From: Paramacrobiotus metropolitanus
Lineage: Eukaryota > Tardigrada > Eutardigrada > Parachela > Macrobiotidae
Assembly: GCF_019649055.1 (NCBI RefSeq)
Contig: NW_026570326.1
Location: forward strand, 406,537-470,536
Length of the DNA stretch: 64,000 nucleotides
Direction: 5' to 3'
Shown here piece after piece: positions 1 to 64,000 of this stretch. The position numbers and the translations under genes are program-made. The notes beneath the pieces were generated by a model that ran no database searches, was not told the origin of the DNA, and saw only the letters and a list, made by a program, of their open reading frames with translations. Position 1 is the stretch's first letter. Each line of letters opens with the position of its first letter.

Positions 1-253
1 CATTGTAACAACTACGGCTCTTCCCGTATCTGTAACGTGTATTGTAATAATTAACGACGTTCAAAACAAATGAGTTTGTGGCAGAGTTATCCACACAACT
101 GTTGTTTTGGAGCTAGATTGTAGTATTTGCAATAACAACTGTCAGATAAAAAAATTAAAGCTAGTGAATGCCAACTTTTGTACTACCTGGCCGCTACATA
201 GGTATATCGAAGCACCTGACTGCTTAAGGACGTCTCGCTAACCTTCATATTCC

Positions 254-952
254 ATGTTAAAAAATTGCTTTTGTCGAAAGAAGATGAGCTGGAAGCCGTT
301 CGTATCAGTAACGATTATTCTGATATTATCCTACGAAGGTAAGGCAATATTCTGGTATTTTAGGATCTTTATCTTGCATTTCCTATAAGTGACAAGCTCG
401 CATTTTTATTTGATGACTGCTAAATTGGATTTATAATAAAATTTAAATTTCCATTTGGTATAATAAGGTTCGTGTCAATTTGATGCCATGTTTTCCTTGA
501 GATACCCAAGGTATTTAGGGACTGCGCTTAAATGCTACCATTGTGAATACGTAAGCGGAGACGTGCCGGATGACGAGTACTGGGAAGATAAGAAAACGAA
601 CTGCCTGAATAGCAAGACCATGGATTGTGATCCCAGACCGTGACAGCCCAAGTGGTTGCTGGACATTTCGTCGTGGGACATTTCGCCACACGTTTTTCGT
701 CGCAGCGGCTAATTTGTTTTGGGATAACTCGTTTTGAAACCGTTTTATTGTGTGACACTTGGTCGCACGACTTTCGCGGAGTCGAAAAAATATCGACTGG
801 TTTATGGCAACGAACAGTCATATGACTGTTTGCCACAAAAACGACTTGTCCTTAGACGAAATGTCCGTAAAACCAAATGTCCCGCGACGACCTGTCGCGT
901 AGCCATCCAGACATAATTAGTTGTGTAAACGCAACGCTGTTTTACTCCCGCC
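254..952 (+). pseudogene. Ly6/three-finger protein gene, exons 1-2, split by an insertion
   Basis: Exon 1 (254-338) encodes a short basic start and a hydrophobic signal peptide (MSWKPFVSVTIILILS) and ends in phase 1 at a GTAAGG donor. Exon 2 starts at 519 after TTTAG and reads ALKCYHCEYVSGDVP, the CxxC opening typical of Ly6/uPAR domains. The frame is broken after Met-Asp-Cys at 628 by a 296-bp insertion (629-924) that brings a stop at 641-643. After the insertion the same frame resumes as Val-Asn-Ala-Thr and ends in phase 1 at a GTAAGT donor (exon end 952). Without the insert, exon 2 is 138 bases, phase 1 in and out, like other family members here. The later exons were not found, and an LTR element lies from 1561. 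The closest relative in the window is the exon at 44.1-44.25 kb. Ly6 proteins are usually secreted or GPI-anchored; the ligand is unknown. Confidence is high for family, moderate for gene death. Confidence 0.72.
629..924. mobile_element. 296-bp insertion inside a Ly6 exon, flanked by TTGT repeats
   Basis: TTGT occurs at 625-628 and again at 921-924, and deleting one copy with the intervening DNA restores the Ly6 reading frame exactly. The insert has subterminal inverted similarity (GGACATTTCG near 665 against CGAAATGTCC near 860, both next to a second GGGACATTT/AAATGTCCC pair) but no clean terminal inverted repeats. It carries no coding capacity. A small non-autonomous DNA transposon is the simplest reading. 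Confidence 0.6.
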
Positions 953-1560
953 GTAAGTTTCTTTTGAAAACTTGTTTCAACTCTTTCGTGTAATATGAAT
1001 TTTTCGGTAGGATGATGCCTCTAAATCTTTACTTTGGGGGAATTTAATGCATTTTATGATCAAACTGTACTGCAGTACCATGGCTTGGGTTGACTGCTTT
1101 GTAAACGCTTTGGGCGCGGAACAGCATTCCATTCAGCAACAAGACACCGCTAAATTTCGCCGAGGTTAGCTAGTCACATAATATTTGGTCGCAGACACGT
1201 CGCGGCTAATTAAACTCGCCGCTCGTGTTATCGTAAGAGGAGAGGGAATTTGGGGACGGTGTAAACGTTAGGGACCAAAGAATCCGCATCAACCTATTCA
1301 CTGAACTCATGAGCCTTTTGCCGGCAGATTGATCCGGCAGGCAGATTGATACAGGCAGATGTGTAAACCTTTCTGCAAACCTTCATCAATATTTCTCCCG
1401 GTAGCACCTGTGACCTTTCAGACATTCTGCCGGACTGCTAGCGGGATTCATTGACCAGATAGTGACGCTCCTATGGGTCGCTATCTTGTAGGACTATTAA
1501 CTTATTAGGTGGCAAGATATTTTGTCCCGGGAAGAAAAAGTCGTATTTATACGAACGTAC
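953..1560. other. non-coding gap between Ly6 exon 2 and the LTR element
   Basis: No convincing exon was found. At 1318-1445 there is a stretch rich in CCGGCAG/CTTTCTGC motifs that resembles 12.85-13.03 kb (GACCTT next to CATTCTGCCGG), so a shared old repeat is possible. Confidence 0.3.
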
Positions 1561-1844
1561 TGTTACGTGCTTTTTCTAAGGTGGAATACGCGGATGTAAA
1601 GTAGCTTTATTGATAGAAATAAGCCAGATGTTATTAGCTAGTTGAGCCTGATGTAAAGCTAAAGAAAGATACAGTAGCAAGCCGGTTTTATACCGAGCTG
1701 CTGGTAAGAAACTGTATAAATAGAACATTGTAGGTGGAACTAAAGTAAGTGTAACAGAAGTACATAAAAGGATACAGTACATATAAGGAGATAGTAATTA
1801 TAGATATAGTGTACGTATAGTACTTATGTAATGTACTCGTAACA
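1561..1844 (-). repeat. LTR (left copy, 3' LTR of the minus-strand element)
   Basis: 284 bp, TGTTACG...CGTAACA, bordered outside by GTAC and inside by the polypurine tract. Matches 4363-4646. Confidence 0.88.
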
Positions 1845-2037
1845 TTCCCCTCCTTAAAACAAAATCGTCCTCGATTTTAATTAGTAATAAAAGATCAAGA
1901 ATAAAAAGAAAGGTAAAAATTAATGCTGAATACGTGGGAGTCCATTGCGTTGTAGGCGGACTTCGGTTAGGGCAAGAGTTCTGATCCGGTATAACGGGTG
2001 GTCCAATTTTGGCTTCTGTTTCATGGTTTCTCACTGT

Positions 2038-2382
2038 TCAGGTTCCATCCTGGTTTTCTTGATTAGTTCGGGCGAAATTTTCATTTGCTCTTTGGATCGC
2101 CTCAGGGGAATAACGTGCGGCGATTGGGCGAACCAGTCGTGCTGGCAGTATTAACGTTAATACGTGGTGAATGAACACATGCTGATAAGTCGTCATTCGA
2201 GACGCGTTGGTAAAACCACATTCGCAACAATTAAAAATGGTATTGAACTGTTCGACGTTCAGAGTGTCGATATCGTGACAAATTGTTATGTCTCGGCTTT
2301 CGATGCACAGATTTAGATGAATATATTCGTAATTAGCAGTGCAGTAGATCAAAGGCGGGCTATCAAAATTAACTGGCGGCAT
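2038..2382 (-). CDS. possible short ORF inside the LTR element with a C2H2-like finger
   Basis: A 114-codon frame. Residues around 50-75 read CCECGFTNASRMTTYQHVFI followed by HHV, which fits a Cys-x2-Cys-x12-His-x4-His zinc finger. No other domain is recognised, and the frame has no match to gag or pol motifs. It lies at the 3' side of the element, where some LTR elements keep an accessory gene. It may equally be a chance frame. Confidence 0.25.
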   Translation of the reverse strand: MPPVNFDSPPLIYCTANYEYIHLNLCIESRDITICHDIDTLNVEQFNTIFNCCECGFTNASRMTTYQHVFIHHVLTLILPARLVRPIAARYSPEAIQRANENFARTNQENQDGT

Positions 2383-4362
2383 GTTAGAAAATAAACCGAA
2401 AAATGAAAACAGATATTATTTTATCGGTATATTTACCGAGCGAATTTAAACTTTCGTATGTTAAATTGAAAAGGTTATAACAGTACTGTGCTGTCATGCG
2501 CGCTAAAATCAAAACGGAAAAAAGTAAACGAGCTCAAACTTGTTGACTTGAAAAGATTTAAATACTAGCAGCATCAGGAAATTGTGCTATAATTTACGCG
2601 TATAAGGGTGCACTAGTGAATGCAACTTTGACTGACGGTGCACTGTTGGCAATTGCTTTAAAATCTCTCAAAATTTGTGGATTGGCCAGATAAATATATA
2701 TCAAATCTGATTTTTAAAGGAAAGAGAGAAATATTTTCAGAATGTTTTCAGAAGGAGGATCGCTTAACTTCGTACGACTCTAACGCACGTTACAGCTTCA
2801 GAGAATGAGGATGCCGGTTACCATATAAGGAAGCGTTTCGATCAGTATTACAGGAGGCATATACACAGGCACAGTGGTCCCACGCACTGCGCTGAGCATA
2901 AAGGGACGGCCTCAAATAAACTGAATTCAGAGATGATGTGATGCGACGGCATATAAGAGCAGAGAGCGCAAGGGAATAAAGAGCAAGATAGTAACAGACT
3001 GACAGCCTTCACGTATAGTGGATACTGCATCACTTGGACTGCGCGAGTGTACGGCATTCAAATTTCAAGAGCGATCTGTTTTTAATATTCATCTTCGTCG
3101 ACGGATTACAAACTTCAATCAGTCAGCACCGCTTTGGCCAGTATAGTATAGTAAATTTTAAAAGACGTCGTACTGATGCGCAGAATTTATAGAGGAACGT
3201 TTCAAATGCAATATGCGGTTGGCTCGGTACCGGTAAGAAATATTTTTATTGACAATAATAAGTAAATAAACTGCAGTGCGGTATAGGAGACCGATAGCTG
3301 CTTGGGATAGCAATTGCTAAAGACATAAGGAAAATATTTATAAATAATTTTCGTATAGAAAACGTATGCGGCATATCTGCCTCTTAAGTACAGAGACAAT
3401 GCTGTACTATTACTGTAATAAAATTTAAAGTAAATTATGCATGCTGTGCTGACAAAAACAGATAATAAGAAATGGAAGAAATACAGATCACTTCAACAGT
3501 ACTTGGAAAGAACGTAAGGAAAACGATATCAAAGAACTCGACGATCGATAATCATATTCGAAGCGATAATAATAATGTTAATTAATTTGGTCTCGTAAAT
3601 TCCAATTAAAGACGGTAGATATGGTATTTACGAGTGTTTACTCGCTTCTCATGCTGCCTCTTCCCTCCTTGCGGAATATTGATGTTGCGCATTAACAGAA
3701 ATTAGGAATAAATCGAATGAATTATAGTAGCTGCACAACGGTTTAATTAATTATCGAAAAATTGCAGATGTTAATAAAATAAGATAAACACGGTGCACAG
3801 AATTCCGTAATACAAAATGTGATTTACGGACGATGTAACGAGGTTCGAATAAATTATTTTAGTGCTGCAGATAACGCAAAGAAAGTAAAGGAAAGATAGC
3901 GAATAATGATTTGCCATATTTAGGCAGCAGTAATTTCTTTTGAACAAAGGTGAAGAACATAATAATGCTGCTAATATTTTTTTTTTTTAAAGAGATTTTT
4001 TGTTAGACAGAATTTCCCAGCATTAAAAACCCTTGCGATATTTACCAAGGACACGGTTGCACGCAGTATATTAGAATCATCCTGGGTGGCGGCATACAGC
4101 ACAAGCATACGCTGAAATTATACAAAGAATGCCGGATTTACGCAATATGTGATCCTTTCTCCTCCCTGGTATCGATAAACTCATCGGTGAAATAAAGGTC
4201 ATAGGGATACACTGATAAACGAAATAACAGCTCTTCACAGTATAGAACTTTAGGAAAGGTCAGGGGCATAAAATGAATTAATTAATATAGGTGGAAAAAT
4301 AAAGGTCATGGGCACTCGTGTTAGTTAGGCAAAATAACCAACAAAACCTGGAGCCACCAAGT

Positions 4363-4646
4363 TGTTACGTGCTTTTTCTAAGGTGGAATACGCGGATGTA
4401 AAGTAGCTTTATTGATAGAAATAAGCCAGATGTTATTAGCTAGTTGAGCCTGATGTAAAGCTAAAGAAAGATACAGTAGCAAGCCGGTTTTATACCGAGC
4501 TGCTGGTAAGAAACTGTATAAATAGAACATTGTAGGTGGAACTAAAGTAAGTGTAACAGAAGTACATAAAAGGATACAGTACATATAAGGAGATAGTAAT
4601 TATAGATATAGTGTACGTATAGTACTTATGTAATGTACTCGTAACA
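4363..4646 (-). repeat. LTR (right copy, 5' LTR of the minus-strand element)
   Basis: 284 bp, no difference seen from the left copy; followed outside by GTAC. The candidate primer-binding site lies just inside at about 4347-4359. Confidence 0.88.
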
Positions 4647-4773
4647 GTACTCACACCTCTCCCGAAAAATTCCTTTTTAAAGGACCATGAATCTTGGAAG
4701 CAGTGTTAGAAGTGCCAGCGAACAAGTATACAATGGTGGTCGTGAAGCTGTCACCGCTGAACGTTATTAAGTT

Positions 4774-5658
4774 GTGCAATCGACAACACTCTTATTCACC
4801 AACTCTTCACGAACATATGCGCAAGCTGCACGCCAACCACCGGAGTGCCATCCATGCACCACGCGAACGGATCCACCAGGAGTCTGTCAGCAGCAAAGGT
4901 TCAACCTGATTGCAAGTTTACGACATGATCCCAACAGCCTACCAGAAATCATTAAGCCAAAAGAAGTTATGACCAATTTGGATGGTTTTTTCCGAGGTAA
5001 ATCAACAACGGACACGCCTCTTGTAAAGGAGGTATATCAACGGAAAGTTTCGCGTGAAATCGTGCTGACCTTTAATTCTGCACAAGAAAGGGATAAGGCA
5101 CAAGAACTATTGGCTTCCAGTGAAGTTTTACCCATTGAAAAGCTATCTGTTCCGAAGACTACTTTTCCCATTATCGTTAAAAACGTTGACGTGGAAAATT
5201 GTGAACATTTAAAGGAGGAAATAGAATTTAGAAACCCGTCTACCCGTGGTCAAATCGCTTCTGTTCGCGTTATATTCCGCAAGAGAAGCAATAATAGTAT
5301 CACTTCGTACACCGGAACAGGACATATTAAGATCCATTTTACCAATGCAGACGCGCAACAGAAAGTTCTTGCAGCCAAGCGTTTATATGTATTCGCCACC
5401 TGCGGTTGGACTGAAGCGGTTAGCATCGACTCAGCTGTTTTACGATGTTATAAATGTAACAAATATGGTCACAAAGCGAGCGCATGCCAATCACTTATTC
5501 CTGTGTGTGGAAGATGCAGTGAAGCGCATTTTACTCGTGAATGCCACAAAGATTCCTCGAACTATAAATGTTCAAACTGTTCGGAGAATCACGCTGCTGG
5601 ATCTACCAACTGTCGTTCGCAACAGCGGGCTGTAGAGAAGTACCGTACTAGGTTTTGA
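4774..5658 (+). pseudogene. non-LTR retrotransposon ORF1 fragment with three zinc knuckles
   Basis: About 295 codons without an ATG near the start, so 5' truncated or frame-broken. The C-terminal third holds three consecutive knuckles: CYKCNKYGHKASAC (CCHC), CGRCSEAHFTREC (CCHC) and CSNCSENHAAGSTNC. This triple arrangement after an RRM-like middle part is typical of ORF1 proteins of Jockey/I/R1-type LINEs, which bind element RNA and carry it to the nucleus. No endonuclease or reverse transcriptase frame follows. About 200 bp downstream is a (CAA)n run (5870-5888), possibly a LINE-like tail. It begins only about 130 bp from the right LTR, so the LTR element probably landed next to or inside it. 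A dead fragment. Confidence 0.8.
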
Positions 5659-5659
5659 C

Positions 5660-6430
5660 CACTCTTCTCTCAACCCTAAATATTTGACAATTACTACGCT
5701 GAAAATCTGAAACCACTTTGACCGGTCCAATATTCTACCCTGAAAACTGTTACATCTCATCCTGGAAACCATTATGAAGACTGCAATAACATTACTGCCA
5801 TGAAGAAATGACCTCAACCAAGATTTGTTGGAGCAATGGTCCATTCAAGGACTACGCTGTAAAATCCTATCAACAACAACAACAACAACTCTTATTATTA
5901 AGCTACGCGTACGATAGCAACCAATTTGAAAGAAACAAATTAAAAAAAACCTGAAACATACGAAAACCTTACAAAACCGATACCGTTTGTTCTGGCCCTC
6001 GCTCATTTGGGTCTCCATACTGAAACGGTTGAAGAAAACGGGAGAAGTTTCCGCTGCTAACAGCCGATAGCAATTTTTGAAAGTATGTCGAACCTTCGAA
6101 CAGATTTTTTTTTGGATCTGCCAAGTTTCATCGATTGCCAATAAGCGGCCAGTCTAAGTGGCAGCGGCCAGTGATAGGTGTTGATTCCACATTTTGTACC
6201 TTCCACTTTTTGTACCTTTTATACAGCACGTTTTTGTGCCACTTATTATCTATAGAAGTATTGTGAGTCTATACCTTTTTTAAATTTCATCTTTTATACC
6301 ATGCTGCTGCGATATAACTGTACGTGTGCATTTAGTAAGTAACTTGTGCCACTTGCATTTCTCAACACTGCGATGTTTATGCGTCTCGAATATTCTCGTA
6401 TCTTATCTGTATGTTACAAATCTGTGCGGT
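5660..6430. other. gap after the LINE fragment; (CAA)n microsatellite
   Basis: Contains CAACAACAACAACAACAA at 5871-5888 and several short T-rich tracts. No exon or RNA gene was recognised. Confidence 0.4.
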
Positions 6431-6625
6431 TTTTCATAACACTTTCAATGTTTCCTTGCAATTTTACCGAATCGTGTACATCCACAGGAACTTTCACTGT
6501 CACAAACTGCCAATGATATTTTGTAGCCAAAACATTTGTATACGTAGGCGTGAAAGTGCGTTTGCGCGCTACGGCCTCCGGTTGGAAAGTTATGGGTGAA
6601 TCAAAATTCCAGAAAGTATAAATGC
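6431..6625 (+). repeat. dispersed repeat family R, copy 1
   Basis: Shares an ordered set of blocks with the copies at 11.7, 18.6 and 19.1 kb: a TTTTGTAGCC / ATTTGTATAC core, GGCGTGAAA, a CGCGC patch, CCTCCGGTT, then AGTTATGG. About 200 bp, AT-rich, no coding sense. Confidence 0.55.
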
Positions 6626-6887
6626 CTGCTGTTGGGGGTCTCGATCGCAACAAGAGGAAATGCCGAAGTCCCGGGTCGCTAGCTGATACACTAATAGGTT
6701 TTCTTACGTACTGGACAACAGGTACAGGTCAATAGCTCTTGCTGGTGTTTGATAGAAAAGCTAGTGTCTAAAGGAAGAAAAACTTTTAGGAGGCGAAATT
6801 TTCATCGCTTCAAAGACTTAGTAACAAATTAGTAACAAAAATATTTTTGCTGTCAAACACGAGAAAAAGAATTTGATTACCAACAAT

Positions 6888-7031
6888 ATTGTGAGTAATT
6901 TTTTCCAAAGTTTCTTCCGTGAACATTCAGTACAGCAATAAATAATTTACTGCTGTACTGAATGTTCAGGGATTCCCTGACAAAGTTTCTTCCCTGAAAG
7001 GGAAGAAACTCTGAAAAAAGTAATTCACAAT
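6888..7031. mobile_element. MITE-like fold-back element, 144 bp
   Basis: The ends are inverted repeats of about 31 bp (ATTGTGAGTAATTTTTTCC... and its near-reverse complement ending CACAAT), followed inward by a second, perfect 17-bp inverted repeat (GAACATTCAGTACAGCA at 6921-6937 with its partner at about 6951-6967). The whole unit can fold into one long hairpin. No coding capacity. Confidence 0.7.
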
Positions 7032-7221
7032 ACCACCAAACACTTAATTATTATGTGTGTGGTGTAAGTTAGCAACAAACAGTAACAGCAGTTATATTTC
7101 TGAATAACAGTACAGTATCAAAAGTTTTTGAGTATCATGGAAGGTACACGAAATTAAGTCCTTGATAGTTAGGCTCAATTTTCGCTAGGTTGGGACAGCA
7201 GATACCCCTTCCTTCAAAATA

Positions 7222-7986
7222 ATGGGCTCTATAATATGCGCACCGTTCATGACTTGTATTTTCTATCTCACTTACGTAAACGGCGAGATCCGATTCACCT
7301 CTCGTCACATACGGAACACCGCAATATACAGCGATATCGACTATCGATTTCGGGACGTCGACGCCATCTACATGCCATATGAGCACTACCTCAACTGGTT
7401 CGAACAGATCATGGGCCAAATTGGAGGGGTTACGGCCAACCAGAGGAAAGAGCTGTTTGGAATGTTCGAGGGTCTTCTATCAGCTAAAAATGACACTTCA
7501 AAATTTGACGACGATCCTGGTATAAAAGACGTGCTACTGTGGCCGGACACGGTTAAGAAACCTACCGCCGTTGCAATGAATGCCACCGCAGTGTACCGCG
7601 ACGCTCAAAATGATTGCGTGCGGGCAGCAATTATTGATAATTTTGAAAATCGCCCTCGTTCAGGCTGGAAAGTATGGATTAACGAAGGCAATCTCATCCG
7701 ATTAGGGTTACAGTTCGCCCCAGCGACCGAGTATTGCAGTCTTTCTTTAAAGAAAGAAAAATCTGCAGGGTTAAAATACAAAGACGAAGGCTCATTCTTC
7801 TCTGGCGGACAGCACGAATCCGCTCCGCCCGAGTGGTTCAGTTTTACCACAACGCTTACCTTTAATGCAAAGGACTATATTACCTTTGTACCTACAGAAT
7901 ACAGGTTTGCACCGAAGCCACCGACTTTGGTTCACATGAACTTTTTATTAGTCCGAACTATGGTGACGTATGGAACTGTACCATAA
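7222..7986 (+). CDS. secreted protein of unknown family, 254 aa
   Basis: A single uninterrupted frame from ATG 7222 to TAA. Residues 1-21 (MGSIICAPFMTCIFYLTYVN) look like a signal peptide, then GEIRF starts a soluble domain with acidic, aromatic and Gly-rich stretches (MFEGLLSA, DDDPGIKD, FSGGQHESAPPEWFSF). There is one potential N-glycosylation site (Asn-Ala-Thr near residue 120) and few cysteines, so it is not a Ly6 or Link protein. I do not recognise the family and propose no function. It stands alone, with a MITE 190 bp upstream and a 40-bp direct repeat about 300 bp downstream. The long coding-like frame and signal peptide argue that it is real; the start could lie in an upstream exon. 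Confidence 0.55.
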   Translation: MGSIICAPFMTCIFYLTYVNGEIRFTSRHIRNTAIYSDIDYRFRDVDAIYMPYEHYLNWFEQIMGQIGGVTANQRKELFGMFEGLLSAKNDTSKFDDDPGIKDVLLWPDTVKKPTAVAMNATAVYRDAQNDCVRAAIIDNFENRPRSGWKVWINEGNLIRLGLQFAPATEYCSLSLKKEKSAGLKYKDEGSFFSGGQHESAPPEWFSFTTTLTFNAKDYITFVPTEYRFAPKPPTLVHMNFLLVRTMVTYGTVP

Positions 7987-8284
7987 TTCAGCTGATGATG
8001 TCAAGTAGTTATCGTCGAAAATTGTGCCGCAGTTCGGGCAAAATCAAATAAGCCACGATAATTACAGACGCTGTGTATAAGGACGTAATGAAATATAAAC
8101 TTCACACAGGTCAGTACAAGAATGGCCTACGTTCACAGTGTCGTGCGTATAAGACAAGCGAACTGGGCGCCCGACTAGTACGGACTGTTTAGTACACTTT
8201 TTTCGTAGCAGCCGCAAAAGCGAGTTTTTTTAAATCATTCATGAAAAGCGGCAATCAAAAGTACTTTTTATCAGATGATAGACA

Positions 8285-8364
8285 ACTCTCACAACCTCAG
8301 TGGAGGCGGGGTATATCTGTAAGTACTCTCACCACCTCAGTGGAGGCGGGGTATGTCTGTAAGT
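8285..8364. repeat. 40-bp direct repeat, two copies
   Basis: Two adjacent units beginning ACTCTCAC(A/C)ACCTCAGTG and ending CTGTAAGT; they differ at about two positions. Each carries a GTAAGT donor-like end. A local tandem duplication. Confidence 0.75.
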
Positions 8365-8561
8365 ATTATTGTTCGAAAATCGATCGCACTTCCGTTTAAA
8401 CTTACAAAAACCCGTCTAGTGGTTCGTCAAAGAAGTCTTGGACCGGGATTGTGATTGTTCGCAATTTTTTACTCTGCAGGCTTCTTCCACAGTACGTGTT
8501 AAAGCAGTGTATCTTGATCTAAACCAGATTTGGTCAATATATACATGCCATTATTCTACGG

Positions 8562-9880
8562 TCAGAGCAGCTTTGCTAAAAAGAGAGGTAAAAACGGCAA
8601 TAAAGGGTACAATGTGTTGTAAGATGATCGCGCAACGAGTAGCTCAGACAATGTTCGATTGTTGCACAAATCAGTATTGCACAAACAGTAGACATATCGT
8701 ACGTGACCAAGATCGCTCACTTTGCATCCTGGGGTTGGATTATCCATTTCACCGTCCGCCCTACAACAGAAAATTTTGTCCATAACACCAGTGCTGATTT
8801 TTAGTGGCACCGCTGGCCTGATTGTGTGGGATTCAACGATGAATGTGCTTTGTACTTACACACCGTTCGAACCAAGGCAGTTCTTTCCCTTAAACCTTTC
8901 TGCAATGCAATCGGATTGTTTTGATTTTCGCACATCGTAAAACCCTTCTACCGAAACTGTATTTTAAATAAGGTAAGGCATCATGCAGCTTAGTAAGCAG
9001 ACATTGCTGGTTGGTTTTATTAAGATCGTGGTAATAAGGTCGTGCGAATTTCGAAAAATCGGAAGTAGGTTGCACACATCAAGTGCTAATGTTGAGCCGT
9101 CAAAACGCTTAGGCCCGCGCTGAAGTTCGGACTTGGACTCCGAGTAGTAAAACTTGGGCTTCATTTTACCTGGATATAGACTTCTAAACTTGGACTTTTT
9201 AAGTTAGACTTCTGAACTCGGACTTATGTTTGTTCACTTACTGTATTTTTACCTTGTGATATTCAAAATTTTCTTTTTTTTAAGTATGCAGCATTAGAGC
9301 TTAGGCTCAGCCAGGAGGTCTGCCTAAGCGATCCAAGGTATCCCAATTAAAGTTCATTTCATTGGCAGAAAGGGTTGATAGTGTACGGTCTATGAGCAGT
9401 CTACCAAAACATTTTCTGGGAAAACTATTGGAAACCGACTGCTGATTTGAAAGGCAGCAAAACGTTACGCATCTAACCGAGTTCGATGCTTTACATTTTT
9501 TAAAAAGTACGAGTATTTGATAAGATTTCAATACTGGCATTCACACCCAATTCGGTTGGCTAACATTTTCGGGAAGGTGGGGATTTTTTAATTTTCAAAA
9601 TGTATAGTTTACTTGTAGGGTACTTTCAAATTCAGTTATAGCAGATGCAAAGTTCTTTTCAACATTCCCAAGCTAGGCAGGCACCTGGTCACTCACTAGT
9701 CACTACCTACTTTCGCTTTCGGTCTGGTAGGATACTTCAGCACAATAATTTGTGCGAGTGCAGGTTGTCTTGGGAAGAGCGCTGATGTTCTGCTGTTCAT
9801 TGTATTTACTGGGGCATAAATGTTGTGGCGTACTGGGCGATGATGTTGTGCATTCATAACAGACGATTGCTGCGACCCCT
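8562..9880 (-). CDS. Ly6/three-finger GPI-anchor-type protein, exons 2-4 (signal exon not found)
   Basis: Minus-strand exons: 9880-9711 (CYECTTSSPSTPQHLC... CAEVSYQTE; phase 1 in and out), 8899-8860 (40 bases, reading FKGKNCLG; phase 1 to 2) and 8760-8562 (PGCKVS...CLCNTDLCNNRTLSELL plus a hydrophobic tail). All borders are AG/GT and all phases join. Ten cysteines in Ly6/uPAR spacing are present, with the diagnostic CxCxTxLCNN near the end; the terminal hydrophobic run suggests GPI anchoring at the cell surface. The first exon, which should give the signal peptide and end in phase 1, lies to the right of 9880 and was not identified. The gene at 36.5-39.8 kb is a close paralogue with the same exon plan. 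No break was seen in the exons found. Ligand unknown. Confidence 0.8.
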
Positions 9881-10567
9881 AAAAACAAACTAGAAGCGGC
9901 TAATATCGAAACATAATTATGAAATTATCGGCTAATATCGAAACATATAAAATCAGCCTAATACTATGGGATGACCCTACGGATGTGCATCCGTCCCTCC
10001 AAATATGTTAATTTAAAATATCTAAAATATTGAACATTCTACAGAAAAGATTTGTTAGCAGTTCCGCTTAACAACGTTCCGTGCGGGGCATACTTTGACA
10101 ATGCAGAATCAAAATTATTGGTCCCAATAATCTAATCATGCTGCTTAATAATTATTACAGAAATGTTTTATGACGATCAGTGCTAAATTTCCGTACACAC
10201 TAGAGCCCAAAGAGTCACAAACCAACATCAGTAAGCACTGTAAGCACTAATTTCAACTAATTCTAATTACTCCAGTAAAGATTCTCATTTATGTGTCATT
10301 ATTATGCATTCTTGCTACAGTCAGTAATATTATTACAGTATTAAATTACTGTATCAAGAGTACGTACTGTACAGTGTACAGTCTGTACTCTCTGCTGAGT
10401 CTGCTCCATGTGTACAACCTTACTGCGAACTATGTTATTGTTGTTGTTGCATAAAGCCATAAACATACTGTACAACTTTACTGCGAACCTTCTCCCTGAG
10501 TTGCCCTTGGTAACGGTAGCAAACCAAACGTTATAATCATCTGGAATCAGAACTATACTTAGCCAGT

Positions 10568-10621
10568 GCCGCTCTACAGTAGTATAGGCTACTGGCGAAG
10601 CCTTTACTACTGTAGAGCGGC
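10568..10621. repeat. 22-bp inverted repeat (hairpin)
   Basis: GCCGCTCTACAGTAGTATAG... at 10568-10589 pairs with 10600-10621 with one mismatch; 10-base loop. Probably a tiny fold-back element. Confidence 0.7.
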
Positions 10622-11249
10622 GCTGACTTAGCATGCTACTCAATCGATAATAACAACTGAGAACACCTGGGGGCAGTTTTACTAAATAAGGGTCATGTAC
10701 AGTTTATTTGGAAGTTTTACATTTTGCACTCAGAAATGAAAACATGGGTGCGACTCATGTACAGCCTTACAAGTTACAGAGAACGAGAATGCTTCGGCTG
10801 TGTATTCATACACAATCCGTTAATTTAGGTCGATGCTGCATGCTCGGGAAAACATGGGAATTGCCTGCGAGCAAAATCCACACGGGTTTTGGCTGTGCTC
10901 ACGAAGTTCGGACACTGGCTTTGGTTTTGGCTTTGGCTTTCTATACTGGGATGGTACCGATTAAGATACTGCAGAAATTATTCTATCTTCTTGGATTCTA
11001 CGAGTACTTGTAAACAATTATAGTGGGTTTCAAGTACAGTACTTACAGTACATGCTAGTATTTCAATACATTGCCAAGTATTACTAACTTGCTAGCTTCG
11101 TATTGTATACTACAACAGTACTCTCTACAAATCTATGTGGACAAAAATTCACATACGTATGTAATTGCGTTATGTATACAAGTATGTGTTATACAGGGCA
11201 ACCTCGGCCTCCGGTCTCGGTTTGCATTTTCGTCGAATTTGTAGAATTT

Positions 11250-11350
11250 ATAAGCAAATACATAATATGTATTTACATAATAAATACAAATACATAATAC
11301 ATTACAAATACATAATATAGATATGTACATAATATGTACAAATATATTAT
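11250..11350. repeat. (ACATAATA)n-like low-complexity tract
   Basis: Imperfect repeats of AAATACATAATA/TGTACATAATATG. No coding sense. Confidence 0.6.
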
Positions 11351-11739
11351 TATATTTGTGGAGTTGATTTTTGGGAAGTACCGTCCCATTATAATAATTT
11401 AATAATTAAGCACGTTCTTCTTTTCTGTAGTAGGTTATGTCGCAGTGATAATGACGGCTTAATATGTAATGAATGTTCTAAAATTTTTGTAGAACACGTA
11501 TGGCCTACCGAGTACGGTAGTGTTCCAGTTGAGTACCTAATGCCCATAAATATATGTCACATCGCCGTGCCAATCGCGTTTACAGCAAATTTAGAAACTA
11601 GTCCTATTATCCTAAACAAATTTCGGTAATGGTGTGAAAAATGGTGTGGCCGTTTAAGGGAAGTGGCTCGGTACAGGGTACCAAAATCGTGTATATGCAC
11701 GAAATCTTTCACTTTCGCGCACTCCCAAACCTTTGTCCA

Positions 11740-11890
11740 TTTGTTTTATCACATTCTGTAGTCAGATGATTTGTATACACAGGCGAGAAACGGTTTGGGC
11801 GCGCATCATCCGGTTCCAGAGCTATGGCTGTTAGAAAGTACCAAAAAGTTTAAATGCATTCAGGTATACCAAAAGTTTCGTTTTGACCCG
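11740..11890 (+). repeat. dispersed repeat family R, copy 2
   Basis: Reads AGTCAGATGATTTGTATACA, then AGGCG, a CGCGC patch, CCGGTTC, AGCTATGGCTGTTAGAAA, AAAAAGTTTAAATGCATTCA and GGTATACCAAAAG, in the same order as the copies at 18.6 kb (+) and 19.1 kb (-). Confidence 0.7.
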
Positions 11891-12058
11891 ATCTCCTTCA
11901 AATTTTAGATGAAAACGCACATTAGATTCTCCTTCAAATTTTAGATGAAAACGCACATTTTCTTTGCGGCGAAAAGTCGTGCGTCGAATTTAATTGCGGC
12001 GAAATGTCACACTCCCAAATGTCGGGGGCGGTTTGGGCACTTTGCGTGTATGCAACTT

Positions 12059-12171
12059 GCAACATTCGGTTGGACGTGTGTGGCGTGTAAGCAACATTCG
12101 GTTGGACGTGTGTGGCGCGTAAGCAACATTCGGTTGGACGTGTGTGGCGTGTAAGCAACATTCGGTTGGAC
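12059..12171. repeat. 32-bp tandem repeat, about 3.5 copies
   Basis: Units start GCAACATTCGGTTGGACGTG and end GTGTAA or GCGTAA. Near-identical units indicate recent expansion. Frames crossing it are repeat translations, not genes. Confidence 0.85.
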
Positions 12172-13443
12172 TCATTTTGTCACTGTTTCGGGTGTGCGCC
12201 GTTTAATTCGCACATATCTGTGGAGCGAATGACTGGAAATGCAAACATCTGCCAAAAATGCAGCTTGCCAAAAATTCAGTCTCTAATCGACCATTTCTTG
12301 AACTGCTTCGTTTCCGAAACCACTTGTTTTTAGCGCAATCAATGATTTTAATTTGCCTTAAACAACACTATACTCGTAGTCATTAGTAATACAAAAGTAC
12401 AATTGTCTGTAAAACACACTGATTGTGCACATTAATTGGCCGAATTTTCTACAGTAAACCAAAAATTCATGCTGTGTCTAAGTTGCGCAAAAGGTTCACA
12501 GTGTAAGCATTTTGGCTGCGTCTGTGTGCACGGTTGACCTTTCGGGGTCCGCATGGGTGCGGGTTGCGTGCAAGGATTTCGGGAACAGGTGTTGGTTGCG
12601 GGGACGGCTAACCATTTTTTCCATTTCTTATTTCGTTAATTTTTAGGTAATCATTTTATTAACTACTATGTAATTTGAAAACAAAACGGTTTGGTGGTTC
12701 GGGTTACAAATGATTTTCATGGTAATGCGTGTTTATGCAAAATTTGAAGAACATCCGTTGATAGAAGACTATTAGTACACCCCCCATGCGTTTAAACTTT
12801 TGGAATTTTGTCGTTTCACCCGTAGCAGTATGGTTGTGCATGGTTGTGCAAGCTTTCTGACGGGTCAGCCAGTTCGGCAGAAAGGTTAATTATATCAACG
12901 GTACCGCCGCCAGAAAGGCGGCAGTAGGAAGGTCAAAAAAACAACAATCTTTCTGCTGGAATTCGGTAGAAAGGCTGATACGGCTCCTTTGACCTTCAGC
13001 AATCAGCCTGGTTACCATTCTGCCGGTGATACGTAACGGTCTTCTAAAAGCATGCTGCCCGGTGGTATGCGCTACGAATTCTTTGATGTTGCTGTCCTTA
13101 TTATTTCGCTGTGTAAAAATCCGTAGTTGTAGATTTTGGTCACTAACGAGCGGTCGGTAAATGTTCCCGGGAGGTTGGTGAAGATCTGAAACGGTAGATC
13201 ATTTAGTGCATTATTATTATCATTATTATCGAACCCACAGTAGCCAAACTCCATTTGGGAGACTTTTAAGGCATGCACCCCAACTGTTGTATGTTCACAA
13301 AATTAAGAAACAATTTATGTTAGAGTTCCGCACAGCGCTGCTTTGAACTTAGAAGAGACGCTGGGAAATCTGCACTGAACTGAGTACTTATGTAAAGTGC
13401 TTGTAAATTTGTGAATTATAGGAATTCAACGCAGTTACCGTGA

Positions 13444-14475
13444 TCATTTTGGCTTTGCAGTCGTAGTTGTTGTTACATTAGCACGCTCGGGAACAGTGTA
13501 GTTTGGAGTAGGGAAGGCCTCTCCCTTGCCGTTGCACAATGAACTATCACAAATAATAGCTTCCGCTTCGATAATGTAACGGGTACGGTCCTCAGCATCT
13601 ATCCACACTCGACTGAAGTACCCTTTCCCGCAAGCTCTAGCATAGTGAACTTTGTCTGCAAAACATTGAAGTGGCACGTGTTAATTTAATAACAATTAAT
13701 TTCAATATAATTCTACTAGAGTATATTTGCTGGAGAACGCACTTTTGCGGGCTATGGTAGACCGGAGCGCGGCGTGAAACATTTGATATAGTTCATTGTT
13801 GTCTTTTTAATGCTTAATTGACAAGCTGTTGCATATCAGTGCATAGTGAATAGTGTGTACGTTTAACATACAGTTTTCAGAAGTATCTTTTAAGAGGCAG
13901 AATGATTTTCTTCCTTGGTTCGTTGAAACAATTTTTTCCGCCTTTACGCCGGAAGAAGAGAAAACAGAAATATGTGCGATAGCAAGGTTGCGGAATGATG
14001 AGGCCAGTTTTGAAAAAAACTTTAGCAGCATACCACTATAGGAAGTTTTTTATAATCGCACCCGCAACCGGCTGTGACGCCCTAGTTATCACATTGCATT
14101 TTCCAAATTTAATTACAGTTTGGCTGAACCGAAGCTGTATACTATGATGGGTCGACAAGTTTACTGAGATTTTCTCCCTGTAATTTTTGCAGCCTCAAAA
14201 CCTCCGCCGTAGGTTTTGGTCGTCCGAACATTTCGGCCGAATTGTAATTGTAATGTCGCACATATCAGATTGCGAAGACAATTTGTATGCCTACGGTAAT
14301 ATACCTTATCTCATACCTCGTGACCACTTCTTCTTGTCAAGCGGAACATTAAAATGACGAACGGTGATGCACGTCGTGGTTCCAGGTTCACAAGTCTTCT
14401 TGGTGTAGTTGTATGCTTCCTTACACTCATCTCCGGTTCCAGAGCACGAGTAGCATTCCCACGACGTTATTACAC
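13444..14475 (-). CDS. Ly6-like secreted protein, two exons (signal exon not found)
   Basis: Minus-strand exon 14475-14317 (after TTTTCAG; phase 1 in and out) reads SWECYSCSGTGDECKEAYNY... TCEPGTTTCITV. It splices in phase to exon 13655-13444, which reads HYARACGKGYFSRVW ... AIICDSSLCNGKGE and ends in a Thr-rich tail (VTTTTTAKPK). The CYxC opening and the closing C-x4-LCN match the Ly6/uPAR pattern. The tail is not hydrophobic, so this member may be secreted, or a further exon with the anchor may exist. The intron is 661 bp. The first exon with the signal peptide should lie right of 14475 and was not found. It belongs to a different subgroup from the CLCNTDLCNN genes at 8.6 and 36.5 kb. Confidence 0.72.
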
Positions 14476-17054
14476 CTGAAAACTGGAGTGTGTAACCGTG
14501 TACGCATAAATTTGTATTACTTGTCAGTGTACTATCCAAGAAACGGCCGCGGCTTCGCCTCCGCGTTCTGGTGGTCCACGGTCACTTGATTTGATTTTGA
14601 ATGGATATTAATTTTATGAGTATAACATCTATATTTCATTGAAAGGTGAGCGATACATCGCAAGAGCAAAAAATACAGATTTTATAGAAAAACCAATTTA
14701 CAATCTTCTCGACCTCGGCAGCATTCCCTTTGGCTGTACAGACAATTTATATTTTCTTTTCCCATAAAATTTGAAATTCACAGTGTGAATGTATTGTCAC
14801 TATCACTACGTCAAGTAGTTTGGTGTCCAATCACTTCACACTTTCACAGGCTATTTGCAATCGGTTCACAGTCCGGTCCTAACGGACGCTGTGCACAGGA
14901 TAGTAGTGGTAACTCGTTAACTGAACATTTCTGTGCTCTAGAGAGTAACGGCAGCTCTAGCTGTCATTCGCTAACCTAACCGGATCTGTGAACCGGACAA
15001 TATAGTGATATATCACGAATATGAATCATTGCCTTATCGATTTTTATAAATACATCGTGGACAGACAACCGGCAGCAATAATCGAAGCAACCGTACTGAG
15101 ATTGTCCTTTGAAAAATCACGGGAAGAAGACCAAGGAAGTGGCCAAGAAGCGTTAATTAGGATGGTGTTAAGTGGTCTGAAATCCCTAAAAAGTTATCGA
15201 TAAAACTTGTCCAGTGCACAAGTCTACAAACGCAAATTATTTTAGAGGCGTGCCATTTGTGTATCATAAAATGCTTGGAAGCTTACTGTTGAGTGTGATG
15301 GAAGAAGAACAAATTTGAAGAGATTTAGTTATCGCCTTTCAACTGTCGAATAGTAGAATAAGTTCTTTCTCTTTGGAGTTTGGATGGTTTTTCTACTGTC
15401 TAATAGCCGTTTAGTGATGACTGTATTTGGATAGCTAATAAAGGTCAACGTTGTCAGGTTGGTTGGGTTATCGTAGCATCTGAGTTAAAAATTTAGTAGA
15501 GGTCATTTACCACCATTAACACTCGCACAATTTCACGTTCGATTTACATCGGCTTTTCCTGTGCGCCGGCCAGGCAGCGCCAATCACGATCTCGCAATAC
15601 GCCCATTTCCGGCTGTCTTACAAAATATCAAGCCACTTGCGCCTAATTTAAATTTTTAATTCCAGTTCGAGATATTTTCCAATATCTTCGGTGTATTTGA
15701 ATTTTCACGTTTGGCTGATCAATACGAGTGCGATTTTAACTTTTATTACATTTCAATAAAAATTAAAAAATGTCTGGGTCGACCCATTTTTATTTCGACG
15801 TATTTTATTTCTGATGATCGTTGATCTGTGACTACAATTCGAATGCTGCAGCACGTTCAATGCACTGATTGAAACGAGTCAGCAGCCTGGCAGCCCCAGC
15901 AGTTTTCGAAGTGTGTTCCTTCTTTTGATAGCAGCTATGATGTCTTGCTATGTGGAGACTACTCCCGAATCTACAAAATAAGTTTCAGGGTCTGATGATA
16001 ACTCATGGCAGTCGCAGGATAATGTGGTGAAATTTAGGTAACAACGTTCAACACAGCAGTCCAGCCTACCCAGGCTAATCCTCGAACCCAACAGAAGCAT
16101 AGCTTTAAAATTGGTCGAATTCAGGCTATGGCAATCGACACTAAGAAGTAAGATGTCTTTACAAAAAAACATTGAGATACTCTCGTGAAAATCTGGAGTC
16201 AACTCAGGCAACTAAAGAACATAATCGTAACAAAGGATTCCACTGTGCTGAAAGGGCGAAGTAACCGTGATTAACGCAGTCATCCAGTTATTATCCCACA
16301 CGGGGCACATCACATTATGTAGTTGTTCCGAGGTCGACCTCGCGAGCAATTAAAAATTTCCAAACGTGAAATCTTAAAACTAACTAGGGGAAGTAATGCA
16401 GCGAAATCTAAGCAAAAAATACAGAAACATAAAAAAACCGAGAACAATTAACCACTGTGGATGTGGAGTCTGTGGCAGGACAGCGATTTAGCGCGTTCAG
16501 TGACAAAACCTGTTCGGAGGGACGAATGCTGCTCGGAACAAGTGTTTTTTACAGTCACCCTCTTGTGAGACTTCCCTTCCCGTTTTCGAAGAAAATTTAT
16601 GCCAGCGCTTCTGTAGGAATCAGTTTGTATCGAATTACAATTACTAACATCGTACGTCGACAGAATACGAAAACAAAATTCTGTTCTTCTGTAAATACAA
16701 AAAACATGGGTACAGTGCGATTCTACGTGGTTCCCCTTTTTGTTTTCTAACTTTTCAACGCAAACGTTTTCAAGGAATTATTTTGCGTTGTTTTGTAGCC
16801 GCTAAAATTCCCTTGGAATACATAGGTAGTTGAAGAAGGTAGGAAAAAAACTAAAGTTTCTGTAAAATTTTTAAGCATTTATTGCGCCTGTGCGGCAGTA
16901 GAAATTGTGCGAGTGTTAACCATCAGTAGTAACGTTTAAGCTTCTGACAGATAGCTCGGTTATTCGCCAGCCTAACAGGCTCAGTGGCACAGTCAATCAA
17001 CGTAGCCCTCCGATTCTCCATATGTTCCATTGCATACATAATGTGCGAACAAAT

Positions 17055-17258
17055 AAAGTGCCCCGATTTTGCAACAGCGATTTGTGCACATATGAACAAA
17101 CTGCGCGCAGCGTTGAGCGGCTATCCAATGGCAGTGGACAAAGCCCGGCTGCGGCTGAAAGTATTTTCGAGTGACCTGTGCTCTGCCGCCAGTGGGCAGC
17201 CGTCTGATACAGTTTATCCATATATGCACAAACGGCTGTTGCAAAATCGGGGCATTTT
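17055..17258. mobile_element. fold-back element, 49-bp inverted arms
   Basis: Arms 17055-17103 and 17210-17258 are reverse complements with about five mismatches (left arm begins AAAGTGCCCCGATTTTGCAA). The spacer is about 106 bp and GC-richer. No coding sense; a non-autonomous DNA element is likely. Confidence 0.7.
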
Positions 17259-17389
17259 GTTATGCTTTCTCATTCAGATTGTCGGCCATCGTTTTCAGCC
17301 TGCTCGTCAAGGCTTCAAGCACACGAGCTACTACGTAGTAGTACCATTGGGCTGTGGTAATAGCAACTCAAATTCAATCACGGAAAAAC

Positions 17390-17542
17390 TCTATGCACTA
17401 GATAGTAGCGGTAGTCCGGTCGCTCGTTCACCGAACGTTATCTTGGCAGTGGAAAGTAGTGGTAGTTCATTCACCCGGTCACCTAACGGGCTCTATGCAG
17501 TGGTCAGTAGTGGTAATTCGGTCACTCGTTCACCTGTTTTTA
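17390..17542. repeat. minisatellite, three diverged units of about 52 bp
   Basis: Units share (A/G)GTAGTGGTA, GG(T/A)CACTCGTTCACC and related blocks. Similar blocks (GATAGTAGTGGTAACTCG, CTAACC) appear at 14.9 kb, so the family is dispersed. Confidence 0.6.
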
Positions 17543-18409
17543 TCCAGCACACTGCTGTCATTGCGACATCCATCCTCCAAAATTATTGTCCAGGGAACAA
17601 TAATTTTAAACGCACGTAGCGCTACTTTACGGAGCAATGTCCCTTAAGGTAGCGCTATGCGCGACAGACTGGTCCCCGTTTTAAGTGCCAATAAGCTCTG
17701 CATTTAAAAAAGGACGGAAGGAAGCCGTACTCCACCGCCTATGTTCCCAATGACAATCGACCTATTCTTCCAGATAACAGTCAAAAATAATATATAAAAG
17801 TACAGTAGTGCCTACCCCAAAACGAGTGGCTGATCAGCGCTAGGCATAAAAGATTAATCCAGTCCATCCAGAGCTTCGATGGAATCCTTCATAAGGAAAA
17901 CCATAAACCGGTTATTCTGCATAATTGGAACATTTTTGAACTGCAAAAACTACCGTAACTGAAGGAAGTCAATCTCTGCTTTGTGTTCGTGCGAGATATA
18001 CTTACCTTTTTGATTGCAGTATATCAGCGTCGTCTTATTTTAGGACTTAGCAACAACTGCCAACCGACAAGAAAAAGATTTTTCTTCCAAGTCTTAGATT
18101 ATAGTGGGGTTTATGTTTACGTGCATACTCACTACAGACCGATCTGTAGTAACGCTACTGGATGGCTAAAAACGGTCAAAAATGTCCCAAAGAAAACTGC
18201 TACATATGTTGTGAAAAGTTTTCTATGACTGCTTTGTCGCTTCTGCTTGTACCGTTGTACGTACCGGCATAAAAAGGCAAATGCAAAAGGAAAAGCGAAA
18301 CAGAACTCTCTTTATACTTTTGCTCCTGCTTATGTGTACGTATATATGTACTAACATATACTAACACCTAACACCGTAGAAACACGGAGAATCATTCTCA
18401 AACTGAGAA

Positions 18410-18623
18410 TTAAAATGTCATCTTCGTTGGTACGGTTGGTGCCTCAAACTGAAGCTTATTGCAGTGGTCGTCTGTGCAAATCAACTGAACAATTTTGACA
18501 TAATCGAGTAAAAAAGGCGCTTGGAAATAAGTTTTAGACAATAATTCCGGGGTATCCAGGTTGTATTCAGCATTGACTTCTCTCGATGGATTGAGGTGGC
18601 AATTGCGGTCCACAAAAGTCCTC
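18410..18623 (-). pseudogene. Ly6-like C-terminal exon, isolated
   Basis: A minus-strand frame opens after TTTATAG and reads RNCHLNPSREVNAEY ... YVKIVQLICTDDHCNKLQ before a stop. The I-C-x4-C-N ending and the spacing resemble the last exon of the Ly6-like gene at 13.4 kb (AIICDSSLCN). No partner exon was found to the right, where two copies of repeat R lie (18.64-19.29 kb). It may be a relic or the last exon of a gene whose other exons I could not read. There is no hydrophobic tail. Confidence 0.45.
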
Positions 18624-18639
18624 ACTATAAATTAAGCGT

Positions 18640-18905
18640 GAACTTGGTTTTATTTGAGGGATTTGGCCCGGTACATAGCATTAAATTCGTTTACAGAGTA
18701 CTTCCAAATATTTTGTTGAATTGCTTTTTGGCATTATTTAGCCAAATGATTTGTTTACAAAGGCGTGAAATCCATTTTCGCGCGCAACCTCCGGTTCGGG
18801 AGTTATGGCTGTTAGAAAATTTAAAAAGGTTTCAGGTGTTTGAAAAGGTTAAATTCATTCAGGTGTACCAAAAGTCTCAGTATGGACCGACCCCTTTCAA
18901 AATTT
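18640..18905 (+). repeat. dispersed repeat family R, copy 3 (longest)
   Basis: From about GGATTTGGCCCGGTACATAG through AGCCAAATGATTTGTTTACA, GGCGTGAAA, CGCGCGCAACCTCCGGTTC, AGTTATGGCTGTTAGAAAA and ATTCAGGTGTACCAAAAG. About 265 bp. Forms an inverted pair with copy 4. Confidence 0.75.
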
Positions 18906-19069
18906 GCACTTAAATGCACATAGCCACAGAGAACGTTTTTACACGGATCCAGACTTCCATAATTTTTTTCGAATTTTAAAATAAATTTTAAAATTTTTGA
19001 AATTCATTTTAAAAAAATTTGAAAAATATGCTAGATCAGTGGATCGGTGTAAGGACGATCTTCATGGTT

Positions 19070-19295
19070 TTGGTACACCTGAATGCATTTAAACTTTTTG
19101 GGATTTTCTAACAGTCATAACTAAACCGAACCGGATGTTGCACGCGAAAACGAACTTCACGCCTCTGTATACAAATTATTCGGCTACAAAATACCATAAA
19201 GCAATGGAAAAAAGTGTTTAATAGGGCGCGGCAGCAAAAGTTCCCGTGGATGTGTACATATTTAATTCTATGTACCAGGCCAAATCCCTTAATAA
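19070..19295 (-). repeat. dispersed repeat family R, copy 4 (inverted)
   Basis: The reverse complement matches copy 3 block by block (GGATTTGGCCTGGTACATAG ... AGTTATGACTGTTAGAAAAT ... TTCAGGTGTACCAAAA). Copies 3 and 4 are separated by about 165 bp and could pair as a long stem. Confidence 0.75.
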
Positions 19296-19421
19296 TGAAA
19301 ACTGAAGAAAACTGGACTTCAGTTTTCCTTGGCAAAACGTCGGCACGATAACTGGGATTTAAACGGTAGCTGGCAAAGCAGCAGGTTAGCCTTGTTGCAT
19401 TGATCAGACAAAGACATCACT

Positions 19422-19578
19422 ATGGCCAGTGTGGGAGGCTCCGGTAATAAGTTACAAGTATGCTGCTTTAATTGGCAAAACTATCGTTTTAAACGCGACT
19501 GTGACTTCCCGCATAAATGTGGAGAACGCAATGAAAATTATCGTGCAACGAACTGTGCCAAAACGGTTCCCGTGCGAG
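19422..19578 (+). CDS. possible Ly6-like N-terminal exon
   Basis: A frame from ATG 19422 reads KLQVCCFNWQNYRFKRDCDF then PHKCGERNENYRATNCAKTV and meets a GTGCGT donor in phase 1 (exon end 19578). Cys spacing and the phase-1 exit resemble the second exons of the Ly6 genes here, but the opening CC replaces the usual CxxC, there is no signal peptide on this exon, and no downstream exons were found. Confidence 0.35.
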
Positions 19579-20707
19579 GTGCGTTAATTTAAAAACGAAG
19601 CGATTGTTTTCCCGTTTGCATTCGTTTGTGTTTAATAAAATTTCAGATTATGATGTGTGTGTTGACCATTATTTAATATTTCATTTGGGTTATTGCCGTT
19701 CTAGAGTAGCTTTGGGCGAAATTTGTTTGCGTTGTTGCGTCTACGGTTTCAGAATGGCGTGGGATTAAATTATTGTCCCGTCTACAGACCGTTCTAACTA
19801 CATTGCGCCAGATCCTGTTGGCAAAACGGAACTTCGAAAGCTCTTTTCCAGGAGTCAGAAAAGCCTAGGAAGTGAAAAGGTCGGCCAAGATTACCTTTGC
19901 CTCCCGTTTTCCTTAGCCTTTTCACTTCGCCTTTTTCAACTTCACCTTTATCTTTGCCTTTTCTGCCGTGAAAACCTCACCGTCTCTTTTACCGTTCGCA
20001 AACGCGGTTTAAATAACCTTTGTGGTCGATTATCACGGTATCATGACTTAGCACCGTCAAACATTTAACCACCGTCAAAAATTTAACCATTTTCAGAATT
20101 AATTAATTTATCGTCGGTATCTAACGTTGGTTAAATTATTGCATTAACTGTTTACACACACATCAAACAATCACGGCCACTTAACGTGTTAATTGAGGTT
20201 AATGTTACGTCGGCGGTGCTTGCCTTCCCTGTCGGCCCACCATTCAGATGGGATGCCTTTCGGACGCTCTGATGGCCCAGCGGCGGCCATCAGAGCGTCC
20301 GAAAGGCATCCCGGCCCAGCGGCGGCCGCCTGCTTTGTTGCTGTTGCGTTTTGCACACGTTTGCTTCGAGCTGTTCTTGTCGTGTCTGCTTGCACGCTGG
20401 CGTCACGAGTCTTCATTTATGTATTGCTTAGTTCTTGCTCAGAACGTCGCTGATTGTGTTCTATATGAGCAACCATTGACTCGGTGTGCAACTGGTCATT
20501 AAAGGTCACTGATGTTGCATACATGGCAACTCAGTATTTACTCACACATAAACTTTAATTGTTTGATAGACAAATAAATGTACGTACTACGACGTACTCA
20601 TCTTGCTATCGAAGCCAGAAAGATGTGCGATGAACTGGCAGCGACCTGGGTTTACGCTTATTTTACTGAATGAGAGAACCCAGTTGTAATAATTTTAGCA
20701 AATTCCC
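19579..20707. other. intergenic gap with a perfect 28-bp hairpin
   Basis: No gene seen. The GC-rich island at 20.2-20.35 kb holds the hairpin listed separately; frames on both strands there are translations of the inverted repeat. Confidence 0.5.
20250..20312. repeat. perfect 28-bp inverted repeat with 7-base loop
   Basis: GGGATGCCTTTCGGACGCTC... (20250-20277) is exactly reverse-complementary to 20285-20312. GC-rich in an AT-rich setting; the neighbouring CGGCCCAGCGGCGGCC echoes the loop region. Confidence 0.9.
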
Positions 20708-23133
20708 ATGAAGATGGCACAACCGTTTCTTGCTCTTATGACTCTCCTAATGAGGCGATATCTATTTGTAATTTCTTTGGTGTTTTTACTTGTTGTAATC
20801 GTGATTCTCACTTACTTAATGCTCTTCAGTGGAAATGTCAAATCTGGTAAGACACGAACTGTACCCCGTTCAATGGAACATATATAAACACATATTTCGT
20901 TAATGGGATTATAAATTTTAATAGAAGGTCCTTTCTTATTTCCGCTGTAGTTTAGTTTGTTGTTAAATTTCTGTGACTGCCTGATTCAAATTTCATTTAC
21001 TGTATACTCGTTGCAGAAAATGACTGCGAATGCGCGACGACCCAACAACGATCCGCGGGTAACCAGCAAACTGCCAAAAGAGCTGCCAGTAAGTCAAAGC
21101 TGCCACTTTCTTTGGACTAAGAGCATTCTGAACTTCGATAACTGAAACGCTTGCTTCGTAGATGTTAGTCAAAACCAACTATCTGAGACCCTGGCTGTCG
21201 GAACGCCACCTGCTTTACCGTGGAGTAAATATGAAATCTCCCGTACAGCATCCTTCTCGTTTCCTTACAAGGACTTCCGTGTTCTCGTGTACGAACGAGG
21301 CCCTGTCGCCGTCGGAACCACCGAACCATCGGTATATTACTTTTCCCCGGCGCTAATCTTGAACACATCCAGCGCGAATACCTCGTTCAATTGGTTCGAG
21401 CAGCGCTTTGTTGTGACCTTTTCGCTGATCATGTACAACAAGGAGTACACGGACCACATCAAAACAAAGATCTTGCAGATCATCAATGTCCAAGTTAAGG
21501 ACCAAAACCTGCATGTGATGCCCATCGAGGAAATGCGCCTGATCAGTTCAAACCCAGAATGGGATTCCGAGATCGAAGTGGACACGACCTGGCGATCGTA
21601 TAGCAGCCAATCCGACAGCAGTGAATTTCGCATTTTCTGCACTAACGGGTTCAAATGTCAGCGTTTAAAAGAAGGTATCGAAAAAAAAGGCAGTGAGTTT
21701 ATTGGCGATATAGAAGTCCATTACGCGCTGGAATCACAGCGGAGTGCGGCGCGCCGCCTAACGCTGACGGCCGAGCACATCCAAACCGGGAAGATGTTTA
21801 CGGAGCTAGAGCAACGTTATGCCGGGTATGACGAAGTGTATTTGAATGGGGAAGATTCCAAGCGTATGCAGCAAGAAATCGCCAGCAACGTCATGGCCGC
21901 GGAGATTGCCGATAGTGAATACGTGAGCGGTGAGCAGTCACCGACGTTACTCAAGTTTATCGAACAGGCGCTCAGTCTGCAGGAAGTCAGTTCGGCCAAG
22001 TTCACTCCGGAAATGTGGAAGTCAGTGTACTGGAAAGACGAGAACTCCCGTCCGGATAAGATCACCCGGGAATACCAGAACTCTTTTGACAAGCAGGACC
22101 GCGAAACGCAGAGCCGGATTATGGATTACTTTAAGAAAGCGGAGAAGGAGAGCTGGTGCGCGAAGACGGGTGGTGGTGTCAGCGAAGTGGCTTCCGGGAA
22201 CTTGAAGGTGTGCTCCGACACGAGCAGCTCATCGGCTCAGCGAAACGAGATGGAGAATTATTTGCGAAATATCAATGAAGGACGGAAAGCAACGGAAATG
22301 CAGGGCGAGAAGTTTGTGCCGAAAGAAATGTCCTGAAACGGACGAATATTGCCAAGCTCAAACAGACCAGCAATTTTGGGTACAGTTTCGGTAAGCAGCT
22401 ATAAAAGAATTTGAGGAAAGTTCACTTACAGAAGCGGTTATATGCGGCAAAAGGAAAAATTGTCCCAAAACTTATGTCGTACATTACCCATCCATGGTTC
22501 TAAAATTTGAACGCTATTACATTTTGCAACACTCTGTTTTTTGCTATTTAGATAAAAATTTCGAAAATCATCGGCGTTATGAAGACCAACGTGAACTTCC
22601 TGGAAACAGTGGTTAATACGTCTCAAACAAACACCACATCTACAACGCCGCCCATCGGAGAAGGAGCTCCCGCTGGCCGGAAACCCTTATCCGATATTCG
22701 TGAAGTATTTCACGTCCGCGTCGCCAGCTCCGCCATAACGTACAGGAAGGAAGAAGCAGCTAGTATCTGCCAGTCAGTTTTCAATGCGACGCTAGCGAGT
22801 TTAGCGAATATGCGCGATGCATGGCTAGACGGCGCTGACTGGTGCGAAGTGGGCCATATACTGGAAGAAAGGACCTTAGCGTATCCCGCACGCGATTGTT
22901 TGCGACCAGCGACGAGCAGCTATCGCGGGGATATTTGCTACAAAGATGTCGGGCAGATTAACAGTTATGTGGCTGCTGAGTTTGGCCAAGATTATAATAT
23001 GCAGCTGTCCGGGTTTAATTGCTTTGGTATTAAACCGCTGAGCGGAGGTTCGAGAATTTACGGTGGCTATGAATTATTAGTCTTACCGTTCAACCAGCAC
23101 AGAATAGGACAATATCAGCACACCATTAAATGA
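20708..23133 (+). pseudogene. type II membrane protein with Link-like domain, copy L1 (in-frame stop)
   Basis: Four exons with matching phases: 20708-20846 (short cytosolic start and TM segment YLFVISLVFLLVVIVILTYL), 21017-21088, 21162-22390 (conserved ectodomain: YYFSPALILN, MYNKEYTDHIK, YALESQRSAARR) and 22552-23133. The last exon has a Link-like lectin fold: VFHVRVASSAITYRKEEA, GADWC, SGFNCFG. A TGA at 22334-22336 stops the frame after VPKEMS. Against the 40-kb paralogue, one base is missing just before it and one is gained before the GTAAGC donor, so the final exon is back in frame. Either this is a young pseudogene or the assembly has two indel errors. Link domains bind hyaluronan or related glycans in vertebrates; the ligand here is unknown. 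The nearest relative is the minus-strand copy at 40.0-42.6 kb. Confidence 0.75.
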
Positions 23134-23800
23134 AAGCGAAGTACCAGATTGTTAAGAAGGTTTAACCAATGCCGTACGGCTTACCCTTTAGCGAGTCAAA
23201 GTTAATTTTGTGGTCCATGAAATCCGGCGTTTCAAAGCTTACCATTCGCAGGCAGTCACAGCCTCATTTAAAATGCCGGTGTTGTGGCAAGAAAAGCACT
23301 TAATTCGGACAGTAGACCACAGTCCATGGGATGAGAGATCTTGTTTCTAGGATTACAAATTACCCTCGCGACTTCAGGACGTCCACGATCTGCATCACTT
23401 TCTGTACTGTACTCATAATTGCGAGGTCAATATTGTGCTGCCGTGTTTGAGGTTAATTACAGTACTTAATTTCGACAATAATTATTTATGATGAGCTAAC
23501 CACTTATGGTTAGCTGCAATAGCGTAGTACTTGATATAAGTTCTTAAGTAAATGCGAACGATAACATCATACTAACACAATAATACAAGGACTTGCTATG
23601 AAAAAACGGATTCCGTCGATACTGTGAAATCGCGGATTTATCGCGCATCAAACGAAATAATCTTTTCGTGAATGCTAATGCTTTGCTAACAACTGAGCTT
23701 TAAATTTTGTCCGTTGATACTGCTCTGCCAACTGATAATTCATTTATTTGACATTTCATTGGAAATTAATTAATGTTCTTTTGCAATCTCCTCGTGCATT
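23134..23800. other. gap between L1 and the next Ly6 gene
   Basis: AT-rich, no exon or repeat recognised. Confidence 0.4.
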
Positions 23801-25417
23801 ATGGGAGGCATAATATCTTGTATCTTTGTGAATTTCGTTCTCCCTATTGGACTGATGTTGTCTGCCGATCTTAGAAGAGGTTTGTCGTAGATCAGAAGTG
23901 GTAAATGTAGAAAGGTCACAACAGCGCTGTGTTGGTTTCGTGCAGTCCGTATTGGAGTTGGTAAACTGCAGTTGAACTACAGTATGTTAAGTATCTGTGT
24001 GACTGTGTGATGTAACTGAATTTCTCATTTTTTAGTTTTCTCTCTGCAGTGCTACGGGTGCAATAATTACGATCACAATAGCGGTCGAGGCGGTCCCATT
24101 CCGTGTTTAAATAAATCAAAAAGTGCAGATATGCATACTGAGAAGAGCCTCGCGGAAATGAGGATTCTGGATTGTCCGGGCAACTGCGCCGAAGTTGTGA
24201 CAGGATTTACAGACGAGCCAGGGTCCCGTATGTATGGTGTTAACAACCTAAAAAAAATTAACGGACAGCAATCCAAACTGGCCAGTATGCCTTAAATGCA
24301 GGCTTGCGTGGAATAAAATAAACTTAAAACATCGACGCTGTTGTTGGCTTTTTAACGAGATTTTTTAAAAATAACAGGAAATAACTCTGGTGTTATCCAC
24401 AAAAATAATGTACTGCAACAATATGCTGACGCAGCACACTAAACAGTGCAGAAATTAGTTTGTAGGCAAAAATAAGGTGCGTTACAAAATAAAAGCTACG
24501 AGAGCGAAAAGTAGTGCCCAGAGTGCTCAAAACTGATTTTATCTGATTATCTGGATGGATTATCTGGACCGCAAAATTAAAAATCGTGCCCAATGCAAAA
24601 CATTTGCTAACTTAGCTTTTTTTCGTAAGCATGTCCAGAAGCGGTAGTCCTTTGCTTGAAAAATGGCAAGTAACAGCGAACCCATGTTCTTTCAGTGAAC
24701 AAGGCATTCAGTGGTTCTTTCAGCGCATTGCCAAGGCATGCGTTACTGTTATGGTGGTGATTTGAATTTTGAACTAATCCAATTTTTTTTTCAGAGAAGC
24801 GGATATTAAGGTCCTGCCAGGACGATAGCTTCAGTGATATGCCTCTGTATGTATCACCAAAGTCAAAACTGAAAGCCAAATAAACAGGCAAAAATTATAT
24901 CAATGACCGGTATTTACGCATGATTGTTACCAACGTTCGTGCACATTCACGAAAAACTGCAGTTTTGCGCACTCCCGATTCCCGAACACTTTTGTCGTTT
25001 TACTTCATCTAAAACGACATAGCCAAAAGGTTTTGCACATATACAAAGGTGTAAAAACTGGAAAAACGGGCAGCTCGTTATAATATAGGACAAAGTGCCA
25101 AAGGTTTAGCTCAGTGATACAAACGACTAATTCACGTGCGGTTGGCACTAAAACTGTATTTCGTCTGTTTCAACATTGTTTTTATTTTCAATGACTTTGT
25201 AATGTTTTTCAGATTTTTACACGACAAGCCGCTGGGATGTTATCGAAAGGACGACTGCAACCCTCCTGGCCCATGTCAACATGTTTACTGTATTTGCAAC
25301 ACCCCTCTCTGTAACAACAAGACCGTACTGGAGGTCATTAAATCGGACGCAGACGCATCCGCAATAAATATGTGCCTTTTCTTGCTCTTACTTTCTGCTA
25401 ATGTCTTTATTACCTGA
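23801..25417 (+). CDS. Ly6/three-finger GPI-anchor-type protein, 4 exons, 175 aa
   Basis: Best-resolved Ly6 gene of the window. Exon 1, 23801-23879, gives the signal peptide (MGGIISCIFVNFVLPIGLML) and ends in phase 1. Exon 2, 24036-24227, reads FSLQCYGCNNYDHNS ... ILDCPGNCAEVV. Exon 3, 24795-24846 (52 bases, phase 1 to 2), reads LRSCQDDSFSDM. Exon 4, 25213-25417, reads LGCYRKDDCNPPGPCQHV, then YCICNTPLCNNKTVLE, then a hydrophobic tail (MCLFLLLLSANVFIT). Every intron is GT...AG and the sum is 528 bases with stop. Twelve cysteines (ten Ly6 positions plus extra) and the CxCxTxLCNN ending define the family; the tail suggests GPI anchoring. The donor of exon 1 (GTTTGT) is weak, so the signal exon is the least certain part. 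The tail of exon 4 is duplicated downstream. Confidence 0.82.
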
Positions 25418-25925
25418 TTTAAGAATATTTTTACGAAACAGTTGTGTTTTTTCGCGAATTTGTTTTGGCTTGCCGCGGACAAGTTATCAGGTATAACGTG
25501 CACCGTTTCCTGAGTTGTTTCCTGCAGAAGCATGGCAAGTAAAGCATTAATTTTAATTCAAAATTAATCAAATTTTAATTCAAATTTAGCCCGCGGGTTA
25601 CTTTACTATGCATGTTGTTCCGTTAATTAGAAATAATCTGCGATCCCATTAATATGTTGACAAAGATAAAGCCCTTGATATCCAGCGGAAACTAGTATAT
25701 ACTGTACTTATCGTCCTTATATATAACGCATAGCAGCAAATTATCGAAATTTCTCAGAAAATATATTACAAAATATACAACAGTAATTAATATGTGCCTT
25801 TTCTCGCTCTTACTTTTTCTTAGTGCCTTTAATAATTAATTTAAGAATATTTGAGAAAAGATTTCGGGTTTTTTGCGAATTTTATTGGCAGACCGCGACA
25901 AAGTTATCAGGTATCACGTACAACG
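25365..25925. repeat. partial tandem duplication of the Ly6 gene 3' end
   Basis: The end of exon 4 and its flank (25365-25505: AATATGTGCCTTTTCTTGCTC ... AGTTATCAGGTATAACGT) recur at about 25790-25925 (AATATGTGCCTTTTCTCGCTC ... AGTTATCAGGTATCACGT) with scattered changes. The second copy lacks the CxCxTxLCNN part and is non-coding. Confidence 0.75.
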
Positions 25926-26671
25926 TTAGAAAATTTCAGTGGTGTAGAAGGCATTGTTTTATGTCGAAAGGATGCGTTTGCGCTCTCGATTAGTAACGTG
26001 CTCGTTGCAGAGCGTGATCTGGTGTCAAAATTCCTATGTCTCACACATTGGTGTTGAATTTGTCGGACGAAAACAAGTATCTAATGGTAGAAAAACATCG
26101 CTTTTAGACAGAGCAAATGAGAAATTAAAATGCGCACGGAGAATTATCTAACGCCTCGGATACGAGTACTAAATAAAGCAATAAATAATTAATGCACTGC
26201 AATGTATTTATAAAATACTACGAGTTCTTCGCTGCCTCGCCACCTGTAAACCGTTACAAATTTGCACCGAGCGTGAAGTACGACATTAATTAATACTGAC
26301 ATATTATTATTACGGTTAACAACCACGATACCATCACAGAGTGATTAATAATTTGCGTTCTCTACCTGAAAATGCATAAGCTGAAAAAGTTCGAGACATA
26401 GGAAAACTCGAATGCTGTAGCTAGAATATGGTTCAGTGTTGCTAAGCGGATTTATTTATGGTAGCAAGGTCATCAAAAACCAAAAGAACACAATTGCTTA
26501 CCTAATAAATGTTACGAGGATTAAGTGGTGGTCTGAAACAATTTTTTTAACGGTGACGGTTTATCCGAAGACGTAGATGTGCAAATGTAGCACGCCCTGT
26601 ACTATTTACATCACGCTGTAACAGTACCATCGTCGACCACACAGCTCAAAGTTTCTAATAAGGCATTAAAA
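25926..26671. other. intergenic gap
   Basis: AT-rich; no exon, RNA gene or clear repeat recognised. Confidence 0.4.
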
Positions 26672-27899
26672 ATGATGACACCGCCAGTGATCCACCGAAT
26701 TCCATGCATCGCATTATCTGTATTAGCGTTAGCAGTGCCAATCCACGGAGGCCGTGAACAAGCCATTGCCTCCGGACTGCCGTTAATATCCATCACCAAC
26801 TGGCACGGGGAAGGGTACGGTGATTTACAGATTCGGGGCGATAAAAGTGAATACACAACAGTACCCAGCCATTACTGCTACATGAGCCAGCGGAATGACC
26901 TTTGGGTATTACAGATGATCGGGTGTTGGTGGTCGGTACGCGGGGATTCGATGACAGTTATTGCGCTTTCGTGGTCAAACACGAGCGCAGCGTCCCCAAA
27001 GTGGGCTCCTTGACGTTGTGTCGGTGTGATCAGATCCTGTACAATGCCAGATCCCCCAAGGATTCCTATAGCGGACCCCCTCCTCAACCGTGGCAGGCCA
27101 CGGATTCCAAGCTGTTCTCCGTCAAAGACGGATGGGTGGATACGACGCTGGAGTACATTGAAAGTGAGGTCTGTGCTCCCGGTCCGTGCTGTTACGAGAA
27201 CGTGACAAAAACTCCGGATTTTCCACCTGGATTCGTTCCGAATTACAGGAAGAGCGCAACAACAGGTAATGTTTTTTTGCTGTTGCGATCTTGCTGAAGA
27301 TTTGTTCTGTTCCTTGCTATAATACGTTACAGCGGTTTGACTACCACTTTAATTTTGAAGTGCTCTAATTTTCTGAAGTGATGAGTTAGCCAGTACTTAG
27401 CTATTCTTGCACATAGCAAGCACAGCTGAAAACGTCAGCGCCGTTTTTCTGCAAAAATTCGCAGCGAATGTAGCAGCGCCCATGCAATTGTTAGGATTCC
27501 GTTAACTTCAGTTTTGTGTTTAAGGAACGACATTGTCCACGACGACAACCACAACAAGTCAAGAATCTGTGGACGAACAAAGTAAGTCTTAAATTCCTGC
27601 AATTCAACTATTCTGTATCTTTATACATACTTCACAACACGTTGATTCTTAATTCGTAATTGGTGTTTCCAGAACAAGGACTGAGCACCGGAATTATTGT
27701 TGCCATTGCCGTTGGTGGTGGAGTAGGTAACTTCTACATAAACCGATGTACACTATAGTGCTTGTGTGATCAATTGTTTTTCTGCTTAGCTTGCCTGTAT
27801 ATGCTGTGGAGCTGGGATCTATTACTACTACCGACGTCGAAATTTAAGCCAACCAAAAAGAGGCCGACTTCAGCCAAAACCGAAAAAGAAAACGCCTAA
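26672..27899 (+). CDS. type I membrane protein with Thr-rich stalk, family unknown
   Basis: ATG 26672 begins a signal peptide (MMTPPVIHRIPCIALSVLAL), followed by a soluble ectodomain (NWHGEGYGDLQIRGDKSEYT ... RVLVVGTRGFDDSYCAFV ... VCAPGPCCYENVTK) to 27265. Three exons follow in phase 1: 27525-27581 (Thr run, mucin-like stalk), 27673-27726 and 27790-27899, which together give one TM helix (GIIVAIAVGGGVACLYMLW) and a short Lys-rich tail. The first part needs a frame change near 26.85-26.91 kb: either a 68-base intron (26847-26914, AGTGAA...TTACAG, phases fit) or a one-base indel in the TTTGGG run. I lean to the indel because the sequence inside the putative intron looks coding (HYCYMSQRNDLW). 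Ectodomain family not recognised. Confidence 0.6.
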
Positions 27900-29869
27900 A
27901 CCGAATGCAATTGCGTGTCGATAAAAAACTTAGACTTGCTCGCAAAAAGTAGACAGCTATTTTACACTGCTGTCCTTCAAATTTTCTGTAATTTTAGCTT
28001 TTTTTCAAGTTCTACATCACCATTTTATTTATCTGCAATACTTATAATTGCGACAAAACATTAACCGACAAAACGAAAAATAAACCTCTTTTGGCGTATT
28101 GTACTTGTGTTTAGCAATAGCAGTTCTACTGCACGGTCCGCCCTTGACTTACAACTTATCACTGAAAGGAGAGCGTATTAAAGCTGTTCTATAATATAAT
28201 TTTTTAAAAGTCTTCGCGGCAAAAATTAACGGCTCAGAAAGAAATGGAGTCCTTACAAGACGTACACTGTAATAGCCCGATGAGAGCAGGACGAGCCTTG
28301 TCGTTAGGTGTCCGTGTCCTTTCATTTTAGCGTTCCTAAGCAACACGTCGGTCAAAGAGGTTAAAAGTCCAACAGGCCGATCAGTTTTTGATGCCACCAA
28401 ATCCGTTCACTGTACACTTGACTGTACCGTTTACTGTCCCGCTCCGTGTTGCGAAGCGGGCCTAAAAATATTTTCTTAATTTTGTAAGAATACAGTCAAG
28501 AAATAATCCACTTCCTGCGTATCGGTATGGAGGACTTTGCTAGCGGTTGAATGCAACGTCAACCGTAACGACTGCCAGTGCAAGGTTTGATTATGACAAT
28601 ATAACGCTAAATGCAAAATATACCGATTAATTAACATGTTATCCTACTGGTAACTATCCGACGGTTTTGGCACCACCCTTAAAGTGTCCAAAAGATGTAC
28701 CGCAGAATTTATCCTGTTTGCGAAAAGTAAGGTTGGAGCGTTGTGAATAGTAAAGTGTTCTTGGAAAGCCGCGTACGTATCGCTGACGATCCGGTCCATT
28801 TTGCTCATGCAGTGAATATCAGCATTCAGGAACGCGAACTAATAATTATTATTCGTTAAGATGTCGAAGTGCTGCAATATGTTTGACCAAATCCTTGCAG
28901 TGTTACCCTGAAAAGCTTCACAACCCGTTTTAGTATTTCGTTCGAAGACAAGGAAACGGCTCTGTCGTACAAGAAATTATAAATAGAATTTTGGTAGGTT
29001 GCGTGCCCCAACAGTTGGCACCGAATCCCCATTTAACGCGCCCAGTTAATCTGCTGCACGGAAGAGAAATGTCTTATTATACAGTTACACTGTGCCAGAT
29101 CGTCGCACGCTACCGTGCGAAGCTGAAAGAATGATGCGGTTCTTTCGTGACAGATAGGAGGCAGATTCTGTTCATCTCTTGCTGCGCCATTGCATTTTGC
29201 CATTATCAGTGTTTCCTGCGTACTGATATGACACGTTTCCGTTTTTGGTAAGCTTTCATTAGCCACATCAGGCCAATGAGGCTGTACCGAAAGCAGAAAG
29301 TCTCATGTAAATTCTGCACTTCTACTGAACCACCTGGACGCATTAGTGAAACTAGAACGAGAAAAGCAAGAGCAAAACGTCGCGATCATGATGACTATGA
29401 CAAAATTAATCTGTTATTGTGCTTTTATAAATGCATGCATAGTATTTATTGTACGTATCCTTACTCGCATTCAATTCAGCAGGGTATAATTATATTGCAT
29501 ATTAAAGTAAGTATGCATTGTGCACATGCTGTAATTTGAAGTAATACTCGTACACATTATAATAATTGTAATACACATGCACATTATAATCACACATTAC
29601 TCGTACACATTATTATTAAGTATTATTATTATTCTTAAGTACAGTACATATTGTAAAACACTGGTTTTGCGCGTTCCACATGTGCGATAGAAAAGGACGC
29701 TGTTGTCACGGAGTGTTAACGTTTTCAGGAAGGGCAGTTACAATACAGTACATAAATTTTGCTCAAAACCTTACATAGTTGACGTCGGGGTAGCTTTTGC
29801 GCTATGTAAAGCAAAAGTGAAAGCTGCATTTTTGTGCTACTACTTACTTCTACGAGGTACTAATCGAGC
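27900..29869. other. 2-kb intergenic region upstream of L2
   Basis: No exon supported. Contains an imperfect CACATTATAAT/TATTATTATT tract at 29540-29650. The right end is presumably the promoter of L2, but no distinct box was identified. Confidence 0.4.
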
Positions 29870-32309
29870 ATGAATGACGCCGAAGCTCAAAAGAAGCCAT
29901 CTTTGGACGGACAGCCCAACACTGGACAGGGCCGTATCTGGGCTGTACTTGTTCTTGCTTCGCTGCTAAATTTGCTCTTCGTCGTTCTTTTGGTTTATTT
30001 TGAAACGAAGCCTTTGAAAGAACCAGTAGGTAAAGATCACAATTCGATTGTATGCATAAATACGTCTGGGCTATCAAATCCAGTATACAAGGCTGTTTGC
30101 GTGCTGCAAAACTGATAAAAAAAAATGTCGATACGGTTGCAACGAAAAGTCCTGTTGACAGTGCTTAAAACTAATTTTCCTGGTTTAATATCCTTGTTAT
30201 CGCGAACTTTTAAAACGTGGCCTGTTGTTGCGAATGGAAAAAATGTTTTGAATGGCTTATATCCTTTTCATAGCACCATAGCATCTTCGGTAGGACATTT
30301 GGGTTATCTGGTTTTTGTGTTTGCAGAGCCAGTTAAGCAGTGCAGCGGAAATGTTACAGCTCCAGGTAAGCTGTTTATTTTTTTAGCTTCGGTGCTCCAA
30401 TTGGAATAATATTATTAATTCACCCTCTTTAATAGTTTCGAAAATTCTCGGAAGCGTCAGAGCGGGAGCAGCCAATGCGTCACAAACCAACGTACTGCCG
30501 ACGGCGCTCTCGTGGGGGAAATATCAAGTGACACATTCCTACGTCATGACCGTCCCGTATTACCACCACAACGTTCTGATCTACCAGCAAACCAAGGGCC
30601 CGCTCAACACCAGCACCGATGGCCGCGAGAAGTACTACTACCAACCCGCTCTCATGATGAACACCGAAAAGACCCGCGTCTCCATGAATCCGTTCACGAA
30701 CCGTTACGAACTCCTGCTGCCAGTTGTTCTCTGGAACGAAGCGTACGAAGACCATATTCGCCAGCAGATTATGGATCAAACCGGGAAGAACGATTTCCTT
30801 TTGAGCGTCATTCCCATGGAAGAGGTCCGGGTGAAATCGGTCCGACCGAAACCACAAATCCAGCTGGTGACACGGTGGATGGCCTTCGCCAGTCAGCCGT
30901 CGGTGGTGACGTTCCGGATTGTTTGCAAGGACAACGAATCGTGCGTGGAACTGCTGCAGCAAATACGCAGCAGTCCACAACAGTTTGTCGGGGATTTGCG
31001 GGTCTTCTACAGTCTGGAGAGCCAAGGCAGCACCGGCAAGCGTATGACCGTCACCGCGGAGCACGTACAGCACAGCTCGATGTACGCCGCCATCAACCAG
31101 AAACTCCCCAATAAAGACCCGATTTATTTGACATCGGACGATGCGAATACGCTGCAGCGGGAGATTATGAACAACGTCCAGGCCACCGAAGTGGAAGACG
31201 AGGATTTCGTCAGCGATGCCAGCCAACCCACCTTGATGGGCTTGATCAACGAAGCGCTGGGGCTGGCGACCCGCAGTTCCAAAGATTTCGAAGAGCACAT
31301 GTGGGATTCAGTGTTTTGGAACGATGACAATGCACGCCCGGATAAGGTCACCAAACGGCTGAACGATGTCGCGCGGAAGCTGGATGCGCAGTCGCGATCC
31401 AAATTGCGGACCGAGCAGGAGAAAACCCAAAAGTTTGGCGTGCAAGCTGACATCAGCGGGTCGTACAAAAAGGTCACCGTCGAAGCGGGCGCGAATTTCG
31501 GGCAGGAAGCGGTCGAGCTTACTAATAAAGAAAAAGAGGAATTGAAGAGGGCGGTCGAAGAATCGAAAGGCAAGTCCGTGGTCGAGGGAGAATTATTCGT
31601 CCCGAAGGCGATGGAGTTAAAGCGTATTAACAACGGTAAAACGAGCATCGCATAAAAGCAATCATTTCAAATACATTGGCAGAGTATGGCTTTCATCATA
31701 GGAAATATTCGATCTGGCGCAGCATTAACCACCACCATCGTTCGCGTCTCCAAAGCCAAATCGCAAATAAGCGATATTATAAAGATCATTGATTTACACG
31801 GGGAGAACGCGACAGCAGACCAGATCTTCGTGGCCGCGGACCGTCAGCCGGAAGTCTTTCACGTGCGCGCCAAAGAAAGCTTTATCTTGTTCACGCGTGA
31901 AGAAGCCATCGAAATTTGCCGACAGTACAGCGCGAAGCTGGCCTCCGTGGCGCAGGTGGAACGCGCCTGGGTGGAAGGAGCCGACTGGTGCTCGGCGGGC
32001 CATGCGGACGATAACCGTGTGGCCTATCCGGCGCATGTCTGCTACACGTACGCTAAGAGCTTCGACGGTAGCACGTTGCTGCCGCTACAAGAACGCTCGG
32101 CGTCGTGCAACGACGAAGAAGCCCATAAGAAATCTTTCGTCTATCAGACTAATACGAAAGACGAAGATGGCGGGTACAAGGAGTCCTGGCGCTTTGGTGT
32201 AAACTGCTGGGGTTTGAAACCCAATTCAAAAGTAAACGTACAGCATGGCGGCAGGATGCTGCAGGTGTGGTACTTTAACTCAACCCACTACAGCCAGTTC
32301 CGCGCTTGA
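29870..32309 (+). CDS. type II membrane protein with Link-like domain, copy L2 (intact, 668 aa)
   Basis: Exons 29870-30029, 30327-30365, 30436-31635 and 31702-32309; the first two junctions are phase 1 and all borders are GT/AG. Residues 1-21 are polar, 22-45 form one TM helix (IWAVLVLASLLNLLFVVLLV), so the bulk lies outside the cell. Residues about 85-460 form an ectodomain shared by all four copies (YYYQPALMMN, LWNEAYEDHI, FYSLESQGSTGKR, VTAEHVQ, YAAINQKLP); I do not recognise this family. From about 517 a Link-like domain follows: VFHVRAKESFILFTREEA, GADWC, YPAHVC, FGVNCWG. The 66-base intron before exon 4 matches where the paralogue L3 reads straight through, so L3 lost or L2 gained it. 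No disabling change was seen. Probable cell-surface glycan-binding protein (inference). Confidence 0.82.
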
Positions 32310-33117
32310 CAGCGATAGAAACCCCATAATACTCAGTAACGAAAAATCACCGGGTCGACGGTGTGTTATGTCTGTGAACATTCATCGTAGAAATCAAGAC
32401 GCACCACGAATGACCAGTGTTCGATCTTTCAATAGCATATCTGACTTAGCTAGGTTTGAACTTTGCATCCGAAAGAATATACGACTTCCAAAGAAGTTAC
32501 AGAGATGTTAGTTCTTACGCAAAGGTAAATAACAAACCGATAGCCGGGGCAGTTTGTGCATTCGTATATTATTGCAAAAACGAGAGTTAAAGAGCAACTG
32601 AAGGGGATCGATCCAGAAGAAGGCGTAACATCGTTCCACAGCAAATACAAGTACGATTATTGACCGTAACTCAATCAAATCCTTCAAACATCTACTTTGC
32701 AGAGGCGTAGAGGCTTCAGGTTCAAGGGGTGTTTGTCAAGTATCAAAATCTGCCAATGAGTAAGAATTACCCCGGTACCGTAACATGCACGGCTACTTGC
32801 ATGTGGTGTCTCCGATTTCTAGCCTTGAAAAGAACTGAAAAGAGAGAAGACGATTTGTGAGAACCTGGCATGCGATGTGAAATCGATTAGCTGAAGCTCA
32901 TCCCGAAAGTCTGTTTCCACGGTGAGTGCAACAACTCAGCAAAAGATTGTGATGTTACCAGTATGTGTACGTACGTACCTGTACTAAACCAAGTAAAATT
33001 TCGCTTTAAGGCTTTAACCAACATTTTGTTGCGCCATTACGTAAGTACTACTCCTTACTATTTGAGCTGTACTTATCAGAAGGGACGCTGTAGTAAAATA
33101 ATAACATCAGAAGAATA
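32310..33117. other. gap between L2 and L3
   Basis: No exon recognised. Probably the 3' flank of L2 and the promoter of L3. Confidence 0.4.
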
Positions 33118-35604
33118 ATGAGTAACACAGAAAATCCAAAAGTCGTATTTCCTAAAGTGTACATTGCTCTTGCCATAGCTTTAACTTTAAATGGAATACT
33201 TTTACCCCTTGTAATAATCGCAGGAACAAAAGGGTTCAGGAGTCAACCTACCACAAAAGGTTAGTCCTTTTCTAATCTGGAGGTACTGACTAGCTTTGTC
33301 AGCGGTCAAAAAGTAAATGTTGTTGTTCTTCTGAACTCTTACTGTATTGAACGTAATCCTTTTTTTGTAGATGCGGCCCAATCCCACCGTGGGACTGCGC
33401 AATCCCAGTGCCCGAGCCCACAGCAAAACCAAAGCTTACGCGGTACGTGCATAATATAAAGTGTGTGTTGACTGTTTAGGATAAATTATAGGATCGCTTT
33501 CCGCCACAATATTGGCCAAAGCGCCATGGAGCATTCTGTGTTCACAAAAACTGGGAGAGCCAGCGCAACGTATGTTACCCATAAATCGCTTCTTTGAGCG
33601 AAGACTTTAATTTATACCGTTTATAATTGGTGACTCAAGTGTGCGTCAGGATGGTCAGTTAAGTGCTACTCAGCCTGACTAATATCCTGGCAATTCAGAA
33701 GAAAGAGAACGATTTCCTAATACGTACAACTTCGAGCATACATAATCCTTAATTATCCAGTTATTAAAATTCGCTTTGCCTAATGGTGATAATTGGTTTT
33801 TTCCTCAGCGGGCGCGTCTGGAAATGCTGTCGCAGCATCGGGCAACACGACCGGAAGCACTCTATCTGCCCTCACGTGGGGTCGCTACGAAGTGGTCCAT
33901 TCCTACGTGATGGTGGTCAACTACTCGCACCACAACATCCTGATTTTCCAGCAGAATAACAACACCAAGAACGACTCCACCTTCGTGTACTACTATTACC
34001 AACCAGCTCTTTTCTTGGACCTACCTAAACTCGGCGTTATCAACAACCCCTTCACCCAGAAATACGAGCTGCATCTCTGGGTTCTGATGTGGAATCAGGC
34101 GTACGAAGAGCACATCCGCCGGAAGATCCGAGAACAAGCTCCCACCACCAACTTCGTCTTGAGCATTCTGCCGATTGAGAGTATACGCGTCAAGCCGGGC
34201 GGACTGGCCAAGCAGTACCAGTTTGTGGACCGCTGGATCTCCTACACATCGCAACCGCACTACGTGGTTTTTCGGATAATCTGTCAGAATAACGAGACAT
34301 GCACAGAGACCGCACAGAGAATCCGCGAAGCGCCGGGTGCGTTTATATGGGATCTCCGCGTGCAGTACAGTCTGGAAGGACAGACCAGTGTCGGGAAATC
34401 GATTGCTGTGCGAGCCGAGCATGTCCAGCAGACATCGCTGTATGCGGCTATCAACCAGAAGCTTCCGCAGAAGAACCCGGTGTATCTGATTTCGGCCGAT
34501 GCGAATAAACTTTCCACGGAGATCGCCAATAATATTCAGGGAGTTGAAATCGAAGACGAGGACTACATCGCGGAACAGAACGCTCCTACACTGATGGCAC
34601 TGATCAACAAAGCCCTGCAGTTTGTCTCCAATAACACCAAGGATTTCGATAATGCCACGTGGAATTCGGTGTTCTGGTCCGATGACAACACGCGCCCCGA
34701 TAAGGTCACCCAGGATGCCAACGAACTGTACTCCCAACTGGACTCCACTTCGAAGTCAAAATTCAAGCAGGAAGTTGCCAGCTCCAGCACCGAGGGATTC
34801 AACTTCAAAGTAGGCGCAACCTTTAGCGGAAAAGATTCGTCGGGCAGTGGTTCCGTGGGTGCCAATTCCGAAAACACCCAGTCAGCATTAAGTGAAAAAG
34901 AAGTGGACAAACTGAACAAACTGCTGAAGGAAGCCAAGACCAAGAGCGAATGGCAGGGAGAGAAGTTCGTCCCGAAACCAATTGAGGTCAAACGCATGAA
35001 CACCGGGAATATCAAAGTCGGAACGCAACTATCGACGACACAGTTACGGGTGAAAGTCTCGACGTCCATATTGACTGACTCGATCAAGCTGGTGGATATC
35101 GAGCCGGGTGAAGTCAGCAACATCTTTACGACAAAACCAGCTGGCAAGGAAGTTTTCCTGGTAAAAGCTCAAAACGATTTCACCCGGTATAACAAGACGG
35201 AGGCCGCCAGTGTCTGTAAAACCCTTAACGCTGTACTGGCTAGTGTCGAGCAAATGCACGATGCATACGCTGCCGGCGGAGAATGGTGCTTCACCGGGCA
35301 TACGAGTACGACAAATGTAGCGGCGTACCCGGGGACTGTTTGCCATAATTACTACAAGACCACACGGAATAACGCGACGGTGTACCTTTTGCGGACGGTC
35401 GTCTGCGATGGGATGGCGCAATACAGAAAGACATTCCTCTACAAGACAGCAGGGACACAGGGATCTGTTACTGTGGACGCGATGCGGTTTGGAGCTAATT
35501 GTTGGGGTTTGCGGCCGGCACGCGGCGAGAAACTGAAATATAAAAGCGATACACTGACGGTGATGCCGTTTAATAAGACACATTATAGTCAGTTTTATGA
35601 GTAG
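33118..35604 (+). CDS. type II membrane protein with Link-like domain, copy L3 (intact, 669 aa)
   Basis: Exons 33118-33259, 33371-33442 and 33809-35604 give 670 codons with stop. Residues 1-13 are polar and 14-36 are the TM anchor (VYIALAIALTLNGILLPLVI). The second exon is 72 bases, the same as in L1. The conserved ectodomain (YYYYQPALFLD, MWNQAYEEHI, VQYSLEGQTSVGKS, YAAINQKLP) is followed from about residue 518 by the Link-like domain (VFLVKAQNDFTRYNKTEA, GGEWC, FGANCWG) and a conserved tail (PFNKTHYSQF). Asn-x-Ser/Thr sites are frequent, as expected for a glycoprotein ectodomain. Compared with L2 the third exon is fused to the fourth. A frame at 33493-33568 has splice-like borders and fitting phase but is not needed, since the model without it matches L2 in length. 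Lies 0.8 kb downstream of L2 in the same direction: a tandem pair. Confidence 0.84.
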
Positions 35605-36556
35605 AAACGTTTTATTTGTGACTTCCTTTGCAGTGTAGTAATTAGCCTTTTCATATTGAAGCCAAAGCGAACTGTGATATCACATAAAATATGGAAATGT
35701 CATTTTGGGTCAAATATCACACGAGATACGAGCAGCTGCAAGATCGAACTTGTGCCGAGGGAGAACTGATGCTCAAACTGTAGAATCGACAGGGAAACAT
35801 TTACTGTGGTATACATAAGCTGTCCGCGCAACCCGACAGAGCAAAAGTTCCATGATCTACATTGCAACCAAACCAATTTCCAACAATTATTGCAACTCAC
35901 GGGGCAGAAAGCGCAAACAAATTAAATGTATCGAGGAACAGCTTACAGATACATGATAACAAAGTAAAAAATTTACGACGAAATTCTAAAAAAATTAGCA
36001 CGTGCGTGATGGAGTCGGCTGACACAGAGGTGTAAGATGCGACTAACACAATCCCGATTCCTTCATACCTTTTCATATGTAACTCTTCCAATGGTTTACG
36101 CATCCGCTTCAGCAAAAATATAGCTAGAGGCTAAAGTCAGTGCTGTAACATTATACTGCTCTCCTAAAACAACAATTTATTATTTATGATACAAATAAAT
36201 CAATATCAATTCCACCCTAGTAACAATGTACTGCAAGTATAACGAAAATGTAGTAGCTCCGGAGTGCACTTTCTATAGATAGCTGCAGCTCACTGGAATG
36301 TGTGAAATAGGTCCAAATGCGGAAACGATCTGCGTCATAAATATCTACGATTAGTACAGTACGTGATAGACAACGATAAAAGCTTACTGCAGACTGCTGA
36401 TTCCGCCTTTTACTGCAATTATGACCTCATTTCAAGTTTCTTAGCATCTGTACCTTGCTAAATAATCGGAATACTTGCAAAAACGGCTCTGATTTTGAAT
36501 TTTCAACGTAAGTATTTACGATAATTCAGTTTGGTAACGTCACTACATACGTATGC
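35605..36556. other. gap before the 36.5-kb Ly6 gene
   Basis: No exon recognised; the first exon of the next gene, which must supply its ATG, is likely hidden here. Confidence 0.4.
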
Positions 36557-39500
36557 CTATTCAGAACCTCGGAAAACACGGAAGTTCTTCTTGAGCTTAT
36601 GGAGCATATTGCATATAATAACAATAATATCTACACTTTTTACACGAGCAGCCGCAGTTACCTGTTATGAATGCAGAGAGTATTCTCCTGAACAACCAAA
36701 GCTGGTATGCCCTTCATGGTACGAGACCAGGAACTTGAGCGCTTATGTCAAGACAACCTGCCCTGGCTCAAGTTATTGTGCTGAAGTGTCGTACGAAACG
36801 GATCGTGGCACAAGTAGGCAACAAACTCAAGAACATTGTAAAGTTTGCATTTTACAGTATTTAAAAGTAAATGTAATCATTCAAAATAGCTGTGTGTTTT
36901 TAGTCTTCAGAATACAAATCAGTACAGAAAAATATGAGGTAACCAAACAGGGAATGTCAGTATCACAACAGAAGTAGTTTATCCACTTTTCCACTCGCTG
37001 CATTGTTTCAATGACTGAAACCCGTTTCTGGTGGTCTCCAAGGACAGCGGCTGCCGAAGAAATTCGTCTGAGCGAATCTGTCCAGTGTGATTACGCAGTC
37101 GCTCTGGCGCATTAAACGCTGCAAATACAGCTAAGGCTGCGAATACATGTAAAGCAGAAACCTAGCGAACAAACTACCGAAACCAGAAGGAGCCAAGCAC
37201 GAACCAAGTATACTAGCCTTAAATTCTGACATGTTTTCGGGAAACGGGGAAAGTACGTGAACCCGTTGACGGGCATTGGTGTCTGGAGGCGACAAGGTAT
37301 TTGGGATTTTTTCCCCAGCGATCGGCAGCAGTTAATCGTTATCCCATAACGTAATAAGCAACAAGGGAGTTTAAAGCAGCAATAAAAACATAATTTGAAC
37401 TTTTGTATTAAGTTAATTAAGAACAATAGATGCGCGAAAATCGCTAATTTTGAACTTTCTGACCTCTCTTAGGTTTTGCTAATTAACTAATTAGTGGATG
37501 AATAATTAAACCCAAGATAAATCAATAAGGTACCACTGACAACGCTTTATTCGAAAATGTCTAATGCGGATTCTAAAAGTTGAACCATAGATGGCCACAG
37601 TCCGTTAAAAACGTGTGTCGCCTGCCGGCACTATTGCCCATGAAGAGTTATGAATACAAGGGCGGGTGCACTTTCGACAGATACTGTACTTTTCATTACG
37701 TAACGGAATAAGTTACTGTCGGTTCGGACGCAAAACATGCGCCATGTGGTTTTGGTTGTTGAAAGCTGGCAGAAAATGGGGCTCCAGAACGGCACCCCGG
37801 GCGGTCGTCATGGCAGTCTTGATGCTTTAGTTCTGATTGTAATTCTACCGCCAGTGTATGACACTGTACGTAGCACTGTGAAATGGCAGCACACTCTGCT
37901 GCTCTCTACCTTCGATACCGAATACCGCTTGGGCAAGCAAAGCTATGGAACCGCGCAGCTTTAAAGAAACATGCGAATTTAGAGTTTTGACCAGTCTCGG
38001 GCGATTGCAAACTGTAATGACCAAATTGGTGATGTTGACCTTTGAGACAGCCTTATTTAGATTACATCCTGATCCGGCCGCTAATGTGTTAGAAAAAGTG
38101 CGAGTGACCACTAATATTTGGTTCGGCGCCAATCGCTTTTGCAGCTGGATCATTCCCGCCGCTCTCCCTATACCCACCACTGCGGCCGCACCAGGAAACG
38201 TGCAAGTCCGAATGATGCACGCAGTGTAAAGGCGGCTCGGCGTGTTCATCAAGGCAGCAAGTGCAATGTTAAATTGCACAAAGGCTGCTTCGTGAAATTC
38301 CGTATGAGAGAGTGATGAAAGTTTGCGAAGGCATATTGTCAGCATCGCTTGTTTTCTATATTTTATATATGAAGTAGTGGTCAAAATGCAAAGAAAAGGG
38401 TTTCAGCAGTTTTTAATTTTTTGCTGACCAGTGGTCAATTTGTTGACCACTGATGTACTACTGTTTTGAAGCACTTTTTTGGGGTATTTAATGAAGTAAT
38501 TGATTTTACGTATTTCCTGTTTTTTTAATTATTACAAAATTAAACGTTTGTATGCAGTAGACTGTCCATGGGCATTGTTGTCAGCAGGCGACATAGTCAC
38601 CACCGCTGACCGATGGGCAGCACAAGCTCACAAAAAACTCTTTCTTAACTGAATTTTTTTATCGGGAAATCCAGATTTTCAATAGGTAACTCACACTCCT
38701 TCGGGTACCGCCCGCTGGAGGGTTAACTGCACTCGCTGGTTATTTGGTGGAAAGCGGTTTGCCTGTAGCGCACAGAACTTAACTGTTCCTAGAATGGTAT
38801 ATGTTCCTAGAATTCCTGTTCCTGGAATGTACGTATATGGTAGCTCAAGAGTTACTTCTGCAGATTTTCTAGAAGAGAATGAAATATGCGGAAAGAAAGG
38901 CGAAGGTCACTAGATGTGTTCTAGTGACCTTACGCCGAACGTTTTAGTCAAATGTTGTAATTCAGATTTTCCGCTTTCTTCGCACCATGACCGGGTAAAC
39001 GTTCCACAACAACATGTCCTCGCTTTATCTATGTGCATTTCAAGCTAACTGCCTAGCTGTATTTTTAAAAAAGGCTCTGCAGAGGTAGAGAGTTCGCATA
39101 GTCGTCCCAGTAAATTATAAGGACGTCATGAATTCAATGTGGCTCATTTAGGGCGCGGAGAGCGAACAGCTTTTTTTGCCCCCTCACAAGTCAGGCTGGT
39201 CGATCACTGCAGCGTTCTGCGGAGACTATAATTAGACCGGAAACAACGGATTTCATTGCAGCCAAAAAGCGAAAGCGGAATACTGGCCTGGTGTATCGAT
39301 TGATCGAGACGTGTACTGTATGTGTGGGAGTGGGATCAACCCACTCATATTCACTTATACACGTTCTGAGTGTGTCTGGCTGGGCACGTGCTAACTGTAG
39401 AAACCGGTTTTCGCTGTTTTCGCTAAACGCATAAACCCTTTCTTGCTCATCATGTAAATTTATTCCTTTGCAGAACTTTCACGGGAAAGAACTGTCTTGG

Positions 39501-39818
39501 TGAATATGGTCTGTAAGTACACACAGTATACCTCTGATTGGATACGCTAAATTATTTATTGTAGGTAAAAACGAATACAGTTTGTGTTTTAGAGCATCAA
39601 GCCACCTGAAAAATCCAAAGCCCGGGTGCACTTTGGATGAAGGCAGCGGTGTTCGTCATGTTACGTGCTTGTGCAATACTGATTTATGCAACAACAGAAC
39701 ACTGGCAGAGCTAGTCGCTGCACGATCCGCTTACAATACTTTCTCTCCATTTTTGGCGCTTTCCGCCGTTGTGATGACCAGCCTTCGTTCGCTGTTTAAA
39801 ATCCTAAAATCTCAGTGA
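36557..39818 (+). CDS. Ly6/three-finger GPI-anchor-type protein, exons 2-4 (start exon not found)
   Basis: Exon 2 (about 36557 after TATTCAG, to 36813) has a hydrophobic leader (WSILHIITIISTLFTRAAAV) then TCYECREYSPEQPKLVCPSW ... YCAEVSYETDRG. No ATG precedes the leader in frame, so an upstream exon is needed. Exon 3 (39474-39512) aligns with the 40-base exon of the 8.6-kb gene (GKNCLG) but is 39 bases long, which breaks the conserved phase. Exon 4 (39593-39818) reads PKPGCTLDEGSGVRHV, then TCLCNTDLCNNRTLAELV, with a hydrophobic tail (FLALSAVVMTSL). An alternative acceptor at 39564 (exon start 39565) would restore an open frame with a different junction (NMVCKNEYSLCFRASS). So either splicing has shifted or a one-base loss makes this a young pseudogene. 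The 2.66-kb intron 2 contains hairpins but no gene. Confidence 0.7.
38903..38931. repeat. perfect 12-bp stem hairpin
   Basis: AAGGTCACTAGA (38903-38914) pairs exactly with 38920-38931 across a 5-base loop, inside the intron of the 36.5-kb Ly6 gene. A second inverted pair (GACCAGTGGTCA / TTGACCACTG) lies near 38424-38449. Confidence 0.75.
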
Positions 39819-39951
39819 GAACGCTAGTTGCGGAACGTGCAAAATGAAGATTAAGTTTTGTCAAAGAACAATACGATTAGTAAAACGGTTTGTAAATGTT
39901 TGTGTCCCATTCGTGCGTCCGGTGTGTGTATCCGTTAAATGATTTTTTTGC

Positions 39952-42597
39952 CTACTTTATTGTGTCCTGATATTGCCCGAAACTGCTCTTGTTAAACGGC
40001 AATACGAGTAGTTCATGCCCATCGTAATACTTTATCTCGCGGCCCAACGGTCTTATTCCGTAACAGTTTAAGCCCGATTGGGCCTCATCATACCACTGCC
40101 CGGTTTCAACACCAACGTACGACAGAATTTCAGCAGTGTCCCTATAGCACACATCCGCTCTGTACGTGGCATCGGCACGGCCACCCATACAGGCATGTGG
40201 GCCAGTGTCGCCAGTTCACATCTGAAGACATCCCGGCAGATGTTACTGGCTTGGGGTTTGGTAAAGGTCACCGAGGTGCGCGCTGCCCGCACGTAAAAGG
40301 CTTCCCGGATATCTGATGGCTGCTTCTTGTGAATGGTTAAGCTCCGTCTGATGGATACGTTGCGTCAGCGGTTTCCGTTAAACTGCCTGCGTAATTGAAT
40401 CGCGTCTTCATAACGCCGACAATCTTGGAGATCCTGATCTAAAAAAGGCAACAAAAACTAAGTAGCTTGTTATAATTACAATTCAGTCAGGTTTCGACAA
40501 CAAGCGCCGCAATACACATTTGGCTGAATGAACGCACAAATACTGAGAATTCAGACTGAAAGGTCATGCAGTTAAATTAAGAGCTGGGATGACCTTTACG
40601 TACCGATAAAGACCCGAAATTCGTCGTCTGCTTCAACGAGGCCAAGTTGGTCCGCCTGAGCGCCAGTTCCTTCGGGATAAACCGCGTACCCTTCATCTCG
40701 GTGACCTTTCGGCCTTCGTTGATATTGCGCAGATAATCCTCCATCTCGTCGCGCTGCGAGTTAGAACTGCCTTTGTTCGTGCAGGCCGACACTCCACGCC
40801 CCCGGCCCCCTCGATTCCAAAATTGGCGTTTCCGCATTTTTTCTCGCTCTCTTGTTTCTTGAAGTAATCCATGATGCGGTGCTGGGTCTCCTGGTCCTGC
40901 TTGTCAAACGAATCCTGGTATTCGCGTGTGATTTTATCGGGGCGGGCGTTCTCTTCCTTCCAGTACACCGATTCCCACATCTTTGGCGTGAACCACGCCG
41001 ACGTGGTCTCTTGCAACTTGAGCGCTTCCCCGATGAAGTGCATGAGCGTCGGCGACTGGTCACCGCCGATGAACTCCGCATCGGCGATTTCCGCCGCCAT
41101 CACGTTACTGGCGATCTCCTGCTGTAGCTGCTTGGCGTCTTCCCCGCTTAGATACACAACGGTTCCCTGGAATTTCTGCTGCAGTTCCGTGAAGAGCTTC
41201 CCGGTCTGCACGTGCTCCGCGGTCAGCGTGATGCGGCGGGCCGATGAGCGCTGCGACTCTGACGTATAATACACTTCCGCGTCGCTTAATAAATTCACTG
41301 TCCCGTTAACCAGACCGTCTTTCAGTCGCTGGCATTTCCATCCAGTGGCACAATACACCAGAAAAATCAGGGCATCCGCTTGGTTGGAGTACGGATGCCA
41401 AGAATTTTCCACTTCGTAGTCGGGATCCCATTCGGGATTCTCGATGGATAGGCGGATGCTTTCGATGGGCATGATGCGCAGCTTCATCACAGGCTTCTCC
41501 GTAAGCTTCGTCAGTTCCTGCTTAATGTGGTCAAGGAACTTTTGGTTGTACATGATCGCGGAGAACTCCACGGTAAGCGCTGCTCGAAATGATTGAACGA
41601 GAGATTCGTACTGCGGGCATTAATTAAAAGTAGAGGGGCGTAGTAATAGACGCCAGCTTCCGGAGTGCTGGTGGCAGTGGCGGTTCTTTCTCGTAGATCA
41701 GGATTCGGTAATTCAAGTAAGGAACAGAGTATCTGGCGGTCCGCGAGATCTCGCATTTGCTCCAAGTGAGAGCGGTCGGTGGGGCGGGTTCAGGATTCGT
41801 CTGCCCTTCACCTAAATCAGCAGAATTCAGCGTCAGAAAATACGCCATAATAATTGTATCAAATTAACCAGCTGCTCGTTGTTGGGCGTCTCTGGCAGTT
41901 CCATTGGGCGATCGCGCTGCACCAAGACTGCTGCCTGTAAAATCCCAGTTAATTGTTAAATATTTATAACTTGCTCTCATTGAAATCTCTGCAACATTAT
42001 GCTGTTTTAGCAACGTTTGAAGAAAGCGCGACAAAATTCGCGCGCGACCTTTATGGTATAGTACTAAGGTGCATCTATCCGTTTTACACGTAGAGGATGA
42101 AATTCGCGACAATCACGACTACTCAGTAGTCAGTACGTACCATGAGGAGTACGAGGCAAGCGACAACTCTTTCCCATCGCTTTAGTAAATTTTATCACTT
42201 TCCCTGCTGCATCTTACCCGTGTGCAGGCGCTCACGTGATACTTGATTTTAGCCGTTTCACGTCGGTTTGCAGCTATAGTTGATTGTGCAAACTGATAAA
42301 GAATATAGAGAAGAGCATGGCAGGCCAGATTTTATCGCCGGCTCAGTAAGCGCTGATTACAATGGATACGATATCAGTATCATGAGAGCGCCTGCACACG
42401 GGTAAGATGCAGCAGGGAAAGTGATAAAATTTACTGAAGCGATGGGAAAGAGTTGCCGCTTGCCTCGTACTACGTTCTACCGTTTCTCGAAATAGCACGA
42501 CGTATATCAGGACGACAATAATCAGCAGCAAAATCGTTAAAACGATCTGTAACACCCGTACATCGGATAAAAATCTCCACAGGCGATGACGAACCAT
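39952..42597 (-). pseudogene. type II membrane protein with Link-like domain, copy L4 (degenerate)
   Basis: Minus-strand exons by homology with L1: 42597-42474 (TM VLQIVLTILLLIIVVLIYVV; phase 1), 41934-41869 (66 bases), 41811-40604 and 40438-39952. The ectodomain is recognisable (VYYYAPLLLIN, MYNQKFLDHIK, YYTSESQRSSARR) but needs frame changes near 41.69, 41.58 and 40.81 kb, the last in a G-rich run. The final exon has another frame change near 40.34 kb and lacks about 28 codons, including the GADWC core of the Link-like domain, near 40.19 kb. At least four lesions plus the deletion make this a pseudogene rather than an assembly slip. It mirrors L1 across the cluster and keeps the phase-0 junction before the last exon (donor GTACGT). 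Confidence 0.8.
42132..42478. repeat. inverted duplication, arms of about 100 bp, at exon 1 of L4
   Basis: Arms of roughly 42140-42240 and 42376-42478 are reverse complements with few mismatches (right arm includes GCGCCTGCACACGGGTAAGA and GAAAGTGATAAAATTTACTG). The right arm contains the splice donor of L4 exon 1 (42473-42472), so the left arm carries an inverted copy of it. Spacer about 130 bp. Confidence 0.8.
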
Positions 42598-42796
42598 TTT
42601 CTTTGGATAAAAGTATGAGATACTACAAGCTACAGAATCGGCAGCATAAATAATGAATGTGTTTTATTGGTGCATAATTAAAGACATAAAAATATGAAGA
42701 ACAGTCACAATAGTGCAAAAAGAATATTATCAATAACATCATTAATAAGGTATCCTATCATGGGACACAATCGTTTTCTCTCAAGCAACTGGTGCC

Positions 42797-43042
42797 TTAA
42801 TAACGTTTCCTAACAACAAAAACTGTACTGCTTTCTTCAGTATAAGAGCTTATGTTATCATATGAAGTATGATTAATTAAACGGCTACATTTACTATTAA
42901 CGGCTTCCTGGGCATCTCTTTTCTTGGGGCCGCTCGATACCACATGCGCTGTAGCTTGACCAAAAAATATCAATAACCAGCTTAAAACGAGCAGCCATAA
43001 AGGAAACCGTCCAGTGCAAGGCCCAGAATATGATGACACCAT
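42797..43042 (-). CDS. small putative secreted peptide, 81 aa
   Basis: From ATG at 43042 (minus): residues 1-31 are signal-peptide-like (RFPLWLLVLSWLLIFFGQAT), then HVVSSGPKKRDAQEAVNSK with a KKR basic site and one cysteine, ending in VVRKRY. It could be a small secreted precursor, or an exon of a neighbouring gene. No family recognised; the short length makes this tentative. Confidence 0.33.
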   Translation of the reverse strand: MVSSYSGPCTGRFPLWLLVLSWLLIFFGQATAHVVSSGPKKRDAQEAVNSKCSRLINHTSYDNISSYTEESSTVFVVRKRY

Positions 43043-44100
43043 TGGAGCAGGCCCTGGAAAATGCATGATCTATTGTGTCGCAACTAAAGCCAAGCGCATT
43101 ACGAAAATTATTACTAGACAATGCTGCCTGCAGTGACCTTGTAAAAAGGTCCTTCTCGCATGCCTCGGTTTTTAATTGATTGACGCTGCTTAAGACAGCC
43201 TAAGGCACAAAAGATGGCTGGCACTTTTTATAGCCACTGCCGCCTTCTACACCCCGTGACGAAGATTTAACAGAATCAGAAAAGGGGCAAGCGGGGTGGA
43301 AGTCGGAGTTTATTACTCGCAAGCCCGGAATCACGTAGATATTGGACAGTGGAACACCGAAAGCCGTGCTATGATTTCATACTGGTGTAATTAGGATTTC
43401 GTTTTGCCTACGCGACGCGCCGCACGGCTGCCGTCCCATAGTTAAACCTGTTTACTCTGAAGCAGCGGCGCAAGCGAGCAGGTTAATAAAAAAGTCCAAT
43501 TGGCAATTGGATGGGAGCTCGGTAATCTATATGCTTTCATCAGCAAGCAAGATGACAATCCTCACCCGGTATTCTGCCGTGCAAATTTCAAAATAATACT
43601 GAATTTGTCATACTGACCGGAGTTGTCGGCCGCTGCGCAAGGGAGCGGATTATTGGTTGTGTTATTGCCCTGGGTTTGGTTGTTCGTTTGATTATTGGTT
43701 TGGGAACTGCTAACGGTTGATGCGTCTGCAACAATCAAATCGTCGTCAGTGTGTACCGTGGCCGGTCAGACCACTAGCCCGATTAGGGGGAAAACGTGTA
43801 CTTTTTGGAAAGGCATTGCAAAGATCCTTGGAACAACGGCATTCTGTACCAACACCACAGTTTCGAACTTCCCAGGGTTCGCACCACCTGTGATAATTGT
43901 TATACTGCTGGTCCCCACATGCCTGTTGATCAATCTGATACTGGTCCGCTGTAAGATCAAAGTATGCTTAATAAATACTGGTGTGGTCGTTTTTCAGTAC
44001 GAGAAGGCACTAACAGTGCACCTCGTCCGAAATCTGTTGTGTTACGTTTAAATTTTGTTGAAGTTGAATCGCATCGAAAATACTGCCAAATCCAACTTAC
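43043..44100. other. gap; plus-strand frame with one hydrophobic helix
   Basis: A plus-strand frame at about 43695-44051 contains a cysteine-bearing segment and a TM-like run (PPVIIVILLVPTCLLINLIL). No start context, splice sites or homologue supports it, so it is not called a gene. The remaining exons of the 44.1-kb Ly6 exon should be here but were not found. Confidence 0.3.
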
Positions 44101-44255
44101 TGTTTGTAAAGAACACCGTTGTTTTTTTTAACAATTTGTTACTCCTGCTTCACATTCCTTGCTGTTGCTCTTCAGACAATCCGTCGTGATGTGTTGCAAG
44201 ACAGGAGGAACGTCTCCGTTTGCATAACCGCATTCGTAGCATTTAATCGCTTTAA
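44101..44255 (-). pseudogene. Ly6 exon 2, frame-broken
   Basis: The minus-strand exon starts at 44255 after GCTGTCTAG in phase 1 and reads KAIKCYECGYANGDVPPVLQ ... DCLKSNSKECEAGVTNC, a close relative of the 0.5-kb exon (ALKCYHCEYVSGDVP). It then meets TAA at 44128-44130, directly next to an A8 run, while another frame stays open to a GTAAGT donor (exon end 44101) with the phase 1 expected for the family. A one-base slip near the A8 tract explains this; an assembly error there is equally possible. No signal exon or final exon was identified. Confidence 0.6.
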
Positions 44256-44642
44256 CTAGACAGCAAAAGAAACATGAAAAAAAAACATACACGATTGTCA
44301 GATATGACACGGAAGCAGAGCGAGAAAATGGGGCAAATAGCCTTTATTGTGAAACAATAAAGCAACCACAAACAAACACAGAAAACCAGTGCGGTATCAC
44401 TGTGGAAAGTAGCTGCCAGCGAGCTCGTAAGAATCGTGATAATGATTCAGCGTGCTGCAGGTATGCAACAGCTGATGCCGTAAAGCATGGGATCGCTCGT
44501 AAGCGCTGGGCTACGCCCCCAAGAGTGCAGAAATGCGCTGATTGGTCAGCGTAGACAAAGTATACGCTGAGTGAGCAGCGTAATAGCGCGGCACGAATGG
44601 CGTTGCCATGTGCGGGCGGGCGACAGAGCAAAGCCACAAGAG
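44256..44642. other. host/element transition
   Basis: Base composition turns from AT-rich to GC-rich here. No gene seen. The left end of the giant element is probably at or just right of this stretch. Confidence 0.35.
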
Positions 44643-44730
44643 GTGTCTACCGCCTCGAGTGTGCGGTCTCTGACATGCCTCTGGGCGGGAGTGGGAGGTC
44701 CTGCAAGCACCTTCCGATTCTGCCCCTGGC

Positions 44731-44815
44731 TAACCCGGTAGGGTGCCAGGATCCGATACCCGGTAGGGCCGGATGCCACTTTGTCTCTAAACCCGGTAGG
44801 GTCGCTTCCTCCCAG
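44731..44815. repeat. ACCCGGTAGGG motif repeated three times
   Basis: Occurs at about 44731, 44759 and 44790 with 28-30 base spacing, in the non-coding left part of the element. Confidence 0.65.
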
Positions 44816-45453
44816 ACCCGCGGTGCAGTGCACCGAACGGCCGAAATCTGGAGTGCACTCTGGTTGCAGGGGGTTCCAGTGTGGTTTGAAGGCTTGGTTG
44901 GTCGAACAAGTACAAAAATAAAGTTTATAAGGCTCATTGGTTAAACATCGAAATAAAAGATCACAATTCCGGTGAGAATTAAAGAAAGTAAGATCATAGT
45001 TAGATATCCCAAAGCCAATTCCTTTGGTTAAATGGCTAAGTAAAAACATCAATTCTTTGGTTAATAAAGTCTAGAAAAACCAGGTATGGTTAAAAAACTA
45101 GACGCAAAATGGCTTATTCCGACTAGGTTTACCACAGGGCCAATCTTGTCCACACGGGTCCTAGTCAACGGTCCGCTTTATCCGATAGGATCAGCCTGGT
45201 CCTGTAGATCCGGGGCGACGGTTCCCAGAGATGTCCGCAGGGGTCCAGTTAAGTAAATCCAGCAGTGCGGTATATGGAAAGCACTGTTGCTTTCGCAAGG
45301 ACAGGTTGTCCCCTTCCTGATTAAAGTATGGTGGACCAAGCCCGGTTGGGCGGTCCATGAGGGCCAATAAGTAAGGCCTCTGGGCAGGAGTGGTGCTCCA
45401 ATGACCCAAATGGTATGCTGGACCAATTCCGTTTGGATGGCCCACATGGATCT

Positions 45454-45945
45454 CTAACTTGGACCGGTTTGGTCGTGCATGCCGGTTTGGTCATGCACCT
45501 CGGGACCAAAAAATTTCAAAGTTCGAGTGCACCCCGGTTGGGACATGCATCTCGGGCCAAAATCTTCTAAGTCCAGGAGGGCCACAATGGAGAAATTTCT
45601 AAGTCCCTGGACCGAAGTGGTGTGATCGACCAAACCCGTTGGGGCGGTCCAAACTCGGTCTCTGACATGCCTTGGGGGAAATCCTAGGTTCCATGGTGAT
45701 GGGACTTGTCTCTGGCTAGTGCGGGACGTAGGAGTCCTGTATAACCGGCTTTGGCGCTCCGATGTGGACTTAGTCGTTTTTTGCTGAGCCACGTCGTTGG
45801 ACGTGCCAAAAAACTTAGTCATTTTTCGATGGGCCAAGTCGTTGGACGGGCCAAAAGACTTAGTCATTTTTCGATGGGCAAGGTCATTGGACGGGCCAAA
45901 AAACTTAGTCGATTTTTCGACGGTCCAAGGTTGATGGCGGGCCAA
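45454..45945 (-). CDS. possible repeat-encoded ORF near the element's 3' end
   Basis: A 163-codon frame whose first third is the 15-residue repeat (FGPSNDLAHRKMTK, three units) and whose rest is Arg/Pro/Thr-rich without recognised motifs. It may be a chance frame in tandem DNA of the 3' untranslated region or LTR. Confidence 0.2.
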   Translation of the reverse strand: MARHQPWTVEKSTKFFGPSNDLAHRKMTKSFGPSNDLAHRKMTKFFGTSNDVAQQKTTKSTSERQSRLYRTPTSRTSQRQVPSPWNLGFPPRHVRDRVWTAPTGLVDHTTSVQGLRNFSIVALLDLEDFGPRCMSQPGCTRTLKFFGPEVHDQTGMHDQTGPS

Positions 45946-45993
45946 ATGGACTTAGCCGCTTTTTCGACGGTCCAAGGTTGATGGCGGGCCAAA
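45768..45993. repeat. 45-46 bp tandem repeat, about 5 units
   Basis: Units begin ACTTAG(T/C)C, continue TTTTTCGA(T/C)GG and end GGGCCAAA. The 45-bp period is a multiple of three, so minus-strand frames across it show a 15-residue repeat (FGPSNDLAHRKMTK). The two leftmost-in-frame units diverge more. Confidence 0.8.
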
Positions 45994-46743
45994 GTTGCAG
46001 ACTCGTTGAGTCTGGTCAGTCTCACTAGCCGTGGGCCATGAGTTTCCCTGAGACCGTGGCCATAACAAAATTAGTGACTTCTGACGAAAACATCAGATTG
46101 GCCTGGCCAAACTCCAAAAATTAAGTTGTGGGCGCCGGTAGGCGTTTACCACAAAGGAGTCGGTCTGCTGACTAGGAGCATCCTCGTTTGGCCTTTGGGC
46201 GGTGCGTCTTTTTGATGAGCCTCTGGGCGGTCCATGGTGAGGATGTTGAAAGTAGCATGCAAAGTGGGTGTACCACAACTTCAATGTGGTTCCCACACTC
46301 ACTTGTCCCAGTTGCCTGGTGTGGCGACTAAACTCGTGAGCCGCATATGGTCCGTTAGGCACCTAGCGGGCCTGGTCCAATTTCTATGGGCCAGGGCTTG
46401 TCCACGGCTTGTCGGAACTTCTATGCGGGCCGTCGCCACGTTCTGGGCGCTGAATCTCTTCCGTGCCGGTGAACAAGGCTTTGTGCCAAGCTCGGTCCGG
46501 GGGACTCCTGGGACTGGGATGGCCGAACCAAATTCATGGTCCCAGCCGCTAAGCCAGAGCCTATCCGGGGAATCCGGTTAAGATCCAGGGATTTAGGTCC
46601 GGTGAGGTAGACGATACATGGCCGTAAGCCACGTTTGTTGGGCGAGGGTAACAACCGTTGGATTGTACCCATTGCTGTGTTCAAGTCTGGTTTAGCCGAT
46701 GTCGGTCCATTTCTAGGGCCGACATGCAGGAATGGCCGTTGGC
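45994..46743. other. 3' non-coding part of the giant element
   Basis: GC-rich, with scattered GGGCGGTCCATGG-like motifs. No long convincing frame. The 3' LTR probably lies between here and 44.6 kb. Confidence 0.35.
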
Positions 46744-47847
46744 CTATTCCTGTCCTCTTGTCCGGCTTGGTCGCCCGCCGTCGCCCAACCCTGGGTTGAG
46801 TGGGTCAACGACGCTTTCCTCCATGGCCGCCAATTCCTGTTCAGTCAGGTTGTCCTGTGGTTGGCTGGAGGCACTGGTCGGCTGAACTTCTTGGCCAGGG
46901 TGCCCGGCCTGAGTCTGGACGTGTGCGGACGATCCTGTTGAAGATCGCTGAGTGCGAAACTTCGTTGGAAGTTTCCGCGCTGCCGTTCGGTTAACGAACG
47001 CTTCCGCACCGTCGTCGAAGTCCGTTGGATGTCGATAACGGTAGTCTTTAGCGCTGCTCCTGAAAACATTCAGGGCGCTCTGGATTTTGACTCCCGCTTC
47101 GATTTCGTGGATCTGGTTCCCAAGGAGGGCCACCTGAGTCAGTAATCGAGGAATGATCTTCCCCTGCCGGTAGGCAACTTCAAGTTCCCAGTGGCTCCGT
47201 AGGTGTCCCAGTCTGGCGGCAAAGATGCGTATCATCGTGCCGTTGTACGAGTAAGTGTACGTCCCTGGGGCCTCCTTGTGATCGGCCGGCTTGCATGGGA
47301 TTTCCATGGCGGCTCGTGAAGCTGCGATTATGAAGCTGGCGTTCGCGTCCGGTAGGACGAACTGGGCCAGGTATTTGACGACGTCAAGTTGGTCGTCCTT
47401 AATGTGCAGTTGGCACAAGTCATTCCAGTCCGGTCTGGTGATAGGCTGTCCAAGTAAGTTTACGTCCGTGATGCTCGATAGAGCATTGTCACGAACCATT
47501 GGATAGCCCTCGCGGTTGTCAATGTGTTCCGCCATACTGAAAGCACGGGGCCACTCCTTTTTCTGCATTTCCATTTCAAGGCCGGACCGGATGACGAAAG
47601 TTTGAAGATTCTGGACCATGGCATTGACTTGAGCCCATTTGTCCCTGGGGTATGAGATGGCGCCCATGATGTAATCCGTCACCACCAGGTGGGGGAGTGG
47701 ACGGATATTGATGCCTTGGTCCTCGGCATATTTATAGGGATCAAAGTCCGTGGCACTGACGATTACGTCTTGTCGGGCCGGTGGGTCCGATGACGGCGGT
47801 GCGGACTCAGTCTCCATCGGTATCTGGATGCTGATGTTGTGGGCCAC
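46744..47847 (-). CDS. giant element: alpha-helix-rich 367-aa protein, last ORF
   Basis: Uninterrupted frame from ATG 47847. Residues about 30-270 look like a compact, mostly helical domain (DYIMGAISYPRDKWAQVNAM, MIRIFAARLGHLRSHWELEV, LLTQVALLGNQIHEIEAGVK). The last 100 residues are Ser/Gln/Pro-rich and low in complexity. Such a helical core with a disordered tail would suit a capsid or nucleocapsid-like protein, but no family motif was recognised, so this is only a suggestion. Its start overlaps the end of the 48.7-kb frame by 85 bases in another frame, so the two may once have been one protein of about 650 residues, or a -1/+1 pair. Intact in this copy. Confidence 0.6.
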   Translation of the reverse strand: MAHNISIQIPMETESAPPSSDPPARQDVIVSATDFDPYKYAEDQGINIRPLPHLVVTDYIMGAISYPRDKWAQVNAMVQNLQTFVIRSGLEMEMQKKEWPRAFSMAEHIDNREGYPMVRDNALSSITDVNLLGQPITRPDWNDLCQLHIKDDQLDVVKYLAQFVLPDANASFIIAASRAAMEIPCKPADHKEAPGTYTYSYNGTMIRIFAARLGHLRSHWELEVAYRQGKIIPRLLTQVALLGNQIHEIEAGVKIQSALNVFRSSAKDYRYRHPTDFDDGAEAFVNRTAARKLPTKFRTQRSSTGSSAHVQTQAGHPGQEVQPTSASSQPQDNLTEQELAAMEESVVDPLNPGLGDGGRPSRTRGQE

Positions 47848-48704
47848 CGAGCTGACACTTCGTTCTGGTCACTTGGTGGACTGGGCGACAACCAGGCTGG
47901 ACTCTGCCACGTTCCGTTTTCCGGTGATGTGCGCGTTTGGTGTTGGCGCTCCTCGGGCTGGCTACGGCTTTGGCGGCCAGTTTGGTCCTGGTTGCGACTC
48001 TGGATCTGGTGACGTAAGTCGTCTGGGTTCCGCGGTAGCGGTGCCAGTGGCGCTTGCTGCTCAGTACGCGCTGGCTGGTATTGTCCTTTCAGAGCTTCCA
48101 ACAGTCCGCCTTCCATCAGCTGCTTGGCCACCTGGTCAACCATGGCTTTGTTGATGTTTTCCAGGATCTGGTTGTATGTCATCGGTGTGGGCATCTTATA
48201 TCCGTAGGATTGAGAGCCTGACGATCGCCGCTGCTGGTGTAGCTGATATAGAATCCTTGGGGCGGCCGTTGGCCCACGCCCTGAGGACTGGTCGTAGCCC
48301 GAGTTACGGGATCGACGTTCCCGGTCCCGTTCCTCCTTCCGTTTTCGAGCCGATTGGCTGAGTGGAGGGATCTGAGTTCCGGTGCTGCTCCAGCCGGGTT
48401 GTCGGGCGCCACTACGTTGCATGTAGAGATCGTAAATCTCTAACTGCTCATGGTCCCTCAGTAGGGGGAACGGATGGCGTCCATCGTGGCTGGTCATGTG
48501 ACAGTAGGCGTCGAAATTGCCTCTAACCACTTCTAGGTAGAAGCAGTACGCTCTGTCAGTTTCATCTCTGAAGCCCGGCCGCAGGTGGTATGCGCATGGG
48601 AACAGTTCCCGTGGGGAGTTGTCCCGGCGGTTTGTCTGGTCTCCAGCATTGCGCCTGCAGTCCGAACATCGTGGCTCATATTTCTGCTGCGGTGTAAGTC
48701 CCAT
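47763..48704 (-). CDS. giant element: zinc-binding-like 313-aa protein
   Basis: ATG 48704, directly after a good acceptor-like sequence (pyrimidine-rich, then ACCGCAG). The N-terminus holds Cys/His pairs (PRCSDCRRNAGD, LFPCAYHL, DRAYCFYLEV, DAYCHMTSHDG), a plausible zinc-binding domain. Then come a charged Arg/Glu stretch, a short amphipathic segment (NQILENINKAMVDQVAKQLM) and a Gln/Arg/Ser-rich tail. The last 28 codons overlap the next ORF in a different frame and read like out-of-frame sequence, so a frame change near 47.8 kb is likely. No enzyme motif was seen. RNA or DNA binding is an inference from composition. Confidence 0.55.
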   Translation of the reverse strand: MGLTPQQKYEPRCSDCRRNAGDQTNRRDNSPRELFPCAYHLRPGFRDETDRAYCFYLEVVRGNFDAYCHMTSHDGRHPFPLLRDHEQLEIYDLYMQRSGARQPGWSSTGTQIPPLSQSARKRKEERDRERRSRNSGYDQSSGRGPTAAPRILYQLHQQRRSSGSQSYGYKMPTPMTYNQILENINKAMVDQVAKQLMEGGLLEALKGQYQPARTEQQAPLAPLPRNPDDLRHQIQSRNQDQTGRQSRSQPEERQHQTRTSPENGTWQSPAWLSPSPPSDQNEVSARWPTTSASRYRWRLSPHRRHRTHRPDKT

Positions 48705-48893
48705 TCTCTGCGGTAACAGAAATGAAACTTGCAGAATAAGGTTAAGTCCACTTCTAGGACAGGTCCCTATAGTATTTGCGCCCTATGTTTTTACATCCCA
48801 ATAAAATTACGTGTGATTTGTTAACTAGGCTTTTCTTGCCGGTGAATTATATCGGGATCACCCCCTAGACCCTATGCGAGTTCTACGCCTAGG
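48705..48893 (-). promoter_or_regulatory. non-coding spacer ending in a splice-acceptor-like site
   Basis: In the minus frame this stretch carries several stops and no coding sense, in contrast with its neighbours. It ends in TTTCATTTCTGTTACCGCAG, three bases before the ATG at 48704. This is what a spliced subgenomic mRNA would need, as for retroviral env. Inference only. Confidence 0.35.
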
Positions 48894-49250
48894 TCACTGA
48901 TGGTAAGTACGCCGCTTCTTCTTTGACTTGGTTGAGGCCAAGGAGGCGGGTCCGGTGGGACGAGGGCCATATCGTTCCGGTGGATTGTTCTTCATCCGGT
49001 ACCGCTGCTGGGCTTCTGGCTCATCAACAGTTTGCTCGAGCCAGCCTTCGCGTAGCATCTTTTTGACGATGTATCGCACGTCCTCGCTGAGATGGTACAA
49101 CCCGTTAGGGCGACTGGGGGGATATTCATTGCCGTCACTCAGCTGAGGGTCGTACGTCGAGAGATATACTTCGTATCGTCCAAGGAGTTGATTGGCCATC
49201 TCGCCTCTTGTCAAGCCCAAGGGATGTTGCGTGGTGGTCAGTACCGCCAA
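48894..49250 (-). CDS. giant polyprotein segment: winged-helix-like unit
   Basis: No ATG at its start: the sense runs straight through a TAA at 49263-49265 from the preceding segment (GYWE, stop, RNAILAVLTTTQHPLGLTRG). The predicted first helix lies right after that stop, so the stop cuts a domain. The unit reads LTRGEMANQLLGRYEVYLS then LSEDVRYIVKKMLREGWLEQ, which fits helix-turn-helix plus wing, and ends in a basic tail (KSKKKRRTYHQ). The frame stops at 48894, before the spacer. Likely the natural C-terminus of the giant polyprotein. Confidence 0.5.
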   Translation of the reverse strand: MAVLTTTQHPLGLTRGEMANQLLGRYEVYLSTYDPQLSDGNEYPPSRPNGLYHLSEDVRYIVKKMLREGWLEQTVDEPEAQQRYRMKNNPPERYGPRPTGPASLASTKSKKKRRTYHQ

Positions 49251-49262
49251 GATGGCATTCCG

Positions 49263-49688
49263 TTATTCCCAGTAGCCTTGAGGTGCTTCGTCACGTCTTT
49301 CCGGTGGGAACGTGTAGAACACCTGCATGTTGGGCAGATGGGTTCGAAGGATGGCTCCTTCTTCATAGGCCATTCTGATGTATTTCATCACCTTGGACTT
49401 GGTGACTGGTGGGCCATTCCATTTCTGGATGAGTTGGAAGACCAAGCCTCCTGTAGCAAGGGTTGTACCCGTTTGGGACAACGCCTTTAAGCCTGCCTTA
49501 ATATATGCCCACGTCTCGTCCGTATTGGAGATCTTCGGCTTCTTTGATGGATCTCCGCCGGGCCATTTCCTCGCCACGTTGGTCCTTGGTGGCGGCACAT
49601 AATTGATGCGCGGTTTGGCCGGGCATGGATCGGGTAAAGTCCACTGGATCTCACCATCATCTGATTCTGGTGAGGTGGAGTCTCGCAC
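49263..49688 (-). CDS. giant polyprotein segment: winged-helix-like unit with acidic leader
   Basis: The coding sense begins upstream of the ATG (VEYAEPSGSGAWPERERVRD) and joins the previous segment through a one-base frame change near 49738. After a basic linker (NVARKWPGGDPSKKPK) comes a helical unit (YIKAGLKALSQTGTTLATGG, VTKSKVMKYIRMAYEEGAIL) ending in a beta-like LPNMQVFYTFP. The helix-helix-strand order is similar to the neighbouring segments, suggesting internal duplication. It ends at TAA 49263 with the sense continuing beyond. Confidence 0.5.
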   Translation of the reverse strand: MRDSTSPESDDGEIQWTLPDPCPAKPRINYVPPPRTNVARKWPGGDPSKKPKISNTDETWAYIKAGLKALSQTGTTLATGGLVFQLIQKWNGPPVTKSKVMKYIRMAYEEGAILRTHLPNMQVFYTFPPERRDEAPQGYWE

Positions 49689-49735
49689 TCTCTCCCGTTC
49701 GGGCCATGCACCGCTTCCACTTGGCTCAGCGTATT

Positions 49736-51049
49736 CTACGCTGGCCTGACTTTCCGATCGGCGCCTTCTGCGCCACTTTGGTCCTGACTGGCGCCTTCTG
49801 CGCCGCCCTGGTCCTCCATGTCCTGGTCACCGTTAGGTGGCTGATTTTCATCACCGGGTGGGATTTCCATGTCATGGTCCGGTGGGACGTCCATGGTCAG
49901 TTTACCAGGGCTCTGGTCATCGTCGTCATCTGAGTCGGACTTTTGGGATTCCATGGTTTGGTCCTGGTTCGGCTCTCCTTCTTGTTCCTCCTCCGAGTCC
50001 TCCGGTTCGGAGTCCTCAGAGTCCGATACGTCTCGGCCCGGTGGCGGTCGTTTTTGTCCGCTCTTCTTCGTAGACGTGGCCTTTGTAACTGTCGTCTTTC
50101 GACTCAAAGTTGATGTGGCTGATGGAGTTGGTGAAGGAGGTCTGGACTGGCCAGCTGCGTTTGGCAGTGACACTGTGTCCCTTGGCACGGGTCGGATTCC
50201 GGCCGCGTGCATCTCTTCTTCAACTTCTTGCCGTGCAGCCTTCTCCCTTCTAGTGACCGATGGTCGAGGGGGCTTTTCAACCGGCAAGTTCTTTGGACCA
50301 GGCAGTCTTGCCTCCTGGGAGATTAAGTAGGCCTCTTTGGCTCTGCCGGTCAACTTGTCCTTTGGCGGTCCAACCGCTTTTTTCCGGTCCGTAACCCATC
50401 TTGTGTCAACATCGTGTGACACGTACAGAGACCGTTGGGTCTTCTGTGGGATGAATCCCGGAATGGTGAAGCGAATTGGTTCCGCCCTGTGTGCGTTGGT
50501 CGTTTCCAGGGTTCCTTCCCTGACCAGCGCGATAAGCTCATCAGCAAATCTGGTAGTGAGTTTGTCCAGGTTCTCCTCTCCAAGGTAATAGAAAGCGTTG
50601 CGTGTCCTGGCAATGTCGGTTAAGTTGGATCCTCTTGGGTTATGCAGGTAAGCAATGGTCCTGCATATCTGATGAAAAGGAAGGTCCCTACTACGGGAAA
50701 GTCCTGCTGGCCGATGGGACACATGTAGTTCCATCATACTGGTCCAATCGCGGTGTGTGCGGACCAGAAGTCCCATGTCCAGAATCCGGGATACCATCCG
50801 CCGCATAAAGGGTGCCGTTAGTACACGGTCCGCCGGCGGTAGGCCTTGGTACTCTTCCTTGTATTTCATACGGGACCGGAGGACGCAGACAAGGCATTGG
50901 TACATGTCTCGTCCCGTTGCGCGTCTCATGGCCCTGGCGGCTGCCACGGTTAATCGTATATAGTGATCCGCTGGGATCTCTATATGTGTGGCTTCCGGTC
51001 CAGGGTCTGGTAATTCTGCCTCATCGTCCCAGGGCGAGGGGAGCATCAC
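49736..51049 (-). CDS. giant polyprotein segment: two winged-helix-like units and an acidic tail
   Basis: 437 codons; sense extends upstream (KITQLEKRLSGDEDVQVLSD) into the frame of the preceding segment via a frame change near 51.2 kb. Unit 1: MYQCLVCVLRSRMKYKEEYQ ... MRRMVSRILDMGLLVRTH. Unit 2: FHQICRTIAYLHNPRGSNLT ... DELIALVREGTLETT ... IRFTIPGF. Both look like small helix-turn-helix domains followed by a strand. The second half is Lys/Arg-rich, then Ser/Asp/Glu-rich (SDSEDSEPEDSEEEQEGE), a disordered acidic region. DNA or RNA binding is inferred from fold appearance only. Confidence 0.5.
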   Translation of the reverse strand: MMLPSPWDDEAELPDPGPEATHIEIPADHYIRLTVAAARAMRRATGRDMYQCLVCVLRSRMKYKEEYQGLPPADRVLTAPFMRRMVSRILDMGLLVRTHRDWTSMMELHVSHRPAGLSRSRDLPFHQICRTIAYLHNPRGSNLTDIARTRNAFYYLGEENLDKLTTRFADELIALVREGTLETTNAHRAEPIRFTIPGFIPQKTQRSLYVSHDVDTRWVTDRKKAVGPPKDKLTGRAKEAYLISQEARLPGPKNLPVEKPPRPSVTRREKAARQEVEEEMHAAGIRPVPRDTVSLPNAAGQSRPPSPTPSATSTLSRKTTVTKATSTKKSGQKRPPPGRDVSDSEDSEPEDSEEEQEGEPNQDQTMESQKSDSDDDDDQSPGKLTMDVPPDHDMEIPPGDENQPPNGDQDMEDQGGAEGASQDQSGAEGADRKVRPA

Positions 51050-51111
51050 TTCCTCCGACGGCGGCTCTGCCCCAAAGCGTGGTTCGTACTCCTCGTCTCG
51101 CCGTGAGCGAT

Positions 51112-52293
51112 TTAGTGCGGGCTCTGCTGGTTTATCTGGACTGTCCGATAGGACTTGGACGTCTTCATCGCCTGACAGCCGCTTCTCGAGCTGGGTGATT
51201 TTGGCCTCTTGGCTTTTCTTGTCCTTGGCCGCTTGCTTCTTTTGGCGGTTCCTCTCGGCCTCCGGATTCTGGATTGGCCGGGGTGTGGCCGCCTGACTTC
51301 CACTCGGTTGAGGGAGTTTGGACGAGTGGCCGGTTTGGCCCTCGGTTGGGGAGAAGTAGGACGAGAGGCCGGTTTGGCCCTCTCTGGGTTCTTGGCTTTC
51401 CTTGGCTGCTTATTCCGTTGGGAATTAGCTGAGTGGATCACACCCATGCCAAGTGCCAAGTTATCCAATGTCCCGGTTATGGGGAATGTCACTGGACGGC
51501 CAAAAGGTATTTCGTCGATACTGGCAGGCATGTTCGTCAGTATTATCGGAGCAGCGGCCGTTGGCCCTGTTCCAGACTGGCTTTGGCCTGCCAAATCTTG
51601 CGCCGATGAAATGGCCTTCGGTGCCTCCTCCTGTTGGACTGGTTCTGGCTGTGGTGCTACAGCCACAGGTCCGGCCGGAGAAGTATCCATTAGCTCTGAC
51701 GTCGCTGGTGTCTGCGTCTTTGGCGGTACCACAATCAGTGGGGCACTTGACGACAGGGCTTCGGTCATCATTGGGTCTTGTTCCGGTAGGGGAAAGGCCC
51801 TTTGATTGCGGCGGGTCCGATAATATTTTACCATTCGGAAAACTAATGGCGCGAGCATGTCGGATAACATGTCATATTCTTCCATGTTATTCTGCTCCTT
51901 CGCCTCCTGCCTCTTTGCTAACAGGAATCGATATCGCCGTCGCTCGTTTTGGTCTGCGTGGATGTATAGGTGTCTCTGCTTGGTAGGAGTGAGGACACTC
52001 ATGGGCATCAGGGCCGTGTCAGTTTCCACTTCTTGATCCGAGACGGCCGGAGTTATCTGCACCATCAGTCTGGCCGATTCTGTGGCCACTGGTGCAGGGG
52101 TTCTGACCGTGACAGGTACTGGCTCGAGTGATGAACCTGCAGACACCGTAGGTGCTGCGATTCGTTCCACAGTAATGGTCATGGTTGGCTGCTGAGGAGG
52201 TGTGGTGTCCATCCTCTCTTTGGTCGGAGACTTGCCTGGCTGGCTCGGTGTGAACCTGGCAGGCGCCGGTTCGATGGCCGGCATGCTGAGCAT
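51112..52293 (-). CDS. giant polyprotein segment: low-complexity Pro/Thr/Val-rich region with a helical block
   Basis: 393 codons in the same frame as the preceding segment, separated from it only by TAA 52336-52338, after which sense continues (KRTSPGRATSTPARMLSM). Mostly Pro/Thr/Val-rich, with one compact charged helical block (HLYIHADQNERRRYRFLLAK, EEYDMLSDMLAPLVFRMVKY) and a basic C-terminal stretch (SRIRRPRGTAKRSKRPRT) that is probably out of frame beyond about 51.2 kb. No enzyme motif. Confidence 0.45.
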   Translation of the reverse strand: MLSMPAIEPAPARFTPSQPGKSPTKERMDTTPPQQPTMTITVERIAAPTVSAGSSLEPVPVTVRTPAPVATESARLMVQITPAVSDQEVETDTALMPMSVLTPTKQRHLYIHADQNERRRYRFLLAKRQEAKEQNNMEEYDMLSDMLAPLVFRMVKYYRTRRNQRAFPLPEQDPMMTEALSSSAPLIVVPPKTQTPATSELMDTSPAGPVAVAPQPEPVQQEEAPKAISSAQDLAGQSQSGTGPTAAAPIILTNMPASIDEIPFGRPVTFPITGTLDNLALGMGVIHSANSQRNKQPRKAKNPERAKPASRPTSPQPRAKPATRPNSLNRVEVRRPHPGQSRIRRPRGTAKRSKRPRTRKAKRPKSPSSRSGCQAMKTSKSYRTVQINQQSPH

Positions 52294-52335
52294 TCGCGCC
52301 GGAGTTGATGTGGCGCGTCCAGGAGAAGTCCTTTT

Positions 52336-53043
52336 TTATGGAGATCGACTTCGGCGTGGCGATTCCTTCGTTGAAGGTGGCCGGACCTGACTGGTCTCAT
52401 ATAACGCTCTTTGGACATGTTCGTCCAAATCTTCTTCGTCCTCCGACTCCTCGCTGGACAAGACGCCCCAGAAGGCCGCTGGCAGTTGGGGACCTTCGTC
52501 CTCACTTTCTGCCTCCTCCAGTGGGAGTTGGTTTTCCACTGGCTGGCCTGGTCGTGGGCGCGGTTCAACTGTCCATGCCCTTGGATCAATGTGTGGGCCC
52601 CGTATATAGATGGCATGCTCTATAATTTTGCTAGGCAACTTGCGTTGGCGAAGGGCCTGGCTCTTGCTCCGCATGGCCATCAATTTTCTGATGAGGATGG
52701 TCCGCTCTTGTACCAGCAATTGACAGCCTTGGTTGATGCGGTCAATCTCATGGTCCGTTAATGCTGGGTCGCCGGCACGTAGTCGCTGGCGCATGTCCTC
52801 CTCAGTCAGATTTAAGCGAAGATCGACTTCTATGATCTCGCTCACAGCCCGATTATGCAGGTCATCCCATGACTCCGTTTGAGTCAGTCGGATGCGATGT
52901 CTCATTGGAGGTTCGTCCCGCAATGGCTGAGTTGTTCCTGACGGAATCTTTGGTGCTTCCGGTGGTGAAAGCACATGTCCCTTGCCAGGAAAGTTCTTTG
53001 GCGACGACTTCTTCTTCTTGGTCGGTAGACCATGAAGCGTCAA
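52336..53043 (-). CDS. giant polyprotein segment: coiled-coil, acidic
   Basis: The sense starts upstream (DIDVVPGPTRPDPSILKPKK) and is linked in the same frame, through TGA 53134-53136, to the segment before. It has a KKKKSSPK basic patch, a helical region of about 90 residues with heptad-like spacing (LTEEDMRQRLRAGDPALTDH, LLVQERTILIRKLMAMRSK), then an acidic run (EEAESEDEGPQ, SEESEDEEDLDEH). Ends RRSRSP before TAA. Structural or oligomerising role is inferred. Confidence 0.45.
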   Translation of the reverse strand: MTLHGLPTKKKKSSPKNFPGKGHVLSPPEAPKIPSGTTQPLRDEPPMRHRIRLTQTESWDDLHNRAVSEIIEVDLRLNLTEEDMRQRLRAGDPALTDHEIDRINQGCQLLVQERTILIRKLMAMRSKSQALRQRKLPSKIIEHAIYIRGPHIDPRAWTVEPRPRPGQPVENQLPLEEAESEDEGPQLPAAFWGVLSSEESEDEEDLDEHVQRALYETSQVRPPSTKESPRRSRSP

Positions 53044-53133
53044 AGTCGGTGGTTCCGCCTTCTTCGGTTTAAGTATGGACGGGTCAGGCCTGGTAGGGCC
53101 AGGAACAACGTCTATGTCCTTTGGCGGGCCACT

Positions 53134-53514
53134 TCACGCTGGTAGAGTGGGCCTAGTTGGACGGGTAAGTTCCAGGTTTTCACGCGGTCCTCTCCAAGGT
53201 GGGAGTGACCGCTGCGAAGGAGGCTCCTCAGCTTCTGGGGGAGTCCTCTTCTTTTTTTTAAACCGGGGCGATTGTGGACCGCTTGTTGTGGCAGGAGTGG
53301 CTGGTTCTGGCCTTCCTCCTGTCGATTTCCTGTCCGTTGGTCGGACAATAAGGGTGCCACTAGATGTGTCGCTTTCGATTGGTTTCGGCGTGGGCTGTGA
53401 TGACGCCGTTTTGCGCATCAACAGCCATTGGACTTGTCGGTTCACCAGCCGATTGGACTGGTGTCGACTCCGATTCGACCGGCTTCTCCGGCGAAAGCTC
53501 GAAGGTCTTATCAA
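53134..53514 (-). CDS. giant polyprotein segment: basic Pro-rich linker
   Basis: Only the part left of 53360 is likely real (SGTLIVRPTDRKSTGGRPEP ... PRFKKKKRTPPEAEEPP), since the right part overlaps the 838-codon frame. KKKKR is nuclear-localisation-like. It continues the previous segment after a frame change near 53.37 kb and is cut by TGA 53134 with the sense going on beyond it. Confidence 0.4.
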   Translation of the reverse strand: MIRPSSFRRRSRSNRSRHQSNRLVNRQVQWLLMRKTASSQPTPKPIESDTSSGTLIVRPTDRKSTGGRPEPATPATTSGPQSPRFKKKKRTPPEAEEPPSQRSLPPWRGPRENLELTRPTRPTLPA

Positions 53515-55876
53515 GCAGGCTGACGTCCATTTCGACGTCCTGCGGTGGAACTTCTATACTGCTGTCCGCTGTAGCAGGTCCAGCAGTGTCCACGGGTTGG
53601 CTTGCTGTTGGACCAGGCACCGTTAGGGCCTGGGCCGGATCAGCTGGAGTTGGCTGTCCAACTGGTGCTGGGGCAACCGGTTCGTACATCAGGGCCAAAA
53701 GTGCTGGCACGGACACAGGTGATGGTCGCCACTCGTTTACTGGGTCGAAGTCACCGGGGCGTTCCGTCGTTGACGGGTCTAGTCGTTGGACCTTCCAGTA
53801 ATCTTCGATGAGTTCTCGGATCCATCTTGTGGTGTGGTCCAAAACAGTTAACGATTGGCCGGTAAGCATTGTACTGTTCAGAGTGAGTTCCCGGAGTAGA
53901 GCTAACCGTTGGGTAAGGCTCTGTTGCTGTTCTGTCAGCCTCACCGTTTCTGGGTCGAATGGGCTGAGATCTTGGATCCGGTTAGTTAGGCGACGCTCAA
54001 TGTCCTCGGCATCTCTAATGAGGTTTCTATTCCTTAACGCCTGAGGAATCGTCATCCTAATGGGCCTAGTGTCAGCATCGCGCAACCGCTGGTCCGCTGC
54101 TGCTTGTCCTTCGTCCCACTGTTGACGTAAAGTCCGAGGGGCCGGTTGATTGTCGTTATTCAGTTGGTTTAGTACAGGAAAGTCGTCCGAATAAACCGGT
54201 CTGCCTTCCGTAACGGTGGCCCTCGCAATGAGTTCCAACCGTTCCGCAATGTCTGGTGGCGGGGCCAGTGAGCCTGGTCTGGGGTGGACACGTCGCTCTG
54301 GCGCAACCGTGTGATCAGGCAGAGCTGTTAATCCTGGTACTGGGATTGGATCTGGCATGTCGAACCAGTCGATATCGCTGTCGGTTTCTCTATCCGACGC
54401 GCTGGCTGGTCGACTAAGTGCTGGTCCGGCTGCAAATCGTTCAGCCGAGATCCGCATGATTCTCAAAAACCGCGTCCTCAATTCTTCCGCCGGTTGGCGT
54501 GTTGAGAAAAGTGTCGGCGTGAGAAGTCCAGTTTGTCCTACGCGTGTTGGCTGCCCCGGTCGGGGTTTAGGCAACACGCGCCTAAGTGCTTCATCGATCA
54601 GGCCAAGCTGATACTGCCGGTTACGGAAGTCGCGCAATGCTGGCGCGTCATTGGCCGTGTTAAGTGGCTTGTCCATGAACCGCAGCATGGCCCGTCGAAT
54701 CCTGGTTATGTATTCCAGGACGCGCTGGAATTCTAAGTCCAACACGACTTTTCTCCGTATGGTGGCGACATCAATGCCCTTCAGGCTACTAACGGCCTTG
54801 CGGATTTCCTTTTCTAGGGTTTCCGCTGCGTGGAGTTCACGTTCCAAGGGCGGTATGTCTGGGTATGCCCTTAGATCGTACGGAGAAGATGCCGGTTCTC
54901 GCGATTCCAGTACAGTGGCCGTTAACATTGCCTCGTCGGTAGACGTAGGCTGGGCCATTGGTGGCGCGGAAGGTTCCCCTGTCGTAGCGGTAACTACGAC
55001 TATTGGGTTCAGTGGGGGAGGCGGTGCTGATGGTGCTGGTGGTGGACGTGTTGGTGCTGCGGATCCTTCTGTCCTTAGCTGTCTGTCTGTCCGTTGCTGT
55101 ACCAGCTGATCCCTCAGCCTGCGAGATGCCGCCAGCAATGCCTGACCGGTCTGGTCATGCAATGGAAATATCTCGTGCTGAGCCTGGCGGGTCGCAATTT
55201 CCTCGCTTAGTTCATGTGCGAGGCGCCGGAACTCTTCTTGGTCGAGAAGGATGCGCTGAGCCAACTCACGGTAGTGAGGGCCGCGCCTGTCCAACTCTCG
55301 AATCATGGCCTCCAATTCTTGGATGGCGTTCTCTACATCCTTCAGATTGTCCTGAAGTTGGTAGAGTGGAGTCCGGCCGTCGGCCAAAAGTTCAGTAGGG
55401 GATTCAGTCCTCATTGGTGGGGTGGTTGAGGCCCATTGGACGTCCCCTTCATCTTCCTCTTCGTCTAGCATTGGCGACGACACAGGTTCTGTCGGTGGGA
55501 CAGTCTGGTCGCGCCCGGCCAACACTGGGTTCAGTGCTGGCCCTGCCACTGGTTCCGATTCGGCGAGGCCAAGTTGGGCCGCCAATTCTGGTGGAACCTC
55601 TTCTGGCCGGTTATAAACTGTTAATCGTCCGTCCACGAATACCCGTAATGGGTAATCACATAACCCGTCGGGTCGCGATGTGCTTGGCTGGGGTTCCGGC
55701 GACGCTGGAGTTCTGTACGCCTCCGGTCCCGCTCGTGAAGGTTCGATGGACGAGTCAGACGGCGCATGGCCCGTAGGGTCAGGTTGTGCTGCTGAAGGTG
55801 GGCTATACGGCGGTTGGCCGTATGCTCCATATCCGCCATAAGGCGGTGGATATCCATAAAGTCCTGGCGGATACAT
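53360..55876 (-). CDS. giant polyprotein segment: 838-codon Pro-rich and helical protein with PPPY
   Basis: Longest open frame of the window. The first 40 residues are Tyr/Pro/Gly-rich (MYPPGLYGYPPPYGGYGAYG), with a PPPY motif that in retroviral Gag proteins recruits Nedd4-type ligases. Then come an acidic linker (MLDEEEDEGDVQW), a long coiled-coil-like block (LKDVENAIQELEAMIRELDR, FRRLAHELSEEIATRQAQHE), a Pro-rich hinge, a second helical block (LERELHAAETLEKEIRKAVS, VLEYITRIRRAMLRFM) and a third (RDAEDIERRLTNRIQDLSPF, RLTEQQQSLTQRLALLRELT, TRWIRELIEDYWKVQRLD). The tail is Pro/Thr-rich. No catalytic motif. Upstream sense continues in the same frame past TAG 55958. A structural, Gag-like role is my guess. 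Confidence 0.55.
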   Translation of the reverse strand: MYPPGLYGYPPPYGGYGAYGQPPYSPPSAAQPDPTGHAPSDSSIEPSRAGPEAYRTPASPEPQPSTSRPDGLCDYPLRVFVDGRLTVYNRPEEVPPELAAQLGLAESEPVAGPALNPVLAGRDQTVPPTEPVSSPMLDEEEDEGDVQWASTTPPMRTESPTELLADGRTPLYQLQDNLKDVENAIQELEAMIRELDRRGPHYRELAQRILLDQEEFRRLAHELSEEIATRQAQHEIFPLHDQTGQALLAASRRLRDQLVQQRTDRQLRTEGSAAPTRPPPAPSAPPPPLNPIVVVTATTGEPSAPPMAQPTSTDEAMLTATVLESREPASSPYDLRAYPDIPPLERELHAAETLEKEIRKAVSSLKGIDVATIRRKVVLDLEFQRVLEYITRIRRAMLRFMDKPLNTANDAPALRDFRNRQYQLGLIDEALRRVLPKPRPGQPTRVGQTGLLTPTLFSTRQPAEELRTRFLRIMRISAERFAAGPALSRPASASDRETDSDIDWFDMPDPIPVPGLTALPDHTVAPERRVHPRPGSLAPPPDIAERLELIARATVTEGRPVYSDDFPVLNQLNNDNQPAPRTLRQQWDEGQAAADQRLRDADTRPIRMTIPQALRNRNLIRDAEDIERRLTNRIQDLSPFDPETVRLTEQQQSLTQRLALLRELTLNSTMLTGQSLTVLDHTTRWIRELIEDYWKVQRLDPSTTERPGDFDPVNEWRPSPVSVPALLALMYEPVAPAPVGQPTPADPAQALTVPGPTASQPVDTAGPATADSSIEVPPQDVEMDVSLLDKTFELSPEKPVESESTPVQSAGEPTSPMAVDAQNGVITAHAETNRKRHI

Positions 55877-55957
55877 CCACGGTGGTGGGTATCGCCATTG
55901 GTTTGGGTCCGGCTGCGGCTGGTTTGAAGGTCCAGGCGCAGGATACGGTGGATATCC

Positions 55958-56194
55958 CTAATGTGGATTGTAGTAGGGCGGCGGGGTAAACTGTGACCGC
56001 GGTCCAGTATGGACCGGCGTAGTCGTGACCGTTGGCCCGACTGCCGCAGTTGTAAAAACCGGCTGACTTGCCGAAGTGGTCGGTAGGCCACCATACAGTA
56101 TTGGTTGAGGTGGGCCTGTGCGGCCATGGGGGTAATGTCGGATCATTCGGTCCGACGTAGAACTTGGCTGGCTGCCAGCTACCACTGCATTCAC
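55958..56194 (-). CDS. giant polyprotein segment: Pro/Thr-rich with PPPY
   Basis: 78 codons between TAG 56195 and TAG 55958, both in the same frame as the segments on either side. Reads SQFTPPPYYNPH just before the second stop, a PPxY motif, and sense continues afterwards (GYPPYPAPGPSNQPQPDP). Disordered composition. Confidence 0.45.
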   Translation of the reverse strand: MNAVVAGSQPSSTSDRMIRHYPHGRTGPPQPILYGGLPTTSASQPVFTTAAVGPTVTTTPVHTGPRSQFTPPPYYNPH

Positions 56195-56527
56195 CTAAAG
56201 TCCGATGTCGTCAGAGAATGTCCCTGGTGGCCAAAGTTGTGGCAGGATGGCTCGAGGGGGCAGAGGCTGGGACCGCGGTAGCGGTGTGTCGGCCCGTGAA
56301 CTGGGGCCGACTGACATAGTAGCCAGCTGCTCAGCGGTTAAGTTAGCTCTGATGTTCGGTACCTGTACACTCGGAGGCCGGTTAGACGACCGAGTGGAAG
56401 ATCCGCCCGACCGAGATTCTGGTCGTGAGTATGGGTGTGTGCGGTTGCTGCGGTCGGAGTCGTCTAAGCGATCGGTACGTCGGCGTCCTTCCATCGTTGA
56501 ATGGGGCGCTGTCACGAGACGAATCAC
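56195..56527 (-). CDS. giant polyprotein, N-terminal segment
   Basis: First frame after the spacer. The first ATG (MEGRRRTDRLDDSDRSN) lies about 36 codon-bases into the frame; the region is Arg/Ser/Pro-rich (RPESRSGGSSTRSSNRP). It ends at TAG 56195-56197, immediately followed by in-frame sense (VNAVVAGSQ). Probable start of a polyprotein of about 2,540 codons reaching 48894. Confidence 0.45.
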   Translation of the reverse strand: MIRLVTAPHSTMEGRRRTDRLDDSDRSNRTHPYSRPESRSGGSSTRSSNRPPSVQVPNIRANLTAEQLATMSVGPSSRADTPLPRSQPLPPRAILPQLWPPGTFSDDIGL

Positions 56528-56747
56528 GCTGTGTTAGACTCCTACCTACTTAGCTAATTCAGTATACGGCTAGCTACTTCTAAGCTACCATATCCGTTAT
56601 CGGACCAGGTTTAGTTACTTCTAAGCTACTGGACATTTCGAATTCGGTTAGTTAATTTTAGGTTAGTTAGTTTCGGTAGCAGCTCACGATAGCGATCGTG
56701 GGATTTTAAAGTTAGTTAGACTAATTCTAAGTCTACCATGTCAGATA
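56528..56747 (-). promoter_or_regulatory. non-coding spacer with repeated TAGCTTAGAAGTA motif
   Basis: About 220 bases with many stops in all minus frames, unlike the flanks. On the plus strand, AGCTACTTCTAAGCTACCAT and TTAGTTACTTCTAAGCTACT repeat the core ACTTCTAAGCTAC, and related TTAGTTA motifs recur. On the minus strand it ends in TCTAACACAG before the next frame, an acceptor-like site. A splice acceptor or internal promoter for the downstream polyprotein is possible. Confidence 0.4.
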
Positions 56748-57372
56748 TTATTTTAGAACGTTATTCTGTCCAGTCTTATCAACCGCCTTGTCCAGTACAT
56801 CCGGTGGGACTGTACTGGACTTGTCCGATACGTCCGGTGGGACCGTATTGGACTTCTGCTTTTTGCCCTTTGAGACTTTCTCAGATTTTTCCCGTCCCGT
56901 GGTTATGCGGGTGAGTAAGTCTTTATCCGCCTCATCTTCAGCAACTACGTCCTCTTCCAGGACTTGCTGGGCCGTAAGGGTTGCCTTAGGCTTTTTAGGC
57001 GTCTTTGGTCTTTTGGGCTTCTCCTTAGGCGCCGGGGCCACCTTTGGCTCTTCGGTCGCCACTGGCTTGTCCGTAGCGGATGTCCCTTTTTCTGGTTCCG
57101 CCGGGGCCAAAGTTGGGTCAATGACGGTTAATGGCTGGTTTTGAAGCTTGGTCAGCGCCGGTGTCTCGAAATCCGTTTTGGCCTTTCGAGGTCGGCCTGG
57201 GCCACGCTTCACTGTTGTTGCTGGGTCCGAAATCTTCGGGTCAGGTGGGCCATAGCCTGGGATTATCAAAGTCTTTTGCTGCTCCGCCACAAGTTTTTTG
57301 GACGGGCCCTTTCCGGGCTTCTGCTTCTTCAGCAATTTCTCTGGGCGTGTGGGAGCTCTGCGTTTTGTCTCG
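56748..57372 (-). CDS. giant element: AT-hook, Lys/Pro-rich protein
   Basis: Starts directly after integrase: an ATG near 57372 gives MAEPRQNAELPHAQ, then a one-base frame change joins EKLLKKQKPGKGPSKK (57335 frame). Residues about 43-53 are KRGPGRPRKAK, a canonical AT-hook (RGRP-type core GPGRPRK) as in HMGA proteins, which binds the minor groove of AT-rich DNA. A histone-H1-like Lys/Pro/Ala region follows (KEKPKRPKTPKKPKATL). The end has a duplicated STVPPDV motif. A nuclear chromatin-binding role, perhaps in integration or tethering, is inferred. AT-hooks are not standard in Ty3/gypsy elements. Confidence 0.65.
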
Positions 57373-57383
57373 GCTCTGCCATG

Positions 57384-58745
57384 TTATTGCACCTGTCCGA
57401 CTCTGTGGGGTTGAGGTTCCGCGTCGCCGCCCTTCTTTTTGGTTGAGCGAGTTATTTTGCGACTCAGGCCTTCCGGGTTAAGGTATGGCTTCAAGCGATC
57501 GACACATACAGTGTGTTCCACGCTGGTGTCCCGCTCTCGGATCCAGTAGGTGTTCGGCTTGGGTATGCCGATGACAATGTAGACGCCTTCGTACTTGTTT
57601 GGGTTGGTCGGGTCGTCTACCATATTCTTTAGAGTGACCAAGTCCCGCTTCTTGAACTCGGCCTGCGACTTCTTTTTGTTATAAATGGCCGCATCCCTCA
57701 GGAAACCTTCTTCTATACGTGTTTTCGCTATTTCATGCGCCCGGTTCAGGCGCTGCTGCATCCTCTGGACGTAACGTTCGTTCGTCGTAAATGTTTCTGG
57801 GACGTTGGTCCCAGCCAGGACGTCTTGTGGTATGGTCATTTCTCGTCCATATAGCATGTGGTATGGCGAGAATCCAGTGGTTGCGTGGACGGCACGGTTC
57901 ATGCCGGAAATCACGTAAGGTAGGGCCAGGTGCCAACGATGTTCATCGCCGGCGCCGCCAAAGTTTCGAATTCCATCCCAGATCGTTTGCATCTGCCGTT
58001 CGACTTGGCCTAGGCCCTCTGGGTGATAAGCGGATCCGAAGGTCTGCTCGATGCCGAAGATTTTCGCCACTTTGGCGAAGGATTTTGCCGTGAAATGCGT
58101 TCCCCGGTCGGAGTGCATTGTATGTGGCATGCCGTATTTTAGTACAACTTCTTCGACAAAGAACTTTTCGAATTCCTTGGCCGAGTTTGTCTTGGTCGGC
58201 CGGGCTATGGTGAATTTCGTCATTTGGTCGACCACCACAGCGATGTACCGGTACTTCTTTGTTTGGGTCACCGGTAAAGGTCCTTTAAAGTCGGCGAAGA
58301 CGCGGTACCAAGGCGTAACAGCTTCGGACGGCTGCAGCTTACCGTAGGTAGCTCGCCGCGGTACTTTGCCGAAGATACACGTCTGACATCGGTCGATGTA
58401 GTCGTGTATGTCGCAGCTCATGCGGTCCCAGTAGTACCTGAGCTTGGCTGCTTCGATCGTCTTGCGGTATCCAAAATGGTTCCCTGTTTTTCCGTCATGG
58501 AGGGACTGGATAATGTTTTTCCGCATAACCATAGGGACAACGAATCTCCTTTCGAGTTTTGCATTGATTTCGGTGAGTCGGTAGAGCACACCTTTGTCCA
58601 TCTGATAATGTTCAGGTAGTTTGGACCTCTTGTCCATTTCACTTTGATGTTCCATCTCATGGATTTTCTTGGCCAGAGTTGGGTCGCGATGTTGCATCCG
58701 TCGCAGTTCTTGCGCGGTGCGGTCCGTGACTTTTTTTCTGGACAC
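57384..58745 (-). CDS. giant element: integrase
   Basis: 453-codon frame. It shows an HHCC-type zinc domain (LHDGKTGNHFG ... CQTCIFGK), the DDE core with Asp in VFADFKGPLPV, Asp in HSDRGTHFT and Glu in GLGQVERQ, and a C-terminal GPY/F-like domain (KYEGVYIVIGIPKPNTYWIR, then VCVDRLKPY). These are the signatures of Ty3/gypsy integrase, which inserts element cDNA into the host genome. All three catalytic residues are present. The frame starts without an ATG and is joined to the upstream part by a frame change at an A7 run near 58735. Two in-frame stops (TAA 58934, TGA 58868) lie between RNase H and here. Confidence 0.9.
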   Translation of the reverse strand: MSRKKVTDRTAQELRRMQHRDPTLAKKIHEMEHQSEMDKRSKLPEHYQMDKGVLYRLTEINAKLERRFVVPMVMRKNIIQSLHDGKTGNHFGYRKTIEAAKLRYYWDRMSCDIHDYIDRCQTCIFGKVPRRATYGKLQPSEAVTPWYRVFADFKGPLPVTQTKKYRYIAVVVDQMTKFTIARPTKTNSAKEFEKFFVEEVVLKYGMPHTMHSDRGTHFTAKSFAKVAKIFGIEQTFGSAYHPEGLGQVERQMQTIWDGIRNFGGAGDEHRWHLALPYVISGMNRAVHATTGFSPYHMLYGREMTIPQDVLAGTNVPETFTTNERYVQRMQQRLNRAHEIAKTRIEEGFLRDAAIYNKKKSQAEFKKRDLVTLKNMVDDPTNPNKYEGVYIVIGIPKPNTYWIRERDTSVEHTVCVDRLKPYLNPEGLSRKITRSTKKKGGDAEPQPHRVGQVQ

Positions 58746-58933
58746 GGTGAGACTACGGGGTCTGGCTCTCCCGGTGTGGGTGCCGGTACGTTGATCACCC
58801 GTATGTCCGCCGTGCTAAATTCGTTCCAGTCACTGATTGTGTTACAATCAGGCAGGAGAGGCTTGTCTCATTCATCTGCGGGGTCCTCGTCAGTTACTTG
58901 CAGCCTGCGCACCTTTATGATGCGTGCTGGGAT

Positions 58934-59844
58934 TTAGTCTTTGTAATCCTTGAAGTTAGGGACTTGGTCCAACTCTTCATGTGGGCCTTTGTCATCGTCC
59001 CGTTCGAGTGGCCACCTGGACAATGCGTCAGCATTGTCATAGAATGTTGTACTCGACAAGCCAGGCGGCTTGTACTCGATGGTGATGTCCCGTCCCTGTA
59101 AGGCGAGGGCCCTTCGAGTAAGACGAGGATTGATGCCGGGCCGGTTAGACTCGCATCTGAGCAGGTTGGTTAGGGCTCTATGGTCCGTCCTTACTGTGAA
59201 AGGTCCGTGGTCAATGTAATGCTTGAATTTTTGGACGGCCCATACTACGGCTAGGCATTCCCATTCGGTCACGCCGTAGTTTTTCTCAACTCCATGTAGG
59301 ACACGACTTGCGTAGGCAATTGGTCTCGAGTCCTGGCTGAGTATGGCTCCGATGCCAGCGCCACTTGCATCACATTCGATGGTGGTCTGCTTTGTCGCAT
59401 CGAATTTGGCCAATATTGGGGCTTCCGTTAGGGCCTTTTTGATTTCGTTGAACTCAGCGGTGTGGGCATCAGTCCAGTCGTTCTTCACTGAACTTTCCTT
59501 CCGCATTAGTTCGTACATCTTGGAAGTCTTCTGGGCGTAGCCCTGGATGAACTTCCGGTAGTAATTAGCGAGTCCAAGAAACGAGCGAAGTCCAAGAAAC
59601 GCTCGGTCTTGGGCGGTAGTTTTTCGGCGATGGCCGCTACCTTCTCGGGATCGGTATGGACACCGCTCTTGCTGAGGATGTGTCCAAGGAATTGGAGTTT
59701 CTCCATTCCGAATTCGCACTTCGACGGCTTTATCGTGAACCCTGAGTCTCTGAGGCAGAGAAGCGTATTTCTGAACGCTTTCCGGAATTCTTCAAAGGTT
59801 TTGCCGAAGAATATCACGTCGTCGATGTATGCGAAGACGCCGCC
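58934..59844 (-). pseudogene. giant element: reverse transcriptase C-part and RNase H, frame-broken
   Basis: The frame reopens right after TAA 59845 with the catalytic AYIDD motif (FAYIDDVIFFGK), then the primer-grip and thumb region (KCEFGMEKLQFLGHILS). A short tandem duplication of about 17 bases near 59590 (CGTTTCTTGGACT twice) shifts the frame. Sense resumes as RSFLGLANYYRKFIQGYAQK and continues into RNase H: IECDASGAGIGAIL, NYGVTEWECLAVVW, VRTDHRALTNLL, DNADALSRWP. RNase H degrades template RNA during reverse transcription; key acidic residues are visible (Asp in ECDAS, Glu in TEWE, Asp in RTDH). Ends at TAA 58934. Confidence 0.88.
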
Positions 59845-61104
59845 TTACTTTCGGGCTGGCGCCGTAATCTTGTCCATTGTCATTTGAAATGTGGCTGGAC
59901 CATTGCAGACGCCAAACGGCATTTGTTTGAACCGGAACATCCCTTCTGGAGTCACGAAGGTAGTGTAGTCCATGGACGCTGGGTCCATAGGGATTTGCCA
60001 GAATCCGGACTGACAATCTACCTTGCCGTAATAGGCGTTTCCTGCGCATTGATCCAGGAGTTCGTCTGGATTGGGCAATGGGTAATTGTTCTTTTTGGTC
60101 ACCGAGTTCAGCTTTATGTAGTTTATGCAGAATCTGGTGCCCATGGTCCCGTCGCCGTTTTTCTTCGAAGCGAGGACCACTGGGAAACTCCACGCTGCCA
60201 TGGACGGTTCAATCACGCCTTGGTCCAACATTTCTTGGACGTGCTTATTTATGAACTCTCGTCCCTTCCAACTCGTTCGGGTTGGGTTCATTTTAATTGG
60301 TGCAGCGTCGCCAACTTCTATGACGTGGGTCACTCCTTTGACGTCACCGTAAGGCTTTTTGGACGTCGGAAATATGGCCCTGAGTTCCCATAAGTCCTGA
60401 CGGAGTAGAGCGGTCTGCTCCTCGGTCAGGTGATCGCCAAAATGTGCATTGGCGATGTGGGCGCGGATTTCGCGCTCCACTTCTGGATCTTCCTCTCCGG
60501 TTTGGAGGGAATTAATTCGGGCGTATTCTTCGTCCGAGATTTCCTCGTATGGCTCCACTTGGCCCATGTTAACTTCTTTCCGGAGTATATGGGGCTCTTT
60601 GGAGTAGTTTGACACCACTATGGTAAAACTAGTGCCGTTATGCTGGACTGGTCCGTCGAGCATGGCCAGACTCCGTTTGGTGTCCTGGCTTCCGAGGTAC
60701 ATAAGTTTCTGTCTCGGGTCGACAGGGAAGTCAATGCTAACTTGGACCGGGGTGATGGACTCCGGTGGGAGTTCCACTTTTACGGTTGCCCGGACCATAG
60801 CATGGTCATTAATGGTGCGGTACCGGTTTGGATTATTCCCTGCCTCTTTTGGCCATGGTAGGGCGTCGGCGTTAGGAATAGACCAATCTACGCCGTCCTC
60901 CTTGATATTTGGCTCAAACAAGTCGCTGTAGTACATGTGGCCAATTCTTGCACCTTTACGGAGGACTTGGTCTCTCAGGGACTTGTTTTGGACCTGAATC
61001 CACGCATGTTCGCCATGTCGAGTTTGGACCTCCGCTTCGATCGGTAAGACCCAGCGGTGTGGTCGTCTCAGCGATTTAAAGTGGATTGGACGTCCCGGGT
61101 CCAT
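59845..61104 (-). pseudogene. giant element: reverse transcriptase N-part (fingers/palm)
   Basis: 419-codon frame. The first 250 residues are a linker between protease and RT; from about 330 come RT blocks: TRFCINYIKLNSVTKKNNYP, LDQCAGNAYYGKVDCQSGFW, GMFRFKQMPFGVCNGPATFQ. It is cut by TAA 59845-59847 just before the catalytic YIDD block, which follows in the same frame. The upstream border is also only a stop: TAA 61255 in the same frame, with coding sense between (REVVFVHQRYTLPAYSTCWI). Family Ty3/gypsy by block sequence and by the PR-RT-RH-INT order. Confidence 0.88.
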
Positions 61105-61254
61105 AGTCCGATAGGACCGGACCTTAATCCAGCAAGTTGAATAAGCTGGTAAGGTGTACCGCTGGTGGACGAAGACAACTTCTCTCTCCTCCTTAAGGCA
61201 GTCAGTTGGACGTTCGGTCCGCAGTTTGCGGATTACCGGTGCCTCGGCTCGGAG

Positions 61255-61626
61255 TTAGAGAATTTCTGTGTCTTCTTCGTTGTCACTTGACTCCTCTGAC
61301 GATTGGTTATCGGAGTCCGTGTCCGGTGAGTCACTTGAGCTTTGGACGTCCGAATCGGTAGACTCGGGTTTGTCGTCTTGCCCGGGTTTTGGTTCGCCAT
61401 TGTCCTCGTTAGAGGCTGGCGGCCCGCCGGTCACTGTTAGTGCCGGTTCAGTTGTGAGATTCATTTCTTGGATCTCTGGCGTTCCGGTTGCGATTTCCTG
61501 CTTCTCAGGTTCGTCCGGTTCCGCCATAGTGGTTGGACGGTTCCCGTTAGGGAGTGGTGAGGCTGGTCGGCCTCTTGCCCACCGTTGAGCCGAACGGGTG
61601 TGTATGGCCCGTATTACCGCTTCCAC
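61255..61626 (-). CDS. giant element: acidic linker frame between protease region and RT
   Basis: 123 codons, highly acidic and Ser-rich (DSDVQSSSDSPDTDSDNQSS), same frame as the RT segment. Overlaps the end of the 62.3-kb frame by about 80 bases, so a frame change near 61.6 kb, programmed or mutational, would join the two. Confidence 0.4.
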   Translation of the reverse strand: MEAVIRAIHTRSAQRWARGRPASPLPNGNRPTTMAEPDEPEKQEIATGTPEIQEMNLTTEPALTVTGGPPASNEDNGEPKPGQDDKPESTDSDVQSSSDSPDTDSDNQSSEESSDNEEDTEIL

Positions 61627-62308
61627 ATAGAGGACAAGTCAGCTGGACTTCCTCTGACGAAGGGTCCTGCTCGTTCTGGCTGGTGTACCTTTGATGGCCT
61701 CCCTGTTCTGGGTGTGGGCCATTATTGAAGCGCACTTTTGTCGCTATGTGCGGTGCTGCTTCTGGCAGTGGTTCCGCTATGGTCCTGACGTTAGTCAGGC
61801 TCAAATCGTATTTTGGCCATATGCTGACGGTTAAGCCAGGATGTTGGGCCACTTGTCTTCGAAGTATAATGATGTCATCGAAGAGATCCGTGCACATCTT
61901 TTGAAGCGCTTTCGGAGCTTCCATGTGGTACTCTCTGTATTCCCACACGAGGGTTAGACGTTCGTCCTCCCATAAGGTTCCTTCTTGGAATAAGTCGTCC
62001 AGTTCTTGGGCGAATGGTCCATATTGTTCGGCTATCTGCGGCCACGTTAGTGGTACGCCTTTTTCTTGTAGCCAGCCCTCTTCTAGGGCAAGGAGTCGGT
62101 CAGCTCGGTATTCCAGGAAATTTCTTACTCCCGTAAACCAAATTTTGTATCGCTGGACCAATTTCTCCTTAATTTCTCTACCAGGCACCGGCCCTTGACC
62201 CGGTGCCTCTGGTATCGGGATAGTCTTTACTATCCCGTGATTTGGCTTGAGTATGCCTGCACGGAATTGGGTCATGTAACGCTCGATTGCGTTATGGACG
62301 CGCAGCTA
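61547..62308 (-). CDS. giant element: helical domain with CCHH knuckle-like motif
   Basis: ATG 62275, 242 codons; in-frame sense extends back to a TAG at 62306-62308 and beyond. Helical body (YKIWFTGVRNFLEYRADRLL, GPFAQELDDLFQEGTLWEDE, ALQKMCTDLFDDIIILRRQV) and near the end LTCPLCGSGNTGHTHPFG, a CPLC...HTH zinc-knuckle-like motif. It begins with ILKPNHGIVKTIPIPEAPG, nearly repeating a sequence just after the protease (ILKPNEEIVWDAVKSIPIP), so a local duplication happened here. Order after protease is unusual for a Gag-like domain. Confidence 0.5.
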
Positions 62309-62466
62309 CCATATGAGGCTTTCAGGGGTGTCCAGGCATTCCCAGCAGGTAGAAGGAGAAGTTTTCGGGTGATCAAGCCGATTGACTCTAACTTCATCGT
62401 CTGGTCCCGGTGCTTTAGGTATCGGGATAGACTTTACCGCGTCCCAAACGATTTCTTCGTTTGGCT

Positions 62467-63426
62467 TCAAGATAAACGTAAACTTAGATAGTCACAGCCA
62501 AGTAAAACATGCACGTCCGTTAACGTTGGTTGGACGAAGAACATGTGGTGGCTCTTGTATCCCTGCAGTGTCACCGGTACGGTGCAGCAGTGGGAGACCA
62601 CGAAGGCGGGTTGTCCGCCGACACCAAGGATTTTGGTGTTCCGTCCTAATGGCTCCGTTTTAATGCCATTGGCGGTGCAGAAATGCTGGCTGATGAGGGA
62701 TGTCTCCGCTCCGGTGTCCTGCATAGCGAGCGTGTGGGCTGGTCTAATCTGGACTTTGTGTGTCCATGCTCTTACGGTTTTCGGTTTGCGATTTTCGTCG
62801 AGACCAACTGCCACTTCTCGTATCACCGGTACAATGGGGATTAGCGACACTGGTCCTGGGTCGTCAGGAGCATACTTGGGTGCTGCTAGCTCCTGTCGGA
62901 CAGACTCTTCCTGCGGTGATGTTTCCGCTACCCGTAGGGTCGAAAACATATTTTTGGTGTTCAGGAATGTCCGTGAGCTATTGATGGTTCGCACCGTTGG
63001 TGTGGTGCCGAGGGGTCGTCCACCGGTCTGGGGCCAGCAGGTGCGGGGACTTGACGCCTTAAGAGGTTCGGCTGTCCACTCTTCTAGTGATCCGACCTCA
63101 CTGTCCGTACTTCTAACGGACCATCCTTTCGGTGCGCTATCGGAGGATGTGTCTGACGCCGATTTAGGGTACGTCATGTTCGTGGTGGGACGTCTCGCTT
63201 TGCCACGTGATCGGTTGGCCTGAGGGTTAACTGAGGCTCCGTAAATGGACTTGGTCGCCAGCTGGACGACTGTCGGTCTGGTCTCATTTCTAGAGCCAGA
63301 AGGTCCAGGCGTGACTTCTACACGTCCTGGCATGGCCACAATTCTAGGGCCATGTGGTTTAGTCGCTGGTTTGGCGCTAAACCTGGATCCGCCGGTGGGC
63401 TGTTGAGCGGCCGGTTTGGGATCCAT
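62467..63426 (-). CDS. giant element: aspartic protease region, 319 aa
   Basis: ATG 63426. The first 230 residues are basic and Pro/Ser/Thr-rich. The protease is in the last 90: active-site loop AMQDTGAETSLIS (Asp-Thr-Gly), flap-like region (GQPAFVVSHCCTVPVTL) and the closing VLLGCDYLS, equivalent to the ILLGxDxL block of retroelement proteases. It acts as a dimer to cut Gag-Pol. The frame ends LSLRLS; the natural continuation (FTFILKPNEEIVWD) is in the next frame, so a one-base change lies near 62478. Confidence 0.82.
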   Translation of the reverse strand: MDPKPAAQQPTGGSRFSAKPATKPHGPRIVAMPGRVEVTPGPSGSRNETRPTVVQLATKSIYGASVNPQANRSRGKARRPTTNMTYPKSASDTSSDSAPKGWSVRSTDSEVGSLEEWTAEPLKASSPRTCWPQTGGRPLGTTPTVRTINSSRTFLNTKNMFSTLRVAETSPQEESVRQELAAPKYAPDDPGPVSLIPIVPVIREVAVGLDENRKPKTVRAWTHKVQIRPAHTLAMQDTGAETSLISQHFCTANGIKTEPLGRNTKILGVGGQPAFVVSHCCTVPVTLQGYKSHHMFFVQPTLTDVHVLLGCDYLSLRLS

Positions 63427-63515
63427 GGGGGTTAGTAACTGTACAGTGGGGTTATCTTTGTCCGGCGGTTTCGGTTCCGGTCTTAGGTCGGGTGAGTTGC
63501 CGATACTCCCCGACC

Positions 63516-64000
63516 TTAAGCGTTTCCCGTGGTTGGGCTGGCTCGCTTAGGGCCGCCGCCATTGTTGTTGGCTTTCACCAACTGGTCCGGTATGGGTGGT
63601 AGCGCTGGCCTTTCATTGGCTGGCGTTTGGTATTCTTGCTTTGGACCATTCTGGCGGTTGCCGCCACCTGACCCATTTCTTGAGCCGGTGGATTGTCTTC
63701 GGCTGCCATTCCCCCTCATTACCACGTTGTGGTCTGGGTTGTTTGGGTGGCACTAAACCGAAGCGGTTAGGGTTTGCTGACCCGGTAGAGTAGCCCTTAG
63801 TGTAACGGCTCCGCCAATCCAAATACCACTTCCGGTTTGGATTTTCGCCGTAAGGCCTGTTGGCATAGCCACAGCCGTCGGTTGCGTGGTTTCCCCACAG
63901 GCAATTGGCTACAGGTGATAATTCCATCTTTGGCCCATCGTTCGAACATGCGCTCGACTCGGTCGATGTACATGTCCTCCTGTTTGCGGGCCTGTTCGGG
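63516..64000 (-). pseudogene. giant element: C-terminal part of a Gag-like protein (partial)
   Basis: Cut by the window edge. One minus frame reads ERMFERWAKDGIITCSQLPV from the edge; another reads NCLWGNHATDGCGYANRPYG and a third reads RQSTGSRNGSGGGNRQNGPK with a stop at 63516. Switching between them gives a helical end, a Cys/His cluster that could be a zinc knuckle, and a Gly/Asn/Arg-rich nucleic-acid-binding tail. Two frame changes are therefore likely. Position upstream of protease fits Gag. Confidence 0.5.

Follow-up and report, generated by a model that had tools for sequence, protein, structure and literature searches.

A giant Ty3/gypsy-type retroelement of the tardigrade Paramacrobiotus metropolitanus with two long genes after integrase

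The stretch of the Paramacrobiotus metropolitanus genome analysed here, 64,000 nucleotides of contig NW_026570326.1 (the window), contains a decayed copy of an LTR retroelement of the Ty3/gypsy type that is ~25 kb long; about four fifths of the element are present. In less damaged copies the region after pol consists of two sense open reading frames, ORF3 with ~2,535 codons and ORF4 with ~650 codons, and both are under natural selection. With a probability of roughly 0.7 we interpret this as a giant Ty3/gypsy-type element in which ORF3 and ORF4 are alternative products made by way of a 7.6-kb intron, ORF3 being a nuclear nucleic-acid-binding protein and ORF4 its regulatory or structural partner. 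In this tardigrade, an animal known for its stress tolerance, a lineage of retroelements has retained ~9.6 kb of sense coding sequence under selection downstream of integrase, and it has recent copies: in four of five the LTRs differ by 0-1%.

The window copy and its relatives

The element lies on the minus strand, and the 5' part of the window copy is missing because the contig stops at the window end, inside gag. At the other end, the match to the LTR of copy C6 spans 44296-44677; its first two matched bases, CA, precede TG, so the LTR proper was taken to be 44296-44675. The start at 44643 proposed in an earlier note on this DNA falls within the 3' LTR. The same note's estimate of 10.6 kb after integrase agrees with the open frames, which run from 57383 down to 46744 on the minus strand. 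From 46 kb on the window has a GC content of 0.52-0.57 and an AT skew of -0.19 to -0.27; as had been claimed, the module resembles pol in composition, and the flank differs. The many separate post-integrase ORFs of that first description are really pieces of the pol tail, ORF3 and ORF4 of one decayed copy (Table 1). What was described as a separate AT-hook protein is the pol tail, as its GRPRK motif shares one frame with integrase where copies are less damaged. We take the RGPGRPRK motif to be AT-hook-like; the tail had no Pfam match in the window.

Table 1. Features of the window copy (positions in the window)
Feature	Position	Strand	Basis
3' LTR, ends TGTCAGA...TCTGACA	44296..44675	-	92% match to copy C6 LTR; ends read directly
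Non-coding stretch with tandem repeats, before 3' LTR	45640..46050	-	Limits approximate, by eye
ORF4, ~650 codons in copy C176, two frames in window copy	46744..48707	-	Starts at 3' splice site; dN/dS 0.11-0.20
Inferred GT-AG intron, 7.66 kb	48708..56362	-	Splice sites in 6/6 copies; exact joint in C27, C287
ORF3, ~2,535 codons in copy C6, broken in window copy	48894..56494	-	Homologous copies; dN/dS 0.16-0.38
Linker-histone-like block 2 of ORF3	50447..50698	-	PF00538 below cut-off; hhalign to family D block
C-terminal pol tail with AT-hook-like RGPGRPRK motif	56748..57335	-	Integrase frame in less damaged copies
Integrase, H2C2 zinc domain and rve core	57384..58745	-	Pfam; PDB matches
RNase H part of pol	58934..59719	-	Pfam
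Reverse transcriptase part of pol, frame broken in window copy	59845..61104	-	Pfam, E 1.8e-13
Aspartic protease part of pol, DTGAETS	62467..63426	-	Pfam
C-terminal end of gag-like ORF1, running off contig end	63613..63999	-	Text closely similar to ORF1 of copy C176

The order protease, reverse transcriptase, RNase H, integrase, a feature of Ty3/gypsy elements (Metaviridae), is present in the window, in the copies of its family (family A) and in a related family D. The integrase matched those of PFV (E 1.5e-30) and Ty3 (E 3e-26) in the PDB, and neither the integrase frame nor the tail behind it gave a Pfam match to a chromodomain, the mark of chromoviruses, in the window copy. In a tree of 30 integrases (45 rows, 15 of them dropped as too short), which contains few named rows, families A and D group with P. 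metropolitanus proteins in a single clade (support 100/99). The gag-like ORF1 of less damaged copies has a long, coiled-coil-looking N-terminal part. A gypsy-type Gag capsid was matched in family D (PF03732, E 3.7e-7); in family A the resemblance was seen by eye, and the Pfam scan found no gag family. A PaaD zinc-ribbon match between protease and reverse transcriptase in the window was rejected as an artefact of the decayed copy, since this stretch has a different reading in all five further copies. Neither Rfam at its gathering threshold nor a tRNA scan gave a match in the window.

The earlier note had proposed comparing full-length copies within the genome. Five others were read in pieces; the choice was not random but fell on top-ranking integrase matches on the plus strand that had long frames. 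All five are LTR-bounded units with ~385-bp LTRs 24.4-28.4 kb apart, and all five carry the 3' module, which supports the view that a large conserved module is part of a Ty3/gypsy-type element and moves with it inside the LTRs. Ty3/gypsy elements have LTRs with TG...CA ends and make a short target duplication; TG...CA ends are present in all five copies, and a 4-bp target site duplication was found in C6, C176 and C51, as well as in a family D copy, with none in C23 or C151. The LTR pairs diverge by 0, 0.005, 0.010 and 0.011 in four copies and by 0.127 in the fifth (K2P, substitutions only); values near 0-1% in four copies therefore indicate recent activity. Less damaged copies have the order LTR, ORF1, pol, ORF3, ORF4, tandem repeats, LTR, and arrays with a 45-47 bp period occur near the same place as the window's repeats in 5/5 copies. 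Mean dN/dS over the 15 pairs of six copies is 0.16-0.38 for pieces of ORF3 and 0.11-0.20 for pieces of ORF4, near the values for pol and gag.

Copies with integrase near ORF4 and without the module, the kind of result that the earlier note had regarded as evidence against its view, do occur, as a minority: for 32 of the 49 close copies of integrase the distance to ORF4 downstream is 9-11 kb, and for five it is 2.1-5.8 kb. Two of these five (C27 and C287) carry the exact splice joint described below, and the remaining three (C24, C303 and C413) keep ORF3 sequence; C24, at first counted by distance as a copy without ORF3, retains the end of that gene and was dropped as such. Among more distant integrases, ORF4 lies at 2.0-2.3 kb in 3/44.

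Families whose integrase is ~61-62% identical also carry ORF3 and ORF4, and the last 650 residues of their ORF3 show 31-33% identity. Family D is ~17 kb long, its pol is 41-45% identical and its genes are arranged in the same order; 36 of the 65 D-type integrases examined (from 94 rows) have such an ORF3 downstream. The idea, taken from copy C42, that a family C lacks ORF3 was abandoned, as other copies, whose ORF4 is 97-98% identical to that of C42, have ORF3 just upstream. In Smith-Waterman comparisons of families A and D, none of 300 shuffles reached the score of the C-terminal half of ORF4, whereas 148/300 reached that of its N-terminal part; for family C ORF4 against D the count was 223/300. 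Whole-region hhalign of ORF4 between A and D found nothing.

ORF3 and its linker-histone-like block

ORF3 has a proline-rich N-terminal part, a charged middle and winged-helix-like blocks at its C-terminal end, and is open over 2,540-2,559 codons in 5 of 100 ORF3 matches, where one copy may give several matches. A profile of its C-terminal part found at least two matches among the 7,992 scored candidates listed, both from P. metropolitanus; their names, SETD1B-like and armadillo-like, look like automatic mislabels.

The second of about four blocks, by eye at the same position in families A and D, resembles the globular domain of linker histones. ORF3 of family D matches PF00538 above the cut-off of 22.4 bits (E 7e-8, 33.0 bits), and all five D-type blocks match it (best E 4.3e-6). 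In the window's family five of seven homologues match, all below the cut-off (best E 0.014; window block E 0.19, 12.4 bits), and competing Pfam matches occur among the seven members, ANAPC2 in three (best 0.099) and Band_7 in one (best 0.023). Profile-to-profile comparison by hhalign connects block 2 of A and D with E 5.6e-6 and a probability of 85.6; for the whole region, A1 against ORF3 of D, the probability was 5.5. An HMM of all 12 blocks scored A and B (0.003-0.58) just ahead of 1,300 decoys (0.63), and HMMs of the two D subsets failed to do so: with D block 2 the best decoy reached 0.2, A 6.9 and B 2.6-3.0, and with D block 4 the best decoy reached 0.31 and B 1.8-1.9. In pairwise alignment to D, the counts were 27/1000 shuffles for A and 40/1000 for B; to the host H1, A was at chance (561/1000) and B weak (96/1000). 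PDB searches with ORF3 blocks gave no credible relative, one match in the first search being a MarR protein (E 0.3), and single-sequence structure predictions of the C-terminal half of the window's ORF4 and a C-terminal stretch of ORF3 were unusable (mean pLDDT 36 and 40).

The sub-threshold match in family A and the weak results of the other tests, together with a proline content of 12.6-16.9%, would also suit a different small helical fold, with ORF3 acting as a virion scaffold or capsid-associated protein that does not bind DNA. We consider this unlikely, as the hhalign connection to the linker-histone-like block of family D and the shared position of the block argue against it. A nuclear nucleic-acid-binding ORF3 is our preferred reading, and its winged-helix-like blocks would work on the long cDNA, by coating, condensing or tethering it, or on host chromatin. 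A bolder version can be offered only tentatively, with the odds against it: that a whole clade of tardigrade Ty3/gypsy elements, comprising several families of 17 to >25 kb, possesses a giant chromatin protein of its own, similar to linker histones, which packages the unusually long cDNA or remodels host chromatin where the element integrates, and that a twin gene is nested with it through alternative splicing. If this is true, such a retroelement-borne protein would make the packaging and integration of long cDNA directly testable.

ORF4 and the putative splice joint

ORF4 has a cysteine-containing start and a conserved C-terminal half. It matched no known family in Pfam, and a protein search gave 0 matches among 7,388 candidates scored (database of 5.8 billion). 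ORF4 is probably a spliced product, because in two divergent genomic copies, C27 and C287, an exact joint (GT...AG, ~7.6 kb) fuses the first 44 codons of ORF3 in frame to ORF4; the putative intron would take out all the rest of ORF3. The joint is of the type GTGTACAG-AGAATGGG, and a 19-nt query across it matched exactly twice in 169.8 Mb, in these two copies, both times between pol and ORF4 of the window's family. For a splice joint just upstream of the ORF3 ATG, 0/40 matches begin at such a site.

The removed stretch shows CAG at each end in 6/6 copies, and ACAG at each end in some, so that the joint could be a deletion by recombination between these short repeats, with ORF4 translated from another RNA; other internal deletions do occur (C24, C303, C413). 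This is quite improbable, for the joint is in frame and base-exact in two copies only 81% alike around it, of which one resembles full-length C51 at 91-98%, and the GT-AG ends and pyrimidine-rich 3' site are kept in 6/6 copies. Under the splicing model that we favour, the full-length RNA would serve as gag-pol mRNA and genome, and removal of the intron would give rise to ORF4, which would share with ORF3 a basic/serine-rich leader of 44 residues. ORF4 would then most likely be a regulatory or structural partner, and might assist the nuclear export of unspliced RNA, the role that CERV has in Cer1. The genomic joints offer a ready assay for the expression of nested accessory genes.

A linker-histone-like domain could derive from a host H1-type gene, and ORF3 and ORF4 might then be captured host genes that are passively carried; this is very unlikely given mean dN/dS of 0.11-0.38 between copies, the persistence of both genes together across ~61-62% integrase and 41-45% pol identity, and a genome in which PF00538 has a single strong match, at 104.9 bits to the H1 gene at C33, against at most 26 bits for 60 others. 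Largely refuted, and likewise very unlikely, is the errantivirus-like nature that the earlier note had suggested; the module would then be an envelope-bearing or viral structural cassette and the element an infectious provirus. The module is large, sits after integrase and recalls by its putative splicing the env of retroviruses, which is expressed in that way, but the ORF3 and ORF4 pieces examined contain no membrane segment (highest 19-residue hydropathy 1.75) and Pfam scans of the window, family A pieces and family D found no envelope family.

Comparison with known elements

In a literature search mostly outside subscription journals we found no description of such an element. The earlier note held that nothing larger than an env or small ORFs follows integrase in known Ty3/gypsy elements, which is not borne out by excerpts of the accounts of Retand (PMC11963269), bdelloid (PMC5408684) and Cer1 (PMC10309623) elements, and the interior of Burro reaches 25 kb (PMC6431247). 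The block of ORF3 is similar to the H1/H5 globular domain, above the Pfam cut-off in family D; unlike a small basic histone, it lies within an ORF of 2,500 codons, and in the window's family it falls below the cut-off.

According to the same excerpts, the LTR elements of bdelloid rotifers share with the tardigrade element a non-envelope ORF3 after pol, but theirs are enzymatic, GDSL esterase or DEDDy exonuclease, and env also occurs; these families were unmatched in our Pfam scans (PMC5408684). In the Retand elements of plants, pol and the 3' LTR are 2.9-6.6 kb apart, and there are tandem repeats and a putative DNA-binding extra protein, as here; their extra ORFs are antisense, whereas those of the tardigrade element are sense and span ~9.6 kb (PMC11963269). 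Cer1 of C. elegans, too, is an LTR retrotransposon of an animal and makes an additional nuclear protein, CERV, from spliced mRNA, a likeness of arrangement; the excerpt on Cer1 does not mention a giant ORF3 (PMC10309623). The Burro elements of planarians carry MATH, BIR, BCL2 and Env-like domains in a 4,873-aa ORF1, between gag and pol, whereas the extra genes of the tardigrade element follow integrase and its LTRs are short (385 bp) (PMC6431247); none of these domains was found at E up to 0.1 in two ORF1 pieces of C176, nor in the other pieces scanned. Burro is nevertheless alike in being gypsy-like, with giant accessory coding capacity, tandem repeats and an interior on the ~25-kb scale (PMC6431247).

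The integrase and its full-length family

The 169.8-Mb assembly (533 contigs) was searched with the window's integrase, and at least 93 scored matches were recovered among 1,491 candidates. By our own grouping, 49 of the 93 (79-100% identity) belong to family A, the window's own family of about 25-kb elements, and 44 (61-64%) to the related families B and C and to others. The five best protein matches among those listed are all from Paramacrobiotus metropolitanus. Five family A copies, named by their contigs (C6, C176, C51, C151 and C23), were chosen among the best plus-strand integrase matches with long frames and read as 10-kb chunks around the integrase. The LTR-bounded full-length units that the earlier note had proposed to seek in this way were found in all five, as direct repeat pairs of about 385 bp with the ends TGTCAGA...TCTGACA and a start-to-start spacing of 24.4 to 28.4 kb. 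Directly 3' of the 5' LTR lies the primer site TGGTAGCAG, which we take to match the end of initiator tRNA-Met. Three of the five copies have a 4-bp target duplication (none at C23 and C151), and LTR pairs differ, counting substitutions only, by 0, 0.005, 0.010 and 0.011 in four copies and by 0.127 in C23. Additional repeats lie beyond the element borders at C176, and C151 is about 3.9 kb longer upstream of pol than other copies.

Judged by the order of its genes, its LTRs, its target duplications and the relatives of its integrase, the element is of Ty3/gypsy type, and by the features tested it is not a chromovirus. In a tree built from 30 integrase rows (15 of 45 were too short and were dropped), family A, the related family D and the P. 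metropolitanus proteins fall into one clade (support 100/99). The errantivirus-like nature first suggested for the element was not borne out by the features tested, and no membrane segment was found in the pieces of ORF3 and ORF4 examined.

Features of the family A element (positions relative to integrase start, between LTRs) and of the window
Feature	Position	Strand	Remark
ORF1	about -9.0 to -4.76 kb	sense	coiled-coil-looking Pro/Gln-rich N part, gag-like end with cysteine cluster, by eye
pol	-4.8 to +2.0 kb	sense	
ORF3	+2.24 to +9.85 kb	sense	giant ORF after pol
ORF4	about +9.99 to +11.94 kb (C176)	sense	
Tandem repeats of 45-47 bp	near +12.7 to +13.2 kb		in all five copies
3' LTR	between +14.1 and +14.8 kb		
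PR, RT, RH, IN	window	minus	Pfam
ORF3 block 2	window 50447-50698	minus	PF00538 match below cut-off
Host ORF	window 21287-22336	+	
Host ORF	window 30528-31655	+	
Host ORF	window 33793-35604	+	
Host ORF	window 40693-41571	-	
Direct repeats	window 1561-1844 and 4363-4646		284 bp, identical, 2.8 kb apart
ORF with CCHC-type motifs	window 4774-5658		just past the 284-bp repeats
Inverted repeat	window 42148-42471		arms 96 nt, 96% complementary, 132 nt between

Frame breaks vary by copy, with ORF3 fully open in C6 and C23 and interrupted in C176, C51 and C151, and frames of 2,540-2,559 codons hold five of the 100 listed genome matches to the ORF3 end. Family A ORF1 gave no Pfam gag match. The window (C106:406537-470536) stops where its contig stops, and its copy is decayed, with pol, ORF3 and ORF4 each split into several frames, which is why many ORFs were first seen there. 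The AT-hook protein then described as separate is, in less damaged copies, an AT-hook-like C-terminal tail of the integrase-containing frame. A Pfam zinc-ribbon match (PaaD, window 61547-62275) was rejected as an artefact of decay, the sequence there differing in all five other copies.

Elsewhere in the window, the four host ORFs resemble one gene family by eye, sharing the motifs ...TAEHVQ... and ...PTLM..I..AL..., and in the 603-aa member Pfam detects an extracellular link domain (PF00193, E 2.6e-8). The 284-bp repeats are possibly the LTRs of a short element.

Conservation and spread of the 3' module

ORF3 and ORF4, which make up the 3' module, are selected. Among six family A copies, compared in 15 pairs per piece (10 for two ORF1 pieces) that are not independent, mean dN/dS from codon alignment for the six ORF3 pieces was 0.25, 0.23, 0.21, 0.38, 0.16 and 0.17, and for the two ORF4 pieces 0.20 and 0.11; elsewhere it was 0.06 for IN, 0.14 for RT-RH and 0.21-0.33 for ORF1.

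In the genome search for ORF4, 66 of 757 candidates were scored, and within this set 39 of the 49 family A integrases have a same-strand match within 25 kb downstream. On the earlier note's question whether the module is always present, ORF4 follows 32 integrases at 9-11 kb, two farther away (12.1 and 23.1 kb) and five nearer, at 2.1-5.8 kb. Ten lack a match among the 66; in at least three of these (C78, C273 and C435) the contig stops too early. For the 44 non-A integrases the counts are lower bounds, since only the best candidates were scored: ORF3 and ORF4 were both found with eight, ORF3 alone with one, and ORF4 alone with nine (six at 9.0-12.8 kb, three at 2.0-2.3 kb), while for 26 the scored matches include neither. 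ORF3 of family B/C type reaches open frames of 3,302 codons, with ORF4 within 6 kb downstream of 37 of 62 matches. Between families A and B, ORF3 shares 31-33% identity over the C-terminal 650 residues. In the stretch C64:308158-318157, a family B ORF3-like gene contains 8,157 N, either an assembly gap or a withheld stretch. Only two protein matches to the ORF3 profile were found among the candidates scored, both from P. metropolitanus.

A linker-histone-like block and family D

By eye, the last quarter of ORF3 comprises about four helical blocks. The second matches the linker histone domain PF00538 below cut-off in five of seven homologues (best E 0.014, the window's own 0.19); two other Pfam families also match it (E 0.02-0.1), in fewer members. 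Across the genome, PF00538 found a true H1 gene at C33 (104.9 bits) and 60 weaker matches, seven of them above cut-off; of the 60, two (C95, C303) fall in family A ORF3 and 42 in one kind of ORF. One of the latter, at C92, lies in an element of about 17 kb, assigned to family D, with 294-bp LTRs (one of 294 columns different), the target duplication CCGG, a Retrotrans_gag match and a pol that shares 41-45% identity with the family A pol. The genes of this element run gag, pol, a 645-codon ORF3 and ORF4, and gag, pol and ORF4 are each read in two frames. This ORF3 matches PF00538 at 33.0 bits (E 7e-8), all five D-type blocks compared match it too (best E 4.3e-6), and D-type ORF3 lies 1.6-6.7 kb downstream of 36 of 65 D-type integrases (the last 29 of 94 rows were left out). 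A direct repeat of about 330 bp, 99% identical, separates ORF3 from ORF4 at C92 (L036:2622-2951, L038:657-986). PF00538 matches also occur within open frames of 1,716-1,756 codons at C97, C414, C56 and C73, which with the stretches L042, L047 and L048 form a further type of linker-histone-like domain.

Profile-profile comparison aligned the A and D blocks over 53 columns (E 5.6e-6, probability 85.6). An HMM from 12 blocks found the host H1 at E 3.4e-5, the C6 ORF3 at 0.0032, and another A copy and B copies at 0.16-0.58, against 0.63 for the best of 1,300 decoys. HMMs built from each of the two D subsets ranked their top decoys (0.2, 0.31) above A and B; pairwise against host H1, A was at chance and B weak; PDB searches with the blocks gave no credible relative. 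The C-terminal half of ORF4 is homologous between A and D as judged by alignment, its score being reached by none of 300 shuffles; ORF4 matched no known family in Pfam and protein searches.

A joint between ORF3 and ORF4, and known systems

In the genomic DNA of two family A copies, C27 and C287, ORF3 codon 44 (...GTGTACAG) abuts the ORF4 start (AGAATGGGACT...) in frame. In all six longer copies, among them the window's, the first site reads CAG^GTACC and the second, 7,575-7,693 bases away, is the pyrimidine-rich ...TTACC(A/G)CAG^AGAATGGGA. The 19-base joint occurs without mismatch only at C27 and C287; two mismatches separate it from the next best match, which lies outside the family's mapped places, and up to three mismatches gave 34 matches against 14 for a reversed-pattern control. 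C27 and C287 are 81% identical over 299 bases around the joint and C27 is close to full-length C51 (91% over 343 bases, 98% over 63), so the two copies look independent. On the simplest reading, the two copies stem from element RNA that had been spliced before its reverse transcription and insertion. The alternative is recombination between short CAG repeats, and CAG does stand at both ends of the removed stretch (ACAG in some copies).

If the joints reflect splicing, a single leader exon would feed ORF3 when the intron is kept and ORF4 when it is removed. ORF3 may bind nucleic acid in the nucleus through its winged-helix-like blocks, and might help to package a cDNA of 25 kb or else act on chromatin. 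ORF4 could assist; one possible role, modelled on that of CERV in Cer1 (PMC10309623), is in exporting unspliced RNA.

The literature compared holds no description of a sense coding module of such size after integrase, or of a linker-histone-like ORF3 in such an element. In total length the family A element falls within the range of Burro (PMC6431247) and Ogre. The features tested set it apart from Burro.
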